From contig NZ_LT670849.1 of assembly GCF_900142985.1 (NCBI RefSeq), forward strand, positions 3,100,001 to 3,164,000: a stretch of 64,000 nucleotides of DNA, in the 5' to 3' direction. Positions 1-64,000 of the stretch are shown piece after piece. Every line of letters starts with the position of its first letter. Position 1 is the stretch's first letter. The DNA comes from Bradyrhizobium erythrophlei. GTDB taxonomy: Bacteria; Pseudomonadota; Alphaproteobacteria; Rhizobiales; Xanthobacteraceae. The position numbers and the translations under genes are program-made. The notes beneath the pieces are model-generated. The model had not been told where the DNA came from. It saw only the letters and a list, made by a program, of their open reading frames with translations, and did no database searches.

Positions 1-275
1 TGCGGCTCCTGCATCGCAAGGCCGACCAGATCGTAACGCGAAATATCCACGTCCTGCGGCGCTACCGCGTCGAGCTTCCCCGGCAGATCGCGCGAGAAGA
101 TCGACCGGTGCGATGGTTCATCACGCAGCTTGATGCGGACTTCGGTGCCTTCGCGATTGATGAGGTCGGCGGTTTTCCTGCGGCAAACCAGCGTTACGTT
201 GTGGCCGGCCATGAGCAGCTTGGTCCCCAGCAGGGATCCATAGGACGCTCCCAAGATCAGAATATTGCGGGCCAT
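1..275 (-). CDS. Ketopantoate reductase-like (PanE/ApbA) protein, N-terminal part
   Basis: This is the first 91 codons of a gene that runs off the left edge. The protein opens with a hydrophobic beta strand and a glycine-rich turn (ILGASYGSLLG, residues 6-16), then a second strand ending in RRK at residues 37-39. This is the Rossmann pattern of NADPH-binding ketopantoate reductase-type proteins. True PanE reduces 2-dehydropantoate in pantothenate synthesis, but many members of the family act on other 2-keto acids or are opine-dehydrogenase-like, and the substrate-binding half is missing here. The ATG at 273-275 directly precedes the Rossmann strand. The 244-bp gap upstream contains an interrupted palindrome that could be an operator. 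Confidence 0.7.
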   Translation of the reverse strand, partial: MARNILILGASYGSLLGTKLLMAGHNVTLVCRRKTADLINREGTEVRIKLRDEPSHRSIFSRDLPGKLDAVAPQDVDISRYDLVGLAMQEP

Positions 276-385
276 GTCGTTTCCTCTCGCGAATGGTTGT
301 GACGTTTTCGGTCAACGTTGCAGACGACGTTTTTACACATCGTGGCTGCCAAACAACCTTCGTCAAGCGATGGGAAAATGGCATT

Positions 386-416
386 TTGTCAATCTATGAC
401 TCGCAAAGTCAGACAA
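386..416. promoter_or_regulatory. Interrupted palindrome upstream of the PanE-like gene
   Basis: Outer arms TTGTC (386-390) and GACAA (412-416) enclose inner arms TGACT (397-401) and AGTCA (407-411). The site is about 110 bp upstream of the PanE-like start codon in the 276-519 gap. A dyad in this position is a plausible repressor site, but no cognate regulator is adjacent and the arms are short. Confidence 0.25.
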
Positions 417-519
417 CTTTACAAACTCGATGTGAAGTCTGAATTGGGTCATTCCGGAAGCCGATCATCCAACCGCCCGATCCGATCTGTCTCGGCCATC
501 GAGCCCTCGCGGTGACGGG

Positions 520-1197
520 TCAGGCGAGCGAATGATCGATCAGCACGCCGATGGCGACGCCTGCAATCGCGGCTCCGACGCCCAAGGCAACGGTCTCGGT
601 CACGGTGCGAATGACGTTGCGTCTCCCCAATTGCGCCCGTCCGATACCGAGCCCGACAAGCAGGGCGACGGTGACGATCCCGGAAACGATCCGCGCCCGA
701 TCGATCGGCAGGAACACGAAGGGCAGGATCGGGACCGCTGCCGCAAAGAAATCCGCAAACAACATCCATAGCGCCTGTTCGACAGGATTGAGTCGTTCCT
801 TTGCCGCGCCGTTCAGGGCAAGCAGCAATCCGTCGGCAGCACTTCGATCGTTCTGCACGGCGGCCGAGAGTGCGTCGGATTGCTGCGGCGTCAGGCCGGC
901 GTCGAGAAGGCGGCTTGAAAGAGATGCGCCGGAGCTATCTGAAGCCTGCCGGTTTGCATCGCTCTTGTCTTGCGTTGTCTCCGCGTCAAGGTAGGCGCCT
1001 GCCATCATGGACACGGCCGCCGCCGCAGCGCCCGAAGCCCCTGCGATCAGAACTGTTTTTGTGCTGCTGGTTGTGGCCGCAACACCGAAGATCAAGCCGA
1101 AGATGGAAACAGTCCCGTCTTCCATGCCGAAAACAATGGTGCCGGCTGCGTTGGCGACCGAGTCGCGCAGGCGCTGCAAGATCGATCCGGTTTTCAT
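520..1197 (-). CDS. VIT1/CCC1-family membrane transporter
   Basis: A protein of 225 aa from ATG 1197, which has GGGGCGAAAG just upstream. The reading frame stays open further upstream, but that would overlap the end of the preceding gene. Residues about 22-70 hold the family core: a DGTVSIFGLIFGVAA segment, an AGASGAAAAAVSMMAGAYL helix, then an acidic stretch (DAETTQDK). The C-terminal half has three further hydrophobic helices. VIT1/CCC1 proteins move Fe2+ or Mn2+ across membranes; bacterial members are usually metal exporters. The hydrophilic middle (about residues 75-135) is long and rich in Ser, Ala and Asp and lacks the obvious Glu-rich metal-binding domain of plant VIT1. It starts 23 bp after the frameshifted TRAP gene on the same strand. 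The substrate is inferred from the family only. Confidence 0.7.
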   Translation of the reverse strand: MKTGSILQRLRDSVANAAGTIVFGMEDGTVSIFGLIFGVAATTSSTKTVLIAGASGAAAAAVSMMAGAYLDAETTQDKSDANRQASDSSGASLSSRLLDAGLTPQQSDALSAAVQNDRSAADGLLLALNGAAKERLNPVEQALWMLFADFFAAAVPILPFVFLPIDRARIVSGIVTVALLVGLGIGRAQLGRRNVIRTVTETVALGVGAAIAGVAIGVLIDHSLA

Positions 1198-1220
1198 TTC
1201 TTTCGCCCCTGTCGCGCTTA

Positions 1221-2214
1221 TCAGCCCAATTTGCCGACGGCTTTTTCCAGCAGGCCCCACGCCTCCTCGCCGTGCTTTGCTTTCCATTCCGCGTAGAAGC
1301 CGCTTTTCCTCAAGACTTCGCGGAATGGCGCCGGATCCGCGTCATTGAAGGTGATGCCCTTCTGCTTCAACGAGGCGACGAGGTCGTCGTTGAGTTTCGT
1401 CACGGCATCACGTTGTCTCACGGCGCCGTCGTTGAAGCCCGCAGCGACCCTGACCTTGATGTCGTCGGGCACGCCGCGCCAGATGCGGTTGCTGGTCACG
1501 ATCCACGAGCCGTCCCAGACATGGTTGGTCCGCGAACAGAACTTCTGCACCTCGTAAAACTTCGACGTCTCGGCGACGACCAGCGGATTCTCCTGCCCGT
1601 CGACCACGCCCGTTTGCAGCGCCGTGTAGACGTCGGAAAGATTGATGCTGGTTGGAGCTGCGCCAAGCGCCTTGAACAGCGACACGTAGACCTGGCTGAC
1701 CGGAACGCGAATCTTAAAGCCCTCGAGATCGGACGGATCCTTGATCGGTTTCCTGCTGGTCGTGATCTGGCGAAAGCCGTTGTTCCAGATTTTGTCAAAT
1801 GCATAAAGCTCGGCCTTCTCGAAACCCTTGCGGATCAGCGCGCCGAGTTTGCCGTCCATCGCCGGCCACACCGCATCGGAATTCCTGAAAGCGAAGCCCG
1901 TTCCGTTGATGGCCGCGACCGGCACCAGCGTCGCGAAGATCAGCCCGCCGGTGGAAAAGAAATCGATCGCGCCCGATCGCACCTGGGACAGGAGATCGCT
2001 GTCGCCGCCGAGCTGGCTGTTCGGAAACACGCCGATATCGACCTTGCCGCCCGTGTCCTGCCTGATCTTTGCTGCGGCCTCCACCGCGAACGTATGCACG
2101 GGATGGGTGGCCGAATTTCCAGGAATAGTCGGCGGCCACCGCGCGCGAGACATAAGGCATCGAAAGGCCAGCGCCGCCCAGGCCCACAAGCATCGCCCTG
2201 CGAGATATGATCAC
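1221..2214 (-). pseudogene. TRAP transporter binding protein (DctP family), frameshifted
   Basis: The start is GTG at 2214 with AGGGAGG five bases upstream. The first frame gives a twin-arginine export signal (SRRAMLVGLGGAG) followed by the mature start AADYSWKFG. The rest of a DctP-type protein (from THPVHTFAVEAAAKIRQDTGG to the C terminus KAVGKLG) continues in the next frame. The frame change lies between about 2105 and 2120, where one extra base or two missing bases explains it. DctP proteins are periplasmic receptors for C4-dicarboxylates or related acids and need DctQ/DctM membrane partners, none of which is in the window. The remaining reading frame is intact to its stop and still carries the RxxVxQVYVSLFKALGAAP ligand region, so decay is recent or the base is a sequencing error. 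No slippery sequence suggestive of programmed frameshifting is obvious. Confidence 0.75.
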
Positions 2215-2329
2215 GATTTCCTCCCTTTGCTCCCGCTCGCGGGCATGCCGCGGCGAAAGTCTCTTGGAAGGACATACCTAACGCAGTTTAACGGTGATGG
2301 CTAACGGGATGGAAGCTTGATGCCGCGGC

Positions 2330-2827
2330 TCAATTTTGCAGGAGCGCCTGCAAGGCGCCTCTGACTTCCCTTGAATCATTGAGCGCCTTGCAGCTCTTGA
2401 GAAGCGGCGCGATTTCCTTGGTCCCTTCCGCCTTGACGGTACGCAACATCATCGCCACGGACTGGCGGGCCGCCGTTTCAAGCTCCAGCCGCTTTTCCTG
2501 TTGCAGCGGCTTGGCGAGCTGAAATTCGATTTCCGCCGTGGCCTGCTGGGCTGTGACGTAATTCTTCCTGGTTTCGGTATTCGACGTCATGGTCGAAAGA
2601 CCGCCATACATCAGCGAGCACTCGGAAAAGCGGCGCACGGCCTTCTCGCGCATTTCGACGCCTTCCTTGCTTTCCTCGATCGTGGCATTGATCGCATTGG
2701 TGACGTCGAGCACGGTCCACAGGCTGTCTCCGGCAACGGATTGCGCATGGGCAAGGCGCGGCAGGACCGGCGTGGTCAATAACACGCCAAAGACCATGAG
2801 CAGAATTGCGCTCCGACTGCCGGACAT
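2330..2827 (-). CDS. Hypothetical exported protein
   Basis: A protein of 165 aa from ATG 2827, preceded by GGAGAACC. Residues 1-29 are a typical signal peptide (MSGSRSAILLMVFGVLLTTP...LAHAQ) with an AHA-type cleavage site. The mature part is predicted helical with many Glu, Arg and Ala and only two cysteines (ECSLMYG and KSCKALN). I do not recognise the family. The reading frame extends upstream to 2935, but that extension is unlike a signal peptide and lacks a ribosome site. It lies alone between the TRAP remnant and another small exported protein, all on the minus strand. Confidence 0.6.
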   Translation of the reverse strand: MSGSRSAILLMVFGVLLTTPVLPRLAHAQSVAGDSLWTVLDVTNAINATIEESKEGVEMREKAVRRFSECSLMYGGLSTMTSNTETRKNYVTAQQATAEIEFQLAKPLQQEKRLELETAARQSVAMMLRTVKAEGTKEIAPLLKSCKALNDSREVRGALQALLQN

Positions 2828-2951
2828 TACTGGTTCTCCATCTCGATTTGGCGTTGCCAAAAACGGGCGGAGTAAACCGCGACATCGGCCCGGAATCAAC
2901 CGGGCCGACGTCGTACCTTTGTTATAAACTTCCAAATCACCGCGCGAAAAA

Positions 2952-3197
2952 TCAGCTCGGGGGATTGAAATTCGGATCGTGGTCGCCGATCCGCGAGGGG
3001 TCGTAGCTACGATCGAAGTACGAGCCGGTGTTCGGCGCGCGCGGGTTCACGATCGCCGGTTCCGTCGCCTGGTTGTACGTGCCGCGGTAGTGCCGCAACG
3101 CGTGGACGGTCTTGTGCGGGGCGGCTTCGTCCTGGGCGAAGACCGGGCTCGCCAGTACGGCGGTCAAGATTGCGACAGTGCTGAGAGTTTTGATCAT
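2952..3197 (-). CDS. Small exported protein, YNQ/DPSR family
   Basis: A protein of 81 aa from ATG 3197 (GGAAAG upstream). A signal peptide (MIKTLSTVAILTAVLASPVFAQ) is followed by a short mature region with RHYRGTYNQ near residue 38 and FDRSYDPSRIGDHDPNFNPP at the C terminus. The same pattern, RGSYNQ followed by DPSRVGGFDPSLRP, occurs in the 82-aa protein at 12008-12256, so the two are paralogues. The function is unknown; a secreted or periplasmic location follows from the signal peptide. The large in-frame upstream extension has no export features and was not used. Confidence 0.65.
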   Translation of the reverse strand: MIKTLSTVAILTAVLASPVFAQDEAAPHKTVHALRHYRGTYNQATEPAIVNPRAPNTGSYFDRSYDPSRIGDHDPNFNPPS

Positions 3198-3366
3198 GAT
3201 TAAGGGCTTTCCATCTAACGTGGGGAGCCCTCCCGAGGATGTTTCCGGACATCTCCTAACATCGCGCCCGGTCGCCTGGCGAAACACGTTATGAGCGATG
3301 GATTCAAACGGGCGTGAGTCACTCTCACGCGTCACGCCACCATTCGTGATCCGTGAACTTTTCATG

Positions 3367-4233
3367 TTATGGCTTGCCGGGGCCGTCAATCACCGCCGCC
3401 GCGCGCGCCATCGCATCTTCCTTGGCGGCCTGATTGCCCGGCACGGATTGGCGTCTCTCACCGGGATCGTCGAAATCGTGCGTCGCGCCTGGATAGAGCG
3501 TCACGGCGATGCTGGTGCCGGTGCCGACCGAGCGTTCCGCCACGTGCTGGCAGATCGAGGGCGAGACTTCCTCGTCGTCGGCTCCGAGAAACATCGAAAG
3601 CGGCGCCGTGGTTGCGACCGTGTTCTCGAGCAGCGCTTCGCGGCCGCAGCCCGGGTAGAAGACCAGCGCGGCGCGGAAACCGTCGTTTGTCTTCTGGCGA
3701 ATCATGACGTTCAGCGCGGTCGACCCACCGTTCGACCAGCCCTGAAGAAAGACTCGGCTGGCCGCGACATCGGCGCGGCCGCGCAGGTAGGCAAGCGCGC
3801 CTTCCGCATCGAGCGGCCGCACGCTCTTCTCGTTGACGTCGTCGCGGTCTGAATCGCCATGCGTGAAGCGGCCGAAGCCATGCGCCTTGCCGCGTGGGCC
3901 GAAGCTGTCCGGCAACAGCGCGGTCACGCCGCGCGCGGCCCAGAACTCGCCCCACATTATGTGCCGCTTCGACAGGGTCGCGGCATTGCATGGCGAACTG
4001 AGCCCGCGCGAGACGGTCGTGCAATCCTTGTTGAAATTGGCCGAGTAAGGCCCGGCGCGCCCGTGCAGCAACACGATCGCAGGACTCGGGCCGGAGGCCT
4101 TCGGTTTGAAGAGATAGCCGACCAGCTCGGTCTGGCCATCGGCGCTCTTGAAATAGACCGTCTCGGGCTCGGCCCGCACGGGTGCGGCGGCGAGCAGCAG
4201 GAGCGGCAGAGCCGTCGCAAGGCGGAAAATCAT
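3367..4233 (-). CDS. Dienelactone hydrolase-family protein, exported
   Basis: A protein of 288 aa from ATG 4233, with a signal peptide (MIFRLATALPLLLLAAAPVRAE). It has an alpha/beta-hydrolase fold: oxyanion segment LLHGRAGPYSAN at 55-66, nucleophile Ser167 in GWSNGGS, acid Asp219 or Asp220 in LGADDEEV, and His252 in GATHDFDD. Classical dienelactone hydrolases use Cys; here Ser is at the elbow, as in many members annotated as alpha/beta hydrolases. Periplasmic hydrolysis of an ester or lactone is the reasonable inference. The substrate is unknown. It is 74 bp downstream of a Bug-type binding protein gene on the same strand and may be co-transcribed. Confidence 0.75.
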   Translation of the reverse strand: MIFRLATALPLLLLAAAPVRAEPETVYFKSADGQTELVGYLFKPKASGPSPAIVLLHGRAGPYSANFNKDCTTVSRGLSSPCNAATLSKRHIMWGEFWAARGVTALLPDSFGPRGKAHGFGRFTHGDSDRDDVNEKSVRPLDAEGALAYLRGRADVAASRVFLQGWSNGGSTALNVMIRQKTNDGFRAALVFYPGCGREALLENTVATTAPLSMFLGADDEEVSPSICQHVAERSVGTGTSIAVTLYPGATHDFDDPGERRQSVPGNQAAKEDAMARAAAVIDGPGKP

Positions 4234-4307
4234 TCGGGATCCGGCAAATGGGCTTAACGATTGTTTGTCGCGCAATGATTTCGAGCCGTTCAAACGGTCA
4301 AATTGAG

Positions 4308-5306
4308 CTAGTTGCTGAGCTTGATGCCGGCATCCTTGATGACCTTCGCCCATTCGGGAATCTCTTTCCGGATAACGGCTGCGAACTCGGCCGGCGTATT
4401 GCCGACCGGCTCGATGCCGAGTTCGTCGAACTTCCTGCGCACCTCGGGCAGCGCCAGCGTCTTGACGGTCTCGGCGTGGAGTTTGTCGATAATGCCCTGC
4501 GGCGTGCCGGCCGGCGCGACCAGGCCGAACCAGGGCACGGCCTCGAAGCCCGGATATCCCGACTCCGCCATGGTCGGCAGCTCCGGCGCCAGTGGAGAGC
4601 GTTTGATCGAGGTGATCGCCAGCGCGCGCAATTTTCCCTGTCGTGCCAGCGGCACCACGTTCACGATATTGGCAAACGACATGGTGATGCGGCCCGCGAG
4701 CAGGTCCGGCATCAGCGCGGTCGTGCCGCGATAGGGCACTGATGCAATCTCGACATGCGCCATGTGTTTGAACAATTCGGCCGCCAGATGTTGTGAGGTG
4801 CCGACGCCGGCATGGCCGTAGGAAAGCTTGCCGGGGCTGGCCTTGGCGAGTGCGACAAGGTCCGCCACCGACTTGACCGGCAGTTCCGAGGGAACGGCGA
4901 GCACGTTTGCTGCGACGAACACTTGCGAGATCGGCGCGAAATCTTTCACCGGATCGAACGGCAGCGTTTCATACAGGCTCGGATTGATGACGAGCGACGA
5001 GTTGCCGCCCATCAGCAAGGTGTAACCGTCGGGCGTCGCCTTGGCGGCCTGCGCGGTCACAATGTTGCTGCCGGCGCCTGGGACGTTCTCCACCACGAAC
5101 GGCGAACCCCAGACTTTCGCGAAGCGGTCGGCGAGAATGCGCGCCGCAAGGTCGGGCGCGGTGCCCGGCGTGAAGCCGACCAGGATTTTCACCGGCCGGT
5201 TCGGATAGCTGGATTGCGCCGAAGCGGTCTGCGCCGCGAGCGGCACAGCCAGGGTAGCGACCAAGGCAGCAAACAAGGCAGCGAACAGGTTCGCAGCGAC
5301 CCTCAT
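4308..5306 (-). CDS. Tripartite tricarboxylate transporter receptor (Bug/TctC family)
   Basis: A protein of 332 aa with a long Ala-rich signal peptide ending near ASAQSSYPNRPVK. The Bug-family hallmarks are present: PNRPVKILVGFTPGTAPDLAAR at the mature N terminus, VVENVPGAGSNI, DGYTLLMGG, VPYRGTTALMPDLLAG and the C-terminal IPEWAKVIKDAGIK. Bug proteins are periplasmic receptors, often for carboxylates, and are commonly encoded without their TctA/TctB membrane partners, as here. It is followed after 74 bp by the exported hydrolase gene, which suggests a shared role in using an ester or carboxylate, an inference from position only. Confidence 0.85.
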   Translation of the reverse strand: MRVAANLFAALFAALVATLAVPLAAQTASAQSSYPNRPVKILVGFTPGTAPDLAARILADRFAKVWGSPFVVENVPGAGSNIVTAQAAKATPDGYTLLMGGNSSLVINPSLYETLPFDPVKDFAPISQVFVAANVLAVPSELPVKSVADLVALAKASPGKLSYGHAGVGTSQHLAAELFKHMAHVEIASVPYRGTTALMPDLLAGRITMSFANIVNVVPLARQGKLRALAITSIKRSPLAPELPTMAESGYPGFEAVPWFGLVAPAGTPQGIIDKLHAETVKTLALPEVRRKFDELGIEPVGNTPAEFAAVIRKEIPEWAKVIKDAGIKLSN

Positions 5307-5488
5307 CGTTTGCTTTCCGGCACGGCCGTTGGTTCGTCACATGGCTCGTTGTTCAGTCTGGCACCGGCCGCCAGCGCCTGCAAGGCAGCGCCGAATCCGG
5401 CGGGTGCGGCCGCCGTCTGACTAAATTTCGCTTAATGTCCGAACGGTGGACGAATCCCGGCGTTATGTTGTTTTCGAGGGAGCCCGAC

Positions 5489-5809
5489 ATGAAAAACCTC
5501 TTCGTTCTCGGCGTTGTCGTTTGCGCGGCGTTTGCCGGACCGGCCGCGTTCGCCCGCGGCGGCGGCTCGCACGGCGGCGGCATGGGTCTGCATCCGTCCT
5601 CTTCCGCCGCGACCGGCATTCCCGTCACCGGCGGCGCCTTCGGCGAACGGCCGGGATCGCCGGGGACCAACTCGCTGGGCACCGCGCTCTCGACGAGCGG
5701 CTTCAGCAACAGCCAGAAGAAGGGCCCGCTGCTCGGCACCAGCCCGGCGGTCGATCGCGAAGATGCAAAAGTCGAGAAGATGATCAGCTCGATCTGCCGG
5801 GGTTGCTGA
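5489..5809 (+). CDS. Small glycine-rich exported protein
   Basis: A protein of 106 aa from ATG 5489 with GAGGGAG seven bases upstream. The signal peptide (MKNLFVLGVVVCAAFAGPAAFA) is followed by a glycine-, serine- and histidine-rich segment (RGGGSHGGGMG) and a C terminus with a CRGC motif that could bind metal or form a disulfide. No family is recognised. It is a single gene divergent from the Bug gene and followed by a 190-bp gap. Confidence 0.55.
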   Translation: MKNLFVLGVVVCAAFAGPAAFARGGGSHGGGMGLHPSSSAATGIPVTGGAFGERPGSPGTNSLGTALSTSGFSNSQKKGPLLGTSPAVDREDAKVEKMISSICRGC

Positions 5810-5845
5810 TCCACCCCGCGCGAGATCCGCGGGCGATCAGCCATG

Positions 5846-5875
5846 TCGTTTGTGACCTGTTCGTTTGTGAGCTGT
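5846..5875. repeat. 15-bp tandem direct repeat
   Basis: TCGTTTGTGACCTGT (5846-5860) is followed at once by TCGTTTGTGAGCTGT (5861-5875), one mismatch. It lies 127 bp upstream of the MFS gene in a 192-bp gap, so it could be a two-site operator or a simple tandem duplication. Confidence 0.45.
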
Positions 5876-6001
5876 GCGCTGCAACGCATGCACAGCTTCC
5901 ATGACCGCATTTCGTTTGCATAGCGTCAGGTTTTCAATCTAGAAGCGGAGTCCTGTTCGGGCGAGCTTCGTCCCGGCGCAAAAGCAACGAAAACAAAGAG
6001 C

Positions 6002-7261
6002 GTGGCTCCAACCTATCCCCCCAGCACCCGCACGCTTCTATTTGCCCTGCTGGCGCTCGCCTGCGGGCATACGTTGTCGACCCTGCTGCGGACCGTGCCG
6101 GCCATCAGCCTCGATCTGATGGCGCACGATTTTGCGACGTCGCCGCAAAAGCTCGCGAGCCTGATTGCCGTCTATCATCTCTCGTTCGCGGCGTTTCAAA
6201 TTCCGGTCGGCACGGCGATGGACCGCTTCGGCGTGCGCCCGGTCTCGCTCTGCCTGTTTCTGGGAACGATCCTCGGCGCGCTGGCGAGCGGCCTTGCCAC
6301 CGGCACGACCAGCTTCGTGTTCGCGCAATTTCTGATCGGCGTCTCGACCTCGGGCATGCTGATGTGTCCGATGACGCTGGCGGCCAAGCAACTGCCGCCG
6401 GAGCGGTTTGGCCTGTGGTCGGGCGCCATTCTTTCTATCGGCAATACCGGCATGCTGCTGTCGGCGTCTCCGCTCGCCTACATCGTCGAGCAATATGGCT
6501 GGCGCTCGAGCTTCCTGCTCTCGGCGGCGATCGGCGTCGTCATCGCGATCGCGGTGTTCGCGCTGGTGCCGAAGCAGCCCGCCGAACACAAGGACCAGTC
6601 GTCTCCGCTATCGCAGATGGCCGAAGTATTTCGCCTGGCACTTTCGCGGCCGATGCGCGGCATCATTGCGCTGGCGCTGGTTTCGCTCGCCTCGACGCTG
6701 GTGATCAGGGGCGTGTGGGGCGGCCCGTGGCTGATGGACGTCAAGGGCCTGAGCCGGATCCAGGCCGGCAATCAGCTCGGCCTGTTCACGTTGTCGATGA
6801 TCATCGCGCCGGTGTGCACCGGCATTATCGATCGCAGGTTCGGTCACCCCCGGCTGATCCTGGCAACCGGGCATCTGTTGGGCGCGCTGTGCCTCGCGCT
6901 GGTTGCGCTCGGTGGACCGGATGGATTGCTCTCGCGGCTGTTTCACGTCGAGGTCATGCCGCCGCAATTCGATTCCGTGCTGTTTGTCGTGATGGGCTTT
7001 GTGGTCTCTACCCACACCTTGCTGTTCGCCATGACCACGCAACTGATGGGTCCCGCGATGGCAGGGCGCGGGCTCGCCGCAACCAATCTGTCGCTGTTTC
7101 TGGGCACCGCGCTGTTGCAGTCGATTACCGGCGTGGTGGCGACGCTCTACGGTCTGCCTGATGTGATGATGTTCGTGGCGGCGGCGCTCGCCACCGGCGC
7201 ACTGACATTCATCGTCTACACGAAGCCCCCGTCGGCGGGAGGTCCGCAGACAAAACCCTAA
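6002..7261 (+). CDS. MFS transporter
   Basis: A protein of 419 aa starting at GTG 6002; no earlier in-frame start fits. It has about 12 hydrophobic segments. Motif A of the major facilitator superfamily appears in the loop after helix 2 (GTAMDRFGVRPVS, about residues 72-84), and the equivalent loop in the second half reads GIIDRRFGHPRL. Helix 5 carries a glycine-rich stretch. It is probably a proton-coupled carrier in the inner membrane; the substrate cannot be inferred. It stands alone, followed after 53 bp by a ModA-like binding protein gene on the same strand. Confidence 0.8.
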   Translation: MAPTYPPSTRTLLFALLALACGHTLSTLLRTVPAISLDLMAHDFATSPQKLASLIAVYHLSFAAFQIPVGTAMDRFGVRPVSLCLFLGTILGALASGLATGTTSFVFAQFLIGVSTSGMLMCPMTLAAKQLPPERFGLWSGAILSIGNTGMLLSASPLAYIVEQYGWRSSFLLSAAIGVVIAIAVFALVPKQPAEHKDQSSPLSQMAEVFRLALSRPMRGIIALALVSLASTLVIRGVWGGPWLMDVKGLSRIQAGNQLGLFTLSMIIAPVCTGIIDRRFGHPRLILATGHLLGALCLALVALGGPDGLLSRLFHVEVMPPQFDSVLFVVMGFVVSTHTLLFAMTTQLMGPAMAGRGLAATNLSLFLGTALLQSITGVVATLYGLPDVMMFVAAALATGALTFIVYTKPPSAGGPQTKP

Positions 7262-7314
7262 AGCGCCAAATGCACGTAGCATGACCCGATTAGCCTGGAA
7301 CGGCGGGAGGATTC

Positions 7315-8106
7315 ATGAGCTGTCCAAAGGTCGCCCTGGCGGGCCTTGCCGTGATCGTCGTCTTGTGCAGCGGCGTCACCGCGGGTGCCGCCGAAATCAG
7401 GGTTCTGGCATCCGGTTCATTGAAGGGCGCGCTGTCGCAACTCGCTCCGGATTTTCAAAAATCCTCCGGTAACATGGCAACGATTGAATATGGTCCAGCG
7501 GGTGCCACTACGGGGCGGATTCAAAAGAACGATGCCGCAGATGTGGTCATCGTATCCAGATCGCAGATCGAGAAGCTGCAAAGCAGTGGCAAGGTGCTCC
7601 CGGAAAACCTCGTCAACATCGCGGGAATTGCGCTTGGCGTTGCGATACGCAAAGGAGCGCCCAAACCTGACGTCAGCAGTGTCGAGGCGTTCAAGCGGTC
7701 GCTGCTCTCCGCGCGATCGATCGGGTACCGGGATCCCGCAACGGGCTCAACGTCCGGCACCTATGCAGCGAACCTGCTTGAGCGGCTTGGCCTCGCGGAG
7801 GATTTGAAGCCGAAACTCAGACTCGACCGAACTGAAGGCGATGTTCCCGAGAATGTCTTCCTCGCGGTGGCGAGAGGCGAAATTGAAATGCAGATCGGGC
7901 AAATAACCGAGATCGTTATTGCGCCCGGTGTCGAGTTGGCGGGGCCGCTCCCCGGCGAGATTCAGAACACAACTGTAATGGCCGCCGGGGTCGTCGCGAC
8001 CAGCAAAGAGCCGGAGGCGGCTCGCGCATTCATCCGCTTCATATCGTCTCCCGCTGCAAGAAGCGTCTTGAAGGCAACCGGATTTCAGATGGTGAACGAG
8101 AATTGA
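7315..8106 (+). CDS. ModA-like substrate-binding protein
   Basis: A protein of 263 aa from ATG 7315, preceded by GGGAGG. A signal peptide (to GVTAGAAE) leads into EIRVLASGSLKGALSQLAPDFQKSSG, the typical start of the ModA/Wtp-like fold. Later segments include AADVVIVSRSQIEKL, YRDPATGSTSGTYAANLLERLGL and the C-terminal PEAARAFIRFISSPAARSVLKATGF. ModA binds molybdate or tungstate, but related orphan proteins bind organic anions, and no modB or modC follows. It is convergent with the next LysR gene (23 bp apart). The name ModA-like is safe; the ligand is not known. Confidence 0.75.
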   Translation: MSCPKVALAGLAVIVVLCSGVTAGAAEIRVLASGSLKGALSQLAPDFQKSSGNMATIEYGPAGATTGRIQKNDAADVVIVSRSQIEKLQSSGKVLPENLVNIAGIALGVAIRKGAPKPDVSSVEAFKRSLLSARSIGYRDPATGSTSGTYAANLLERLGLAEDLKPKLRLDRTEGDVPENVFLAVARGEIEMQIGQITEIVIAPGVELAGPLPGEIQNTTVMAAGVVATSKEPEAARAFIRFISSPAARSVLKATGFQMVNEN

Positions 8107-8129
8107 GTCCGATCGCCCTGCGCGCCAAG

Positions 8130-9041
8130 CTACAGTGCCACCGCCTTCGGCAATTGAACCGCCAGGTGCTCGACGAAGGCGCGCACCGACGGCAGGAGGC
8201 CTTGGCGGTAGGGCAAGAGCGCGGTCAATGTCGAGTCGCCGGCAAGCCAAGTCGGCAACACCCTGCGCAGCGCTCCGGATCGAAGCTCTTCGCGGCAGAC
8301 ATAACCGGGTAGCGCGACAATACCGAGCCCGGCGATCGCAGCCTGCTTCAAGCCGACCATATCATTGGTCATGAGACGCGGGGTCAGCGGCACCACGATC
8401 TCGCGCTTTCGCTCGCTCGAATGACGAAGCCGCCAGGTCGGGGAAATCCCGGTGCGCATCATGAAAAGCGATGAGTGCTTGCGCAGATCCTCGGGCGTCC
8501 GGGGCGAGCCGTTGGCGTCAAGGTAGGCGGCGCCTGCGAACAATAGCCACGGCGCCGGCGCCAGCGTCCGCTGGATCAGCGTCGAACTCGGAAGCGGGTC
8601 AGAATGCGCTCTGACCGCGACATCGTAGTTTTCGCCGACGATGTCGACTTTCTCGTCGGTCGCGTGCGCCACGACGTTGACCTTCGGATGCCGGACCAGA
8701 AAATCCGCGACCGCCCCGCGCAAGGCGAACTGCATGGTGGCGGTACCCGATGTGAAGCGCACGGTGCCGACGGGTTCGCTCAAACGATGTCGTATCGAGG
8801 CCTCGGCCTGTTCGGCTTGCTGCAACATCTCCGTCGCATGGCGATAGAATTCGCCGCCCGCATCGGTCATGGCGAACCGGCGCGATGTGCGGTTGAGCAG
8901 TCGGACGCCGAGGCCCGTCTCGAGCTGGCGGATACGATGGCTGAGGGTCGATTTCGGAAGCCGAAGCGTGCGGCTGGCGGCGGTAAAGCCGCCGCGATCA
9001 ACCACCTGCACGAAATAGAAGAAGTCGTTGAGGTCGAGCAT
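8130..9041 (-). CDS. LysR-family transcriptional regulator
   Basis: A protein of 303 aa. The N-terminal helix-turn-helix spans about residues 16-60 (DRGGFTAASRTLRLPKSTLSHRIRQLETGLGVRLLNRTSR), followed by the linker helix and a substrate-binding domain. It is divergent from the exported isochorismatase-fold gene at 9172, so regulation of that gene (and ridA behind it) is the usual expectation for this family. A TCCAAT-GG-ATTGGA dyad lies 12 bp upstream of its own start codon. Confidence 0.85.
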   Translation of the reverse strand: MLDLNDFFYFVQVVDRGGFTAASRTLRLPKSTLSHRIRQLETGLGVRLLNRTSRRFAMTDAGGEFYRHATEMLQQAEQAEASIRHRLSEPVGTVRFTSGTATMQFALRGAVADFLVRHPKVNVVAHATDEKVDIVGENYDVAVRAHSDPLPSSTLIQRTLAPAPWLLFAGAAYLDANGSPRTPEDLRKHSSLFMMRTGISPTWRLRHSSERKREIVVPLTPRLMTNDMVGLKQAAIAGLGIVALPGYVCREELRSGALRRVLPTWLAGDSTLTALLPYRQGLLPSVRAFVEHLAVQLPKAVAL

Positions 9042-9052
9042 GGCGCCAGTCG

Positions 9053-9066
9053 TCCAATGGATTGGA
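9053..9066. promoter_or_regulatory. Possible LysR operator
   Basis: Perfect arms TCCAAT and ATTGGA are separated by GG, in the 130-bp divergent gap between the LysR gene (start 9041) and the isochorismatase-fold gene (start 9172). The position next to the LysR start suits autoregulation. Confidence 0.35.
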
Positions 9067-9171
9067 TGATAAGTTCCGATATTGCTGTCTTCTTGTCCGA
9101 TGGTCCAGCGGTTAGTTGTGGTGCCAGCGAGCGCCGACGGCGTCGCGCAGAAAGACCGACGGAGACCCCTG

Positions 9172-9906
9172 ATGCAACGGCGTCAATTTCTTCAGACATC
9201 CACGCTCGGGGCCGCTGCCGTGCTTCTCGGCGCAGCCCCGATCAGCGGCGCATCTCAACCCATCTCATCCCGGGAGAAAATCATGGCAGACGACGCTCAC
9301 CCGTATGAACCGCTCACGTCCGAAAACGCAGCCCTCGTCCTCATCGACCATCAGGTCGGTCTGATGACCGGGGTGCGCGACTATTCGACCGGAGAACTCA
9401 AGCACAACGTGGTTGCGCTGGCCAAAGCCGCCAAGGCGTTGAAGCTGCCGATCGTTGCGACCACGACCGCGCGCGACAGCCTCTGGGGTCCGACCTTCCC
9501 GGAGCTCGTGGCGGCGCTGTCCGGCGTCCAGATCATCGACCGCTCGTCCGTCAACGCGTTCGATGACGCCAAGGTCGCGCGGGCGATCGAAGCGACCGGC
9601 CGCAAGAAGCTGATCTTCGCCGGCATCTCGCTTGAAGTCTGCGCCGCATTTCCCGCCGTCACCGCGATCGGCAAGGGATATGGCGCTTACGTCGCCGTCG
9701 ATGCGTCCGGCACGTTCAGCGAAACCAAGCGCCAGGCCGGCCTGTTGCGCATGATGCAAGCCGGCGTGATCGTTTCCGACTACGCGACCTTGATGGTTGA
9801 GATCCTGAAGGACAACGCCCGTCCGGAGGCTGGCGCCGTCTATGAGGCGTTGGATATGCCCTGGGCAAAGCTGGTCGGGCAGATCGCGCACGCTTACGGC
9901 AAATGA
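9172..9906 (+). CDS. Isochorismatase-fold cysteine hydrolase with Tat signal
   Basis: From ATG 9172 (GGAGA upstream) the product is 244 aa with a twin-arginine signal (MQRRQFLQTSTLGAAAVLLGAA). A second in-frame ATG at 9283, preceded by CGGGAGAAAATC, would give a 207-aa cytosolic form starting MADDAHPYEPL. The catalytic domain is YcaC-like: Asp in LVLIDHQVGLMTG, the TTTARDSLWGP segment, and the nucleophile Cys in FAGISLEVCAAFPAV. Family members hydrolyse amides or related bonds; the substrate here is unknown. It lies divergent from a LysR gene and 91 bp upstream of an exported RidA. Both starts have good ribosome sites, so one or both locations are possible. Confidence 0.8.
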   Translation: MQRRQFLQTSTLGAAAVLLGAAPISGASQPISSREKIMADDAHPYEPLTSENAALVLIDHQVGLMTGVRDYSTGELKHNVVALAKAAKALKLPIVATTTARDSLWGPTFPELVAALSGVQIIDRSSVNAFDDAKVARAIEATGRKKLIFAGISLEVCAAFPAVTAIGKGYGAYVAVDASGTFSETKRQAGLLRMMQAGVIVSDYATLMVEILKDNARPEAGAVYEALDMPWAKLVGQIAHAYGK

Positions 9907-9997
9907 GCCTTGCAGGTAGGCCGCGGTCTTGTCAGTTGACGCGCTCCCAAGCGTCGCGCAGGTTTGCTTGGTTATTGTTTCCGTCAGGAGTCTTCCG

Positions 9998-10501
9998 ATG
10001 AATCGTATTGTCACCGCGCTACTCGTCACGACGCTGGCAACGGCGGCGCAGGCCGCCGAGTACATGCAGAAGACGCCGTTTCAGCTATCGCGCGCGTTTT
10101 CGCCGGGGGTCGTTACCTCGGGCGGAATGACGGTCTGGGTGGCCGGCCAGACCGCGACGGAAGACGGCGAGGGGCGCAACATCGCCAACAACTTCGAAGC
10201 CCAGGTCAAACAGGTGATGGCTCAAATCGACGGCGTGCTGAAGCGCGCCGGCGGCAGCCTGGACAACGTCGTGGCCATGACGGTGTTCATCAAGGAACCC
10301 CGCTACGGCGACAAGTTCGTGGAGATGCGCAAGGACTTCTTCAAGAACGGAAACTATCCCGGCAGCGCGCTCATCACCGTGACCAATTTCGCGCGGCCCG
10401 GCATCGAGATCGAAATCCAGGCGGTTGGCGTGATCGGCGACACCTGCTCGACCGACAATCCCTGCTCGGCCGAGGGCAAGGCCAAGGCGACGCCGAAATA
10501 A
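9998..10501 (+). CDS. RidA/YjgF-family protein with signal peptide
   Basis: A protein of 167 aa from ATG 9998 (TCAGGAGTC upstream). A signal peptide (MNRIVTALLVTTLATAAQAAE) is followed by a complete RidA domain: FSPGVVTSGGMTVWVAGQTATE, QVKQVMAQIDGVLKRAGGSLDNVVAMTVFI, and FARPGIEIEIQAVGVIG, which contains the Arg that binds the carboxylate in active deaminases. A short tail with two Cys (DTCSTDNPCSAEG) could form a periplasmic disulfide. Cytosolic RidA deaminates reactive enamines; an exported version next to an exported isochorismatase-fold hydrolase suggests a joint periplasmic pathway. Confidence 0.8.
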   Translation: MNRIVTALLVTTLATAAQAAEYMQKTPFQLSRAFSPGVVTSGGMTVWVAGQTATEDGEGRNIANNFEAQVKQVMAQIDGVLKRAGGSLDNVVAMTVFIKEPRYGDKFVEMRKDFFKNGNYPGSALITVTNFARPGIEIEIQAVGVIGDTCSTDNPCSAEGKAKATPK

Positions 10502-10563
10502 CCTGGTCGCAGACCAAGTGAACTCGCGTGCCGGCCAACTCGGGCCGCGCGGCCATCGGCCGG

Positions 10564-10785
10564 CTATGCACCGGGCGTCTTTGGAAAGGCCTCAACTTTG
10601 CTACTCGACGAAACCACAGGCGCGTTTTCCAACATCACATGACCGGCAGGCTTGGCGCCAAGCTGGACGAGGCTGAGCAACGCCGAGACCACGACGACTG
10701 CGCAGGTGTCGCCTCGTGCAAAGGCGACGCTGGCCGCGATCAGAATTGTCTTCAGGGTGGCTAGAAGTGCGAGAAGCTTGGTCAT
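10564..10785 (-). CDS. Small hydrophobic protein of unknown function
   Basis: A protein of 73 aa from ATG 10785, with GGGAG placed well upstream. Two hydrophobic stretches (residues 3-22 and about 28-42) suggest a membrane or exported protein, ending in a Ser/Val/Pro-rich tail. No family is recognised. It is divergent from a LysR gene across a 139-bp gap whose sequence is repeated at 12274-12395, where another small exported gene takes the same position. Its coding status rests on the ribosome site and context only. Confidence 0.4.
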   Translation of the reverse strand: MTKLLALLATLKTILIAASVAFARGDTCAVVVVSALLSLVQLGAKPAGHVMLENAPVVSSSSKVEAFPKTPGA

Positions 10786-10797
10786 CTGACATCTCCC

Positions 10798-10927
10798 TGA
10801 GCGATTTCGGTGGCAGGTGTTCGAAATGCCTTTCCATGCTGCCTTTATTTGAAATGGAGCTATTGCCTCGGCGCGATAAGCGCGCTTCTCTTTGAATGAC
10901 TTTTGACTTTTTTCGGGGAAATCGATG
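10798..10927. repeat. LysR promoter block, copy 1
   Basis: This gap sequence matches 12274-12395. The 53 bp at 10875-10927, ending in GGGGAAATCGATG (the LysR ribosome site and start codon), match 12343-12395 at 50 of 53 positions. A second match covers the left end (TGAGCGATTTC and GGCAGGTG). It probably holds the LysR promoter and the divergent promoter of the small gene. Confidence 0.7.
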
Positions 10928-11848
10928 GACCTCGTGGGGACGCTCGAAGTCCTGGTCCGGGTAGTGGAGACAGGTTCGTTCTCTGCCGTTGCCCGCGAAC
11001 GCGGCCTGACCCAGGCCGCTGTGGCCCGGCAGATTTCGCAGCTCGAGCAGCATTTCGGCGTACGCCTGTTTCACCGCACGACACGAAAACTCAGCCTGAC
11101 CGACGATGGACAGATGCTGCTGGGTCTGGCCCGGCCGGTTCTTGAGGGCGTTGAGGGAATTGAAGCCGCGCTCGGGCGGCAGAGCGCCTCGCCGATCGGG
11201 CTGGTGCGCGTCGGGATCAACGTGACGGCTGGCCGTTTTCTCGCGGAACGTCTGCCGTCCCTGCTCGCCGAACACCCGGGGCTGAAGGTCGAACTCGTGC
11301 TGGCCGATCGGTTCGGCGACATGATCGAAGACCGGCTCGACATGGCCTTGCGCGTGGGTGAAATCACAGATGCGTCACTGGTGACACGCCCGGCCGGGAC
11401 TGTCGCGCTGCTTGCCGTGGCAGCGCCAAGCTATATCGAGCGGTTTGGAAGACCTTCAACGCCCGCCGGTCTCGCCGTTCATACGTGCATCATCCACGAT
11501 GTCGGGCCGGGCTCGGACGTGTGGACCTTTGTCACGCCGCAAGGACCACAGGGCTTTCAGGTGTCTGGCGGGCTTCTTGCCAATGACGCTCGCGCGGTGC
11601 ACGGGGCTGCCCGCGCCGGATACGGCATTGCGCGTCTGTCTCCGCTTGAGGCGTTCGACGATCTGCGCAGTGGAGAACTGGTTCGCGTGTTGAGCAATTT
11701 TCAAAGCCCGGGCATTCCGATCAACCTGGTCTACTCGTCCCGACGACACCTGGCGCCGCGCACGCGACTCGTGCTGGATTTCACACTGGACCAGGTTCGA
11801 CATGTGCAGGCGATGGTTGCCGCCTCCGACGCGACGCGGGACTCATAG
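10925..11848 (+). CDS. LysR-family transcriptional regulator
   Basis: A protein of 307 aa from ATG 10925 with GGGGAAATCG before it. The helix-turn-helix region runs over about residues 14-60 (VETGSFSAVARERGLTQAAVARQISQLEQHFGVRLFHRTTR). The effector domain follows with the FxPxLLxxHPxLKVEL-type segment. The neighbouring divergent gene encodes a small hydrophobic protein, and the promoter block upstream is duplicated 1.5 kb away. Targets are unknown. Confidence 0.85.
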   Translation: MDLVGTLEVLVRVVETGSFSAVARERGLTQAAVARQISQLEQHFGVRLFHRTTRKLSLTDDGQMLLGLARPVLEGVEGIEAALGRQSASPIGLVRVGINVTAGRFLAERLPSLLAEHPGLKVELVLADRFGDMIEDRLDMALRVGEITDASLVTRPAGTVALLAVAAPSYIERFGRPSTPAGLAVHTCIIHDVGPGSDVWTFVTPQGPQGFQVSGGLLANDARAVHGAARAGYGIARLSPLEAFDDLRSGELVRVLSNFQSPGIPINLVYSSRRHLAPRTRLVLDFTLDQVRHVQAMVAASDATRDS

Positions 11849-11924
11849 GCGCCGTTGCCCTTGTTTGCCTGCTTCGGCGCCGGGGCGGCATTCGCGCCGG
11901 AATCCTGAAACTGTTATCGCGAGA

Positions 11925-11951
11925 AAAGTCCCGGGCATTGCCCGGGACTTT
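11925..11951. terminator. Bidirectional terminator
   Basis: A perfect 11-bp stem (AAAGTCCCGGG at 11925-11935 and CCCGGGACTTT at 11941-11951) with a 5-base loop sits between the convergent LysR gene (ends 11848) and the small exported gene (ends 12008). Runs of A and T at the two bases of the stem suit termination from both sides. Confidence 0.7.
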
Positions 11952-12007
11952 CTCCAGCGAGGCCAGCAGAACAGATCTTCAAAAATGTCCTGCGTCTCGT
12001 CGCCTGA

Positions 12008-12256
12008 TCAGCTTCCGGAGGGACGAAGCGACGGATCAAAACCGCCCACGCGGGACGGATCCCGTCCGCTGAAGCCGAAGTTCTCCAGGTTCACCGCGCC
12101 TTCCGAGGAGGAGGGCGTGATCACCTGGTTATAGGAGCCGCGGAAGTTCGACAGGCCATAGGCACGGCCGTGTTTCGTCGCATGGGCAAACGCTGGTGTA
12201 GCGAGCGCAGCAGACAGAAGCATCACGGTGCTGAATGTTTTCACGTTGGTCAGCAT
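12008..12256 (-). CDS. Small exported protein, YNQ/DPSR family
   Basis: A protein of 82 aa from ATG 12256 with AAAGGAAAG upstream. The signal peptide (MLTNVKTFSTVMLLSAALATPAFAH) leads into a mature part with NFRGSYNQVITP and, at the C terminus, GRDPSRVGGFDPSLRPSGS. It is a paralogue of the protein at 2952-3197. The gene lies divergent from a degenerate LysR start, in the same arrangement as 10564-10927. Function unknown. Confidence 0.65.
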   Translation of the reverse strand: MLTNVKTFSTVMLLSAALATPAFAHATKHGRAYGLSNFRGSYNQVITPSSSEGAVNLENFGFSGRDPSRVGGFDPSLRPSGS

Positions 12257-12273
12257 GGCTCTTTCCTTTCTAT

Positions 12274-12395
12274 TGAGCGATTTCAGGGGCAGGTGCGGAA
12301 TTCCCGCCTGCCGCTCTCAAAGTGGGCCTACTGCCGCAACGTGATAAGCGCGCTTCTCCTTGAATGACTTTTGAGTTTTTTAGGGGAAATCGATG
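12274..12395. repeat. LysR promoter block, copy 2
   Basis: This is the second copy of the block at 10798-10927. Positions 12343-12395 match 10875-10927 with three substitutions in 53 bp, including the ribosome site and ATG. The left part is more diverged and 8 bp shorter. Upstream sequence is kept better than the reading frame that follows. Confidence 0.7.
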
Positions 12396-12506
12396 ACGTT
12401 CGTCGTTACGCACGAAGCCGTGAGCGGAGTGACGGCGGTGCTCTCCCGCCGTGTCCGAGACGTGTCGCTCCGGTTGTGCGTCGTGATTTTAGGCTTGTCC
12501 CGGTGA
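12393..12506 (+). pseudogene. Possible remnant of a LysR gene 5' end
   Basis: The ATG of the duplicated LysR promoter block opens a frame of 37 codons (to TGA 12504-12506). Its first residues (MTFVVTHEAV) align loosely with MDLVGTLEVL of the intact LysR at 10925, then diverge. There is no helix-turn-helix. I read this as what is left of a duplicated regulator gene; it could also be a chance frame behind a copied promoter. Confidence 0.35.
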
Positions 12507-12513
12507 CGAAGAC

Positions 12514-13800
12514 TTACTCTGCGGCCGTGGTCTCCGGCAGCTTGGCGCCTTTGCCGTAGCGCTGATCGATATAGTCGATCACCAGCGCCTTGAAGTCGGC
12601 GGCGATACCGGGGCCGCGCAGGGTGCGGAATTTCTTGCCGTCGACGAACACGGGCGCGGCCGGCGCTTCCCCGGTGCCGGGCAGCGAAATGCCGATATTG
12701 GCGTGCTTGGATTCGCCGGGGCCGTTGACGATGCAGCCCATCACCGCGACGTTGAGTTCTTCAACGCCGGGATATTGCGTCTTCCAGGCCGGCATCTCGT
12801 CGCGGATGAAGTCCTGGATCGAGCGCGCCAGTTCCTGGAACGTGGTCGAGGTGGTGCGGCCGCAACCGGGGCAGGCCGCCACCAGCGGCACGAAGGTGCG
12901 GAAGCCCATGGTTTGCAGCAGTTCCTGCGCGACCTGAACTTCCAGCGTGCGATCGCCGCCGGGTTCGGGCGTCAGCGAAATGCGGATGGTGTCGCCGATG
13001 CCGTCCTGCAGCAGGATGCCGAGCGCGGCCGATGAGGCGACGATGCCCTTTGAGCCCATGCCGGCCTCAGTAAGGCCAAGGTGGATGGCATAGTCCGAGC
13101 GGCGCGCCAGTTCCTGATAGACCGCGATCAGATCCTGCACGGCGGAAACCTTCGCTGACAGGATCATCTTGTTCTTGGGCATGCCGAGTTCTTGCGCGCG
13201 GGCCGCCGACAGCAGCGCCGACTGCACCATCGCCTCGCGCGTCACCGCGCGGGCGTCGCGCGGATTGGCGGAAGCCGTATTCTCGTCCATCAGCTTGGTG
13301 AGCAGCTCCTGATCGAGCGAGCCCCAATTGGCGCCGATACGCACCGGCTTGTTGTTCTTGTTGGCGATCTCGATGATGTCGGCGAACTGGGTGTCGCGCT
13401 TGTTCTTGAAGCCGACATTGCCCGGATTGATGCGGTACTTGTCGAGCGCTTCGGCGCAGGCCGGATATTCGGCCAAGAGCTTGTGGCCGATGTAGTGGAA
13501 GTCGCCGATCAAGGGCGTGGTGATGCCGAGCTTGCGCAGGCCGTCGCGGATATGCGGAACGGCCGCGGCCGCTTCCTCGCGGTCGACGGTGATGCGCACC
13601 ATTTCGGAGCCGGCGCGCGACAACGCGGCGACCTGGGCGATGGTGCCGTCGATATCGGCGGTGTCGGTGTTGGTCATCGACTGCACGACGATCGGCGCAC
13701 CGCCGCCGACGGCAACGTTGCCGACCATGACCTGGGTGGTTTTGTGCCGGGCGCTTGGCCCCGCAATATCGCTCTGGACGGGATTTTCGGGCTTGTTCAT
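12514..13800 (-). CDS. ispG: 4-hydroxy-3-methylbut-2-en-1-yl diphosphate synthase
   Basis: A protein of 428 aa. IspG converts MEcPP to HMBPP in the non-mevalonate isoprenoid pathway, using a [4Fe-4S] cluster. The three cluster ligands are visible: Cys310 and Cys313 in [10 protein letters not shown] and Cys356 in [10 protein letters not shown]. The N-terminal TIM-barrel part carries [17 protein letters not shown] (31-47) and the C-terminal cluster-binding domain follows. The length fits the family. The start is 13 bp behind the EamA-type transporter gene, which itself lies 28 bp behind zur, so the three genes are probably one transcript. Confidence 0.95.
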
Positions 13801-13813
13801 GGGCGTTCAAATA

Positions 13814-14770
13814 TCAGGTTTCGGTATCGTTCAGCAACGGATTAGCTGGGGCGGGAACAGCCGAGTTTGGGCGGTTAACCAGAAAAAGCCCAGCAACTAC
13901 AAGCAGGGCTGCGGCCCCGAACACCGGGGTCAACGTGTCATGCAGGATCAGATAGCTAGCCACCACGCCAAACAAAGGGGTGATGAAGGTAAATGCCGAC
14001 AATTTGCTGGCTGAATAGGCCTTGACCAGCACCCACCACAGCAAAAACGTCAGCCCGACCACCCAGACCGCCTGGTAGGTGATCAGCGACACCGCCAGCG
14101 GACCGGGCACGTGGCTCAGGGTTTCCCCGGAAGCCCAGGCCGACAGCGCCAGGATCGGGATCGAGATGACCACCTGGTACATCAGTGACTTTTCCGGCGG
14201 GGCATGACGAAGCCGCGTCGCCTTCACGATCACGGTCGTGGCCGCCCACAACGCGCCGCCGCCGACGATCAGAAGGTCGCCCCACAACATCTTCGCATCG
14301 ACGTCGGCCTGCGGCGCGCCGATCGCGAGCACCACGCCCACAAAACACAGCGCGAGCCCCGCCCATTGCGATGCGCCCAGTCGTTCGCCGAGCAGCCGGT
14401 GCGAGCCGAGGGCGACGAAGAACGGCGCGGTGTAGAGAAACACCGCCGCGCGCGAGGCCGAGGTCAGCCCGAGCCCGCGATAGATCATCGCGAACTCGAC
14501 GCCGAAGATCACGCCCAGCCACAGACCGGCTTGAAGCGTGCCGTCGCGGGCAAAGAGTTTCACGCCACGAAAGTGGGCGATCAACAGCAGCACCGGAAGT
14601 GCGCCGATCGAGCGAAACGTGCCTTGCAGGAGTGGCGGAATGTCCGGCAGCGCCAGCTTGACCGCCACCTGGTTGAAGCCCCAGCTCACGCACAGCATGA
14701 GCATCAAGGCGATGGCGCGCGGGGGAAGCGGGCGCTCCACCGAGGAGAGCGGCAATGTTTCCGAGGTCAT
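13814..14770 (-). CDS. EamA-family (DMT) transporter
   Basis: A protein of 318 aa from ATG 14770 (CAGGAATCCC upstream). It has ten predicted transmembrane helices in two EamA repeats. The first opens with LMLMLCVSWGFNQVAVKLALPDIPPLL, typical of drug/metabolite exporters. The gene lies between zur and ispG with gaps of 28 and 13 bp. Family members export amino acids, metabolites or drugs; the position behind zur raises the possibility of a zinc-linked role, but nothing in the protein shows metal-binding motifs. Confidence 0.8.
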   Translation of the reverse strand: MTSETLPLSSVERPLPPRAIALMLMLCVSWGFNQVAVKLALPDIPPLLQGTFRSIGALPVLLLIAHFRGVKLFARDGTLQAGLWLGVIFGVEFAMIYRGLGLTSASRAAVFLYTAPFFVALGSHRLLGERLGASQWAGLALCFVGVVLAIGAPQADVDAKMLWGDLLIVGGGALWAATTVIVKATRLRHAPPEKSLMYQVVISIPILALSAWASGETLSHVPGPLAVSLITYQAVWVVGLTFLLWWVLVKAYSASKLSAFTFITPLFGVVASYLILHDTLTPVFGAAALLVVAGLFLVNRPNSAVPAPANPLLNDTET

Positions 14771-14798
14771 GGGATTCCTGTGGAGGCTTGTCGCCCTC

Positions 14799-15284
14799 TT
14801 AATTCTGGCAGTGCGCGCAAACGCCGGTGATTTCGACAATCGACATGCGCGGCGTAAATCCGGTTGAGCGTGCCGAGGCGGTGAGGCTTTGCGCAACCGG
14901 CGCCGCCGGCACCTCGCCGACCAGCCCGCAGCGCTCGCAGATCAGGAATGCCACCATCGCGGCTTCGTCGTGATCGTGGGCGCAGGCGAGAAAGGCGTTG
15001 CGGCTCTCGATGCGATGGACCAGGCCGTTTTCCATCAGGAAGTCGAGCGCGCGATAGACCGTGATCGGCGCCGGCCGCGGTTTGGACTTGGCGAGTTCCT
15101 CAATGATTTCATAGGCGCCGAGCGGCCGGTGGCTGGACAATAACGCTTCCAGCACCTGGCGGCGGATCGGTGTGAATTTCTGGGCGCGCTTCGCACACAC
15201 CCGCTCGGCATGCTGCAACGCATCCGCCGTGCAGCGACCGTGATCGTGATCGGGCGCGGGAAATGTCGGTTTGGCGAGGCTCAT
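14799..15284 (-). CDS. zur: Fur-family regulator, Zur-like
   Basis: A protein of 161 aa. The winged-helix DNA-binding domain spans about residues 35-95 (FTPIRRQVLEALLSSHRPLGAYEIIEEL...PITVYRALDFLMENGLVHRI). The structural zinc site is four cysteines, Cys116/Cys119 (ICERCG) and Cys156/Cys159 (GVCAHCQ). A regulatory site typical of Zur is offered by Cys101, His103 and His105 (ACAHDHDE). The N terminus also has a His/Asp-rich run (DHDHGRC). Zur represses zinc uptake genes when zinc is plentiful. No znuABC is in the window; the genes behind it are an EamA exporter and ispG. Confidence 0.85.
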   Translation of the reverse strand: MSLAKPTFPAPDHDHGRCTADALQHAERVCAKRAQKFTPIRRQVLEALLSSHRPLGAYEIIEELAKSKPRPAPITVYRALDFLMENGLVHRIESRNAFLACAHDHDEAAMVAFLICERCGLVGEVPAAPVAQSLTASARSTGFTPRMSIVEITGVCAHCQN

Positions 15285-15324
15285 TGGCCGAACCTAGCAT
15301 TTTGTAGGGAGAACCAAAATCCCA

Positions 15325-15489
15325 CTAGTGTCCCGATTCCGAAGTTCGTCGCATCTTGCGGAGCCACGTTTCGAACTTCGGAATCGAAAGGACACTAGCT
15401 AACTCGTTGATCTAGTGTGGCCCTGGTTCAGAAGTCCGCATGACCGACTCGCGGCGATGATAACGCGGACTTCTGATCCGCCACACTAG
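15325..15489. repeat. Composite paired palindrome, copy 1 (zur-marR gap)
   Basis: Palindrome A covers 15325-15398, with ends CTAGTGTCC and GGACACTAG and inner arm GATTCCGAAGTTCG. Palindrome B covers 15412-15489, with ends CTAGTGTGG and CCACACTAG and inner arm GGTTCAGAAGTCCGC. The spacer is 13 bp. The pair fills part of the 367-bp gap between zur and marR. No coding sequence is seen. See the finding on this repeat family. Confidence 0.85.
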
Positions 15490-15605
15490 GTAGAAAATGG
15501 CTTAGCGCGCCGCCGAAAGAGTTCCCAAGCCATGTTCCTTGGACAGGGCAGGGCCGCAATGGCCGCCAATTAAAAATGAGCCTGGCCATTTAAAATTTCG
15601 TAAGC

Positions 15606-15629
15606 AAGCTTATTATATCCAAAGCTTAT
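15606..15629. promoter_or_regulatory. Repeated AAGCTTAT near the marR promoter
   Basis: AAGCTTAT occurs at 15606-15613 and 15622-15629 in the same orientation, 16 bp apart, flanking an AT-rich TATTATAT that could be a -10 box. The region lies just upstream of the marR start at 15652. Spacing of 1.5 helical turns and the location suit a MarR autoregulatory site, but this is inference. Confidence 0.35.
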
Positions 15630-15651
15630 GAAAGGGCTGGGGAACGAAACG

Positions 15652-16128
15652 ATGGCACGCAGTTCCGTTGACATGAACTTTTTGTTCACGCTCGGCGAGC
15701 TGGCGCGGCTGGTGCGCGCCCATGCCGACCGGCAGTCGGCGCGCTACGGCATCACCCGTGCGCAATGGGCGGTGCTGGCCAAGGTCGAACGTTTCGAAGG
15801 CATGAAACAGTCCGAACTCGCCGAACAGATGGAGATGCAGCCGATCACGCTGACGCGCCTCGTCGACCGCCTCTGCGATAACGGCTGGATCGAGCGCCGC
15901 GGCGACGAGACCGATCGCCGCGTCAACCGGCTCTATCTGCGCAAGGCCGCGCGGCCGCTGCTCGCCAAGCTGAGCGGCCTGCGCTCCGAGATCACCGAAA
16001 CTGCGCTCGAGGGCATCAGCCCGGCGGACGCGAACCGGCTGCTCACCCAATTGGAGGCGATCAAGGAAAACCTCCGCAACGCCATTCAGGATCAAGAAGA
16101 TGCAAGGAAGGAACAGCGCTATGGCTGA
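15652..16128 (+). CDS. MarR-family transcriptional regulator
   Basis: A protein of 158 aa from ATG 15652, behind GGGGAACGAAACG. The in-frame ATG at 15628 lacks a ribosome site. The winged-helix domain is complete: TRAQWAVLAKVERFEGMKQSELAEQMEMQPITLTRLVDRLCDNGWIERR... with the wing DETDRRVNRLYL (domain split here; about residues 35-100). It is the first gene of a three-gene operon with an HlyD-family adaptor and a DHA2-type pump. MarR proteins of this arrangement repress the pump until a toxic phenolic or drug binds. Confidence 0.85.
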   Translation: MARSSVDMNFLFTLGELARLVRAHADRQSARYGITRAQWAVLAKVERFEGMKQSELAEQMEMQPITLTRLVDRLCDNGWIERRGDETDRRVNRLYLRKAARPLLAKLSGLRSEITETALEGISPADANRLLTQLEAIKENLRNAIQDQEDARKEQRYG

Positions 16129-17290
16129 TCCCGTATTGAAATTTCCGCCCGAGCAGAAAGGCGCGCCGGGTCAGCCGCCGCGCGAAAAACTCGCAGGCAC
16201 GCCGCGCCGCCGATTGCTCGCCGCGCTGCGCCGCTATCGACGGTTCCTCTTGCTGGTGGTGCTGCCGATCGTCGCCGTGATCGGGGGCGTCGTGTTCTAT
16301 CTCAATGGCGGCCGTTATGTCGGCACCGACGACACTTACGTGGGCGCGCAAAAGGTTCTGATCACGCCCGATATTTCCGGCCGCATCGACAAGGTCGTGG
16401 TCAAGGAAGGCCAGCTCGTTCACAAGGGTGATGTGCTGTTCGAGATCGATCCGATTCCGTTCCGCCTCACCGTGGATCGCGCCAAGGCCGCGGTCGAACA
16501 GGCCAGGACGAGCTACAGCAACCTCGTCGCCAACATCAAGATTTACGACGAGATGGCCAACTTGATGCAGCAGGCCATCGACCTCAAGCAGCGCGATGTC
16601 GAGCGCAAGTCGGCGTTGGTGAAGAACAGCTACGGTTCGCAGCTCGACCTCGATAACTCGACGAACTCCGCCATCACCGTGCGCGCCGAGTTGGCCTTCG
16701 TGCAGCAGCAGCGGTCGAGCTCGCTGACGCAACTGCTTGGCAATCCGAACCTCAAGCTCGACGACTTTCCGCCCTATTACCAGGCGCAGGCCGCGCTCGC
16801 GCAGGCGCAACGCGACCTCGATCACACCGAGATGCGCGCGCCGATGGACGGCATCGCAACGCTGGTCGATCAGATCCAGCTCGGACGCTTTGTCGTCGCC
16901 GGCTCGCCGGTGTTCACGATCATCGATGTCGCCAAGCCCTGGGTCGATTCCAATCTGAAAGAGTCGGATCTGACCCATGTCGCAGTCGGCCAGACGGTCG
17001 AAATCGATGTCGACGCGTTCCCGGACCATACCTTCAAGGGCACGATCGGTTCACTCTCGCCCGGCACCGGCGCGCAATTCGCGATCCTGCCGCCGCAAAA
17101 CGCCACCGGCAATTTCGTCAAGGTGGTGCAGCGCGTGCCGGTGCGGATCTATTTCGATGCCAACGATCCGATGATCAAGAAGCTGAAAGCCGGCATGAGC
17201 GCCTATGCCACCATCGATACCGGCCACAAGCGCACGCTGGCCGGGCTCTTCGGCATTCGCTCGGCGGCAGCGAAGCAGGATCAGGATTAG
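16121..17290 (+). CDS. HlyD/EmrA-family membrane fusion protein
   Basis: A protein of 389 aa from ATG 16121, overlapping the end of marR by 8 bp, with AAGGAAGG upstream. A cytosolic N terminus is followed by one membrane helix (about residues 44-62), a lipoyl half-motif (TDDTYVGAQKVLITPDISGRI), a long coiled-coil hairpin (about 115-225), a second lipoyl half and beta-barrel domain (ATLVDQIQLGRFVVAGSPVF). This is the layout of EmrA, the periplasmic adaptor of tripartite drug pumps. It is 3 bp from the pump gene. The outer-membrane partner may be the TolC-like protein at 43189, an inference. Confidence 0.85.
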   Translation: MADPVLKFPPEQKGAPGQPPREKLAGTPRRRLLAALRRYRRFLLLVVLPIVAVIGGVVFYLNGGRYVGTDDTYVGAQKVLITPDISGRIDKVVVKEGQLVHKGDVLFEIDPIPFRLTVDRAKAAVEQARTSYSNLVANIKIYDEMANLMQQAIDLKQRDVERKSALVKNSYGSQLDLDNSTNSAITVRAELAFVQQQRSSSLTQLLGNPNLKLDDFPPYYQAQAALAQAQRDLDHTEMRAPMDGIATLVDQIQLGRFVVAGSPVFTIIDVAKPWVDSNLKESDLTHVAVGQTVEIDVDAFPDHTFKGTIGSLSPGTGAQFAILPPQNATGNFVKVVQRVPVRIYFDANDPMIKKLKAGMSAYATIDTGHKRTLAGLFGIRSAAAKQDQD

Positions 17291-17293
17291 ACC

Positions 17294-18856
17294 ATGTCGC
17301 CGACGGCGATCCCGACGCCCAGCGCCGTTCCTGGTTTCCGGCGGAACATGGTGACGATCTGCGCCATGACCGCCACCATCATGCAGGCGCTCGACACCAC
17401 GATCGCCAATGTCGCGTTGCCCTACATGCAGGGCACGCTGTCGGCGTCGCAGGACCAGATCAACTGGGTGCTGACCTCCTACATCGTGGCGGCGGCGATC
17501 ATGACCGCGCCGGTGGGATGGATCGCCAACCGTTTCGGACGCAAGCGCACCTTCATCATCTGCTCGGCCGGCTTCACCTTCGCCTCCGTGCTGTGCGGGC
17601 TCGCGCAGGACATCAACCAGATGGTGCTATTCCGCCTGCTGCAAGGCGTGTTCGGCGCCGCGCTGGTGCCGCTGTCGCAGGCGGTGATGCTCGACTCCTA
17701 TGCGCTGCACGAGCGCGCCAAGGCGATGTCGATCTGGGGCATGGGCGTGATGATGGGCCCGATCATGGGGCCTTCACTTGGAGCGTGGCTGACCGAGACT
17801 TACTCCTGGCACTGGGTGTTCTTCGTCAACCTGCCGTTCGGCATCGTCACCGTGATCGGCTTGTTGGTGTTCATGGACGAGACCAGGCAGGACACGGATT
17901 TGCGTTTCGACTGGTTCGGCTTCGCAGCGCTCGCGATCGGGATCGGCGCGCTGCAAGTGGCGCTCGATCGCGGCGAACAGCTCGGCTGGCTGGAATCCAA
18001 CGAGATCATCGCCGAATTCGTCGTCGCGATCGTCGGATTCTACTACTTCTTCGCGCACTCCTTTACGACGGATCGCCCGTTCATCCAGTTTGCGCTTTTC
18101 AAGGATCGCAACTTTCTCACCGGCTGCATCTTCATGACGGTGATGGGGCTCGTGCTGTACTCGACCATGGCGCTGGCCTCGCCCTACCTGCAAAACGTCA
18201 TCGGCTATCCGATCATCACCGCCGGCGTGCTGCTCGCAAGCCGCGGCGTCGGCACCTTCGTCGCCATGATGATGGTCGGCCGCCTGATGCGTTATATCGA
18301 GGCGCGCACCTTGATCATTACAGGCTTGGGCCTCACGGCGCTATCGCTGTACCAGATGACCGCCTGGACCGATCAAACCGGCGTATCCGAAATCGTGACG
18401 ATCAGCATCATCCAGGGCTTTGGCTTCGGGCTTGTGTTCGTGCCGCTGTCGACGGTCGCGTTCATGACGCTGCCGAATTACCTGCGCACCGACGGCACCT
18501 CGATGCTGACCTTGATGCGCAACGTCGCAAGTTCGGTCGGCATCTCGATCGTGATCGCGCAGCTCACCGAAGGCGGTCGGCGGGTCTATGCGATCCTCTC
18601 GGAACACGTCACCCCGTTCAACCAGGCGCTCCAGATGCCCGACGTGCACAGCATGATCAACCTCGGCACCGACAAGGGCCGTGCCATGGCCGATGTCATG
18701 GTGGGGCTGCAAGCGCAGATCATCGCTTTCTCGCAGGACTATCAGCTCGTGATGTTCTTCATCCTGGGCTCGATCCCGCTCGCGCTGATGATCGGTTCGA
18801 CCAAGGCTGCTTTGAAAAAACAAGCCACCGGGCCCGAACACGCCGTGATGGAATAG
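17294..18856 (+). CDS. DHA2-family drug:H+ antiporter, EmrB-like
   Basis: A protein of 520 aa with 14 predicted transmembrane helices, the DHA2 number. Helix 1 has MQALDTTIANVALPYMQG, the family's D1 motif; motif A is GWIANRFGRKRTF (about residues 75-87); motif C is GMGVMMGPIMGPSLGAWL (about 151-168). It starts 3 bp after the emrA-like gene and ends 12 bp before the convergent pcaG gene. The operon marR-emrA-emrB suggests inducible export of hydrophobic drugs or aromatic acids. The neighbouring pca genes make aromatic acids attractive substrates, but this is inference. Confidence 0.85.
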   Translation: MSPTAIPTPSAVPGFRRNMVTICAMTATIMQALDTTIANVALPYMQGTLSASQDQINWVLTSYIVAAAIMTAPVGWIANRFGRKRTFIICSAGFTFASVLCGLAQDINQMVLFRLLQGVFGAALVPLSQAVMLDSYALHERAKAMSIWGMGVMMGPIMGPSLGAWLTETYSWHWVFFVNLPFGIVTVIGLLVFMDETRQDTDLRFDWFGFAALAIGIGALQVALDRGEQLGWLESNEIIAEFVVAIVGFYYFFAHSFTTDRPFIQFALFKDRNFLTGCIFMTVMGLVLYSTMALASPYLQNVIGYPIITAGVLLASRGVGTFVAMMMVGRLMRYIEARTLIITGLGLTALSLYQMTAWTDQTGVSEIVTISIIQGFGFGLVFVPLSTVAFMTLPNYLRTDGTSMLTLMRNVASSVGISIVIAQLTEGGRRVYAILSEHVTPFNQALQMPDVHSMINLGTDKGRAMADVMVGLQAQIIAFSQDYQLVMFFILGSIPLALMIGSTKAALKKQATGPEHAVME

Positions 18857-18868
18857 CGTCGACTCGCG

Positions 18869-19471
18869 TCAAACGTCGAAGAACACCGTCTCGTTATCGC
18901 CCTGCAAGCGGATGTCGAAGGTGTAGACAGGGTTGCCGTCTGCCTTGCGCTTTGCAATTAGCGTCGCACGGCGATCCGCCGGCACCAAAGCGAGCACGGG
19001 ATCGGCGGCGTTGGCCGCTTCGCCATCGAGATAGATGCGCGTGTAATTGTGCAAGAGCATGCCGCGGGCAAAAATCGCGACCAAAATATGCGGCGCCTGC
19101 GGCTTGCCACCGGGGCCGGGCACGGGACCCGGCTTGATCGTATCGAAGGCATATTCGCCGTTGGCGCCGGTGCCGCAGCGGCCGAAACCGCGGAATTTCG
19201 TGTTCGGCAGCGCGCGACTGTCCTTCGGGTCGACGAAACGTCCCTGGGCGTCGGCCTGCCAGATTTCCAGCATGCAGTCCGGCACCGGTTTGCCGTCGCC
19301 GTCGAACACCTGCCCCTCGATCCGGATGCGCTCGCCGGTCGCATCCGACGTCACGAGATTGTTCGTGAACGCGTCGTTCCACTCATAGCGGCCGGTCGGC
19401 GTCAGCCCGTAGGCAAAGAAGGGGCCCACGGTCTGTGAGGGGGTGATTCCCTCTCGCTTGGTCTCAGCCAC
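18869..19471 (-). CDS. pcaG: Protocatechuate 3,4-dioxygenase alpha subunit
   Basis: A protein of 200 aa from GTG 19471, which overlaps the pcaH stop (TAGTG). The reading frame stays open far upstream inside pcaH, but the family N terminus (VAETKREGITPSQTVGPFFAYGL) begins here. The alpha subunit shares the intradiol dioxygenase fold (RIEGQVFDGDGKPVPDCMLEIWQADAQG) but lacks the iron ligands, which sit in PcaH. With PcaH it cleaves protocatechuate to 3-carboxy-cis,cis-muconate. The overlap implies translational coupling and equal subunit supply. Confidence 0.93.
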   Translation of the reverse strand: MAETKREGITPSQTVGPFFAYGLTPTGRYEWNDAFTNNLVTSDATGERIRIEGQVFDGDGKPVPDCMLEIWQADAQGRFVDPKDSRALPNTKFRGFGRCGTGANGEYAFDTIKPGPVPGPGGKPQAPHILVAIFARGMLLHNYTRIYLDGEAANAADPVLALVPADRRATLIAKRKADGNPVYTFDIRLQGDNETVFFDV

Positions 19472-20172
19472 TATTTGGTCTCCATCGGCGTGGCGTTCTG
19501 GCCGCGCAATACAATGTTGAAGCGGTAGCACAGCGCCCATTCGGGCTGGGTGTTCTCCAGGTCGAAGGAGGAGACCATCCGCGCCCGCGCCTTTTCGTCC
19601 GTGACCGAGTTGAAGATCGGGTCGAACGGGAACAGCGGATCGCCCGGAAAATACATCTGCGTGACCAGCCGCGTCACGAAGGAATAGCCGAACACCGAGA
19701 AATGAATGTGCGCCGGCCGCCACGCATTGTGATGGTTGCCCCAGGGATAAGCGCCGGGCTTCACTGTGATGAACTTGTAATAGCCTTCGCTGTCGCTCTG
19801 CGCGCGGCCCGCACCGGTGAAATTCGGATCGAGCGGCGCCGGATGCTGATCGCGTACGTGGATGTAACGTCCGCAGGCATTGGCCTGCCACAGCTCGACC
19901 AGCGCGTTCGGCACGCCGCGGCCGTCTTCGTCGAGCACATGGCCGTGCACGATGATGCGTTCGCCGATCGGCTCGCTTTTGTGCTGGGTGGTGAGGTCGG
20001 CGTCTCCGGGGCGCACGGTCTCATGGCCGTAAACCGGCCCGGTCAATTCCGACAGCGTATGCGGCATGATGACCAGCGGCTTCGACGGCGAACGCTTCAC
20101 CGTGCTCTTGTAGTCCGGCGACAGCCGCGCCGGATGCGCCGCATTGCTGCTGATGGGATAGGTGAGGGTCAT
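19471..20172 (-). CDS. pcaH: Protocatechuate 3,4-dioxygenase beta subunit
   Basis: A protein of 233 aa from ATG 20172 (GGAGACC upstream). The Fe(III) ligands are all present: Tyr103 (CGRYIHV), Tyr142 (PGAYPW), His155 and His157 (WRPAHIHFSV), with Arg152 in the active site. With a constant offset of 305 these agree with Tyr408, Tyr447, His460, His462 and Arg457 of the Pseudomonas enzyme as I remember that numbering. It catalyses ring cleavage of protocatechuate. pcaF lies upstream on the same strand, separated by 115 bp that include two REP-like hairpins. pcaD, pcaC, pcaB and the pcaQ regulator are not in the window. Confidence 0.95.
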   Translation of the reverse strand: MTLTYPISSNAAHPARLSPDYKSTVKRSPSKPLVIMPHTLSELTGPVYGHETVRPGDADLTTQHKSEPIGERIIVHGHVLDEDGRGVPNALVELWQANACGRYIHVRDQHPAPLDPNFTGAGRAQSDSEGYYKFITVKPGAYPWGNHHNAWRPAHIHFSVFGYSFVTRLVTQMYFPGDPLFPFDPIFNSVTDEKARARMVSSFDLENTQPEWALCYRFNIVLRGQNATPMETK

Positions 20173-20188
20173 GTTGGTCTCCGCTGCT

Positions 20189-20279
20189 CACCCTCATGGT
20201 GAGGAGGCGCTTGCGCCGTCTCGAACCCTGAGGCCCTCATCCTTCGAGACGCGGCTTTGCCGCTCCTCAGGATGAGGGT
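20189..20279. repeat. Head-to-head pair of REP-like hairpins between pcaF and pcaH
   Basis: Two hairpins, 20190-20233 and 20234-20278, lie back to back. Each starts CCTCAT and ends TGAGG, and they are inverted with respect to each other (GGCGCTTGCGCC loop in the first, GCGGCTTTGCCGC in the second). This arrangement resembles a BIME of bacterial REP sequences; similar elements are frequent in Bradyrhizobium-type genomes. Inside the pca transcript they could stabilise or separate mRNA segments. Confidence 0.7.
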
Positions 20280-20287
20280 GTAAGTCG

Positions 20288-21496
20288 TCAGTTCAACTTC
20301 TCGATCGCCATCGCGACGCCCTGGCCGACGCCGACGCACATGGTGGCGAGCGCGCGTTTTCCCCCGCCCTTTTCCATGCCGTGCACGGCCGTCACGACCA
20401 GGCGCGCGCCGCTCATGCCAAGCGGATGGCCGAGCGCGATCGCTCCGCCATGCGGGTTGACGAAATCAGCATCGTCCTTGACGCCGAGCTGGCGCAGACA
20501 AGCGATGCCCTGGCTGGCAAAGGCCTCATTGAGCTCGATCAGATCGAAGTCAGTAATCTTCAATCCAAGCCGTTCCATCAGCTTCCTCGTTGCCGGCACC
20601 GGGCCGATGCCCATGATGCGCGGCGGTACGCCGGCCGAGGCCAGCCCGAGAATGCGCGCCCGCGGCGTCAGGCCGTGCTTTTTCACAGCGGCTTCGGAAG
20701 CGAGGATCATGGCGGCGGCGCCGTCATTGACGCCCGATGCGTTGCCGGCGGTCACGGTGCCGGGATTGCGCACGATTGGCTTCAGCTTGGCGAGGCCCTC
20801 CAGCGTGGTTTCCGGGCGCGGATGCTCATCCTTGTCGACCGTGATGGGGCCGGCCTTGCCGCCGGGCACGGTCACCGGCGTGATTTCCTCGGCGAAGTAA
20901 CCGGCCGCGATGGCTTTGCCGGCGCGCTGCTGCGAGCGGATGGCAAACGCATCCTGGTCGGCGCGGGAAACCTGGAATTCCTCGGCGACGTTCTCGCCGG
21001 TTTCCGGCATCGCATCGACGCCATATTGCGCCTTCATCAAGGGATTGATGAAGCGCCAGCCGATGGTGGTATCGAAAATATCGGCCGAGCGCGAAAACGC
21101 TTCCGCCGCCTTGCCCATCACGAACGGCGCCCGCGTCATCGATTCCACGCCGCCGGCAATCGCAAGATCGACCTCGCCGGCCCGGATCGCGCGCGCACCG
21201 GCGCCGACCGCATCCAGTCCCGAGGCGCAGAGGCGGTTGAGGGTCTGTCCGGGAACCTTGTCCGGGATGCCCGCGAGCAACAGCGCCATCCGCGCCACGT
21301 TGCGGTTGTCTTCGCCGGCCTGGTTGGCGCAGCCGAAATAGACCTCGTCGACTTGCGACCAGTCGAGATTGGGGTGTTTGGCCATCAGCGCCTTGATCGG
21401 CGTGGCCGCCAGATCGTCGGCGCGGACCTTGGCGAGTGAACCGCCGAAGCGGCCGATCGGGGTCCGGATCGCATCACATACAAATACCTCACCCAT
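20288..21496 (-). CDS. pcaF: Beta-ketoadipyl-CoA thiolase
   Basis: A protein of 402 aa from ATG 21496 with GGAGAG nine bases upstream. Thiolase catalytic residues are visible: Cys90 in TLNRLCASGLDAV, the GHPLGMSGAR His loop, and the final Cys in CVGVGQG. N terminus MGEVFVCDAIRTPIGRFGGSL is characteristic of PcaF. It splits beta-ketoadipyl-CoA to succinyl-CoA and acetyl-CoA, the last step of the beta-ketoadipate pathway, and the pcaHG genes behind it support this over a general acetyl-CoA acetyltransferase. A long palindrome (21506-21584) ends against its ribosome site. Confidence 0.9.
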   Translation of the reverse strand: MGEVFVCDAIRTPIGRFGGSLAKVRADDLAATPIKALMAKHPNLDWSQVDEVYFGCANQAGEDNRNVARMALLLAGIPDKVPGQTLNRLCASGLDAVGAGARAIRAGEVDLAIAGGVESMTRAPFVMGKAAEAFSRSADIFDTTIGWRFINPLMKAQYGVDAMPETGENVAEEFQVSRADQDAFAIRSQQRAGKAIAAGYFAEEITPVTVPGGKAGPITVDKDEHPRPETTLEGLAKLKPIVRNPGTVTAGNASGVNDGAAAMILASEAAVKKHGLTPRARILGLASAGVPPRIMGIGPVPATRKLMERLGLKITDFDLIELNEAFASQGIACLRQLGVKDDADFVNPHGGAIALGHPLGMSGARLVVTAVHGMEKGGGKRALATMCVGVGQGVAMAIEKLN

Positions 21497-21505
21497 CGGT
21501 CTCTC

Positions 21506-21676
21506 CTTAGTGCCCACTTTCCGAAGTTCGTGCTCTGTCCCAGCACCCACCTTTCACGAACTTCGGAAAGTCATGGGCACTAAGCAAACTTATCGATTCC
21601 AGTGCCGCTTTTCTATTTGAAGTTCCTGGGCGGACTCGCCGCTTGTGGTGCAGGAACTTCAAATAGGCGGCACTGG
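21506..21676. repeat. Composite paired palindrome, copy 2 (pcaF-mutS gap)
   Basis: Palindrome C covers 21506-21584 (ends CTTAGTGCCCA and TGGGCACTAAG, inner arm CCGAAGTTCGTG). Palindrome D covers 21599-21676 (ends CCAGTGCCGC and GCGGCACTGG, inner arm CTATTTGAAGTTCCTG, perfect over 16 bp). The spacer is 14 bp. The terminal tetranucleotide has drifted from CTAG to CTTAG and CCAG but remains self-complementary between the two ends. The pair lies in the 373-bp divergent gap between pcaF and mutS, and the rest of that gap shows no gene. Confidence 0.85.
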
Positions 21677-21869
21677 TGTTCCCTGCGTTAGCGCGAGTTG
21701 TAGGAGCGGGCATATCCAAGGTCAATTGACTGGTTTCATGCGATCTTTGCTTTCCCGCGAAGGCGGCCATGCTGGCCAGTCAGGATGTCCGCTCCGGGGC
21801 GTGGAAAACGCGCAAAGACGTGGCAAAGCGGTAGGATCAGCCACCTAAATTTTGTAGTTTGCGCCGCTC

Positions 21870-24599
21870 ATGACCATCCAGCCGACATTTCCCGCACCCA
21901 CCGACGCGCAAGCCCCCGCCGAGCCTGTGGCGCGCGTCACGCCGATGATGGAACAGTACCTTGAGATCAAGGCGGCCAATCCGGGCCTTCTGCTGTTCTA
22001 CCGGATGGGCGATTTCTACGAGCTGTTCTTCGACGACGCCGAAATCGCCTCGCGCGCGCTCGGCATCATGCTGACCAAGCGCGGCAAGCACCAGGGCGCC
22101 GACATCCCGATGTGCGGCGTTCCGGTCGAGCGTTCCGACGACTACCTGCACCGGCTGATCGCGCAAGGCTTCCGGGTCGCGGTCTGCGAGCAGATGGAAG
22201 ACCCGGCGGCGGCGCGCGCCCGCGGCAACAAAAGCGTGGTCCGGCGTGATGTCGTCCGGCTGGTGACGCCGGGGACGCTGACCGAAGACACGCTGCTCGA
22301 TGCGCGCACCAACAATTATCTGCTCGCGATCGCGCGGATGCGCGGCTCGAGTGGCGCGGATCGGCTGGGGCTCGCCTGGATCGATATTTCGACCTCGGAA
22401 TTCATTGTCACGGAATGCGCGGTCAGCGAACTCGCCGCGACCCTGGCGCGCATCAATCCGAACGAGATCATCGTCACCGATGCGCTCTATGGCGATACCG
22501 ATGTCGGGCCGACCTTGCGCGAATGGCCAGCGGTGACGCCACTGACACGTGACGTGTTCGACAGTTCGACGGCGGGACGCCGGCTCTGCGACTATTTCGC
22601 CGTCGCCACCATGGACGGGCTATCGGCGATGTCGCGGCTCGAGGCGACCGCCGCGGCCGCCGCCGTCACCTATATCGACCGCACCCAGGTCGGAAAACGC
22701 CCGCCTTTGTCGCCGCCGGCGCGCGAGGCCACCGGCACCACCATGGCGATCGATCCCGCAACCCGCGCCAATCTCGAACTGACGCGCACCTTGGGCGGTG
22801 AGCGCCGCGGCTCGCTGCTGGACGCGATCGATTGCACGGTGACTTCCGCCGGCTCGCGGCTGCTGGCGCAGCGCCTGGCCGCGCCGTTGACGGATGCGGG
22901 CGCGATTGCGCGACGGCTCGACGCGATCGCGGCCTTTGTTGCAGATAGTGGCCTGCGCGACGATCTCCGCAGCACGTTGAACGCCGCGCCCGATTTGTCG
23001 CGCGCGCTGGCGCGGCTGTCGGTCGGGCGCGGCGGTCCGCGCGACCTTGCCAGCTTGCGCGATGCCATCCTCGCCGCCGACCAGGTGCTGGCGCATCTGG
23101 CACGGATGGACGAGCCAACGCAGGAAATCGCAGCCAGCATGGCGGCGCTGCGCCGCCCGTCGCGGGAACTCGCGCGCGAATTCGAACGCGCTTTGGCCGA
23201 GCAATTGCCGCTGCTCAAGCGCGATGGCGGATTTGTGCGCGAAGGCTATGAGCCGGCGCTCGATGAATCCCGCAACCTGCGTGACGCCTCGCGTCTGGTC
23301 GTGGCCTCGATGCAGGCGCGCTATGCCGACGACGCTGGCGTCAAGGGCCTGAAGATCCGCCACAACAACGTGCTCGGCTATTTCGTCGAGGTCACCGCCC
23401 AACACGGCGACAAGCTGATGTCTCCGCCGCTGAATGCCACCTTCATCCATCGCCAGACGCTGGCCGGACAGGTGCGCTTCACCACCTCCGAACTCGGCGA
23501 GATCGAAGCCAAGATCGCGAACGCCGGCGATCGCGCGCTTGGGCTGGAACTGGAAATCTTCGAGAAGCTATGCGCGATTGCAGTTGCCGCAAGCGAAGAT
23601 CTGCGCGCGGCGGCGCTTGCTTTCGCCGTGCTCGATGTCGCAACCGCGCTCGCCAAGCGCGCCGTCGACGACAATTATGTCCGGCCCGATGTCGATGGCT
23701 CGCTGTCCTTTGCGATCGAGGGCGGCCGTCATCCGGTGGTTGAGCAGGCGCTGAAGCGCGACGGGCAACCGTTCATCGCCAATGCCTGCGATCTGTCACC
23801 GGCGCCCCAGCAGCCATCCGGCCAGATCTGGCTGCTCACCGGCCCCAACATGGCCGGCAAGTCGACCTTCCTGCGCCAGAATGCGCTGATCGCGCTGCTC
23901 GCACAGGCGGGCTCCTTCGTGCCGGCGTCGCGGGCGCGGATCGGCATTGTCGATCGCCTGTTCTCGCGCGTCGGCGCGGCCGATGATCTGGCGCGCGGCC
24001 GCTCCACCTTCATGGTGGAGATGGTGGAGACCGCCGTCATCCTCAACCAGGCCAGCGAGCGCTCGCTGGTGATCCTCGATGAAATCGGCCGCGGCACCGC
24101 GACCTTCGACGGTTTGTCGATCGCCTGGGCCGCGATCGAACACCTGCACGAGGCCAATCGCTGCCGCGCTTTGTTCGCCACGCACTACCACGAACTCACC
24201 GCGCTGTCGGCAAAACTGCCGCGGCTGTTCAACGCGACCGTCCGTGTCAAGGAATGGCAGGGCAATGTCGTGTTCCTGCACGAAGTCTTGCCGGGCTCGG
24301 CGGATCGTTCCTACGGCATTCAGGTGGCGAAGCTTGCAGGACTGCCGCCGTCGGTGATTGCGCGCGCGAAATCCGTGCTGGCAAAACTCGAGGCGCAGGA
24401 CCGCGGCCAGACCGCGCGGGCGCTTGCCGACGATCTTCCATTGTTCGCGGTGCCCTCGCGTGCCGCGGCTGAACCCGCGCCGCCGAGCGAAAGCGAGAAG
24501 CTGATGGAAGCGGTGAGGGCGCTGCATCCCGACGAGATGTCGCCGCGCGAGGCGCTGGAAGCGCTCTATGCCTTGAAGGCGAAATTGCGGAACACTTAG
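21870..24599 (+). CDS. mutS: DNA mismatch repair protein MutS
   Basis: A protein of 909 aa, normal for MutS. The mismatch-reading motif is Phe49-Tyr50-Glu51 (GDFYELFF). Domains follow in the usual order: connector, core levers and clamp, then the ABC-type ATPase with Walker [10 protein letters not shown] (from Gly658), Walker B with [11 protein letters not shown] (Asp737), and the C-terminal helix-turn-helix and tail. MutS recognises mismatches and recruits MutL. It stands alone on the plus strand, divergent from pcaF. No strong ribosome site precedes the ATG. Confidence 0.95.
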
Positions 24600-24600
24600 C

Positions 24601-24680
24601 CGTCATTGCGAGCGCAAGCGAAGCAATCCAGCATGTGACTGAAACTGGATGCTTCGTCGCGTTCGCTCGTCGCAATGACG
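24601..24680. repeat. Interspersed palindromic repeat after mutS
   Basis: CGTCATTGCGAGCG at 24601 pairs imperfectly with CGCTCGTCGCAATGACG ending at 24680; AGCAATCCAG and CTGGATGCTTCGTC form the inner arms. This hairpin type is common in Bradyrhizobium-like genomes. It separates the convergent mutS and membrane-protein genes and could terminate both. Confidence 0.7.
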
Positions 24681-24684
24681 AGGG

Positions 24685-25491
24685 CTATCGCATCTTAGTC
24701 GCCACCTTCCTTCGTCCGATCCACCACAACAGGATATTCCAGACGATGCTGGTGGCGAGCGCGAGGCTGAGCGCCGCGGCCGATCCCAGCGGCACCGCGG
24801 CGAGGTGAAGCACTGCGATCGCGACGCCAAATCCCATCATGCCCCAGCCGCCGTTGGCGATCATGGCCGCCGTCGCCGGCCCACCGATGCGCGGATGCAG
24901 GATCATCGTCACACTGCTCAGAACCACCGGAAACAGCGCGATCGTGCCGCTGACGAACGGCCCGACCCAGCGCGACAGCGAGACGACAATTGCAACGAGT
25001 GTCGCGACCATGATCGCGCGCAGCGGAATGTCGTACCAGCGCCGCGTGACCAGCGGCATCTTCTCGACATGCTGGAAGCGCTTGAAGGCGGGAATGCAAA
25101 TGCCAAATGCGATCGCATTCGCAATGAAGCCGCCGAGAAGCGTCCACGAAAACAATCGCTCGATGACGGCGAGCCCGATCCACACGACAAGCGCGCCGCC
25201 GACGCTGACCACCGCGCTTCGGCGCTGCGCCAAAACCACGTAAGCAAGGCAGTAAAACATCGTGACGGCGTTGATCGGAAAGCTTGCCAGCGCGCTTTCC
25301 GAAATGAAAGCCGCATTGTGATCGAGCGCCAGAAACACGTAAGACGGGCCGGCCGAGATCGGCAAGGTTGCGATCAGCGCGCCGATCACAGGTCCCGAGC
25401 GTTCGGTGACCATCGATGCCGTCACGACGAGGGCGGCGGCCAGCGCCATGCGCAGCGCAAGCAGCAGGATGAAGGAAAGATCGGTGGGCAT
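24685..25491 (-). CDS. Multi-pass membrane protein of unknown function
   Basis: A protein of 268 aa with roughly eight to nine hydrophobic segments. The first half has RSGPVIGALIATLPISAGPSYVFLALDH, a conserved-looking helix pair. The second half has glycine-rich helices (ILHPRIGGPATAAMIANGGWGMMGFGVAIAVLHL), here read as two shorter segments. No substrate motif is recognised. It is convergent with mutS and flanked on both sides by interspersed hairpin repeats. Confidence 0.65.
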   Translation of the reverse strand: MPTDLSFILLLALRMALAAALVVTASMVTERSGPVIGALIATLPISAGPSYVFLALDHNAAFISESALASFPINAVTMFYCLAYVVLAQRRSAVVSVGGALVVWIGLAVIERLFSWTLLGGFIANAIAFGICIPAFKRFQHVEKMPLVTRRWYDIPLRAIMVATLVAIVVSLSRWVGPFVSGTIALFPVVLSSVTMILHPRIGGPATAAMIANGGWGMMGFGVAIAVLHLAAVPLGSAAALSLALATSIVWNILLWWIGRRKVATKMR

Positions 25492-25501
25492 TTTTTCTTT
25501 T

Positions 25502-25631
25502 GTCGTCCCGGGCAGGCGAAGCGCGACCCGGGACCCATAACCACAGTTCGTTGTTAGTTGCGAAGTCTGGCCGGCAGCGCGCGAGACAACTCTATTCCGG
25601 GGTTATGGGTCCCCGCTTTCGCGGGGACGAC
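25502..25631. repeat. Long interspersed inverted repeat
   Basis: GTCGTCCC at 25502 and GGGGACGAC ending at 25631 delimit a 130-bp inverted repeat. Inner arms GGGACCCATAACC and GGGGTTATGGGTCCCC are self-complementary, and each end also folds on itself. This family (GTCGTCCCCGCGAAAGCGGGG...) is typical of Bradyrhizobium-like chromosomes. It lies between the membrane-protein and OsmC genes. Confidence 0.7.
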
Positions 25632-25660
25632 ACCTTCAGCTTGGTTATAAATTGGTTTGG

Positions 25661-26170
25661 TTACACCCTATTCATCGTCACCGAAACTTTCGGGCCGTTC
25701 TTGATGGTCTGATAGACCACGCAATAACGCTCGGTGAGTTTGAGCAGGAGATCGAGCTTGTCCTGCGGGGCGTCGGTTGCGACGTCGAAGCGGAGGCGGA
25801 TTTCGGCGAAGCCGACCGGCGCCTCCTTGTCGACGCCGAGCGTGCCGCGAAAATCGAGATCGCCCTCGGCGCTGACATTGCCGCTTCTGAGCGGAATCTC
25901 GATCGCGGTCGCGACCGATTTCAGGGTTACGCCGGCGCAGGCAACGAGCGCTTCGAGCAGCATGTCGCCGGAGCAGAGTTCAAGCCCGGAGCCGCCGGTG
26001 GCCGGGTGCAGGCCCGCCACCGCCAGCGCGCGGCCGGTCTCGACCTTGCAGGCGATGCCTTCCTGGTCGATCGAGCCTTTGGCTTTCAGGGTGATGAAAG
26101 CGGCCTTCGGATCGCTCTTGTATTTTTCCTTGATCGGGGCCTGTGCGGCGCGGAGTTCGGCAGCGTCCAT
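25661..26170 (-). CDS. OsmC-family peroxide-resistance protein
   Basis: A protein of 169 aa. The two redox cysteines are present: Cys78 in ALVACAGVTL and Cys150 in ERYCVVYQTIKNG, with Glu in ELCSGDMLLEAL near the first. OsmC/Ohr proteins reduce organic hydroperoxides; this sequence is nearer to the OsmC/YhfA side than to Ohr. The gene is 54 bp behind the ABC ATPase gene on the same strand and may be the last gene of that operon. Confidence 0.8.
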   Translation of the reverse strand: MDAAELRAAQAPIKEKYKSDPKAAFITLKAKGSIDQEGIACKVETGRALAVAGLHPATGGSGLELCSGDMLLEALVACAGVTLKSVATAIEIPLRSGNVSAEGDLDFRGTLGVDKEAPVGFAEIRLRFDVATDAPQDKLDLLLKLTERYCVVYQTIKNGPKVSVTMNRV

Positions 26171-26224
26171 TCTTCTCTCCCGGATATTTGTTCGCGTTGG
26201 ATGTAATGGGTTAGGACGCCTATG

Positions 26225-27010
26225 TCACCACCACAATGCTTCGCCGGTATTCGATTTTGCCTCTGTATCGCGCACCTTGCGGTCGAGCGAACGATCGAGG
26301 GCGGTCAAGACCCGGCGCTTGAAATTGTCGAACGATGGCGAATTGCGATCGCGCGGTCGCCCCAGGCTGATCCGGATTTCCTCGAACAGCCGGCCCGGCC
26401 GTGGCCGCATCACGAAAACGCGGTCGGCGAGCACCACGGCCTCATCAACGTCGTGGGTGACGAGCACGAGCGTGGGACGCGTTTCCGCCCACAGGTCCAG
26501 CAGATGATCTTGAAGATCGCGCCGGGTGAAGGCGTCGAGCGCGGAGAAGGGTTCATCGAGCAAGAGCACTTCCGGCTGCGGCACCAAAGCGCGCGCGATT
26601 GCGACCCGCTGCGCCTGTCCGCCGGACAATTCGCGCGGCCAGGCAGTGGCCTTGTCGACAAGGCCCACCTTTGCGAGCGCATGCGCGATCCGCGTGCGCC
26701 TGACGTCGGCGGGTACGTCGCCAAGTCCGAAACCGATATTGTCGGCAACGGAAAGCCACGGCAGCAATCGCGGCTCCTGAAAGATGATGCCGATCTTGGC
26801 GTGCGGCGCCGTGATCGTGACGCCATCGAGCGTCACGTTGCCCGAGGTTGCGGGATCGAGGCCGGAGACGGCGCGGAGCAACGTCGATTTTCCGCAGCCG
26901 GAGCCGCCGATGATGGCGACGATCTCGCCGACATTGATATCAGCCGAAAACTGCTCGAGCGCATGAACGCCATTCGGATAGGTCTTGTCGACAGCATCGA
27001 GCCGCAGCAT
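26225..27010 (-). CDS. Nitrate/sulfonate/taurine-type ABC transporter ATPase
   Basis: A protein of 261 aa from ATG 27010, overlapping the permease stop by one base (TGATG), with AGGAG upstream. Walker A is GGSGCGKST (35-43), Q-loop FQEPRLLPW (78-86), signature LSGGQ (128-132), Walker B VLLLDEP (148-154) and H-loop VTHDVDEAV. This is the SsuB/TauB subfamily pattern. It energises the permease encoded just upstream. A much longer upstream reading frame exists but lies inside the permease gene and was rejected. Confidence 0.88.
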   Translation of the reverse strand: MLRLDAVDKTYPNGVHALEQFSADINVGEIVAIIGGSGCGKSTLLRAVSGLDPATSGNVTLDGVTITAPHAKIGIIFQEPRLLPWLSVADNIGFGLGDVPADVRRTRIAHALAKVGLVDKATAWPRELSGGQAQRVAIARALVPQPEVLLLDEPFSALDAFTRRDLQDHLLDLWAETRPTLVLVTHDVDEAVVLADRVFVMRPRPGRLFEEIRISLGRPRDRNSPSFDNFKRRVLTALDRSLDRKVRDTEAKSNTGEALWW

Positions 27011-27846
27011 CACACGGCTCCTGTCCGGCTGAACGCGTCCTGCCAGCGCAGCAGCGGCGCGGAAGCGATTTCGATCAGCCAGTCGGTAGTCTTGCCGAGA
27101 ATGGCGAAGATCACGATGGCGGCCACGATTTGCGCCGGTTTGCCGAGTTGCTGGCCGTCGAGCAGGAGATAGCCGAGGCCTTCGGAAGCGCCGATCAACT
27201 CGGCTGCGACGACGAACATCCATCCCAGACCGAGTCCGACGCGCAGCGCCACCACATAGGCGGGCAGCACCGCGGGAAGAAGAATGCGCCGGATCATCGC
27301 AGGTCCGGACAGTCGGAACGCGCGGCCGACCTCGACGATTTTTCGATCGACGGAAAGGATCGCGCCCATCACGCCGAGATAGACCGGGAAGAACACGCCA
27401 ATCGCGATCAGCGCGACTTTTGATGTCTCGAAGATGCCGAGCCATAAAATAAAGAGCGGCACCCAGGCGAGCGAGGGGATCGCGCGCAGCGCTTGAATAG
27501 TCGGGTCGAGCAGCCGCCGCGCCAGCGCCCAGTAGCCGCAGATCGCGCCGAGCAGCGTGCCGGCGAGAACGCCAAAACCAAACCCCACAAAGACACGCGT
27601 CAACGTCGCCACGATATGGCGCAGCAATTCGCCTGACTTGGCGAGATCGACGATCTCGCCAAAGATCCGCGACGGCGGTGGCACCAACCGCCCGCTGGAA
27701 AGACCGAGGTGGACGACGATTTCCCAGCCGAGGGCGAGGCCGACGGGCAGCAGGAGGCCGAGCAGGGGCCGCGCGTAGCTGCGGCGGCCAGCATCCGCCT
27801 CCGTCGAAATCTCCGGCTTGGTCGTTGCGATGGTCTCGCTCGTCAT
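27010..27846 (-). CDS. Nitrate/sulfonate/taurine-type ABC transporter permease
   Basis: A protein of 278 aa from ATG 27846. An in-frame start at 27906 is possible but adds a Pro/Cys-rich stretch unlike the family. It has about six membrane helices, with the EAA loop for ATPase contact in VGRAFRLSGPAMIRRILLPAVLPA (split: EVGRAF then ILLPAVLPAYVVALR). The family is SsuC/TauC. The substrate-binding gene lies 185 bp upstream, with a double hairpin repeat in between that may reduce permease and ATPase expression relative to the binding protein. Confidence 0.87.
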   Translation of the reverse strand: MTSETIATTKPEISTEADAGRRSYARPLLGLLLPVGLALGWEIVVHLGLSSGRLVPPPSRIFGEIVDLAKSGELLRHIVATLTRVFVGFGFGVLAGTLLGAICGYWALARRLLDPTIQALRAIPSLAWVPLFILWLGIFETSKVALIAIGVFFPVYLGVMGAILSVDRKIVEVGRAFRLSGPAMIRRILLPAVLPAYVVALRVGLGLGWMFVVAAELIGASEGLGYLLLDGQQLGKPAQIVAAIVIFAILGKTTDWLIEIASAPLLRWQDAFSRTGAV

Positions 27847-27910
27847 GGCGGGTACCAAAACCGCGTCTGGCTGCGGATTGCAAGGTGGTGATCTTGTCAC
27901 AACCAACTAA

Positions 27911-28016
27911 GCCGTCATTCCCCGCGAAAGCGGGGAATCCGGCATTCCAGAGCTGTTTGCGGTAGATCGAGACGTCCCGGCGTACTGGATCGCCCGGTCA
28001 AGCCGGGCGATGACAG
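27911..28016. repeat. Double hairpin repeat between binding-protein and permease genes
   Basis: Two hairpins, ATTCCCCGCGAAAGCGGGGAAT near 27917-27938 (read as arms ATTCCCCGC and GCGGGGAAT) and GGATCGCCCGG..CCGGGCGATG near 27987-28012, form one interspersed element of the Bradyrhizobium type. It sits inside the ABC operon and is well placed to stabilise the upstream mRNA or terminate part of the transcripts. Confidence 0.65.
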
Positions 28017-28031
28017 CCCCATCGCGGGTTG

Positions 28032-29006
28032 CTAATTCGTCGGCAGCCGCACGCTGTCGTCGACGAGCTGATCCAGCGCCCCTTTGACATCGACCTTGGC
28101 GTCGATCACGCCCGCCTGTTGCAGCGCGAGGCCCGCGGCGAGAATGGATTCGCGCTGCGGCGCGCCGATCCGGCTAAAGGAGATGTCCGTGCGTTCCTTG
28201 AGCTGCTTGTCGGCCACGACATCAGGCAACCGCGTCGCCGTCACCAGCGCCTGCTTCAATTCGTCATAATGGCTAACCGAATATTTGCGGGCTTCCTCGT
28301 AGGTGGCGAGCACCCGCTGCGCGATCTGCGGATGATCCTTCAGAAACTGTTCGCGTACGTTGAGGATGCCCCAGGTGTTGGCTTGCGCCTTACGGAAGAA
28401 CAATTTGGCGCCGTCCTCGATTTCCGCCTGCGCCATCATCGGGTCGAGGCCGGCCCACGCGTCGACGTCGCCGCGGATCAGCGCCGTCTTGCCGTCGGCG
28501 TGCTGCAGCAGCACCGGCGTGATGTCCTTCTCGGACAGGCCGGCGTCGAGCAGCGCCCGGACCAGGAAGATGTGCGGATCGGTGCCGCGCGTGACCGCGA
28601 CGCGCTTGCCTTTGAGGTCGGCGACGGTTGCGATCTTCGAATCCTTGGTCGTCACCAGCGCCGTCCATTCGGGGCGCGAATAGACGTAGATCGACTTGAT
28701 CGGGTTGCCGTTGATCCGGGCGACCAACGCCGCGGAACCCGCGGTCGAACCGAAATCGATCGAGCCGGCGTTGAGATATTCGAGCGCCTTGTTGGAACCC
28801 GCCGACTGAACCCAGACGATGCGGATGCCGTCCTTGGCGAATTCCTTCTCCAGCATGCCCTTTTGCTTGAGAATCAGGGACACCGGATTGTAGGTCGCCC
28901 AATCGATGCGAATCTCGCTCAACGCCTCGGCAGCCGACGCACTGGCGGGCGCCACCGCCAGGATGGCGATCATGGCGGCGAAACCGCGGCGTGAAATCCT
29001 GGACAT
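28032..29006 (-). CDS. Aliphatic sulfonate-type ABC substrate-binding protein
   Basis: A protein of 324 aa with an N-terminal Tat-like signal (MSRISRRGFAAMIAILAVAPASASA). The mature start IRIDWATYNPVSLILKQKGMLEKEF, then IVWVQSAGSNKALEYLNAGSIDFGSTAGSAAL (two pieces), matches SsuA-type receptors. It is the first gene of an operon with the permease and ATPase. Transport of an alkanesulfonate or similar organosulfur compound is inferred from the family; no monooxygenase such as SsuD is adjacent, although an LLM monooxygenase exists at 56643. Confidence 0.85.
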   Translation of the reverse strand: MSRISRRGFAAMIAILAVAPASASAAEALSEIRIDWATYNPVSLILKQKGMLEKEFAKDGIRIVWVQSAGSNKALEYLNAGSIDFGSTAGSAALVARINGNPIKSIYVYSRPEWTALVTTKDSKIATVADLKGKRVAVTRGTDPHIFLVRALLDAGLSEKDITPVLLQHADGKTALIRGDVDAWAGLDPMMAQAEIEDGAKLFFRKAQANTWGILNVREQFLKDHPQIAQRVLATYEEARKYSVSHYDELKQALVTATRLPDVVADKQLKERTDISFSRIGAPQRESILAAGLALQQAGVIDAKVDVKGALDQLVDDSVRLPTN

Positions 29007-29289
29007 CGTCGTAATTCTCCGAGAGATGACTAGATCAAAGCAGATCGTGAGAGGGCGTCAACGCGACGGCGGCAAATTGGGATGGGATGCCGGCCCGCGC
29101 CCGCTTGCTTTCGAAACCCCTTTCTCTTTCAATGAGTTAGGGTGGCGGTCAATAGGAAGAAAGATTGCGCCTTGGAAGCGAAGTTCGGAGGACAGCGTTG
29201 TTCCAGATAGCCGGCAAAAGAGAATGGATTGGTTGTTTGCGTGCGATCGGCCGTGACAGGCCGTGCGGCGTCCATTAATCGAGTTACGG

Positions 29290-32073
29290 ATGGATCACAT
29301 CGTCACAGAAGCCCGGCGTGAGGTCGATGAGCGTTTCGACACCGCACGGATCACCGCGGCAGTCGATGCGCTCGCGACGGAGCATGCCGGACGCGAGGAT
29401 GTGTTTCGTTCCGCGGTCGCCAAACTGCTGAAGGCCGAACTGATCGAGGCGCGCTCAACGGCGCAGGCCGTGCTGCTGAGGGATCGCCACGGACGTCGGT
29501 GCGCGGAGCGGCTGTGTTTCGTCCAGGACGAAATCATCCGCATCCTGTTCGATGCGGCGACGCGCCATCTCTATCACTCGCCGATCCCCTCCGGCGCCGA
29601 GCGGATGGCCGTGGTGGCGACCGGCGGCTATGGCCGCGGCCTGATGGCGCCGGAATCCGACATCGATCTGCTCTTTATTCTTCCCTACAAGCAGACCGCC
29701 TGGGGCGAGCAGGTGGCGGAAGCCATTCTCTATTGCCTGTGGGACATGGGGCTCAAGGTCGGCCACGCGACGCGATCGGTCGACGAATCGATTCGTCAGG
29801 CGCGCGGCGACATGACGATCCGCACCGCGATTCTCGAAACCAGGTTCTTGACCGGCGACCAGCCGCTCTACGACGAACTGGTCACGCGGTTCGACAAGGA
29901 AGTGGTGCAGGGCAACGCCACCGAATTCGTCACCGCCAAGCTGGCCGAGCGTGAAGAACGGCATCGCCGCGCCGGGCAGTCGCGCTATCTGGTCGAGCCC
30001 AACGTCAAGGACGGCAAGGGCGGGCTTCGCGACCTGCACACGCTGTTCTGGATCGCCAAATATGTCTACCGCGTCCGCGACACCGACGAATTGCTCGAGC
30101 GCGGCGTGTTCGACGCGCAGGAATACCGCACGTTTCGCCGCTGCGCCGATTTCCTGTGGTCCGTGCGTTGCAACCTGCATTTCCTGACCGGCCGCGCCGA
30201 AGAGCGGCTGTCATTCGATACCCAGCGCGAGATTGCGATTCGGCTCGGCTATACGTCGCATCCGGGCATGCAGGACGTCGAGCGCTTCATGAAGCACTAC
30301 TTCCTGATCGCCAAGGAAGTCGGCGACCTCACCGCGATCCTGTGCGCCAAGCTGGAAAACGAACAGGCGAAGCCTGTGCCTGTCTTGAGCCGGATGATGG
30401 CGCGGTTCCGGCCGAGCGCGGTGCGGCGCCGGGTGCCGGAGAGCGACGATTTCATCATCGACCATAACCGCATCAATCTCGCCGCGCCCGACGTCTTCAA
30501 GCACGATCCGGTCAACATGATCCGGATCTTCCGGCTCGCGCAAAAGAACAATCTGGCGTTCCATCCCGATGCGATGCGGACGGTGACGCGCTCCCTCAAG
30601 CTGGTCAACACGGAGCTGCGCGCCGATCCCGAGGCCAACCGGCTGTTCATGGAGATCCTGACCTCGAACGATGCGGAGATCGTGCTGCGTCGGATGAACG
30701 AGACCGGCGTACTCGGTCATTTCATCCGCGCCTTCGGCAAGATCGTGTCGATGATGCAGTTCAACATGTACCACCACTATACGGTGGACGAGCATTTGAT
30801 CCGCTGCATCGGCTTCTTGCAGGAGATCGAGCGCGGCGGCAGCGATGAATTCATCGTCGCCAGCGACCTGATGCGCAAGATAAGACCTGAGCATCGTCCC
30901 GTGCTTTATATCGCGACGCTCTTGCATGACATCGCCAAGGGCCGGCTCGAGGATCATTCGATTGCCGGCGCGAAAGTCGCACGGCGTCTCTGCCCGCGGC
31001 TCGGCTTCAGTCCGGCCGACACCGAACTCGTGGCCTGGCTGATCGAAGAGCACTTGACCATGTCCACGGTCGCGCAGTCGCGCGATCTGACCGACCGCAA
31101 GACCATCGAGAATTTCGCGGCCGTGGTGCAATCGGTCGAGCAGATGAAGCTGCTGACGATCCTGACCACTGCCGATATCCGCGGCGTCGGCCCCGGCGTG
31201 TGGAACGGCTGGAAGGCGCAGCTGTTGCGCACGCTTTATTACGAGACCGAGCCGGTCTTGACCGGCGGCTTTTCGGAAGTCGACCGCGCCCGTCGCCTGG
31301 CGATCGCGCAAGGGGAGTTTCGTTCCGCCTTTACCGAATGGCCGGAACAGGAACTCAACGCCTATATCTCGCGGCATTATCCGGCCTACTGGCTCAAGGT
31401 CGAGCTGCCGCGCAAGATTCGTCACGCACGCTTCATGCGTGCCAGCGAGCAGGCCGGCCACAAGCTCGCGATCAATGTCGGTTTCGACGAAGGGCGCGGC
31501 GTCACCGAACTGACCATTCTGGCGATGGACCACCCATGGCTGCTTTCGATCATCGCGGGTGCCTGCGCCTCGGCCGGCGCCAACATCGTCGATGCGCAGA
31601 TCTACACGACGACCGACGGGCGCGCGCTCGATACCATCGCGATCACGCGGGAATACGACCGCGACGAAGACGAGGGCCGGCGCGCGACACGAATTGGCGA
31701 CATGATCGAGGACGTGCTCGAAGGCAAGCTTCGACTGCCCGAGGTGGTGGCGCGGCGTGCGGCGAGCCGCGGCAAGGTGCGGCCGTTCGTGGTCGAGCCG
31801 GAGGTGACGGTCAACAACCAGTGGTCGGATCGCTTCACCGTGATCGAGGTCTCCGGCCTCGACCGTCCCGGTCTGCTCTATGACCTGACGACGGCGATCT
31901 CGAAGCTCAACCTCAACATTGCTTCCGCCCACGTCGCGACTTTCGGCGAGCGGGCCCGCGACGTGTTCTACGTCACGGATTTGCTGGGCGCGCAAATCTC
32001 GGCGCCGACGCGCCAGGCCGCAATCCGCAGCGCGCTGTTGCATCTGCTCGCAAGCGAGAAGGTCGCGGCGTAG
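29290..32073 (+). CDS. glnD: Bifunctional [protein-PII] uridylyltransferase/uridylyl-removing enzyme
   Basis: A protein of 927 aa from ATG 29290; a GTG at 29263 would add nine residues. The nucleotidyltransferase motif GGYGRGLMAPESDIDLLF starts near residue 112. The HD phosphodiesterase motif LLHDIAKGR lies near residue 545. Two ACT domains at the C terminus (TELTILAMDHPWLLSIIAG and VIEVSGLDRPGLLYDLT) sense glutamine. GlnD uridylylates GlnB/GlnK under nitrogen limitation and removes UMP when glutamine is high. It is a single gene followed by an unrelated binding protein. Confidence 0.95.
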   Translation: MDHIVTEARREVDERFDTARITAAVDALATEHAGREDVFRSAVAKLLKAELIEARSTAQAVLLRDRHGRRCAERLCFVQDEIIRILFDAATRHLYHSPIPSGAERMAVVATGGYGRGLMAPESDIDLLFILPYKQTAWGEQVAEAILYCLWDMGLKVGHATRSVDESIRQARGDMTIRTAILETRFLTGDQPLYDELVTRFDKEVVQGNATEFVTAKLAEREERHRRAGQSRYLVEPNVKDGKGGLRDLHTLFWIAKYVYRVRDTDELLERGVFDAQEYRTFRRCADFLWSVRCNLHFLTGRAEERLSFDTQREIAIRLGYTSHPGMQDVERFMKHYFLIAKEVGDLTAILCAKLENEQAKPVPVLSRMMARFRPSAVRRRVPESDDFIIDHNRINLAAPDVFKHDPVNMIRIFRLAQKNNLAFHPDAMRTVTRSLKLVNTELRADPEANRLFMEILTSNDAEIVLRRMNETGVLGHFIRAFGKIVSMMQFNMYHHYTVDEHLIRCIGFLQEIERGGSDEFIVASDLMRKIRPEHRPVLYIATLLHDIAKGRLEDHSIAGAKVARRLCPRLGFSPADTELVAWLIEEHLTMSTVAQSRDLTDRKTIENFAAVVQSVEQMKLLTILTTADIRGVGPGVWNGWKAQLLRTLYYETEPVLTGGFSEVDRARRLAIAQGEFRSAFTEWPEQELNAYISRHYPAYWLKVELPRKIRHARFMRASEQAGHKLAINVGFDEGRGVTELTILAMDHPWLLSIIAGACASAGANIVDAQIYTTTDGRALDTIAITREYDRDEDEGRRATRIGDMIEDVLEGKLRLPEVVARRAASRGKVRPFVVEPEVTVNNQWSDRFTVIEVSGLDRPGLLYDLTTAISKLNLNIASAHVATFGERARDVFYVTDLLGAQISAPTRQAAIRSALLHLLASEKVAA

Positions 32074-32119
32074 GATGAAATCAGCGCGTGCCGCGTTCTA
32101 GCTTAACGCCGGATGCTCC

Positions 32120-33118
32120 ATGTCTCTGTTTCGCCGTAGGTTCTTGCAACTATTGATGGGCGCTGCCACGGTGCCGGCCCTTGTTGGCCGATCCTCGTCG
32201 GCAGAGACCCAGCGACAGGTCCGCGTCGCAACCGGTCTGCTCGCGATGTGGCAAAGCACGGCCTGGCTCGGCGCGGAAGCGGGTATCTTCGGGAACAGGC
32301 AGATAGAGATGAGTCTGACGGGCGTCGCGATCGGCGGGCCCCAAGCTGCTGCCGGGCTCATTCGCGGAGACTATGAGTTCGCCCATACCGGCGTGCTGCC
32401 CGTTGCCGAAGAAGTGCTCAAGGGCAACGACATCGTCATCCTCGCCACGCCCACCACGGAATTCCCGAACCAGTTCATCATGACCCGGCGTGAGATTGCC
32501 GAACTGGCTGGGCTTGCGGGCAAGCGGGTTGGCGTTTTGAGCGAGACCGGTCAGACCAGTGTGGCTACGCGCATCGCTATTGAAAAGGCGGGCGCCGTCG
32601 CAACCTATGCTCCGCTCGTAAGGTTTGACAGGATCTATGCGGCACTCGCCGCCGGCGAGATTGACGCGGGGGTGCTGCCGGTCGACCTGCGCTTTGTCGG
32701 CGCAAACCGCTATGGGTGGAATGCCTTTCCGGTTTACGAATTCGGCACGCCGTCAATCTTTGCCGGCACGCGCAAGCTGATTGCATCCGATCGCGAACTC
32801 GTCATGAATGTTATGCGCGGCTTCGTCGAGACGATCCATCTCTTCAAGACTCGCCCGGATATCGTTGTGCCTCTGCTTGCGCGCTATCTCAATATCGAAG
32901 ACCGGAAGGTCGCTGCCGACCTTTACGCATTTCACTTGCCCGTCTTTCAGAAGAGTCCCCGCCCTTCGCTTGGAGGGCTGCAAAACATTCGCGACGTTCT
33001 CGTGACCAAATATGCCACTGCGGCATCGCTCACCGAGGCGGACATTGCAGACGCTTCGTTCATCGAACAGCTTGAATCGGAGGGTTTTATCGACCGTCTC
33101 TATCGCGACGGTCGCTAG
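32120..33118 (+). CDS. ABC-type substrate-binding protein, NMT1/SsuA-like
   Basis: A protein of 332 aa with an N-terminal Tat-like signal (LFRRRFLQLLMGAATVPAL). The mature part QVRVATGLLAMWQSTAWLGAEAGIF, with TPTTEFPNQFIMTRREIAEL and GKRVGVLSETGQTSVATRIAI, fits the periplasmic binding protein family for nitrate, taurine or thiamine-precursor-like ligands. No permease or ATPase is adjacent, so it is an orphan receptor. It starts 46 bp after glnD and could be transcribed with it. Ligand unknown. Confidence 0.75.
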   Translation: MSLFRRRFLQLLMGAATVPALVGRSSSAETQRQVRVATGLLAMWQSTAWLGAEAGIFGNRQIEMSLTGVAIGGPQAAAGLIRGDYEFAHTGVLPVAEEVLKGNDIVILATPTTEFPNQFIMTRREIAELAGLAGKRVGVLSETGQTSVATRIAIEKAGAVATYAPLVRFDRIYAALAAGEIDAGVLPVDLRFVGANRYGWNAFPVYEFGTPSIFAGTRKLIASDRELVMNVMRGFVETIHLFKTRPDIVVPLLARYLNIEDRKVAADLYAFHLPVFQKSPRPSLGGLQNIRDVLVTKYATAASLTEADIADASFIEQLESEGFIDRLYRDGR

Positions 33119-33136
33119 AACCGGCTGCAAAGCTGA

Positions 33137-33574
33137 TCAGCCCTCGGGAATTTCGCCAAAGGTCTTGCCGGCCGGCAGCGGCTTCAGCCGGATCAGGCGG
33201 GAGTCCTCCACCGCGGCCTGACGGTGTTCGACCGCCTCGCGGTAAACCGGATCGCGGATCATCTCGACGAAGGCGGCGACGCTTGGATATTCGGCGATGA
33301 AGCAATGGTCCCAATGCTCCTCGGAGGGCCCGATCAGCATCAGTTCGAAACGGCCCTGCCAGGCCACCTTGCCGCCAAGGCGGGTAAACACCGGTCCGCT
33401 TTCGCGGCCGTAAGCCGCGTAGGCTTCAGCGCCTGTCGCGGCGCGTCCGTCCGGATAGGCGGCGCGCTCACGCAGTTTCACCAGGTTGAGCATCTGAATG
33501 GGACCGGGACGGTCGCTGTCGCGAAACGCCGCGAATGTTTCCTTGGTCGGATCGATGTACCCTGTCATCGTCAT
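33137..33574 (-). CDS. DUF1330-family protein
   Basis: A protein of 145 aa. It shows PGPIQMLNLVKLRERAAYPDGR near residues 24-45, GPVFTRLGGKVAWQGRFELMLIG (as two strands), and HWDHCFIAEYPSVAAFVEMIRDPVYREAVEHR near the end, which together are the ferredoxin-like DUF1330 pattern. The biochemical function of the family is not established. It is convergent with the preceding binding-protein gene (18 bp apart) and divergent from the DUF1304 gene. Confidence 0.75.
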   Translation of the reverse strand: MTMTGYIDPTKETFAAFRDSDRPGPIQMLNLVKLRERAAYPDGRAATGAEAYAAYGRESGPVFTRLGGKVAWQGRFELMLIGPSEEHWDHCFIAEYPSVAAFVEMIRDPVYREAVEHRQAAVEDSRLIRLKPLPAGKTFGEIPEG

Positions 33575-33625
33575 TGCCTCGTTGCTGCCTTTCGCGTTTG
33601 ATCAGCGAAAATTTGGGAGGGCTTC

Positions 33626-33988
33626 ATGAACGCGATTGCCAATATCCTAGTGGGACTGGTCGCCGCGCTACACGTCTATTTTCTCACGCTCGAAATGTTT
33701 TTTTGGACCAAACCGCTGGGCTTGCGGGTTTTTGGAAACTCCCCGGAAAAGGCCGCCGACTCGGCCGTGCTCGCTGCCAATCAGGGGCTCTATAACGGCT
33801 TCCTCGCGGCTGGCCTCGCCTGGGGCTTGCTACAGCCGAGCGCGGCCTTTGCCTTTCAGATCAAGGTATTTTTCCTGGCCTGCGTGATCGTGGCTGGACT
33901 CTATGGCGCGGCTTCCGTCAGCCGGAAAATTCTGTTCGTTCAGGCCGCGCCCGCGGTGCTGGCGTTTGTCTTCGTCTGGCTTGCTTAA
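33626..33988 (+). CDS. DUF1304-family membrane protein
   Basis: A protein of 120 aa with four hydrophobic helices. The signature LVAALHVYFLTLEMFFWTKPLGLRVFG followed by LAANQGLYNGFLAAGLAWGL (shown here in two pieces) is that of DUF1304 inner-membrane proteins. A GGGAGGGC ribosome site precedes the ATG. Function unknown. It is divergent from the DUF1330 gene across a 51-bp gap. Confidence 0.8.
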   Translation: MNAIANILVGLVAALHVYFLTLEMFFWTKPLGLRVFGNSPEKAADSAVLAANQGLYNGFLAAGLAWGLLQPSAAFAFQIKVFFLACVIVAGLYGAASVSRKILFVQAAPAVLAFVFVWLA

Positions 33989-34114
33989 GCGGATTGTTCC
34001 AAAGCACGTTATCTTGCTTTGCCATGGCCGTTCATTCACACTCGGTATCAAACGGCGACTTCCGTCGAATACGGACGCCTCGCCGACAATCAAAACATCA
34101 GGTGAGGCAACGTC

Positions 34115-35338
34115 ATGAGGAACAGCCTTTTTCATTTCGTCACCGGGACGCTGCTTGCGGCTGCGCTGGCTGCGCCGTCTTACGCGCAAAAGAAGTACGA
34201 TCCCGGCGCCACCGACACCGAAATCAAGATAGGCCAGACCTTGCCGTTCTCCGGGCCGGCTTCCGCCTATGCCTCGATCGGCAAGACGCAGGCCGCCTAC
34301 TTCAACATGATCAACGAGCAGGGCGGCGTGAACGGCCGCAAGATCAACCTGATTCAGTATGACGACGGCTATAGCCCGCCGAAAGCGGTCGAGCAGGTGC
34401 GCAAGCTGGTCGAGAATGACGAAGTGTTGTTCATGTTCCAGATGATCGGCACGCCGTCGAACGCGGCGGTGCAGAAATATCTGAACACGAAAAAGGTGCC
34501 GCAGCTTTTCGCTGCGACCGGCGCGTCGCGGTTCTCCGACCCGAAGAACTATCCGTGGACGCTCGGCTTCAATCCCAATTATTTCGTCGAGGGCCGCATC
34601 TACGGCCAGTACATCCTCAAGAACTATCCGGATGCGAAGGTTGGCGTGCTCTATCAGAATGACGACCTCGGCCGCGATTACCTGAACGGCATCAAGTCGG
34701 GCCTTGGCGACAAGGCGTCGACCATGGTGGTGGCGGAGGCGTCTTACGAAGTTTCCGACCCGACGATCGATTCCCAGATTTTGAAGCTGAAATCCGCCGG
34801 CGCCGAAGTGCTGTTCAGCGCCTCAACGCCGAAATTTGCAGCCCAGGCGATCAAGAAAAACGCCGAGCTCGGCTGGAAGCCGGTGCACATTCTCGACATC
34901 AACGCCACCTCGGTCGGCGCGGTCATGCAACCCGCCGGCCTCGAAGCGTCCAAGGGCGTGATCAGCGTCAACTACGGCAAGGACCCGCTCGATCCGACCT
35001 GGAAGGACGACCCCGGCATGAAAAAGTATTTCGAATTCATGGCGAAGTACTATCCGGAGGGCGACAAGAATTCGAGCTTCAATTCCTATGGCTACTCGAC
35101 GGCGCAGTTGATGGTGCATGTGCTCAAGCAGTGCGGCGACGATCTCACGCGCGAGAACGTGCTCAAGCAGGCGACCAACCTGAAGGACGTCCAGCTTGAC
35201 CTTGCGCTGCCGGGCATCGTCGGCAACACCACGCCGAACGATTATCGCGTCAACAAGCAGTTGCAGATGATGCGCTTCAACGGCGAGCGCTGGGAGATGT
35301 TCGGCCCGATTCTGGAAGACGCCGGCCCAGCTGGCTGA
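34115..35338 (+). CDS. Branched-chain amino-acid-type ABC receptor (LivK-like)
   Basis: A protein of 407 aa from ATG 34115, preceded by CAGGTGAGG. The signal peptide ends at PSYAQ. The mature sequence starts KKYDPGATDTEIKIGQTLPFSGPASAYA, and continues INEQGGVNGRKINLIQYDDGYSPPKAVEQVRKLVE (listed here as two parts), the standard type I periplasmic fold of the Liv/Urt family. No liv permeases or ATPases follow, so the receptor must work with a transporter encoded elsewhere. Related orphan receptors in this group often bind aromatic acids or amides rather than leucine. Confidence 0.85.
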   Translation: MRNSLFHFVTGTLLAAALAAPSYAQKKYDPGATDTEIKIGQTLPFSGPASAYASIGKTQAAYFNMINEQGGVNGRKINLIQYDDGYSPPKAVEQVRKLVENDEVLFMFQMIGTPSNAAVQKYLNTKKVPQLFAATGASRFSDPKNYPWTLGFNPNYFVEGRIYGQYILKNYPDAKVGVLYQNDDLGRDYLNGIKSGLGDKASTMVVAEASYEVSDPTIDSQILKLKSAGAEVLFSASTPKFAAQAIKKNAELGWKPVHILDINATSVGAVMQPAGLEASKGVISVNYGKDPLDPTWKDDPGMKKYFEFMAKYYPEGDKNSSFNSYGYSTAQLMVHVLKQCGDDLTRENVLKQATNLKDVQLDLALPGIVGNTTPNDYRVNKQLQMMRFNGERWEMFGPILEDAGPAG

Positions 35339-35367
35339 GGGTAGCCGAGCACTGCGGCAATGTTATT

Positions 35368-36603
35368 TCAGGCGTTCGCCGGGTGTAAAAGTTGCGGCAG
35401 ATCCCAGGCCACGGTCCGTGTCCCGCGCTTGAAGACCGCGACGGGCTGCCGAAGTTCCGCGACGACCTTTTCTGGAGAAGGCGCGTCGATCACGACGATG
35501 TCGGCCGGATTGCCTACCTCGACGCCGTAGTTCTTGATATTGAGAATGCGCGCCGACCGGTCTGTAATCATATGAAAGCAGTCGGCCAGTTCGTGAGGTT
35601 GTGCAACCTGCAGCACATTGGCTTGAAGATTCGCAATCCTGATGAGGGAACAGTCGCCGTACGGCGTGGACGGATTCATGATGTTATTCGACGAAATCGA
35701 ACAATTCACGCCGCACTTAACAAGAAAATTTGCATCGGCCACCCCGCGATGGACCGCATGATCGTGCTTCCTACCCATCAGGAAAAGATCGGTAGCGGGC
35801 AACACGGTTACGTTGATGCCGGCGTCGGCAAGCCGTACGCCAACTTTCTCCAGCTCTGCTAAGGGCAACAATGAAAGTTTTGCCATATGGCCAACAGTGA
35901 CGCGGCCACCGAGACCGTGCCGGTTCGTGAGATCGATCACATCGTAGACGTCTAAATGCTCGGCAGTAGGACCGACATCGAGATGCATATCGATATCGAC
36001 ATCGAATTCTCGAGCAAGCTCAAAAATACGCAGGATTTGCGCTCTGGCGTCAGTATCGTACCGTGGAGCGGCGCCGATGACTTTTGCACCTCGCCGCAAA
36101 CCTTGGACAATCAACTCTTCCGTTCCTGGCAGATTCGTCAGCCCGTCTTGGGGAAACACGCAAATCTGAATGTCAGCCGCCCATCGGTAGGCGGCTGCGA
36201 GCCTCTCGATCGCGTCGAAGCCGCGCATGCCGATGACAGGGTCGACTTCGACGTGCGTTCTGATGTGCGTGGTTCCCCGCATCAAGCACTGCTTCAGCGC
36301 GCGTTCCGCCCGACCATAAACTTCTTCCGTAGACAGCTTCGGCTTGATTGAGGACGTATACGGCACGGGACTGATGTCGCGCCCCGCGAGCGCAGGGCAT
36401 TGCTCAATCAGATAGGCCTTGTCCAGGTGAATATGCGTTTCGACGAGTCCGCCGCAGACAAGTCTGTGATCCGCGTCATAGGTTTCGCCTTCAGCCGCTA
36501 GACTCCTCTCGATCGCGACGATCGCGCTACCCTGGATGCCGATATCGACGCATTCTGTCTGCGATCCCCGGAGAACCAGAGCGTTTCTGATGATCAGATC
36601 CAT
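35368..36603 (-). CDS. Amidohydrolase, cytosine-deaminase-like
   Basis: A protein of 411 aa from ATG 36603 (AGAGG upstream). Metal ligands are visible: His57 and His59 in VETHIHLDK, His207 in DMHLDVG, His239 in VGHMAK and Asp272 in PATDLF. The layout matches CodA and related deaminases. However, CodA has HCDE, with Glu as the proton shuttle three residues after the metal His; here the position is Val210. The enzyme is therefore probably not a standard cytosine deaminase; it may act on another cyclic amide or N-heterocycle. It follows a Bug-type receptor by 55 bp on the same strand, suggesting uptake and breakdown of one substrate. Codon use looks more AT-rich than in the neighbours. Confidence 0.8.
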   Translation of the reverse strand: MDLIIRNALVLRGSQTECVDIGIQGSAIVAIERSLAAEGETYDADHRLVCGGLVETHIHLDKAYLIEQCPALAGRDISPVPYTSSIKPKLSTEEVYGRAERALKQCLMRGTTHIRTHVEVDPVIGMRGFDAIERLAAAYRWAADIQICVFPQDGLTNLPGTEELIVQGLRRGAKVIGAAPRYDTDARAQILRIFELAREFDVDIDMHLDVGPTAEHLDVYDVIDLTNRHGLGGRVTVGHMAKLSLLPLAELEKVGVRLADAGINVTVLPATDLFLMGRKHDHAVHRGVADANFLVKCGVNCSISSNNIMNPSTPYGDCSLIRIANLQANVLQVAQPHELADCFHMITDRSARILNIKNYGVEVGNPADIVVIDAPSPEKVVAELRQPVAVFKRGTRTVAWDLPQLLHPANA

Positions 36604-36658
36604 CGTCTTGAACCTCTTCAGCGCATCGTGAGAAATTGAATAGGCGAGAACAGCGACT

Positions 36659-37651
36659 TCAGTTGAGCGTAAGATTAGCGGCTGCAATGACTCGCCTCCA
36701 GCGAATCAGTTCAACGCCGATCAGACGACCGAACTCTTCGGGCGTGCTTGTGCGAGCGTTGATGCCGATCGCCTCAAAGCGGCCACGCGTATCCGATCCG
36801 TTTAGCACCTTCACGATTGCGCTGTTCAGACGAGCCACGACTTCGGAAGGCGTACCGCGCGGCACCATGATGCCGCCCCACGAGGTTCCAGCAAGTTCGG
36901 GCATGCCAGCCTCGACGACCGTCGGCACGTCGGGAAGCAGGGGTGATCTGCTATCTGTGGTTACGGCAAGCGGCCTCACCAGGCCACTTGCGGCTTGACC
37001 TGCCGCTGAAGCGATTTGAGGAAACATGATCTGGATCTGACCGGCGATGACGTCGTTCAACGCTTGTCCATTGCCTCGATAAGGAACGTGCAGGATGTCG
37101 ACCTTCGCCGTCATTTTGAAGACCTCGCCGTAAAGATGGGTCGACGTCCCAATGCCTCCGGAGCCGAAACTGAACGTTCCCGGTTTGCCGCGTATAAGGC
37201 CCGCAAGGTCAGCCAGAGACTTGACTTGCAGAGATGGATTCACGACCACCAAATGTCCCGTTTCGTACGCGAGCGAAACGGGAATGAGGTCCTTGGATGC
37301 GTCGAACGTCAGTCCCTTGTACAGGGTCGGATTGACTGTCAGGACCCCCATTGGCGCGAGCAGCAACGTGTAACCATCGGGCTCGGAGCGGGTCACTCGC
37401 TCCACTCCGATATTGCCGCCTGCGCCAGTGACGTTTTCCACAATGATGCGCTGCTTCAGTTCTGAGCCCAGGCTCTCCGCGAGGACGCGCCCGATGACAT
37501 CGGCATCACCTCCAACCGAGAATGGAACGATCAATTTGATCGGCCTTGCGGGGTATTCCTCAGCGCTCAGCGAGCGCGCCGGACCAAGCAACAGCAGAAA
37601 AATCAAGCCTCTTATGACGCGAAAAATGGCGCGCGGCAGATCAACCTTCAT
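36659..37651 (-). CDS. Tripartite tricarboxylate transporter receptor (Bug/TctC family)
   Basis: A protein of 330 aa from ATG 37651, with GGAGGG directly upstream. The signal peptide ends near SLSAEEYPARPIK. Family motifs are PARPIKLIVPFSVGGDADVIGR, VVENVTGAGGNIGVERV, DGYTLLLAP, VPYRGNGQALNDVIAGQI and the C-terminal WRRVIAAANL (long motifs abbreviated). It is the first gene of a two-gene unit with the amidohydrolase. Two dyads upstream (37679-37732) could be operators. Ligand unknown; the partner enzyme points to a nitrogen heterocycle. Confidence 0.85.
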   Translation of the reverse strand: MKVDLPRAIFRVIRGLIFLLLLGPARSLSAEEYPARPIKLIVPFSVGGDADVIGRVLAESLGSELKQRIIVENVTGAGGNIGVERVTRSEPDGYTLLLAPMGVLTVNPTLYKGLTFDASKDLIPVSLAYETGHLVVVNPSLQVKSLADLAGLIRGKPGTFSFGSGGIGTSTHLYGEVFKMTAKVDILHVPYRGNGQALNDVIAGQIQIMFPQIASAAGQAASGLVRPLAVTTDSRSPLLPDVPTVVEAGMPELAGTSWGGIMVPRGTPSEVVARLNSAIVKVLNGSDTRGRFEAIGINARTSTPEEFGRLIGVELIRWRRVIAAANLTLN

Positions 37652-38171
37652 GCATCCCTCCAAAGCGTACTCAGTTTTGCATTTTCAGCTGATGCAGCAT
37701 CGGCAAAATGCCTTCCGACATGTCAAGACATGACGAATGCTGTCAAGCGCCCTACGATCTCAGCTTATGGTGTCATGCCGCAAGGCTTCCTCGATCAAGG
37801 TGATACTCACAATGCAGAGTCCGATTTGGGTCGTTAAAAGAAGTGGGCGACCACTCCGCCCTCAGTCTGCTTTGCTGCTGGAAGAGGAAGCCGCGGTAGC
37901 CCGATTAGGCGTCGGCTAAGGGCCGATGCTGTTGAAAACGGCGAAAATCGAACGGCTACGAAAATCTCGCGAAGGTCGATCGTTCGATCTCTCCGCCGGC
38001 CCGTAATCGCGCTTCGCATTTCTCCGCCTGCTTTAAGGTTAAGCCAGTCTGAATGCCTTGCCGGTCAAGCGGTTAGGTGGAGCTAAAGTAGCGTCGATTA
38101 ACCATCGTTTAAGACGGCTTTAAACCCGGTCCGCTAACGTCGCATCTCATTGGGATGCAGGCGTTTGGCGT
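37652..38171. other. 520-bp gap between the Bug unit and PBP1A
   Basis: Apart from the two dyads near the left end I see no gene. A 60-codon frame at 37737-37919 has no ribosome site and no protein-like features. The right end is AT-rich before the PBP1A start and should hold its promoter. The composite palindromes found in other large gaps are absent here. Confidence 0.6.
37679..37732. promoter_or_regulatory. Two dyads upstream of the Bug-amidohydrolase unit
   Basis: GCATTTT (37679-37685) and AAAATGC (37705-37711) form one dyad. CATGTCAAGACATG (37719-37732), six-base arms around AA, is a perfect second dyad 68 bp upstream of the start codon. GntR-type regulators of catabolic units bind short dyads like the second, but no such regulator is encoded nearby. 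Confidence 0.4.
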
Positions 38172-40379
38172 ATGGCGTGGGGACGGAAAAAGAGCGGCGG
38201 ACGCAGGGAGCCGGTATTCGGCCTTGCGGGAGCGCTTTCCGATCTGCGGCTGTCGGCGGAAGACCGCATTCCCGGCGGCGGCGACGACAAGCCGAAGAAA
38301 TCGGCCAAGCGAAAAATCGTCGACGACGATGATGATGACGACGAGCCGCCGCCGGAGCGGAAGCCGCGCGCGGCCCGTAGTCCCGCGAAGCGGAAATCGA
38401 AACCGCGCGGCAGTCTTCCGATCGGCCGGCTGTTTTACTGGGGCGCGGTGCTCGGCCTGTGGGGCGCGATTGCCGTCGTTGGCCTCGTCGTCTGGGTCGG
38501 GGCGCATCTGCCGGCGATCCAGTCGCTCGAAATCCCGAAGCGGCCGCCGACCATCCAGATCACCGGCGTCGACGGCAGCGTGCTCGCTATTCGCGGCGAG
38601 ATGCCCGGCGCCAATGTCGCGCTGAAGGATTTGCCGCCCTATCTGCCGAAGGCGTTCATCGCGATCGAAGACCGCCGGTTCTATTCGCACTTCGGCATCG
38701 ATCCCTGGGGCATCCTGCGTGCTGCGGTGGCTAACGTCCTGCATCGCGGCGTGTCGCAGGGCGGTTCGACGCTCACCCAGCAGCTTGCCAAGAATCTTTT
38801 CCTGACCCAGGAGCGCACTTTCCAGCGCAAACTGCAGGAAGTCGAGCTCGCGCTCTGGCTGGAGCGTAAGCATTCCAAGAACGAAATCCTCGAGCTTTAT
38901 CTCAACCGCGTCTATTTCGGTTCCGGCGCCTATGGTGTGGAAGCGGCAGCCCAGCGTTACTTCGGCAAATCCGCCAAGAACGTCACCATCGCGGAAGCCG
39001 CGATGCTCGCGGGCCTCGTCAAGTCGCCCTCGCGCCTGGCGCCCAACCGCAATCCGGAAGGCGCCGAAGCGCGCGCGCAAACCGTGCTCACCGCGATGGC
39101 GGAAGCCAGGTTCATCACCGAGGCGCAGGCGCAGGCCTCGATCGGCCATCCGTCCTACAATGTGAAGCCGGTCGGCGCCGGCACGATCAATTATGTGGCG
39201 GACTGGATCGGCGAAGTGCTCGACGATCTCGTCGGCCAGATCGACCAGAGCGTCATCGTGGAAACTTCGATCGATCCGAAATTGCAAGGAGTTGCGGAAG
39301 TCGCTGTCATCGACGAACTCGCGGCGAAAAGCGTGAAGTTCAACGTCAGTCAGGGCGCGCTGGTGGCGATGTCGCCAGATGGCGCCGTGCGCGCCATGGT
39401 TGGTGGCCGCAACTATTCCGAAAGCCAGTATAACCGCGCGGTCACCGCCAAGCGTCAGCCGGGTTCGGCATTCAAACCTTTCGTGTATCTCACCGCGATC
39501 GAGCAGGGACTGACACCGGAGACCGTCCGGCAGGACGCGCCGCTCGATATCAAGGGCTGGAAGCCCGAGAACTACACCCATCAATATTTCGGCTCGGTCA
39601 CGCTGACGCAGGCGCTGGCGATGTCGCTGAACACGGTCGCGGTGAGGCTCGGGCTTGAAGTCGGGCCGAAGAACGTGGTGCGCACCGCGCATCGGCTCGG
39701 CATTTCGTCGAAGCTCGACGCCAATGCCTCGATCGCGCTCGGCACGTCCGAAGTCTCGATGGTCGAACTGGTCGGCGCCTATGCACCGTTTTCCAATGGC
39801 GGCCTCGGCGTCTCTCCGCATGTCGTCAACAAGATCCGCACCGTCGACGGCAAGGTGCTCTATATGCGTTCCACCGACCAGCTCGGCCAGGTGATCGATC
39901 CGCAGTACGTCGCGATGATGAACACGATGATGCAGGAGACGCTGCTCTCCGGCACTGCGCACAAGGCGGAACTGCCGGGCTGGCAGGCCGCCGGCAAGAC
40001 CGGCACCAGCCAGGATTTCCGCGACGCCTGGTTCATCGGTTACACCTCCAATCTCGTGACCGGGGTCTGGCTCGGCAACGACGACAATTCGCCGACCAAG
40101 AAGGCGACAGGCGGCGGATTGCCGGTCGAGATCTGGACGCGCTTCATGAAAGCGGCGCATCAGGGCGTCGCGCCTGCGCCACTGCCGGCCTCAACGCCAC
40201 CGGGCGGAATGCTCGCGACGATCGCGCAAGCGATCACTCCGCCGACAAGCCCGGGCGTTGCCCCGCCGCCGTCTTCCTCTCCGGGGCGTCCTGCTCCGAC
40301 GCGGACCGCGGCCTCGGCGCGGCCGGAGGCGGCCGCCGGCCTCGACGGTTGGCTGATGGATCGGCTGTTCGGGCGTTAG
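38172..40379 (+). CDS. Penicillin-binding protein 1A, bifunctional
   Basis: A protein of 735 aa. A cytosolic N terminus contains a run of seven Asp (51-57) between Lys/Arg-rich segments. One membrane helix follows (about 86-110). The GT51 transglycosylase domain has the catalytic Glu166 in IEDRRFYSHFGID and GGSTLTQQLAKNLFL. The transpeptidase domain has Ser432-Lys435 (PGSAFKP), SLN at 485-487 and KTGT at 609-612. The C terminus is Pro/Ala/Ser-rich. It polymerises and cross-links peptidoglycan. Its stop overlaps the convergent LysR gene by 3 bases. Confidence 0.93.
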   Translation: MAWGRKKSGGRREPVFGLAGALSDLRLSAEDRIPGGGDDKPKKSAKRKIVDDDDDDDEPPPERKPRAARSPAKRKSKPRGSLPIGRLFYWGAVLGLWGAIAVVGLVVWVGAHLPAIQSLEIPKRPPTIQITGVDGSVLAIRGEMPGANVALKDLPPYLPKAFIAIEDRRFYSHFGIDPWGILRAAVANVLHRGVSQGGSTLTQQLAKNLFLTQERTFQRKLQEVELALWLERKHSKNEILELYLNRVYFGSGAYGVEAAAQRYFGKSAKNVTIAEAAMLAGLVKSPSRLAPNRNPEGAEARAQTVLTAMAEARFITEAQAQASIGHPSYNVKPVGAGTINYVADWIGEVLDDLVGQIDQSVIVETSIDPKLQGVAEVAVIDELAAKSVKFNVSQGALVAMSPDGAVRAMVGGRNYSESQYNRAVTAKRQPGSAFKPFVYLTAIEQGLTPETVRQDAPLDIKGWKPENYTHQYFGSVTLTQALAMSLNTVAVRLGLEVGPKNVVRTAHRLGISSKLDANASIALGTSEVSMVELVGAYAPFSNGGLGVSPHVVNKIRTVDGKVLYMRSTDQLGQVIDPQYVAMMNTMMQETLLSGTAHKAELPGWQAAGKTGTSQDFRDAWFIGYTSNLVTGVWLGNDDNSPTKKATGGGLPVEIWTRFMKAAHQGVAPAPLPASTPPGGMLATIAQAITPPTSPGVAPPPSSSPGRPAPTRTAASARPEAAAGLDGWLMDRLFGR

Positions 40380-41299
40380 AGTTCCCCGTCGACTGACTCA
40401 ATTCCCGCAACACTCTTACGAAACTGGCGCGTGAGCCAGTCGCTGAAGGCGCGCACGCGCGGCGAGAGCTGACGGTTCTGCGCATACATCAGCGAGACCG
40501 GCGCGGACGGCGGCGGCGTGTTGGCCAGCACCGTCACCAGGCTTCCGCGCTTGAGATCCTCGGCCACGTGGAAATGCGGCATCTGTGCGAGTCCAAGGCC
40601 AAGCCTTGTCGCCAGCAGGTAGCTTTCCGGTCCCGTGACCGAGAAGGGCGCGGCAAGCGGCATATCGTGCATCTTGCCATCGACGACAAAACTCAGCGGT
40701 TCGAGTTCGCCGGTGGTGAACCGGCGCAGCCCGACGACCTGGTGTCCGGTGCCGAGATCGCCCAGCGATTTCGGGCGGCCGAAGCGCTTGATATAGGCCG
40801 GAGCCGCGCAGGTGATGCGCGTCAGCACGGCGAGGCGGCGCGCCACCAGTCCGCTGTCGGCAAGCTCGCCCCAGCGCAATGCGCAATCGACGCCTTCGTG
40901 GACAAGGTCGACCCAGCGATCGCTCTCGCTCATCGATATCTCGATCTCCGGATACTGCGCGAAGAACGCCGGCAGGTTCGGCATCAGGAAATGACGCGCC
41001 AGCGTGCCCTGCACCTCAATGCGTAGTGTGCCCTTCGGCTTGGTTCCGGCGAAGGCGCCCTCGGCGTCGTCCACGTCCTGAAGAATGGCGAGACATCGCC
41101 GGTAATAGGCTTCGCCGTCGAGCGTCGGGCGCACCACGCGCGTCGTGCGCTGAAGCAGCCGCACGCCGAGCCGGCGCTCGAGCTGATGAATGACCTGCGT
41201 GGCGGTCGAGCGCGGCAGGCCGATGTCGTTCGCGGCCTGCGTGAAGCTGCGGCGCTCGACCACGCGCGCGAACAGCCGCATCGCTTCAAATCGGTCCAT
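40376..41299 (-). CDS. LysR-family transcriptional regulator
   Basis: A protein of 307 aa. The helix-turn-helix is at about residues 14-60 (VERRSFTQAANDIGLPRSTATQVIHQLERRLGVRLLQRTTR). It is divergent from two short-chain dehydrogenase genes, its likely targets. A perfect dyad ATTGTTC-N9-GAACAAT lies six bases from its start codon. The 3' end overlaps the PBP1A stop. Confidence 0.88.
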   Translation of the reverse strand: MDRFEAMRLFARVVERRSFTQAANDIGLPRSTATQVIHQLERRLGVRLLQRTTRVVRPTLDGEAYYRRCLAILQDVDDAEGAFAGTKPKGTLRIEVQGTLARHFLMPNLPAFFAQYPEIEISMSESDRWVDLVHEGVDCALRWGELADSGLVARRLAVLTRITCAAPAYIKRFGRPKSLGDLGTGHQVVGLRRFTTGELEPLSFVVDGKMHDMPLAAPFSVTGPESYLLATRLGLGLAQMPHFHVAEDLKRGSLVTVLANTPPPSAPVSLMYAQNRQLSPRVRAFSDWLTRQFRKSVAGIESVDGEL

Positions 41300-41304
41300 G
41301 GCCT

Positions 41305-41327
41305 ATTGTTCGTCAATTTAGAACAAT
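41305..41327. promoter_or_regulatory. Likely LysR operator
   Basis: ATTGTTC (41305-41311) and GAACAAT (41321-41327) are perfect 7-base arms separated by nine bases. They contain the T-N11-A pattern expected of LysR sites and lie between the LysR start and the SDR gene. Confidence 0.5.
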
Positions 41328-41423
41328 GATGGCACTTTATGGCAGATTATCTATAGGCCTGCCAAGTGCAAATTCGTCCGTGTCAGCCGCAGACAGCGCG
41401 GCGTTCAAACACGGAGAAGGCAA

Positions 41424-42164
41424 ATGTCGAAAGCAAACGGAAAAGTCGCTGTTGTCACCGGTTCCTCGCGGGGCATCGGGGCCGCGATCGTGGAGCGGCT
41501 CGCCGCCGACGGTTTCACGGTCGTCATCAATTATGCGGCGGGCGCGGCGGAGGCCGAAGCGCTGGCCAGAAAGATCGAGCAGGCCGGTGGCCGCGCGATC
41601 ACGGCGCAAGCGGATGTCAGCAATGGCGCCGCGGTCGCGCGCCTGTTCGACATGGCGGATGCGGCCTTTGGTGGGGTCGACCTGCTCGTCAACAATGCCG
41701 GGATCATGCGGCTGGCGAGCCTCGCCGAAGCCGACGAAGCTTTGTTCGACAGCCAGGTCGCGATCAATCTCAAGGGCACGTTCAACACGCTGCGCGAGGC
41801 GTCACGCCGGCTGCGCAATGGCGGGCGCATCGTCAACCTGTCGTCGAGCCAGACCAGCCTGCTGCACCCGAGCTATGGCGTTTACGCCGCCACCAAGGCC
41901 GCAGTGGAAGCGATGACGCATGTGCTCGCCCGGGAACTCCGTGGCCGCAACATCACCGTCAACGCGGTCGCGCCGGGACCGACGGCAACGAAGCTGTTTC
42001 TTGACGGCAAGCCGAACGAAGTGATCGAGCGGCTGAAGAATCTCGCGCCGCTGGAGCGGCTCGGCGAGCCTTCCGACATCGCCGCGGCGGTTTCGTTTCT
42101 CGCCGGTCCCGACGGCGGCTGGATCAACGGCCAGGTGCTGCGTGCCAATGGCGGGATCATCTGA
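41424..42164 (+). CDS. Short-chain dehydrogenase/reductase
   Basis: A protein of 246 aa with GGAGAAGG before the ATG. The cofactor motif is TGSSRGIG (12-19), NNAG at 89-92, catalytic Ser in NLSSSQ and Tyr-x3-Lys in YAATK. A classical SDR of the FabG-like type, probably NADPH-dependent. The substrate is unknown. It is first in a two-gene unit with another SDR and is divergent from a LysR gene. Confidence 0.85.
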   Translation: MSKANGKVAVVTGSSRGIGAAIVERLAADGFTVVINYAAGAAEAEALARKIEQAGGRAITAQADVSNGAAVARLFDMADAAFGGVDLLVNNAGIMRLASLAEADEALFDSQVAINLKGTFNTLREASRRLRNGGRIVNLSSSQTSLLHPSYGVYAATKAAVEAMTHVLARELRGRNITVNAVAPGPTATKLFLDGKPNEVIERLKNLAPLERLGEPSDIAAAVSFLAGPDGGWINGQVLRANGGII

Positions 42165-42226
42165 TCCCGCGCCTTAACCCAAGACATTCCCAAACCAGAC
42201 ATCGACAAGTCAGAAGGAGAGATTCC

Positions 42227-43126
42227 ATGAGCAAGGTTGTACTGATCACCGGCGCGTCCAGCGGCTTTGGCCGGCTCACCGCCGAGGCCATCGCCAAAGC
42301 CGGCCACGTCGTTTACGGATCGATGCGCCACACCACGACGCGCAACGCGCCGGTCGCGGAAGAGATGACGAAGTTCTCGCAAACCAACCACGTCGACCTG
42401 CGCGCGCTCGAACTTGACGTGCAGAACCAGGATTCGGTCGACGCGGCCGTCGCCAGGATGATCGCCGAGCAAGGGCGGATCGACGTGCTGATCCACAACG
42501 CCGGCCACATGGTGTTCGGTCCGGCCGAAGCCTTCACGCCGGAACAGTACGCCGAACTCTACGACGTCAACGTGCTCAGCACGCAACGCGTCAATCGCGC
42601 GGTGCTGCCGCACATGCGCCGACAGGCGAAAGGCCTGCTGGTCTGGGTTTCCAGCAGCAGTTCCGCAGGCGGAACGCCGCCTTATCTCGCGCCCTATTTC
42701 GCCGCGAAGGCAGCCATGGATGCCATTGCCGTGCAATATGCGCGGGAGCTGTCGCGCTGGGGCATCGAGACCTCGATCATCGTGCCCGGCGCCTTCACCT
42801 CCGGCACCAATCACTTCGCGCGCTCCGGCCGACCGGCCGACGCCGGGCGGGCCGCGGAATACGAAGCGGGGCCGTATAGCGGCTTTGGCGAGCAAATCCA
42901 GCAGGCCTTTACGGCGATCGTTCCGCCCGATGCCGACGCCGGCGCCGTTGCCGAGGCCATCGTGGACGTCGTCGACACCCCGTTTGGAAAGCGGCCGTTC
43001 CGCGTTCACATCGATCCCACGCAGGACGGCGCCGATGTCGGCTTTACCGTGCTCGATCGCGTTCGCGCCGAGATGCTGCACCGTGTTGGCTTCAGCGACC
43101 TCTTGAAGCCGCGAACGCAGGCGTGA
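42227..43126 (+). CDS. Short-chain dehydrogenase/reductase
   Basis: A protein of 299 aa with AAGGAGAG before the ATG. TGASSGFG (8-15) is the cofactor motif, HNAG replaces NNAG, catalytic Ser lies in WVSSSSS and the Tyr/Lys pair in YFAAK. It is longer than its neighbour because of a C-terminal extension (EQIQQAFTAIVPP...). It follows the first SDR by 62 bp and probably belongs to the same LysR-controlled unit. Confidence 0.85.
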   Translation: MSKVVLITGASSGFGRLTAEAIAKAGHVVYGSMRHTTTRNAPVAEEMTKFSQTNHVDLRALELDVQNQDSVDAAVARMIAEQGRIDVLIHNAGHMVFGPAEAFTPEQYAELYDVNVLSTQRVNRAVLPHMRRQAKGLLVWVSSSSSAGGTPPYLAPYFAAKAAMDAIAVQYARELSRWGIETSIIVPGAFTSGTNHFARSGRPADAGRAAEYEAGPYSGFGEQIQQAFTAIVPPDADAGAVAEAIVDVVDTPFGKRPFRVHIDPTQDGADVGFTVLDRVRAEMLHRVGFSDLLKPRTQA

Positions 43127-43140
43127 GCATTTCACCATCG

Positions 43141-43167
43141 ACATCCGGCGGACATGCCGCCGGATGT
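43141..43167. terminator. Bidirectional terminator
   Basis: A perfect 11-bp stem (ACATCCGGCGG at 43141-43151 and CCGCCGGATGT at 43157-43167) with a 5-base loop lies between the SDR unit and the convergent TolC-like gene. A short T run is lacking, so efficiency is uncertain. Confidence 0.6.
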
Positions 43168-43188
43168 TCGTCCGTCGCGTGTCGTCCG

Positions 43189-44622
43189 CTAGCGGCCGTC
43201 GGGCGTGGTGACGCCCACCCAGTTGTCGCGCACCTGCTGATAATGAACGCTGGGATCATAGGTCGGCGTCGAAAGTCGCAGCACCTGGGGCGACAGGCGT
43301 CCCATGGCGTTCAACACGGCGTAAGAGGCCACGACGCGGTCGTGTTGCGCGGTCACCAGCGCGACGCGGGCATTCACCAGCGTCTGCTGGGCATTGAGGA
43401 TGTCGATGACCGTGCGCTGGCCGACCTGCGCTTCCTTCGTGGTGCCGAGATAGGCGACTTCCGAGGCGTCGACCTGCGACTGCGCGGCCGTTACCTGCGC
43501 CTTGCCGGCGACGAGCTGGCCCCAGGCGGTCACGAGGTCGGCGCGCGCCTGGTCGCGGACCTGCTCCATCGTGAGACGCTGCTGTTCCAGCGTTTCCTTG
43601 GATTGCCGGATCAGCGAATATTCTGCCCCGCCCTGATAGATCGGCACCGTGAGCTGGACGTTGGTCGCCGCGGTGAATTGATTGATCTGCGTGATGGTCT
43701 GCTGCCAGACCTTGGAGACCGTCGCCTGCAACGCGAGCGTCGGATAGAGCGCGCCTTCGTTGATTTTCACGGTGAGAAAACTGACGTCGATACCGTACAT
43801 CGCGGCAGTCACATTGGGGTTTTCCCGGGTCGCAATCTGCGTCGCGCCTTGCACGGTCGGCGGCAGGTAACGGTCGACCGGAGAGGCGGCCTGGAGGTTG
43901 GCCGGCTCGTTGCCGATGATGCGGCGGAAATTCGCCCGCGTGGTGGTCAAGGTCGATTCAGCCGCGAGTTCCTGGCTCTGGGCGGCGGCGAGCTGCGCCT
44001 GCGACTGCGCGACATCGGTCGGCGTGACCAGGCCCGCGCTGTAGCGGTCGCGGGTCTGCTTCAAGGTCAGTTCGAGCACGTGGGTATTGCTGCGCTGGAC
44101 TTCCAGGATCGCGGCGTCGCGCAGGTAGTCCATGTAGATCGTCGCGGCGGCAAGCAGCACCGACTGCTCCATCAGCCGCAGTCCCTCGCGCGCGCCAAAC
44201 ACCTGGCTTTCCGCGGAACGGGTTTTATTGGCGGTCTGGTTGCCGTTGTAGAGCGTCTGCGTGACCGTCAGCGCCGCGGCGTGGGGGCCCTGATCTCCCT
44301 GCTCGATCTTCTTGCCGGCCGAGCCGTCAGCGAGCTGATTGATGAACTGGCCGCCGCCGCTGAACGTCAGCGCGGCCTTGGGGCGATAACCGGACAAGGC
44401 TTGCGGCACGGCTTCATCGGTCGCGCGCACCGAGGCGCGCTGCGCGTTGAGCTGCGGATTGTTGCGATAGGCGCGCAAAAGCGCCGCTTCCATGGTGTCG
44501 GCGCGCACCGGAAGCGCCGCCGATTGACCAAACAAAACGACGGCCGTAGCCGCTCCGCCTAAAAGCCTGCCCCCAAGCATATTCAAGTTATCCAACGCCT
44601 TACGTGGCGTGACAACAGCCAT
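43189..44622 (-). CDS. TolC-family outer-membrane efflux protein
   Basis: A protein of 477 aa from ATG 44622. A signal peptide ends near PVRADT. Two outer-membrane efflux repeats are visible, each with long helices rich in Ala, Gln and Glu: TMEAALLRAYRNNPQLNAQ at the start and ARADLVTAWGQLVAGKAQV in the second half, and the strand segment GLVTPTDVAQSQAQLAAAQSQ (abbreviated) typical of TolC. It forms the outer-membrane duct of tripartite pumps and type I secretion. No pump gene is adjacent, so it may serve several systems, including the EmrAB-like pump at 16121. Confidence 0.88.
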   Translation of the reverse strand: MAVVTPRKALDNLNMLGGRLLGGAATAVVLFGQSAALPVRADTMEAALLRAYRNNPQLNAQRASVRATDEAVPQALSGYRPKAALTFSGGGQFINQLADGSAGKKIEQGDQGPHAAALTVTQTLYNGNQTANKTRSAESQVFGAREGLRLMEQSVLLAAATIYMDYLRDAAILEVQRSNTHVLELTLKQTRDRYSAGLVTPTDVAQSQAQLAAAQSQELAAESTLTTTRANFRRIIGNEPANLQAASPVDRYLPPTVQGATQIATRENPNVTAAMYGIDVSFLTVKINEGALYPTLALQATVSKVWQQTITQINQFTAATNVQLTVPIYQGGAEYSLIRQSKETLEQQRLTMEQVRDQARADLVTAWGQLVAGKAQVTAAQSQVDASEVAYLGTTKEAQVGQRTVIDILNAQQTLVNARVALVTAQHDRVVASYAVLNAMGRLSPQVLRLSTPTYDPSVHYQQVRDNWVGVTTPDGR

Positions 44623-44758
44623 ACGCAATTCAGGAGTGGATCAAAAGCGCATAGCTGTGCGCATCTCTCACGCCGGCGTGATGGCGCCTCCGAATATCGG
44701 TCAGTGTGGCTTTTTCGCGCGGACCGCTCGCTCAAAAATGCGGCAGCACCTGTTTACC

Positions 44759-45514
44759 TCAGTCCTGGATGCCGTAGCGATGCAGATCGTTGCCGTGCGT
44801 GTCCAACCACGTCTTGGCGCGGTCGACATGGCTGCACACTTTGCCGACGACCCTCCAGAACCGTGCCGAGTGGTTCATCTCGACGAGATGAGCGACCTCG
44901 TGCCCGGCGAGATAGTCCAGCACATAGGGCGGAGCCAGGATCAGCCGCCAGGAGAACGACAGCGAACCCGCCGATGTGCACGAACCCCAGCGGCTCGACT
45001 GGTCGCGGATGGAGATCCGCTTCACCCGCACGCCGAGGCGCTCGGCATAGGACATCGAAGCTTTCTGCAAATCCTTGCGGGCTTCGCGCTTGAGATAATC
45101 GTGCACCCGACGCTCGGTGTATTCGACCCCGCCGGCGACGCAGATAATGCGCTCGCCGCTGTCGCGGATTTCGGTCCAGACCGTGCCGCGCTGACCGGCG
45201 CGGTGCACGATTTTATGCGGAACGCCGCGCAGCGGCACCACGGTGCCAGGAAGAAACGGTGCAGCCTTCGGCAAACGGCCAAGACGCGCTGCGATCCAGC
45301 CGCCGTGACGCTGCGCAAAGTCCTTGGCGTCGGCAATGGTGCCGCGCGGAGGGATGGTCAGGATGGCTTCGCGGTCACTCGGATGGATTCGCAAGGTGTA
45401 GCGGCGTGCGCGCCGATGGCGGCGGAGCCTGACCGAATAGATTTGCGAGCCGTGCTTGATCAAAAGCCGGGAAGGCTCGTAGGGCCGCCGATAAAGGAGC
45501 GCGCGAGTGGCCAT
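44759..45514 (-). CDS. YgjP/SprT-like zinc metallopeptidase
   Basis: A protein of 251 aa from ATG 45514. The N-terminal part is basic (RLRRHRRARRYTL). The RWGSC motif lies at 175-179 and the zinc site is His205-Glu206-x2-His209 with His215 (GHEVAHLVEMNHS). This is the DUF45/YgjP family (M48-like). Its physiological substrate is not known. The upstream frame to 45658 looks non-coding. The gene ends 136 bp from the TolC gene start on the same strand. Confidence 0.8.
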   Translation of the reverse strand: MATRALLYRRPYEPSRLLIKHGSQIYSVRLRRHRRARRYTLRIHPSDREAILTIPPRGTIADAKDFAQRHGGWIAARLGRLPKAAPFLPGTVVPLRGVPHKIVHRAGQRGTVWTEIRDSGERIICVAGGVEYTERRVHDYLKREARKDLQKASMSYAERLGVRVKRISIRDQSSRWGSCTSAGSLSFSWRLILAPPYVLDYLAGHEVAHLVEMNHSARFWRVVGKVCSHVDRAKTWLDTHGNDLHRYGIQD

Positions 45515-45916
45515 GTCTGTCAGTCCGGGGATTAGAAATTCGCCCGGATTCTGCCATATCCGCCGCCAGGGAAATCGCTCGGCGCAAAAACAAATCATTT
45601 GCCCAATATACAGGGGTTGGGCCGCCAGCCGACCCCACAGGATGGGGTCGGAACCCAAAAATTCGATCGGAAAGAGTCCCCGGCAACACCCCCAACTCCG
45701 GAATTAAGATTCATTACTTCCGGAGGGCTCAGATTCGCGTTTCCTGGAGTCAATTCAGGGGGTTAACGACCCCCCCCGGCCGACAGCAGTGCTCTCGCGC
45801 GAACCCTGGTGTGGCGGTTCAGAAGTCCGCATCATCGTGGCCCGCGAGTCCGTCATGCGGACTTCTGAACCAGAGCTGCAAGTTCCGCGTGGACTGTTTG
45901 CGTGTTGGTCCGACTA
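45515..45916. other. 400-bp gap with one decayed palindrome
   Basis: Between the metallopeptidase and phaZ genes, both on the minus strand. It holds the single palindrome at 45806-45877, a run of eight C near 45770, and no convincing reading frame. Confidence 0.6.
45806..45877. repeat. Single palindrome of the composite-repeat family, decayed
   Basis: Perfect 17-bp arms GGTTCAGAAGTCCGCAT (45816-45832) and ATGCGGACTTCTGAACC (45855-45871). The core matches palindrome B at 15412-15489. The left end reads CTGGTGTGGC where copy B has CTAGTGTGGC; the right end is lost, and there is no partner palindrome. Confidence 0.75.
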
Positions 45917-47245
45917 CTACTCTGCAGCGTAAGCGAGCGAGGGCTTCACGGTCGCTGAAGACACCATGAAGTCATGGATGCGCGGCACGATTTCCGATTT
46001 GAAACGCGAACCGTTGAACACACCGTAGTGCCCGACGCCCTTCTGCACGTAGTGCACCCGGCGATGGTTCGGGATCGAACTGCAAAGTTCATGGGTTGCT
46101 TCGGTCTGACCGAGCCCGGAGATGTCGTCGTTCTCGCCTTCGACCGTCATCAACGCGACACGGCGGACCTTGGAAGGCTCAACCGGCTTGCCGCGATGGG
46201 TCATCTCGCCCTTGGGCAGCGCGTGCTTGACGAAAACCGTGTCGACGGTTTGCAGGTAATATTCCGCCGACAGGTCCATCACCGCCAGATACTCGTCATA
46301 GAAGTCGCGATGCTTGTCGACCAGGTCGCCGTCGCCTTTCACCAGGTTCCGGAACAGGTCCTTGTGCGCATCCATGTGCCGGTCGAGGTTCATGCTGATG
46401 AAGCCATTGAGCTGCAAGAAGCCCGGATAGACATCGCGCATGACGCCGGGATGCGGAAACGGCACCTTGGTGATGACGTTATTGCGGAACCAGTCGATGC
46501 CGCGCTCGGCGGCAAGGTTGTTCACCGCGGTCGGATTACGGCGGGTATCGATCGGTCCGCCCATCAGCGTCATCGAAATCGGCACGGACGGATCGTTCTC
46601 GGCTTCCATGATGGACACCGCAGCCACGACCGGCACCGAGGGCTGGCACACCGCGATAATGTGCATGTTGCCGCCGAGGACGTGCAGCATCTCGATCAGG
46701 TAGTCGACATAGTCGTCGAGGTCGAAACGGCCAGCGGCGAGCGGCACCATGCGGGCGTCGGCCCAGTCGGTGATGTAGACTTCATGGTTGGGCAGGAAGG
46801 CCTCTACCGTACCGCGCAGCAGCGTGGCGTAGTGGCCGGACATCGGCGCCACGATCAGCACACGCGGCTGCGGGCTGCGCAACGGACGCGTCAGCTTGCG
46901 ATCGAAGTACAGGAGCCGGCAGAACGGCTTTTCCCACACGCTGCGAATTTCGACCGGCGTGCGGACGCCGTTGACGTCGGTATCAAGAATTCCCCATTCA
47001 GGCTTGCCGTAGCGGCGCGTGGTGCGCTCGAACAATTCGCAGGCGGCTGCAATCGATTTGCCGGCCTCGGTGTGCGACCACGGATTGAGCGGATTCTGAA
47101 ACAGGATTTTTGTCGCGTCGGTGATGGCGCGCGCCGGGTTGAGCGACGCTTGCGCCATTTCGTACATCCAGTACATCGGCGTCGTTAGCGCCGGACTGCC
47201 TTCGACAGCCATCGGCGGCGCACCGCCAAACTCCCCAATCGGCAT
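45917..47245 (-). CDS. phaZ: Intracellular polyhydroxybutyrate depolymerase
   Basis: A protein of 442 aa from ATG 47245 (AAGGAA upstream). N terminus with MYWMYEMAQASLNPARA, then VEIRSVWEKPFCRLLYFDR, and the nucleophile Cys200 in AVCQPSVPVVAA, where lipases have Ser; this is diagnostic of intracellular PHB depolymerases. The His is probably in GVGHYGVFNG near the C terminus. It releases hydroxybutyrate from storage granules. A sigma-70-like promoter containing a dyad lies directly upstream. It stands alone. Confidence 0.93.
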   Translation of the reverse strand: MPIGEFGGAPPMAVEGSPALTTPMYWMYEMAQASLNPARAITDATKILFQNPLNPWSHTEAGKSIAAACELFERTTRRYGKPEWGILDTDVNGVRTPVEIRSVWEKPFCRLLYFDRKLTRPLRSPQPRVLIVAPMSGHYATLLRGTVEAFLPNHEVYITDWADARMVPLAAGRFDLDDYVDYLIEMLHVLGGNMHIIAVCQPSVPVVAAVSIMEAENDPSVPISMTLMGGPIDTRRNPTAVNNLAAERGIDWFRNNVITKVPFPHPGVMRDVYPGFLQLNGFISMNLDRHMDAHKDLFRNLVKGDGDLVDKHRDFYDEYLAVMDLSAEYYLQTVDTVFVKHALPKGEMTHRGKPVEPSKVRRVALMTVEGENDDISGLGQTEATHELCSSIPNHRRVHYVQKGVGHYGVFNGSRFKSEIVPRIHDFMVSSATVKPSLAYAAE

Positions 47246-47269
47246 TTTGCGTTCCTTTTGCGTCGCAGC

Positions 47270-47298
47270 ATAGTGCTAAAAGCACAATAAAGCGTCAA
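47270..47298 (-). promoter_or_regulatory. phaZ promoter with internal dyad
   Basis: On the minus strand TTGACG (47298-47293), 17 bases, then CACTAT (47275-47270) resemble -35 and -10 boxes. The dyad GTGCT-AAA-AGCAC (47273-47285) overlaps the -10 box and spacer, a position where a repressor would block transcription. PhaR-type repressors of PHB genes recognise TGC/GCA dyads, so PhaR is a candidate; this is inference. Confidence 0.45.
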
Positions 47299-47364
47299 TG
47301 GATAGATCGGCATTGGCGCGCCGCTTCACAAGCAAAATGCGCGAAAATCCCGGGTTTTAACGGG

Positions 47365-48183
47365 CTATTCCCCGGTCTGGATCAGCGATCCGTGTTGCCG
47401 CGCGCTGCGCAGGAGTACCAAAAACAGGGCAAAAGAGGCTGCAAACAGGGCAACATTGATCACGAGCGCGTCTACCATCAGATCGGCGCGGAATACATGC
47501 TCCATTAACAACGCCCGCATGCCCTCGAACACGTAAGTCGGCGGCAGCGTCCAGGCCAGAACCTGCAGCCAATCGGGCAGCACGCTCACCGGATAGTAGA
47601 TGCAGGCCAGCGGCATCATGGCGAACATCAGCGTCCAGACGATGCTCTCGGCCCCCAAGCCGTGGCGCAGCACGAGCCCGGAGACGAAGATGCCGACCGA
47701 CCAGCTCGTGAAGATCAGGTTGCAGAAAAAGGCGATCAGCGGAAAGCCGATGCCATAGAAATTGAAGTCGAAGACGAACATCGCCAGCAGCGTCATCGGA
47801 ATGACGCCGATCGCCAGCCGGATCAGGCTCATCACCATCAGCGCGATCAAAAATTCGATCGGCTTCAAGGGACTCATCAAGAGGTTGCCGAGATTGCGCG
47901 CCCACATCTCCTCGAGAAAGGAGATCGAAAAGCCGAGTTGGCCGCGGAACAGGATGTCCCACAGGATCACCGCGCCGACCAGGGTGCCGCCGGCGCGCGC
48001 AAAAAAATTGGCGTTCTGCGCGATATAGGTCTGAAGGAAGCCCCAGGTGACGATCTGGAGCGCCGGCCAATACAACAGCTCCAAGAGCCGCGGCCAGGAC
48101 GACATCAGCAGATACCAGTAGCGCATGATCATCGCCGCGATCCGCCGCGGCGAGATACCTGTCGTGACAGCAAGCTCACTCAT
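47365..48183 (-). CDS. ABC-2 type transporter permease
   Basis: A protein of 272 aa from ATG 48183, overlapping the ATPase stop (ATGA). It has six hydrophobic helices with the N-terminal amphipathic stretch RRIAAMIMRYWYLLMSSWPRL. The sequence around SPLKPIEFLIALM and YYPVSVLPDWLQ is typical of ABC-2 exporters of the NodJ/DrrB type. With the upstream ATPase it forms a two-gene exporter. Cargo is unknown. Confidence 0.8.
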   Translation of the reverse strand: MSELAVTTGISPRRIAAMIMRYWYLLMSSWPRLLELLYWPALQIVTWGFLQTYIAQNANFFARAGGTLVGAVILWDILFRGQLGFSISFLEEMWARNLGNLLMSPLKPIEFLIALMVMSLIRLAIGVIPMTLLAMFVFDFNFYGIGFPLIAFFCNLIFTSWSVGIFVSGLVLRHGLGAESIVWTLMFAMMPLACIYYPVSVLPDWLQVLAWTLPPTYVFEGMRALLMEHVFRADLMVDALVINVALFAASFALFLVLLRSARQHGSLIQTGE

Positions 48184-48971
48184 GACGTTGCTTCCTGAAC
48201 CCGGCCGCGGGCGACGTCGAGAAACACTTCCTCCATCGTTGCCCGGTTGTAGCGGGCCATGATCTGTTGCGGGCTGTCGTCGTCCTCGATGCGGCCGCGC
48301 TTCATGATGATGACGCGGTCGCACAACCGCTCGACCTCCAGCATGTTGTGGGAGGCAAGCAGGATGGTGGCGGCATTCTCCTTGCGGTAGGTCTCGAGAT
48401 GCCGGCGGATCCAGTCGGCCGTATCGGGGTCGAGCGATGCGGTGGGTTCGTCGAGCAACAACAGTTCGGGCTGGTTGATCAGCGCCTTCGCCAGCGCCAC
48501 GCGGGTTTTCTGTCCGGCGGAAAGCTTGCCGCTCGGACGGTCGATGAAGTCGACGAGGTCGAGCTCCGAAGCCAGCTTCTCGATCCGCGCCTTGAGATGC
48601 ATCACCGAATAGAGACGGCCAAAAATCGTCAGGTTTTGCCGCACGGTCAATCGCGCCGGCATGTCAACGTAAGGACTTTCGAAATTCATCCGGCCAAGCA
48701 CGTGAGCGCTTTCGCCCGGCATCGGGTGGCCGAGCACGGCGATGCGCCCCGACGTCGGCAACACCAGCCCCATGATCATGGCAATCGTCGTGGTCTTGCC
48801 GGCGCCGTTGCCGCCGAGCAGTCCGGTGATGCTGCCGCGCGCGATCGAGAACGAAATATCGTCGACTGCCCGGGTGGTTTTATAGACCTTTGAGAGGTGT
48901 ACGACCTCGATCGCCGCGGCTTCGCGCCGGTCGATCGGGGCAGGATCTAGCGTCGTCCCATGGCTCGTCAT
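48180..48971 (-). CDS. ABC-2 type exporter ATPase
   Basis: A protein of 263 aa. Walker A GGNGAGKT (53-60), Walker B LLLDEP (171-176) and the signature LSAGQ (150-154), in which Ala replaces the usual first Gly, are present. The H-loop is ASHNMLEVERLCDRV. This is the NodI/DrrA/CcmA-like subfamily. It is coupled by ATGA overlap to the permease gene. In rhizobia related pairs export lipo-oligosaccharides, but many others exist and no nod genes are nearby. Confidence 0.85.
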   Translation of the reverse strand: MTSHGTTLDPAPIDRREAAAIEVVHLSKVYKTTRAVDDISFSIARGSITGLLGGNGAGKTTTIAMIMGLVLPTSGRIAVLGHPMPGESAHVLGRMNFESPYVDMPARLTVRQNLTIFGRLYSVMHLKARIEKLASELDLVDFIDRPSGKLSAGQKTRVALAKALINQPELLLLDEPTASLDPDTADWIRRHLETYRKENAATILLASHNMLEVERLCDRVIIMKRGRIEDDDSPQQIMARYNRATMEEVFLDVARGRVQEATS

Positions 48972-49078
48972 TTGGCTTGTTCATTGAGGCATTCAATCCG
49001 CCAACGCAAGGCTTCCCGTGGCTTTACGCCGCGCCAGCGTGGGATCGGGACACTGGGTATGATCAACGAAATTTGTCG

Positions 49079-49246
49079 CCAGTGGAGTGGATTTGACATT
49101 CGCTACTCAGCTAGCCGCGGGTCCATAAGGCGAATGTCAAATCCCAAACTCCACTGGGACCCCAAATTTGCTAGTGGTCCTTTAATTCTAACATTCGCAA
49201 AAGTGGAAGCTGCGAAGGGATGCGAATGTTAGAATTGGACCACTAG
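49079..49246. repeat. Composite paired palindrome, copy 3 (upstream of regB)
   Basis: Palindrome F covers 49079-49157 (ends CCAGTGGAGTGG and CTCCACTGG, inner arm GGATTTGACATTCGC). Palindrome G covers 49171-49246 (ends CTAGTGGTCC and GGACCACTAG, inner arm ATTCTAACATTCGCA). The spacer is 13 bp. The pair is nearly identical to copy 5 at 56385-56551. It ends 21 bp before the regB start, so it lies in the regB leader or promoter. The rest of the 296-bp gap shows no gene. Confidence 0.88.
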
Positions 49247-49267
49247 CCGCTTGCGCAGCTAAAACCC

Positions 49268-50596
49268 ATGTCGATGTCCGATACCGCCGCCACCGACTTC
49301 CGCCTGCCGCGCCGCCAGGTTCGTCTCGACACGATCCTGCGGCTGCGCTGGCTCGCCGCGCTCGGCCAGCTCGCGGCCATCTTCATCGTCGAACAGGGAC
49401 TTGAATTCGACGTCGAGGTGGCGCCGTGCCTGGCCATTGTCGGCTTCTCCGCGCTGTTGAACCTCGTCCTTCAGGTCTGGTTCAACCCAATGGAGCGGCT
49501 GGAGCCCGCGTTTGCGTCCGCGCTGCTGGCGCTGAACATCGTCGAACTCGCCGGGCTTCTGTTTTTTACCGGCGGTTTGCAGAACCCGTTTTCATTCCTG
49601 TTTCTGGCGCCGGTTCTGATCTCGGCCACTGCGCTGCCGATCAGGTTCACCATCGCGCTCGGCATGCTCGCGGTCGCCTGCGCATCCGCACTGGTGTTCG
49701 TTCATTTTCCGCTGCCCTGGGACAGCGACGATCCGCTGGTGCTGCCGCCGATCTACTTGTTCGGCGTCTGGCTTTCGATCGTGGTCGCGATTGCCGTCAC
49801 CAGCCTCTATGCGTTTCAGGTCGCGGAAGAAGCCCGCAAGCTCTCCGACGCGCTTGCGGCAACCGAACTGGTGCTGGCGCGGGAACAGCACCTGACGCAG
49901 CTCGACGGTCTGGCGGCGGCGGCCGCGCACGAACTGGGGACGCCGTTATCGACCATCTACCTTATTTCACGCGAGCTCGAGCACGGCCTCGAGGACAAGC
50001 CACAGCTTGCCGGCGACATCAAAACCTTGCGTGAGCAGGCGCAGCGCTGCCGCGAAATCCTTGCCAAGATCACCCAGCTGTCTTCGAGCGGCGCGCCGTT
50101 CGATCGCATGCCGCTGTCGGCGCTGATCGAGGAGACGGTAGCTCCGCATCGCGACTTCGAGGTCGCGATCAAGGTGCGCATCGCGGTGGCGGGCACTCCG
50201 GAACCTGTCGGCATGCGCAATCCGGCCATCATCTACGGCGTCGGCAATATCCTGGAAAATGCGGTCGATTTTGCCGGCACCGCCGTCGAGGTGAACGCCT
50301 GGTGGAATGCCGAGACCGTGGAGATCGTCATTTCCGACGACGGCCCCGGCATCGCGCCGGATCTGCTCAAGCGGATCGGCGAGCCTTATCTGTCGCGCCG
50401 GCCGGGGGCGGAGGAGGGCGAGGGCCCGCGCAGCGGCCTTGGCCTCGGCGTGTTCATCGCCCGCACCCTGCTGGAGCGCACCGGGGCCAAGGTTTCCTTT
50501 GCCAACCGCGTGTTCCCCGATCACGGCGCAGTGGTCCAGATCGTGTGGCCGCGCAACCGTTTTGAGGTTAGGGAACCGGCCACGGAGTTAACCTGA
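49268..50596 (+). CDS. regB: Redox-sensing histidine kinase RegB (RegS/PrrB/ActS)
   Basis: A protein of 442 aa. Six membrane helices fill residues about 25-185, with the ubiquinone-associated motif GGLQNPF at 102-108. The H-box is AAAAHELGTP with His221. Cys261 (AQRCREIL) is 40 residues after the His, the spacing of the redox-active Cys265 to His225 in Rhodobacter RegB. N and G boxes are present (NILENAVDFA, DDGPGI, GLGLGVFIA). RegB responds to oxygen and quinone redox state and phosphorylates RegR, controlling respiration, nitrogen fixation and carbon fixation genes in this group. regR follows after 86 bp. Confidence 0.93.
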   Translation: MSMSDTAATDFRLPRRQVRLDTILRLRWLAALGQLAAIFIVEQGLEFDVEVAPCLAIVGFSALLNLVLQVWFNPMERLEPAFASALLALNIVELAGLLFFTGGLQNPFSFLFLAPVLISATALPIRFTIALGMLAVACASALVFVHFPLPWDSDDPLVLPPIYLFGVWLSIVVAIAVTSLYAFQVAEEARKLSDALAATELVLAREQHLTQLDGLAAAAAHELGTPLSTIYLISRELEHGLEDKPQLAGDIKTLREQAQRCREILAKITQLSSSGAPFDRMPLSALIEETVAPHRDFEVAIKVRIAVAGTPEPVGMRNPAIIYGVGNILENAVDFAGTAVEVNAWWNAETVEIVISDDGPGIAPDLLKRIGEPYLSRRPGAEEGEGPRSGLGLGVFIARTLLERTGAKVSFANRVFPDHGAVVQIVWPRNRFEVREPATELT

Positions 50597-50682
50597 GGGG
50601 GTGAAATCGACTTTGGGCGTCTTGGCGTGCCTGTTTCGACGCCATATGTTGGTGGGGTTGGGTCAACGAGGACACGGTCATC

Positions 50683-51237
50683 TTGAACGCCATTGCCGAA
50701 CTAGCCGGACACCCCGATCGTTCGCTTCTGATCGTGGAGGACGATAAGCCGTTCCTGGAACGGCTCTCCCGCGCGATGGAAACCCGCGGGTTTGCCGTGA
50801 CGTCCTGCGACAGCGTCGCGGACGGCCTGAGCCAGATCGCCAAGGCGGCGCCCGCTTTTGCGGTGGTGGATTTGCGGCTCGGCGACGGCAACGGCATCGA
50901 TCTGGTGTCGGCCCTGAAACGCAAGCGCCCCGAAGCACGCGCCATCATCCTGACCGGCTACGGCAATATCGCGACCGCCGTGACCGCGGTGAAGCTTGGC
51001 GCGGTCGACTATCTTTCCAAGCCGGCCGATGCCGACGACGTGGTGTCGGCGCTGCTTGCGCTCGGTAACCAGAAATCCGAGCCGCCGAGCAATCCGATGT
51101 CGGCGGACCGCGTGCGTTGGGAACACATCCAGCGGATCTACGAGATGTGCAATCGCAACGTCTCGGAGACGGCGCGGCGGCTGAACATGCATCGCCGCAC
51201 CTTGCAGCGAATTCTGGCCAAGCGCGCCCCGCGCTAG
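50683..51237 (+). CDS. regR: Redox response regulator RegR (RegA/PrrA/ActR)
   Basis: A protein of 184 aa from TTG 50683, with GAGGA upstream; no other start fits the conserved N terminus. The receiver domain has the phospho-acceptor Asp63 in VVDLRLGDGNG and Lys in SKPAD. A proline-containing linker leads to a Fis-type helix-turn-helix at the C terminus (NVSETARRLNMHRRTLQRIL), as in all RegA homologues. The stop TAG (51235-51237) is part of the CTAGTG end of a palindromic repeat. A second short copy of the gene's 3' end lies at 51973-52008. Confidence 0.93.
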   Translation: MNAIAELAGHPDRSLLIVEDDKPFLERLSRAMETRGFAVTSCDSVADGLSQIAKAAPAFAVVDLRLGDGNGIDLVSALKRKRPEARAIILTGYGNIATAVTAVKLGAVDYLSKPADADDVVSALLALGNQKSEPPSNPMSADRVRWEHIQRIYEMCNRNVSETARRLNMHRRTLQRILAKRAPR

Positions 51238-51420
51238 TGCGGCGAATTTGAAGTTCCTATCAGTTTTTGCCGCGGGTTCACTATAGGAACTTCAAATTCA
51301 AGGCCGCACTAGAAAACAAGGCCGCACTAGAAAAACAATAGTTGCTAGAGCTCTTCTGATTCCGAAGTTCGCATTAGAGGCCGCCTCAATGGTTTGCGAA
51401 CTTCGGAATCAGAGCTTTAG
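51234..51420. repeat. Composite paired palindrome, copy 4 (downstream of regR)
   Basis: Palindrome H covers 51234-51312 (ends CTAGTGCGGC and GCCGCACTAG, inner arm AATTTGAAGTTCCTAT). Palindrome I covers 51345-51420 (inner arm CTGATTCCGAAGTTCGCA, perfect over 18 bp). Between them an 18-bp direct tandem duplication of the right end of H (51299-51316 and 51317-51334) stretches the spacer to 32 bp; without it the spacer would be 14 bp as elsewhere. The left end of H overlaps the regR stop codon. Confidence 0.88.
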
Positions 51421-51582
51421 TTGCCCGGCAAGCGAACCTTTCACGCCGCAAGGTGAATGACACCGAATTCATGTTGCTGATCGCAGTATGAACGTCCTGT
51501 TCAGCGCGGCTTCTGTTGTGTCGGTCTAGTTTTCTGCCGTGGTGGATGGCTCCCGCATCCACTTTGAACGGAGAAGCAAGTC

Positions 51583-51918
51583 ATGACCCGCATCAAACTG
51601 TTTTCGATGGCTGTACTGACCCTTGCAACACTCGGCACCTCGTTGACGGGCGCATCCGCAGAGACCCTGTGGCAGTACAATCATCCGCGCCGCGCCGAAG
51701 TGAACGCGCGTCTCGGTTACCAGAACTACCGCATCGACCAGGGCGAAGCCTCCGGCCGTATTTCGCCTTACCGCGCCGAGCGGCTCCATGCCGAAGACCG
51801 TACTATTCGCTACGAGGAACGCGCCATGGCGCGCTTCAACGGCGGCTACATCACCCCTGCCGAGCAGCGCGCGCTGAACCAGCAGGAGAACGTGGTCAGC
51901 CGGCAGATCGGCTGGTGA
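51583..51918 (+). CDS. Small conserved-looking exported protein
   Basis: A protein of 111 aa with a GGAGAAG ribosome site. The signal peptide (MTRIKLFSMAVLTLATLGTSLTGASA) is followed by HPRRAEVNARLGYQNYRID, HAEDRTIRYEERAMARFNGG and TPAEQRALNQQENVVSRQIGW, all charged and probably helical. The pattern is known to me from hypothetical proteins of rhizobia, with no known function. It is the only gene in the segment between the two copies of the regR 3' end. Confidence 0.65.
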   Translation: MTRIKLFSMAVLTLATLGTSLTGASAETLWQYNHPRRAEVNARLGYQNYRIDQGEASGRISPYRAERLHAEDRTIRYEERAMARFNGGYITPAEQRALNQQENVVSRQIGW

Positions 51919-51943
51919 TCTTTCTCTCTGTCCCCGAGCGACT

Positions 51944-51974
51944 GGCCCCGTTGCTGATGCAGCGGGGCCTTCTT
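51944..51974 (+). terminator. Terminator after the small exported gene
   Basis: GGCCCCG (51944-51950) pairs with CGGGGCC (51963-51969); TGC and GCA extend the stem inside around a short loop. TTCTT follows. It lies 26 bp behind the small exported gene and runs into the regR-like fragment. Confidence 0.55.
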
Positions 51975-52008
51975 GCAGCGAATTCTCGCCAAGCGCGCGC
52001 CACGCTGA
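51973..52008 (+). pseudogene. Fragment of a second regR 3' end
   Basis: The 36 bases encode LQRILAKRAPR and a stop, exactly the last 11 residues of RegR (51202-51237). They differ at five positions, all silent: one Leu, one Ala and one Pro codon, and TAG against TGA. Upstream similarity to regR continues weakly (ATGCA...), with a frame change. Silent-only differences mean the fragment comes from a regR gene that was under selection, not from a fresh copy of the gene next door. Confidence 0.7.
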
Positions 52009-52018
52009 TTGACTTCGC

Positions 52019-52504
52019 TTAGAATTCTTCGTGACCCTGCGGATCGACCAGGCGGTTGATCCGCTGCGCCGCGGCCATGGCAAACCGCACTGTCATCGAC
52101 TTGCGGGTCGGCGCCGGCAGCCGGTGTTCGGGCGCCGGACGCTCAAGATGCGCGCCATAGGCGTCGGCGATGATCAGCCCGGTCTCTTCGGGAAAAATCT
52201 CGCGCGGCAGATCCTGCAGGAGCGCAAAAAACAGCCGGTCGCAATGCGCGCGGTATTCCGGCCATTTCTGGTCGGCGCGCAAATCCTCGACCGAGGATTT
52301 GATCTCGACGATCCAGATCTCGTTGCGGTCGTTGATGGCGACGAGATCGGCGCGGCGGCCCGAGGGCAGCGGCAACTCGCTGATGCAGGCAAAACCCAGC
52401 GAATATAACAGCCGTGCGGTGCCGCGTGCGATCGCAAGCGCGTTCTCGGACTGGCGGCGATCGGGTGCCGGCACAATGGCGAGTTTTGGGGCGGGCGATT
52501 CCAT
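52019..52504 (-). CDS. mmcB: MmcB-family DNA repair protein
   Basis: A protein of 161 aa from ATG 52504. It has the putative nuclease pattern of the family: GRRADLVAINDRNEIWIVEIKSS around residues 48-70, where Asp and the E-x-K pair fit a PD-(D/E)xK active site, and YRAHCDRLFFAL. MmcB is a damage-inducible alphaproteobacterial protein. No LexA box could be verified by eye. It is divergent from the MBL-fold gene and ends next to the regR-like fragment. Confidence 0.75.
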   Translation of the reverse strand: MESPAPKLAIVPAPDRRQSENALAIARGTARLLYSLGFACISELPLPSGRRADLVAINDRNEIWIVEIKSSVEDLRADQKWPEYRAHCDRLFFALLQDLPREIFPEETGLIIADAYGAHLERPAPEHRLPAPTRKSMTVRFAMAAAQRINRLVDPQGHEEF

Positions 52505-52651
52505 GACGGTCAGAATAAGGCCTGCCCCGATCAAGTGGAAACGGTTTTGCTTGGGATGCGTTGGATTGGGCGTATGCGGACATCGTTCCGCCGGCGCCAG
52601 GTGGGCTCAACTTTCCCTTGGCGGACCGCAAAAAATCGGCAATGTGCACCC

Positions 52652-53335
52652 ATGACAGAGACATCCGAAAACAAGGCCTCCGAAAACAAGGCCAAAGCCG
52701 GCGCGATGATCGTTCCGGTGACGCCGTTCGAACAGAACTGCACCCTGATCTGGTGCACGGCGACCCAAAAGGCCGCGGTGATCGATCCCGGCGGCGATCT
52801 GCCGCGAATTCAGGCCGCGATCAAAGAGGCCAACGTCACGGTCGAGAAGATCTGGATCACGCACGGCCATATCGACCATGTCGGCGCTGCGGCCGACTTG
52901 CGCGACGCGCTCAAGGTGGGCATCGAAGGCCCGCATCTGGCGGACAAGTTCCTGCTCGACAATGTGGTGGCGAGCGGCGAGCGCTTCGGCATCACTGGCG
53001 TGCGCAATTTCGCGCCGGACCGCTGGCTCGAGGAAGGCGAGCAGGTTTCGATCGGCGAATTGACGTTCGACGTCCTGCATTGCCCCGGCCATTCACCCGG
53101 CAGCGTGGTGTTCTTCAACAAGGAGATGCGCTTCGCCCATGTCGGCGACGTCCTGTTCAACGGTTCGGTCGGGCGCACTGATTTGCCGGGCGGCGATCAC
53201 GCTACCCTGATCCGCTCGATCAAGGACAAGCTGCTGCCGCTCGGTGACGATGTCGGCTTCATCTGCGGGCATGGCGCAGGTTCCAGAATCGGCCATGAGC
53301 GGATGACCAATCCGTTCCTCACCGGCGCGATGTGA
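52652..53335 (+). CDS. MBL-fold metallohydrolase, glyoxalase II-like
   Basis: A protein of 227 aa from ATG 52652; a downstream ATG at 52706 starts closer to the core. Zinc ligands: THGHIDHVG (His71, His73, Asp75, His76), CPGHSPGS, HVGDVLF and CGHGAGSRIG. It belongs to the group of small hydrolases often called YcbL/GloB-like. It probably hydrolyses a thioester. The N terminus before MIVPVTPFEQN is Lys/Glu-rich and may not be translated. Divergent from mmcB. Confidence 0.8.
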   Translation: MTETSENKASENKAKAGAMIVPVTPFEQNCTLIWCTATQKAAVIDPGGDLPRIQAAIKEANVTVEKIWITHGHIDHVGAAADLRDALKVGIEGPHLADKFLLDNVVASGERFGITGVRNFAPDRWLEEGEQVSIGELTFDVLHCPGHSPGSVVFFNKEMRFAHVGDVLFNGSVGRTDLPGGDHATLIRSIKDKLLPLGDDVGFICGHGAGSRIGHERMTNPFLTGAM

Positions 53336-53383
53336 CCGAGCGTCTGGCGCCGTCCGCAACGACGTCAGGAAATCAATCGCCAG

Positions 53384-54634
53384 CTATTTCATCAGGCCCG
53401 CGGCCGTCAGCGCCCGGGTGATGGCCGCGCCGACATCAAGCGTATTTCGCCGCTTGACCGTCGGTTTTGCCGCTTTCGTCTTTGCGGCATTGCCGGTCTT
53501 TGTTTTCGCAGTGGTCGCGACAGGCTTGGCCGTCCCGATGAGCGGCTCCAGAACTTTGCTGAGAACGGGAGCGGGCGGCGCGATCGGGGAGGCCACCGGA
53601 ATCAACTTCGCGCTGGGCGATTCAGCGCGAGGAAAAGGCCTCGCGAGCTTCGGAATGCCATCGGTGAGGCCGAAGAAACTGGCAATATGATGCGACGACG
53701 AGATACCGGCCTCGACCATGAACGCGCCTTGGCGGCCGTAGCGCTGGTCGTTCTCGGCCTTCCCGATCGGCGTGCCGTGGGCCATGCCGGTGATGGTGTA
53801 GCTCTCGACGACCGTCTCGCCGTCTTCGTTCCACCAGACCTGATGCGGATAGCCGTCGACGGTGCCCTCGGCCATCGGATGCGACGGCAGGTGATGCAGG
53901 TCGAGCCACTGTTTGACGATCTCGTCGGCATTGGCGGGATTGACGGTGCGATCCACGCTGCCGTGCCACACCGAAACCTTGGGCCAGGGCGCACGGTGTT
54001 TCGAGGCGTGGCGCACCAGGTTGCCCAGGTCGTTGGCCGAACGCGCGGGCGACCGAAACATGCTATTCAAGGCTTCGCGCATGTTGGTCGCGACGCCGAA
54101 CGGCAAGCCTGCGATGATCGCGCCGGCGGCAAACACTTCCGGATAAGTCGAAAGCATCACCGACGTCATGGCGCCGCCGGCGGAAAGCCCGGTGATGAAA
54201 ACGCGGTGCTTGTCGATCCGGTGCTGGCTCACCATGCGCGCGATCATCTGCCGGATCGAGCAGGCCTCGCCGTGGCCGCGCTTGGTGTCTTCCGGATTGA
54301 ACCAGTTGAAACAGGTATGCGCGTTGTTTGACGCTTGCTGCTCGGGCATCAACAGCGCAAAGCCGTAATGCTTTGCGAGTGTCGACCAGCCGGCGCCGAC
54401 GTCGTAACCGGCCGCGGTCTGTCCGCAGCCATGCAGCACGACAACGAGCGCAGGCTGTGGCCGCAGGTCTGGCGGCACGAAGGAGAACATCCGCAAGTCG
54501 CCCGGGTTGGTGCCGAACTTCCGGGTTTCCACCAGCGAACTGCCGATGGCGCCGGGCATCATGTGGCCGAGGCCATCCCAGCCGTTCAATCCGGGCAGCC
54601 GGCGCAGGAATTCGATATTTTTCGCAAGCGACAC
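53384..54634 (-). CDS. PHB depolymerase-family esterase with Ala/Lys-rich tail
   Basis: A protein of 416 aa. The esterase core has HGCGQTAAGYD (68-78) and Ser151 in TGLSAGGAM, with SVWHGSVDRTVNP and GMAHGTPIG supplying acid and His. This is the LpqC / extracellular PHB depolymerase type, but there is no signal peptide. After residue 325 comes a Pro/Ala/Lys-rich tail with TAKTKTGNAAKTKAAKPTVK, ending in a short hydrophobic helix (VGAAITRALTAAGLM). The tail resembles those of granule-associated or DNA-binding proteins, which would fit action on PHB granules; this is inference. It follows the methyltransferase-glycosyltransferase gene on the same strand after 177 bp. Confidence 0.8.
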   Translation of the reverse strand: MSLAKNIEFLRRLPGLNGWDGLGHMMPGAIGSSLVETRKFGTNPGDLRMFSFVPPDLRPQPALVVVLHGCGQTAAGYDVGAGWSTLAKHYGFALLMPEQQASNNAHTCFNWFNPEDTKRGHGEACSIRQMIARMVSQHRIDKHRVFITGLSAGGAMTSVMLSTYPEVFAAGAIIAGLPFGVATNMREALNSMFRSPARSANDLGNLVRHASKHRAPWPKVSVWHGSVDRTVNPANADEIVKQWLDLHHLPSHPMAEGTVDGYPHQVWWNEDGETVVESYTITGMAHGTPIGKAENDQRYGRQGAFMVEAGISSSHHIASFFGLTDGIPKLARPFPRAESPSAKLIPVASPIAPPAPVLSKVLEPLIGTAKPVATTAKTKTGNAAKTKAAKPTVKRRNTLDVGAAITRALTAAGLMK

Positions 54635-54752
54635 GGCTGCTCCTCAATGCCCAAAAATCGGGACGCACCTCAAAGCAGATAATTGCTGCACTGCGAAATA
54701 AAAAGACCGTGTGCTGTCAGTCCTCAGGAAAATATTTTTCATGAGACGTCGC

Positions 54753-54773
54753 AAAGACGCGTGATGCGTCCTT
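54753..54773 (-). terminator. Weak terminator behind the methyltransferase-GT2 gene
   Basis: On the minus strand an 8-bp stem (AAGGACGC and GCGTCTTT, one G-T pair) closes a five-base loop, 39 bp after the stop of the fusion gene. Confidence 0.35.
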
Positions 54774-54811
54774 GACAAAGGTGCCGTGCATTGGCGCGAA
54801 AGATGGCGGAA

Positions 54812-56281
54812 TCAGATCGCCTTCAATTTACGATAGGCAAACCACACCATCTTCAAGAGCAGCCAGCCATCGCGAAAACGTGAGATCTGGGTCTCGCCGA
54901 ACGTGCGGGCCTTGTAGTGGATCGGCGTCTCGACAATTTTGAGATTCTGCTTCGCCGCGCCGAAGATCAGATCGAAATCGCCGAACGGATCGAAGTTGCC
55001 GAAATAGCTGCGCTCGCGCGCCAGCACCTCATAGTCCTTGCGCAGGAGCACCTTGGTGCCGCACAGCGTATCGGTCAGGCGCGTGTTGACGAGATAGCTG
55101 AAGAGATAGGCAAACACGCGATTGGCGATGAAGTTGAGCGGGCGCATCGCCTCGTTTTCCATCGGATAGACGAGGCGGGTGCCGTTGACGAACTCTGCTT
55201 TGCCGGTCTCGATGATCGCATGAAATTTCGGCAGCGCTTCCGGCGGCATCGTCAGATCGGCGTCGAGAATCATCAGGACATCGCCGGAGGCGGCTGCAAA
55301 ACCCTTGCGCACCGCGTCGCCCTTGCCTTTGCCGTCCTGCTTGAGAACCTTGATGTCCCAGCTCTCTTTATAGGCGTCGCGCACGCGTTCGCATTCGGCG
55401 AAGGTGTTGTCGCTGGAGTTGCCTTCGACGAACAGGATTTCCTGCGCCGCGCCAAATCGTGGCATGCGCCGGATCGCATTCTCGATATTGCCGCTCTCGT
55501 TGCGGCAGGGAATGAGAATGCTGGCCGAAAATTTCCGCTCTGGAAACAGACGAACGGGACGCCCGACCAGATAGGTCCGCAGGCACAGGTGGCGGATGCC
55601 CGGCAGCGGCGCGATGAAGCGGTTGATGAACGGGCCGAGGCCAAGCCAGTGACGCGGTAGCAGCTGGCGCTGCTCCTGGCCGATCACTTCGAAATCGGCA
55701 AGGTCCATCAAATTGAGGAAGTCAGCGGTCGCGACGTAGTTGATGGTCGGCTGTTTGGCGCGCAGGCGCAATAGCTCGGCGGCTTTAAGGATCGGCTCCC
55801 ACAAATGCGAGTAGTAGGAGATGATGAGCCGCGTCGACGGCGCGCACAAATGATGCACCAGCCGCAACGTCGCATCGATATCCTCGAACATGCCGATGGT
55901 GTCGGCGATCACGATGTAATCGAACGGTCCTTCGATCGAGTTGAGCGTGTCGGGATCCTCGACGTCGCCCAGCACGAAACTGAGATCGGGATGCAGCTCG
56001 TTGGCTTTCGCGATCGTCCTGGCGCCAAAATCGACACCGACGCCGTAAGAAGGCTCCAGCGCTGCCAATAAATCGCCGCGGCCGCATCCGAGTTCCAGCA
56101 CCCGCTTGCCCGGCGGAATCAGAAAACGCATGAACTTGAAATCGTCTTCGTGATAGGCGGCGTTGAATTTTCGCCAGCGCTCCAGCTCGTCGACATTGCT
56201 CTCGAAGTGGTCGACAAGATCGCGCTTGCGCTGCGTGGGCAGCTCAAGGGAGCGCGCGGCGTCGGACGGCCTCAAATACAT
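54812..56281 (-). CDS. SAM methyltransferase-GT2 glycosyltransferase fusion
   Basis: A protein of 489 aa from ATG 56281 (GAGGTC upstream). Residues about 20-210 form a class I SAM-dependent methyltransferase with motif I VLELGCGRGD (61-70) and FDYIVIADTIG (120-130). Residues about 250-460 form a GT2 glycosyltransferase of the dolichol-phosphate-mannose-synthase type: ASILIPCRNESGNI (253-266), LDADLT with DAD at 340-342, and NGTRLVY. A C-terminal hydrophobic segment may touch the membrane. The two activities on one chain suggest synthesis of a methylated glycolipid or surface sugar on a lipid carrier. No other polysaccharide gene is nearby. Confidence 0.85.
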   Translation of the reverse strand: MYLRPSDAARSLELPTQRKRDLVDHFESNVDELERWRKFNAAYHEDDFKFMRFLIPPGKRVLELGCGRGDLLAALEPSYGVGVDFGARTIAKANELHPDLSFVLGDVEDPDTLNSIEGPFDYIVIADTIGMFEDIDATLRLVHHLCAPSTRLIISYYSHLWEPILKAAELLRLRAKQPTINYVATADFLNLMDLADFEVIGQEQRQLLPRHWLGLGPFINRFIAPLPGIRHLCLRTYLVGRPVRLFPERKFSASILIPCRNESGNIENAIRRMPRFGAAQEILFVEGNSSDNTFAECERVRDAYKESWDIKVLKQDGKGKGDAVRKGFAAASGDVLMILDADLTMPPEALPKFHAIIETGKAEFVNGTRLVYPMENEAMRPLNFIANRVFAYLFSYLVNTRLTDTLCGTKVLLRKDYEVLARERSYFGNFDPFGDFDLIFGAAKQNLKIVETPIHYKARTFGETQISRFRDGWLLLKMVWFAYRKLKAI

Positions 56282-56384
56282 CTTGACCTCGGCGGGGGAC
56301 GAAGGGGTCGTCTTAGCCGATGGGTCGGGAGGTGTAAATTCGCCTAGCCGGCCATAAAGCGGCCGATTTCATGGCCGCGAGGCG

Positions 56385-56551
56385 CTAGTGGAGTGGATTT
56401 GACATTCGCTATCCCTTAGCCGGGAATGCGCAAGGCGAATGTCAAATCCAAAACTCCACTAGAAACTTATATTTGCTAGTGGTCCTTTGATTCTAACATT
56501 TGCAAAAGTGCCTGCCGCAATGGGATGCAAATGTTAGAATCGGACTACTAG
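56385..56551. repeat. Composite paired palindrome, copy 5
   Basis: Palindrome J covers 56385-56462 (ends CTAGTGGAGTGG and CTCCACTAG, inner arm GGATTTGACATTCGC). Palindrome K covers 56476-56551 (ends CTAGTGGTCC and GGACTACTAG, inner arm GATTCTAACATTTGCA). The spacer is 13 bp. It is nearly the same sequence and order as copy 3 upstream of regB; loops differ most. It lies in the 361-bp divergent gap between the fusion gene and the LLM gene, and the rest of the gap has no gene. Confidence 0.88.
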
Positions 56552-56642
56552 CAGCGGGGTCTTGGAATAGGCGATTGCCTTGATCTTTCCCGCCCCATAG
56601 TTTGATAAGGCGCAATCAAAAAAACTGTTCGGAGAAAACCCA

Positions 56643-57890
56643 GTGGCTCGTCTCAAATTTGGGGCCTTCCTCGCCCCGCATCACCCGATCGGCGAGCACC
56701 CGATGCTCCAGTTCCGCAGGGATCTCGATCTTGTCGAGCAGCTCGATGCGCTCGGCTACGACGAGTTCTGGTGCGGCGAGCACCATTCTTCGGGTTGGGA
56801 AATGATTGCATCGCCGGAAATGTTTCTGGCCGCCGCCGGCGAGCGCACCAAGCGCATCAAGCTCGGGACCGGCGTGATCTCGCTGCCCTATCACCATCCT
56901 TTCAATGTTGCGCAGCGCATGGTGCAACTCGACCATATGACGGGCGGCCGCGCCTTGTTCGGGTCGGGCCCGGGGGCACTTGCCTCCGACGCGCATACGC
57001 TGGGCATCGATCCGATGACCCAACGCGACCGTCAGGACGAGGCGATTGCGATTATTCGCCGGCTGTTTCGCGGGGAGCGGGTGACCGCGAAAAGCGACTG
57101 GTTCACGATGAACGACGCCGCATTGCAGATCCTTCCGCTCCAGGAGGAAATGCCGTTCGTGGTCGCCTCGCAAATCTCGCCGTCGGGCATGACGCTGGCC
57201 GGGAAATATGGCATCGGCATCATTTCGCTGGGCTCGATGTCGACGCAGGGTTTGATGGCGCTGCCGACGCAATGGGGCTTTGCGGAAGACGCCGCGAAGA
57301 AATACGGCACGACCGTCAGCCGCGCCGACTGGCGCGTATTGTTGTCCTGGCACGTCGCTGAAAGCCGCGAGCAGGCGAAAGCCGAGGCTGGCGCCGGGCT
57401 GATGCGATGGCACAACGAATACAATGTGAAGACGCTGCAGCGGCCGGGCCTCGAGCCCTTCAAATCGATCGATGAGGCACTGGAGAAAACCGCCGGCGGG
57501 GTAGGCATTTCGGCATCCACCATCGGCACCCCCGACGATCTGGTCACCACGATCCGGACGTTGATGGAAGTGTCGGGAGGCGTCGGCACGATTATCGGCT
57601 TCGTTCACGACTGGGCCAACCCGGAAAATACCAGGCGAAGCTGGGACATGGTGGCCCGCTATGTGATCCCGGAGATCAACGGCTATGTCACCAAGCTTCG
57701 CGAGTCGCAGAAATTCCTGATCGAAAATCGCGCCGTGTTCGATCGGGCGGGGCAGGCTGTGATGGCGAAGATCATGGAGAACGACAAGGCTGCCGCCGCC
57801 CTGACACTCACCGGTCCCGGCCGGGTCGCCATTCCGCCCATCAATGCGCCGGACCTGCAGAAGGAAGCGGCGAAGCAGCAAAAGAGCTGA
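56643..57890 (+). CDS. LLM-class flavin-dependent monooxygenase
   Basis: A protein of 415 aa from GTG 56643 with CGGAGAAAA upstream. The TIM-barrel of the bacterial luciferase superfamily begins LKFGAFLAPHHPIGEHP, with LDALGYDEFWCGEHHSSGWE near residues 36-55 and KLGTGVISLPYHHPFNVAQR after (abbreviated). It uses reduced FMN and oxygen; members oxidise aldehydes, alkanesulfonates or terpenoids. It is divergent from the fusion gene and convergent with an SDR gene. A link to the sulfonate-type importer at 26225-29006 is possible but not shown. Confidence 0.83.
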   Translation: MARLKFGAFLAPHHPIGEHPMLQFRRDLDLVEQLDALGYDEFWCGEHHSSGWEMIASPEMFLAAAGERTKRIKLGTGVISLPYHHPFNVAQRMVQLDHMTGGRALFGSGPGALASDAHTLGIDPMTQRDRQDEAIAIIRRLFRGERVTAKSDWFTMNDAALQILPLQEEMPFVVASQISPSGMTLAGKYGIGIISLGSMSTQGLMALPTQWGFAEDAAKKYGTTVSRADWRVLLSWHVAESREQAKAEAGAGLMRWHNEYNVKTLQRPGLEPFKSIDEALEKTAGGVGISASTIGTPDDLVTTIRTLMEVSGGVGTIIGFVHDWANPENTRRSWDMVARYVIPEINGYVTKLRESQKFLIENRAVFDRAGQAVMAKIMENDKAAAALTLTGPGRVAIPPINAPDLQKEAAKQQKS

Positions 57891-57945
57891 TTGGCGCTCT
57901 TGATAAGCGCGGCCTCAGCTGGTTCTCACGTCTACCGCTCGCCAA

Positions 57946-58788
57946 CTACTTCTGGGCCTGATCGAACGCCTTGCGCAGGGCCACGTAGCCCTGTTGCTGC
58001 GCGGTCCAGTTGCGTCCGCCGGTGATCGCGCCGTCGATCACGAGGTCGTGCCCGTTGATGAAGCTCGATTCGTCGCTGGCGAGAAACACCGCCGCATGCG
58101 CGATGTCCTCCGGCAGGCCGGCGCGCGGGATCGGCTGCGCACTTTTGTAGACCTCGCGCATGACATCAGGCGTCTTCTCGGCCGCCTCCACGGACAGGCC
58201 GAGCGCCTTGCCGAAGATGCCGGTTGCGATCGCGCCGGGCGAGATGCTGTTGACGCGAATGCCGGCTTCGCCAAGCTCCATCGCAACGCATTTGGTCAGG
58301 TGGATGACGGCGGCCTTGGCGGCGCCATAGACCACCGACGACGAGAAGCCGGCGAGTCTTCCTGCGATGCTGCCGTTGTTGATGATGCTGCCGGAACCCT
58401 GGCGGCGCATATGCGGCGCGGCATGCTTCATGCCCAGCATCACGCTGCGAACCAGCGTCGCCATCGCGGTATCGAAGCGATCCGCTTCGAGGCCCTCGAT
58501 CCCGCCAGTCTGGGCCGGTCCGCCGGCATTATTGAATAGGCAGTCGATACGGCCGAACTTGTCGACCGCCTCGCCGATCAGGTCGCGGATGTCGGCTTCG
58601 ATCGTGACATCGGTGCGATGGAAAAGGCATGCAGGGCCGAGCCGCTTTGCCAGCGCCTCACCTTCCGCCGCGCGACGGCCGGCCACGACGACTTTCGCGC
58701 CCTCGGCAACGAAGACTTCCGCGGTACGCAGTCCGATGCCGCTTGTCGCACCTGTGATCACCGCGACTTTGCCATCCAGTCGTCCCAT
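57946..58788 (-). CDS. Short-chain dehydrogenase/reductase
   Basis: A protein of 280 aa from ATG 58788 with AGGAGG nine bases upstream; GTG 58812 would add eight residues. TGATSGIG (12-19), NNAG, the catalytic Ser in NNGSIAG and Tyr/Lys in YGAAK are present. The C-terminal GHDLVIDGAITGG fits the cyclopentanol/sorbitol-type SDRs. Substrate unknown. It is convergent with the LLM gene. Confidence 0.85.
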   Translation of the reverse strand: MGRLDGKVAVITGATSGIGLRTAEVFVAEGAKVVVAGRRAAEGEALAKRLGPACLFHRTDVTIEADIRDLIGEAVDKFGRIDCLFNNAGGPAQTGGIEGLEADRFDTAMATLVRSVMLGMKHAAPHMRRQGSGSIINNGSIAGRLAGFSSSVVYGAAKAAVIHLTKCVAMELGEAGIRVNSISPGAIATGIFGKALGLSVEAAEKTPDVMREVYKSAQPIPRAGLPEDIAHAAVFLASDESSFINGHDLVIDGAITGGRNWTAQQQGYVALRKAFDQAQK

Positions 58789-59091
58789 CTCGGTCGTCCT
58801 CCTTTTTGACACGGTCGCGTAAAACTATCTCAAATCCACGCAACTAGGCAGCGCAGTTCACGTGTTGTGATGCCAATTCGACCGACGGTTTGATGATCCC
58901 GACATCCCAAAAGAGGAAACAAGCGAGCGTCGATACCTCGCCATCTGTGGAGCGCCGGTTCCCCCAGCCGGATTTCAAGCCGCGGAATGCCCTGCACGGC
59001 CCCGGTGTTCAAGGGGATAGCGTGCTGTCTCCCGGTGCGGCGCGGCAAAATTCGGCTATGGTGAGCGAGTTTTCGGATCCGGAATGCCCTC
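58789..59091. other. Divergent gap without a gene
   Basis: Between the SDR (minus) and the HWE kinase (plus). A 113-codon minus-strand frame at 58830-59171 lacks a ribosome site and overlaps the kinase gene, so I do not accept it. No repeat or clear dyad is seen. Confidence 0.55.
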
Positions 59092-60066
59092 ATGCGGTCT
59101 TTGACAGGATTGATCGATGAATTTCGACAGGGTTGGCAAGGAATCTCCCGGCCTTCATTGTCGTTCAGCATAGGCTTTTCGATCGCCTGCCTGGCGTTGT
59201 CGACAACCGCGCGATGGTTGCTCGCGATGATACGGCCGGATGTCTACTTCACGCCGTATTTCCCGGCCGTTTTCTTCGCGACCGCGCTTGGCGGATACCG
59301 CACCGGCATCGCCACCGCCGTGGTGGGCGGCGGACTTGGCGTTGCCATGAATTTCGGCGATGCGCCGAGCAATTTCTTTCCGCGTGCGGTGCTGCTCGCC
59401 ATCTACTGCATCGTATCCGGCCTAACGATCTGGGGCGTGGAGCACTATCGCTCGGTGGCCTCCAGGCAGCGCGAGATTTCGAAGCGGCTGATCCGCGAGG
59501 AGGACTACCGCAAGCTTGTCGTCGACGAGCTGCAGCACCGGCTGAAAAACAAGCTGTCGACGGTCCACGCGGTGCTGCATCAGGTTTTGCAGAACCAGCC
59601 GCAGGTCTGGGCCAGCATCGATCACCGCCTGCGGGCGCTGGCCGCGACCGACGAACTCATCACCAAGGTCGACGGCGACGGCTGCGACATCAAGGACCTC
59701 CTGCTTTCCGAACTCGGCCCTTATGGCCACGTTCGCTTCAACCTGAATGGAAATCGGCTGCTTCTCCCAGCCAAGCTTGCCGTCAGCCTCGCGCTGCTCT
59801 TTCACGAGCTTGCGACCAACGCCGGGAAATATGGCGCGTTTTCCGCCGAGCGCGGCATGTTGCAGGTGTCCTGGTCGATGATCGATGACCGGCTGAACAT
59901 CATCTGGGATGAAACCGAAGGGCCGGCGATTTCGGCGGTCGGGGCGCCCGGCTTCGGCACCAAATTGCTGGAATCGGCGCTCGGGCCATTCGATGGTAAG
60001 ACCGAGATCAGTTTTTTGAAAAGCGGCGTCCACTGCACCATGCAATGCCGCGTCCCGAAGGCATGA
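59092..60066 (+). CDS. HWE-family sensor histidine kinase, membrane-bound
   Basis: A protein of 324 aa. Residues about 22-118 contain four hydrophobic helices in a KdpD/DUF4118-like arrangement (VYFTPYFPAVFFATALGGYRTGIATAVVGG, in two parts). The kinase core has the phospho-acceptor His149 in VDELQHRLKNK, the N-box HELATNAGKYGAFS and the W-x-E motif in IIWDETEGP that gives the family its name. No periplasmic sensor domain of size exists, so the membrane domain is probably the sensor. No response regulator is adjacent; partners of HWE kinases are often single-domain or PhyR-type proteins. Confidence 0.85.
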   Translation: MRSLTGLIDEFRQGWQGISRPSLSFSIGFSIACLALSTTARWLLAMIRPDVYFTPYFPAVFFATALGGYRTGIATAVVGGGLGVAMNFGDAPSNFFPRAVLLAIYCIVSGLTIWGVEHYRSVASRQREISKRLIREEDYRKLVVDELQHRLKNKLSTVHAVLHQVLQNQPQVWASIDHRLRALAATDELITKVDGDGCDIKDLLLSELGPYGHVRFNLNGNRLLLPAKLAVSLALLFHELATNAGKYGAFSAERGMLQVSWSMIDDRLNIIWDETEGPAISAVGAPGFGTKLLESALGPFDGKTEISFLKSGVHCTMQCRVPKA

Positions 60067-60201
60067 TTTCCGGCTACCCGTTAGGTCGTTGACGTTCTGT
60101 TAATAACGATCGCGGCGTCCGGTCGTTCAGCCGGCCGCGCTCCACCCCGTAATCGCGTACTTAACCAAAAGTACAAAAGAGTTTGTCACCTTCGGGCGGC
60201 A

Positions 60202-61986
60202 ATGAAAAACCCGCTCCCCGATCAGATTCCGTCCTCCGCCCAGCAGCAAGCCGAACTCCCGTTCGACGGCGAGCTTGTCCTGTTGAGAGATATTGTCCGC
60301 CAGCTTCCCGCAGGCGTCACGGTTCAGGACGAAGACGGCCGATTTCTTTTGATCAATGACGTGGCTGCCGCGCAGCTCGGGCTCGCTGGTGGCCAGGGCG
60401 ACGATGTCGCCGCAAAACACCTGAACGAGCGCCGGGCCGCCGGGCTTGAGCTGCTTCGGCACGGCCGTGCGACTGTCGCGGAAGTGGCCGGCGCCGGCAG
60501 CAACGGCACGCAGGTTCTCCTCGCGGCCCATCGGCCGATCAGCGTTGCCGGCCGCAATCTGCTGTTGTCGTGTTCGGCCGATATCAGCGAGCAGAAGGCG
60601 GTCGAAGATCACCTGTTCCGCTCGGCCTATTTCGACGGGTTGACCGGTTTGCCGATGCGGCGGGTGATCGAACACCGCGTGCAGGGCCTGATCCAGCGCT
60701 ATGAGCCGGGCAACGCCTTTGCGCTCGCCTTTCTCGACATCGATAATTTCAAGCACATCAACGACTATTACGGCCACTCGGTCGGCGATGCGCTCCTGGT
60801 CGAGGTCGCCAAGCGGCTCGGGCTCAATTTGCGTGAAACCGACATGCTGTCGCGGATCAGCGGCGACGAATTTCTGCTGCTGCTCGCACCGATCGATAAC
60901 GAGGAGGAAGTCGCCGATTATGTCGAGGCGACGTTGCAGCGGCTGAAAGCGCCGTTTTTCATTGATGGATCGGAGATCTTTGCCTCGACCTCGATCGGCG
61001 TCAGCCTGTTTCCCGATCATGGCCGCAGCTACGACATGCTGCTCCACAATGCCGATATCGCGATGTATCGGGTCAAGAACGATGGCAAGGGAGCGGCCGC
61101 CTTCTTCGATGCCGGCATGGAACGCGAGGCGCTCCTGCGCATGAAGATCGAGCAGTCGCTGCGGCATGCGATCCTGGAAAAGCAGTTCTTCTGCGCCTTC
61201 CAGCCGAAGGTCGATATCAGGACCAGGGAAGTCAAAGGCATCGAGGCGCTGGTGCGTCTGCGCGACGACGACGGCATCATCCAGGCGCCCGGCACGTTCA
61301 TCAATCTGGCGGTCGAGCTCGGATTGATCGATGATCTCACCCATCTCGTGCTGGCCGAGATCGTGCGATCGATCGACCTGATCAACGAGACGTTCGGGCC
61401 GACGGCGACGATCAGCATCAACGTCGCGGCAAAGCAGGCTGACAGCCCCACTTTCATGCGCTCCTTCGCCGAGGCGCTGGACGCAACCGGCTTCCCGCGG
61501 CGTTTCATGATCGAGGTGACGGAAGACGCCTTCGTCACCAAGACCCGGTTCCAGAGCGAAGTCCTGCCGATCCTGCGCAAGCTCGGGGTCGGTATCTCGA
61601 TCGACGATTTCGGTATCGGCTATTCGTCATTGTCGGCGCTTGCCGATATCACCGCCGACGAAATCAAGATCGACCGGGCCTTCATCAAGGACATTCACCT
61701 TCGCCCGCGCAGCCAGGGAATCCTGCGCGCGATCGAATCGCTTGCCGATGCGCTCGGCATGAGCGTGGTGGCCGAAGGCATCGAGACCTTCGAGGAGCTG
61801 GCCTATCTTCAGGCCGCCACCCGCATTCGTTATGCGCAGGGCTTTTACTTTGCCCATCCGATCTTCCTCGAGGAACTCAAGACCGGCGCGCCCGCCTCCA
61901 GCGACACGCGCGTCAGCGAGACCAGCCGGCCGATGCAGGAAAATCGCCACAGCGACTATGCGCGTCCCGCCCGCTATCGCCGCTGA
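60202..61986 (+). CDS. PAS-GGDEF-EAL cyclic-di-GMP protein
   Basis: A protein of 594 aa. A PAS-like domain (about 24-130) is followed by a GGDEF domain with SGDEF at 220-224 and an RxxD inhibitory site (RETD, 211-214) five residues before it. The EAL domain has EAL at 348-350, DDFGIGYSS and EGIET, the residues needed for phosphodiesterase activity. SGDEF is a tolerated variant, so both synthesis and breakdown of cyclic-di-GMP are possible. There is no membrane segment. It follows the HWE kinase by 135 bp. Confidence 0.9.
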   Translation: MKNPLPDQIPSSAQQQAELPFDGELVLLRDIVRQLPAGVTVQDEDGRFLLINDVAAAQLGLAGGQGDDVAAKHLNERRAAGLELLRHGRATVAEVAGAGSNGTQVLLAAHRPISVAGRNLLLSCSADISEQKAVEDHLFRSAYFDGLTGLPMRRVIEHRVQGLIQRYEPGNAFALAFLDIDNFKHINDYYGHSVGDALLVEVAKRLGLNLRETDMLSRISGDEFLLLLAPIDNEEEVADYVEATLQRLKAPFFIDGSEIFASTSIGVSLFPDHGRSYDMLLHNADIAMYRVKNDGKGAAAFFDAGMEREALLRMKIEQSLRHAILEKQFFCAFQPKVDIRTREVKGIEALVRLRDDDGIIQAPGTFINLAVELGLIDDLTHLVLAEIVRSIDLINETFGPTATISINVAAKQADSPTFMRSFAEALDATGFPRRFMIEVTEDAFVTKTRFQSEVLPILRKLGVGISIDDFGIGYSSLSALADITADEIKIDRAFIKDIHLRPRSQGILRAIESLADALGMSVVAEGIETFEELAYLQAATRIRYAQGFYFAHPIFLEELKTGAPASSDTRVSETSRPMQENRHSDYARPARYRR

Positions 61987-62121
61987 GCAGGCCGAGCGCG
62001 CCTGCCTTTTGTTGCAAATGTGACGATCTATTAATGCAGCAATTGGTGTCTCGGGTCATTCCGGGCAGGCCTCGTCCTTGCTATCTTGTCGTGTGACGAC
62101 AACGATCGCGAAAGAGGCGCC

Positions 62122-62526
62122 ATGCAACCCGTATCGATATTTCTGAACATCCTGTGGCTGTTGCTCGGCGGCGTGTGGATGGCCGCGGGCTGGGTCCTCG
62201 CCGCGATCATCATGGCGATCACCATCATCGGCCTGCCTTGGGCGCGAGCCGCGTTCAATATCGCCATCTATACGCTGTTGCCGTTCGGCCAACGGGCGGT
62301 GCGCCGCGATCTTCTGACCGGCCAGTCCGATTTCGGCACCGGACTGTTCGGACTGATCGGCAACCTGATCTGGTTGGTGCTCGCCGGATGGTGGCTCGCG
62401 CTCGGCCATCTCGTGACCGCGGTCATCCTTGCCGTGACGATCATCGGGATTCCGTTCGCGTGGGCGCACCTGAAGCTCGCCGGTATCGCGCTGTGGCCGA
62501 TCGGTAGGGCGATCGTTCCGGCGTAG
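62122..62526 (+). CDS. YccF-family inner-membrane protein
   Basis: A protein of 134 aa from ATG 62122 with AAAGAGG upstream. Two YccF repeats are visible: LNILWLLLGGVWMAAGWVL with TIIGLPWARAAFNIA, then LIGNLIWLVLAGWWLALGH with TIIGIPFAWAHLKLA. Four to five hydrophobic helices. Function is not established. Convergent with the SulP gene (6 bp apart). Confidence 0.85.
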   Translation: MQPVSIFLNILWLLLGGVWMAAGWVLAAIIMAITIIGLPWARAAFNIAIYTLLPFGQRAVRRDLLTGQSDFGTGLFGLIGNLIWLVLAGWWLALGHLVTAVILAVTIIGIPFAWAHLKLAGIALWPIGRAIVPA

Positions 62527-62532
62527 TGCGCA

Positions 62533-64000
62533 TTATCCTGTTGGATCTTTTCCGGCGCGGGCGCGGATGGCTTCCTCCACGCTCTGAAACTCGCGATCGG
62601 TACCGAGCACGGTATTGATGCCGAAGCGGACGAGCGCGGCCTGCGCGCGTGTGGACTCCAGCCGGGCGATGGCGAAGTCGATGCCGGCGCCGTGGCATTG
62701 CCGGATGACTTCGGTCAGGACCTGGGCCGCGGTGAAATCGATCTCGACGATGCCGGTCGCTTCCAGCACCAGCAGTCTTATTTTTTGCGACGGAGACTTC
62801 AGGGCTGCGAGAATGTCGCGCCGGAAGTCATAGGCGTTGAGGAAAGACAGCGGCGCCTGGAATCCCACGACGATCACGCCCGACTCCTGTTCGCCCGGCA
62901 GCTTGGCGCTCACCGGCCACCAGATCGAGGTGCCGGGCACGCGCTCGAACGGCTGCACGCGGGCGCGCGTCGTGCTCCAGATGCCGTGCAACAGTGACAG
63001 CGCGATGCCAAGGCCGACGCCTTGTTCGATCGGCAGCACGATGATGCCGGCCGCGGTCGCCAGGATCAGCAGAAATTCGCCAAGCGATTGCCGCAACACG
63101 CTGGCGATCTGGCGAAAGCGGATGATCCGCAGCGCGACAAACAACAGAACGCCGGCAAGCGCGGCGTTGGGAATTCGGTGCAGCAGCGACGTGCCGAAGG
63201 CAAGCAACAGAACGACGATGGCGACAGCGGTCAGCCCGGCGATCTGGGAGCGGCCGCCGGTTTCGGAAACCACTGCCGTTCGCGGCGGACTTGCATTGAC
63301 CGGAAAAGCGCCGACCAGTCCAGCCAGGACGCTGCCGATGCCAACCCCGATGAAGTCACGGTTGACGTCCGGCGGCTCGTTGGGGTCGGTCGGAAAGGAT
63401 CGCGTGGTGGCCGCGGTCTGCACCATCACGACCACCGAGATGATGAGGCTGAGCGACAACAGGCTCGTGAGGCGGCTGACCGATACGATGGGGACGGTGA
63501 GCGCCGGCATGTCGACTGAAATTCCGCCGAGCACGCTCACCCCGCGGCTTTCGAGGCGCAGCAACACCACGGCTGCGGCAGCCAGCGCCAGCCCGATCAG
63601 GGCGCCGGGAATCCGCGCGTCGATCTGCTCGGACAGCGCAACGATCGCGAGCACGCCAAGCCCGATGACCAGCGTGAAGCCGTTGGTTTCGCCGAGATGT
63701 TCGAGAAGCGCCGCCAGACGCTGGAGCATGGGACCTTCGGGCGATGGCAGGCCGAGGATTGCAGGGAGTTGCGAAATCAGGATATGCGCCGAAATGCCGG
63801 TGAGGAAACCGATCGTGACGGGGATCGACAACAGGTCGGCGATCCACCCCAAGCGGAAGATGCCGGCAGCCGCGAGCAGCATCCCGGTCATCAGCGCGAG
63901 CGCCGCTGCAAGCGTGGCATAATCCGGTGAGCCCACGGCTGCGAGCGCTGCTAACCCGCCGGCGAAGATCGGCGTGATCGTCGAATCCGCGCCCGACGAC
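62533..64000 (-). CDS. SulP-family anion permease with STAS domain, 5' end missing
   Basis: The frame enters from the right edge (SSGADSTITPIFAGG..., the conserved early SulP helix) and ends at 62533; about 489 residues are in the window. Many hydrophobic helices follow, with FVGVGIGSVLAG-like text in DFIGVGIGSVLAGLVGAFP and NASPPRTAVVSETGG, the family signature. The C-terminal 110 residues form a STAS domain (SGVIVVGFQAPLSFLNAYDF, LVLEATGIVEIDFTAAQVL). SulP proteins carry sulfate, bicarbonate or dicarboxylates. The substrate is open. Confidence 0.87.
   Translation of the reverse strand, partial: SSGADSTITPIFAGGLAALAAVGSPDYATLAAALALMTGMLLAAAGIFRLGWIADLLSIPVTIGFLTGISAHILISQLPAILGLPSPEGPMLQRLAALLEHLGETNGFTLVIGLGVLAIVALSEQIDARIPGALIGLALAAAAVVLLRLESRGVSVLGGISVDMPALTVPIVSVSRLTSLLSLSLIISVVVMVQTAATTRSFPTDPNEPPDVNRDFIGVGIGSVLAGLVGAFPVNASPPRTAVVSETGGRSQIAGLTAVAIVVLLLAFGTSLLHRIPNAALAGVLLFVALRIIRFRQIASVLRQSLGEFLLILATAAGIIVLPIEQGVGLGIALSLLHGIWSTTRARVQPFERVPGTSIWWPVSAKLPGEQESGVIVVGFQAPLSFLNAYDFRRDILAALKSPSQKIRLLVLEATGIVEIDFTAAQVLTEVIRQCHGAGIDFAIARLESTRAQAALVRFGINTVLGTDREFQSVEEAIRARAGKDPTG

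Follow-up and report, generated by a model that had tools for sequence, protein, structure and literature searches.

Several transposable elements share CTAG as their target: the IS5-type element MITEPsy1, IS870 and IS630 all do so, as do the units described here. IS870 is said to create its own stop codon only when it has CTAG, and the IS630 transposon reportedly prefers a TA that lies within CTAG. MITEs are short, non-coding and multi-copy, and leave empty sites, and in these respects our units are like them. However, MITEPsy1 is a single element of 100 nt with 18-nt terminal repeats, whereas the unit found here is a heterodimer of two palindromes of about 75 bp with a conserved spacer and, unlike the CTAG-targeting MITEs and insertion sequences, it has no demonstrable autonomous relative.

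Intergenic palindromes form the other group of described systems that must be considered. The REP, BIME and REPIN sequences that are associated with RAYT are also intergenic palindromes with many copies, often arranged as dimers (PMC3733652), but they differ from our units in hairpin size, tag, CTAG target and the Y1 domain, which was not found here. Br-REP1 and Br-REP2 of Bradyrhizobium japonicum are palindromic intergenic repeats with about 200 and at least 50 copies, respectively (PMC5082802); by inspection alone, their consensus sequences (CCGGAATCTCGAGATTCCGG; CGAGATTCCGGGTTCGG...) are unlike our alpha and beta hairpins, and the section of that account that deals with these repeats mentions neither a CTAG unit nor a paired geometry. 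The RIME mosaic elements of Rhizobium and the Bru-RS elements of Brucella, the latter palindromic like our units, are intergenic repeats from the same order, likened to ours by their published descriptions and not by sequence. The portions of the literature compared (PMC5082802, PMC3733652, PMC2267715, PMC2573895, PMC10969869, PMC6471742, PMC2170065, PMC12306157 and PMC3189936, with the primary RIME paper outside the comparison) describe related families and no paired-hairpin CTAG unit.

The window, which is the whole stretch of 64,000 nucleotides of Bradyrhizobium erythrophlei DNA that was analysed, carries the same two-palindrome structure in five gaps, as a preliminary description had claimed, and a sixth, single copy; all six sequences are present at the positions collected in Table 1. 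Each unit consists of a hairpin alpha (about 78 bp), a spacer of 13-14 bp and a hairpin beta (about 76 bp), and the whole measures about 167 bp; the long spacer of the unit at 51234 is indeed caused by an 18-bp duplication. Folding of the five gaps yields two hairpins in each, at -83 to -92 kcal/mol per pair. The unit is asymmetric, a heterodimer that runs from alpha to beta (strands in Table 1), its outer arms resemble each other at both ends, and the length and sequence of its spacer are conserved within the genome and across genera. We assigned at least five alpha/beta classes by eye, and in the pairs so inspected alpha is joined to the beta of its own class, with the exception of mixed pairs: one at position ~12236 of L017 consists of two alphas, and one in a relative (L132:14290 in G221) combines a class-1 alpha with a class-5-like beta. 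Ends of the form CTAGTG...CACTAG are usual, as first described, but the terminal CTAG varies (CCAG, CTGG, TTAG and others), and across 87 unique places in four genomes 115 of 174 outer ends are exactly CTAG.

Table 1. Positions of the paired-hairpin units and their parts in the window.
Feature	Coordinates	Strand	Remarks
Paired-hairpin unit, class 4	15325..15489	-	Beta precedes alpha on + strand; flanked by a Fur-like and a MarR-like gene, divergent
Paired-hairpin unit, class 3	21506..21676	-	Between divergent thiolase and mutS genes
Single hairpin	45806..45877	not assigned	Exception among the window copies
Paired-hairpin unit, class 1	49079..49246	+	Flanked by divergent genes for an ABC transporter and a histidine kinase
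Paired-hairpin unit, class 2	51234..51420	+	18-bp duplication in spacer; placed on a stop codon (response-regulator gene)
TAG stop codon of the response-regulator gene	51235..51237	+	Within terminal CTAG of the 51234 unit
Paired-hairpin unit, class 1	56385..56551	+	Between divergent glycosyltransferase and luciferase-like genes
Alpha hairpin of the 56385 unit	56385..56462	+	CTAGTGGAGT...ACTCCACTAG; AAA bulge, 3' side
Spacer of the 56385 unit	56463..56475	+	AAACTTATATTTG
Beta hairpin of the 56385 unit	56476..56551	+	CTAGTGGTCC...; TTT bulge, 5' side

The core pattern GAAGTTCGN{20,45}CGAACTTC matches the genome 75 times and its reversed control not once, a number far above chance. The 864 kb sampled from the 7.5-Mb genome contain 42 pairs without interruption, one that is interrupted, and two or three singles or remnants; copies are thus overwhelmingly pairs with fixed spacing and not, as the preliminary description had considered, mostly single palindromes with random spacing. 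Extrapolation from this sample gives about 375 copies per genome, or about 0.8% of the DNA, and a whole-genome model search gave at least 150 matches, all of the best 150 candidates that were scored. The pair model R1 recovers the five window pairs at E values of 2e-32 to 2e-43, in four cases by construction because these pairs belong to its training alignment, A1; the 51234 pair lies outside it. A1 holds 35 of 38 pairs, the chimera in L017 (~12234) and the duplication-bearing pair at 51230 having been left out on purpose and L018:4595 without a stated reason. Of 141 genera sampled within the Hyphomicrobiales, at least 35 have units. The counts for the genus and for the order are lower bounds, since scoring took in the best 10 or 7 candidates of each genome; the draw of 141 genera supersedes a smaller sample of 41 genomes, in which none of 16 order genomes outside the genus had matched. 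An Agrobacterium vitis plasmid has a beta-only copy, and Sinorhizobium has no record among the plasmid matches listed.

Insertion polymorphism with empty sites was seen between species only, in comparisons with two relatives, G221 and G222. The 21506 site is empty in G222, which has 5 nt (CTTGA) instead of the unit, and the 15325 site lacks the unit in G222 and has diverged flanks; the 45806 single and the 49079 and 56385 sites are empty in both relatives, and the site of another unit of this genome (6727586) is empty in G221. G221 has units that are absent from this genome at four places in L133 and in L132 (7497-7830, 12422 and 14290), while degenerate or unclear units (L133 1650; L132 4609 and 5701) were scored as neither occupied nor empty. 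At 15325, 45806, 49079 and 56385 the flank alignments make the absence clear and the junction inexact, as most junctions are because the two relatives are distant (genes about 85% identical). None of the orthologous sites compared with the two relatives is half-occupied: examined for separate insertion of the halves, the empty sites lack both together. The pair appears to move as one unit. The predominance of pairs and the absence of whole units support the earlier proposal of one mobile two-hairpin unit rather than independent REPs.

CTAG is the target, as had been suggested; this is seen at a junction, in nested units and in stop-codon positions. At one empty site in this genome the left junction reads CCACCACTAGACC, and the equivalent in G221 reads CCGCCGCTAG followed by the unit. 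In L014 a class-1 pair has a class-4 pair inserted at its inner CTAG; in L133 a class-3 pair, itself truncated, holds a class-1 pair at its own inner CTAG; and adjacent tandem units have one CTAG in common. A target-site duplication, CTAG or TA, flanks nested units and is also seen on the left at one of the orthologous sites; the two possible duplications read alike because CTAG is palindromic. Most other junctions are not exact enough to be used in this way, and three empty sites read otherwise: the one at 21506 has CTTGA, and two others have TCG or TCGGT, in place of CTAG.

A unit end supplies the TAG stop codon in nine of 32 cases in which a unit neighbours the 3' end of a gene, three gene ends being counted twice because their units are in tandem; the overlap is exactly -4, and the tetranucleotide is CTAG in eight cases and GTAG in one. 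Two more units overlap the 3' end of a called gene by 18 nt. The same 4-nt overlap is present in the record annotation of four plasmid loci in three genera (Bradyrhizobium sp. CB82, Roseibium algicola, Agrobacterium vitis and Agrobacterium sp. T29). The claim that no unit lies inside a gene holds in so far as none of 42 is wholly within a called gene, but the unit at 51234 opens with a C followed by the TAG stop of the response-regulator gene upstream. In G222 this response-regulator gene ends in TTAG without a unit and in G221 it has a class-3 unit; there and at gyrA, both amber stops, this genome and G221 carry units of different class. In our homemade gene caller the choice of start has no bearing on stop positions, while context types are approximate because the coding fraction is low (0.65) in one stretch.

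IS630-type elements were considered as the source of mobility. Their ends also begin CTAGT..., and both the units and rhizobial IS630 copies lie in CTAG. Their terminal repeats were examined as a source of the hairpin arms: one of four ends was similar (p 0.003), and in a larger set with internal controls (22 ends of 11 copies) three of the 22 resembled the arms beyond CTAGT at p<=0.05 and 19 did so no better than the controls, so the shared CTAG target alone is retained as a link to IS630. Among the ten IS630 loci L172-L181, L181 has no resolvable ends; L177, whose ends are nearly identical to those of L175 and L176, was left out of the 22-end set, as were L166-L168. The IS630 domain PF13358 is present in G221 and G222, with no match in this genome (G000) or in G241, G616 and G407. 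Copies at different loci are 97% alike in G221, which has IS630 genes, and the nearest sampled copies are 92% alike in this genome, which has none. Mismatched pairs average 3.6% in G221, 4.3% in this genome and 12.7% in G222 (11 units), and G241 has the least decayed units (1.9%; three sampled units, from top matches). Activity does not follow the presence of IS630: units occur without PF13358 in G241, G616 and G407, and G222 has the domain yet the most decayed units. IS481, whose target is NCTAGN, would be a further candidate. In the loci inspected we noticed no autonomous form, one in which the two hairpins enclose a gene; that no autonomous partner was found is a point against the reading we prefer.

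Our findings make it probable that the unit is a non-autonomous MITE-like transposable element, short, non-coding, multi-copy and without an internal transposase, and that the whole double hairpin of about 167 bp is what moves. The likeliest mover would be a CTAG-preferring DDE transposase acting in trans and recognising the two outer arms; it may be of IS630/Tc1-mariner type and cut at TA, or of IS5 type and duplicate CTAG. The palindromic halves, which give each unit four copies of the arm, may be kept in transposing lineages through a need for them in binding or in a hairpin intermediate, and each copy would decay after landing. In this genome the transposase seems to have been lost, or to have gone unrecognised. 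CTAG seldom occurs in coding sequence and is found where C precedes a TAG stop. Insertions therefore land between genes or precisely on amber stops, and since a CTAG remains on the gene side the stop codon is kept. The lone hairpin at 45806 shows that singles are possible, and this too sits uneasily with a double hairpin as the moving unit.

A bolder reading, which we hold only tentatively and think rather doubtful, is that the units belong to a class of mobile DNA spread across the order, which transposes as an obligate double hairpin with four inverted arms moving together. A folded-strand or cruciform intermediate might re-copy one arm from the other, so that the palindromes stay near perfect while the sequence drifts into matched alpha and beta classes; the element would be a harmless 'safe-site' parasite of CTAG on amber stops, moved perhaps by a transposase that cannot be recognised as Y1 or IS630.

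The preliminary description had raised the idea of a regulatory RNA, and units could have been retained because their transcripts fold, as structured RNAs or bidirectional terminators. The folds are very stable, other Bradyrhizobium repeats are transcribed in 3'-UTRs according to the part of the literature compared (PMC5082802), and in alignment A3 covariation across the order is seen for 49 of the 52 pairs, a count that is inflated because its 51 rows include both strands of most of 25 loci. However, the helices (87 unique places, left from 146 matches once overlapping matches with lower scores, among them those on the opposite strand, had been removed) comprise 4493 cells, of which 4241 are Watson-Crick, 77 G.U, 81 A.C and 94 other. 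G.U is not tolerated above A.C, even when 17 units between tandem genes are read in the direction of transcription (14 against 12), and because the two mismatches are about equal the pairing looks to be maintained as DNA and not as RNA. Furthermore, 16 of 42 units lie between divergent genes, the positions compared are not conserved in relatives, and a search of Rfam gave no match to a unit in the window and only a tRNA in 10 further loci. Neither the mismatch spectrum nor the gene context supports a regulatory RNA, and we regard it as very improbable.

It is highly improbable that the hairpins are large REP sequences moved by a Y1 HUH transposase (RAYT). Such a system would account for the many intergenic copies and for hairpin pairs with asymmetric bulges, and REPINs are reportedly the mobile elements of REPs. 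However, the linked REP-type transposase that the preliminary description proposed to look for was not found: PF01797 has no match in this genome, in a search whose control was positive in five of 14 genomes. CTAG flanks nested and tandem units on either side, and the palindromes of the units, about 75 bp long, end in CTAG, whereas the REPs described in the part of the source compared are palindromes of 20-40 bp with GTAG or CGTC tags (PMC3733652). That two independent single-hairpin MITEs came to lie side by side in neighbouring CTAG sites is very unlikely in spite of the CTAG at the ends of each hairpin, the 45806 single, the beta-only plasmid copy and the mixed pairs L017:12236 and L132:14290, given the conserved spacer, the joining of alpha to its own class's beta in all but those mixed pairs, and the lack of half-occupied sites among those compared.

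The MITE-like element accounts for an extrapolated 375 or so intergenic structures in one genome, and for many more across the Hyphomicrobiales, which one might misread as sRNAs, terminators or REPs. The element suggests a safe-site strategy in which a tetranucleotide that is rare in genes and present at C+TAG stops is used as the target, with the stop left intact. The mismatches between arms may work as a clock for the age of each insertion, and the double-hairpin unit raises the question of how one transposase reads four inverted sites.

The five gaps with paired palindromes and the lone copy at 45806, as set out in the preliminary description, were confirmed in the window, which covers bases 3,100,001-3,164,000 of a single-contig genome of 7,525,117 bp (G000). 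Judged by an MmcB-like protein, nearly all of its closest named contigs belong to Bradyrhizobium. An alignment that took in 35 of the 38 pairs from a hairpin scan yielded one directional unit, consisting of an alpha hairpin, a spacer and a beta hairpin. The hairpins are built alike: the outer stem starts CTAG and measures about 10 bp, the inner stem measures about 16 bp, the loop spans roughly 20-26 nt, and a bulge facing the spacer is A-rich on the alpha 3' side and T-rich on the beta 5' side. RNAalifold placed 52 pairs in the unit, 40 of them with pair-keeping changes on both sides, and we read by eye at least five matched alpha/beta classes. Two mixed units are possibly recombinants: one joins alpha hairpins from two classes with the usual spacing, the other a class-1 alpha to a class-5-like beta.

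Copies are mostly pairs and not lone, randomly spaced palindromes. The pair model built from the alignment was searched against 864 kb of G000, namely the window and 40 stretches of 20 kb chosen after a genome-wide core-motif search but independently of its matches. It found 42 uninterrupted pairs, one of which is a two-alpha chimera, and in L014 a further pair, of class 1, that a class-4 pair interrupts; apart from pairs there were the 45806 single, a remnant (L023) and a weak match (L006). Extrapolation from this sample gives about 375 pairs per genome; a whole-genome model search gave at least 150 matches (150 of 150 scored candidates). A second kind of single copy, a lone beta hairpin, lies on the stop codon of a MerR-family gene of an Agrobacterium vitis plasmid; the gene of the same name is also matched in five further A. 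vitis records and in one of Allorhizobium.

Parts of the window have collinear counterparts in two relatives, G221 and G222, the latter being 86% identical to G000 at mutS. Neither has a copy at 45806, 49079 or 56385; the site at 21506 is empty in G222, with CTTGA (5 nt) in the unit's place, and at 15325 G222 is without the unit and its flanks have diverged. No unit was found in 60 kb of G222 spanning most of the window. G221 has units that are absent in G000 (see table), and G000 has one at 6,727,586 that is absent in G221. Among the sites compared between G000 and these relatives none was half-occupied: both halves were missing together, which upholds the proposal of one mobile two-hairpin unit. 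Of 80 named contigs around mmcB just one bears units, and that carrier is probably G221's own contig; occupancy of any given site is therefore low. Beside the unit at 51234, 35 bp from the 3' end of the response-regulator gene are repeated at 91% identity 771 bp further downstream, with most of the intervening DNA skipped in the alignment to G222. This looks like a local event of its own, a duplication or an insertion.

CTAG had been put forward as a candidate target, and an orthologous junction together with nested and tandem units bears this out. The empty G000 site corresponding to the G221 unit at L133 3899 keeps the left junction CCACCACTAGACC, where G221 reads CCGCCGCTAG followed by the unit. 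In L014 the class-4 pair lies inside the inner CTAG of the class-1 pair, one side now being CTGG; in L133 the host is a class-3 pair truncated at its far end, whose inner CTAG contains a class-1 pair flanked by CTAG on either side. Tandem units have one CTAG in common, and exact CTAG is present at 115 of 174 outer ends. Outside units, the 864 kb contain 302 intergenic CTAGs, 53 at C+TAG stops and 102 within called genes. The junctions of three empty sites (CTTGA, TCGGT and TCG) count against a strict CTAG rule, perhaps owing to later change. Judged from these sequences, the unit's target is CTAG.

This preference is also seen at stop codons. The preliminary description placed no copy within a gene, and with a simple gene caller none of 42 units was wholly inside one; by flanking genes, 18 were tandem, 16 divergent, 7 convergent and 1 at an edge. 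Among 32 cases of a unit next to a gene 3' end, in which three gene ends figure twice, nine stood at exactly -4, the gene's TAG stop falling within the unit's terminal four bases (eight CTAG, one GTAG; alpha end at the stop in five, beta in four), and two further units overlapped a gene 3' end by 18 nt. The 4-nt overlap occurs in record annotation at four of six distinct annotated plasmid places, in three genera (Bradyrhizobium sp. CB82, Roseibium algicola, Agrobacterium vitis and Agrobacterium sp. T29). Two sites carry a unit in both G000 and G221, with the class differing. The response-regulator stop reads CGT TAG without a unit in G222, CGC TAG with class 2 in G000 and CGC TAG with class 3 in G221; the gyrA amber stop has a class-1 unit in G000 and a class-4 unit in G221. 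Independent landing and unit replacement would both give differing classes at one stop.

Coordinates of units and other repeats
Feature	Sequence	Position	Remark
Units, minus strand	window	15325, 21506	
Units, plus strand	window	49079, 51234, 56385	51234 on response-regulator stop
G221 units absent in G000	L133	3899, 5858, 13011, 18361-18621	
G221 units absent in G000	L132	7497-7830, 12422, 14290	first is two in tandem
Mixed unit, two alphas	L017	12236-12410	
Mixed unit, class 1/class 5-like	L132	14290-14459	
Lone beta hairpin	L183	1501-1579	
35-bp repeat	window	51201-51235, 51972-52006	
Different intergenic hairpin	window	24601-24680	CGTCATTGCGAGCGCAAGCGAAGCAATCC...
103-bp direct repeat	window	10852-10954, 12320-12422	80% identical
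Other repeat family 1	L006, L024, L033	9169, 14580, 1875	approximate
Other repeat family 2	L020, L025, L032	4418, 17919, 17804	approximate

Copies at different loci are 97% alike in G221, and the closest in the G000 sample 92%; the nearest genome-wide copies of window units are 93% alike for 56385 and 89% for 49079. Mean mismatched stem pairs amount to 3.6% in G221 (27 units), 4.3% in G000 (46), 12.7% in G222 (11) and 1.9% in G241, another unit-bearing genome (3 units, picked from top hits). Neither a Y1 transposase nor a DDE_3/IS630 domain was matched in the G000 genome; the former result, from the search for a linked REP-type transposase, supports a non-REP reading. IS630 and IS870 are reportedly known for CTAG, which is also where IS630-type elements lie in G221, in G222 and on rhizobial plasmids, their ends reading CTAGT. 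MITEPsy1, probably IS5-type, is also known for CTAG. But past CTAGT the ends of the IS630-type elements are not significantly like the hairpin arms (3 of 22 ends significant), and whether a genome has the IS630 domain does not follow how fresh its units are (G241 and G222 are counter-evidence). We therefore infer as mover a putative DDE transposase, of any DDE family, that would prefer CTAG and act in trans.

That the units are structured RNA is very unlikely. Selection for an RNA fold should favour G.U, yet stem cells at 87 unique places comprise 4241 Watson-Crick, 77 G.U, 81 A.C and 94 other, and 17 units between tandem genes, taken in the direction of transcription, have 14 G.U and 12 A.C; the pairing thus looks kept at the DNA level and not as RNA. 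Among 52 near-neighbour pairs, divergence is 4.6% of positions in stems, 20-23% in loops and 20% in the spacer. We read these sequences as stems that would be constrained in transposing lineages and decay neutrally once landed; selection may also act on units after landing.

Other repeats are present. The hairpin between mutS and the next gene resembles a common alphaproteobacterial repeat. Family 1 has CCCGGAATCCAT-like arms; family 2, with CATCCACGTCTT arms, perhaps represents CGTC-type REPs. The 103-bp direct repeat is apparently unrelated to the paired hairpins.

Within the genus, at least 182 of 265 genomes have a match, and so do at least 81 of 397 genomes drawn across the order (at least 35 of 141 genera). 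Plasmid records with matches include Aminobacter, Martelella, Rhizobium, Ochrobactrum, Agrobacterium, Allorhizobium and Roseibium/Labrenzia; a class-2 query matched no plasmid record and a class-1 query no phage. Elsewhere than in the first sample, 25 loci (a single one from G000) keep the alpha-spacer-beta order, with model matches of 170-175 nt except in the deleted copy L144, and 49 of 52 pairs covary in an alignment of these loci, most entered on both strands. No Rfam family matches a unit. Br-REP1/2, the GTAG/CGTC REPs and MITEPsy1 differ from it in sequence or architecture, and the literature listings searched contained no account of a CTAG unit made of paired hairpins. The unit is probably a kind of MITE, mobile as a whole, and a CTAG-preferring DDE transposase supplied in trans would move both hairpins together.
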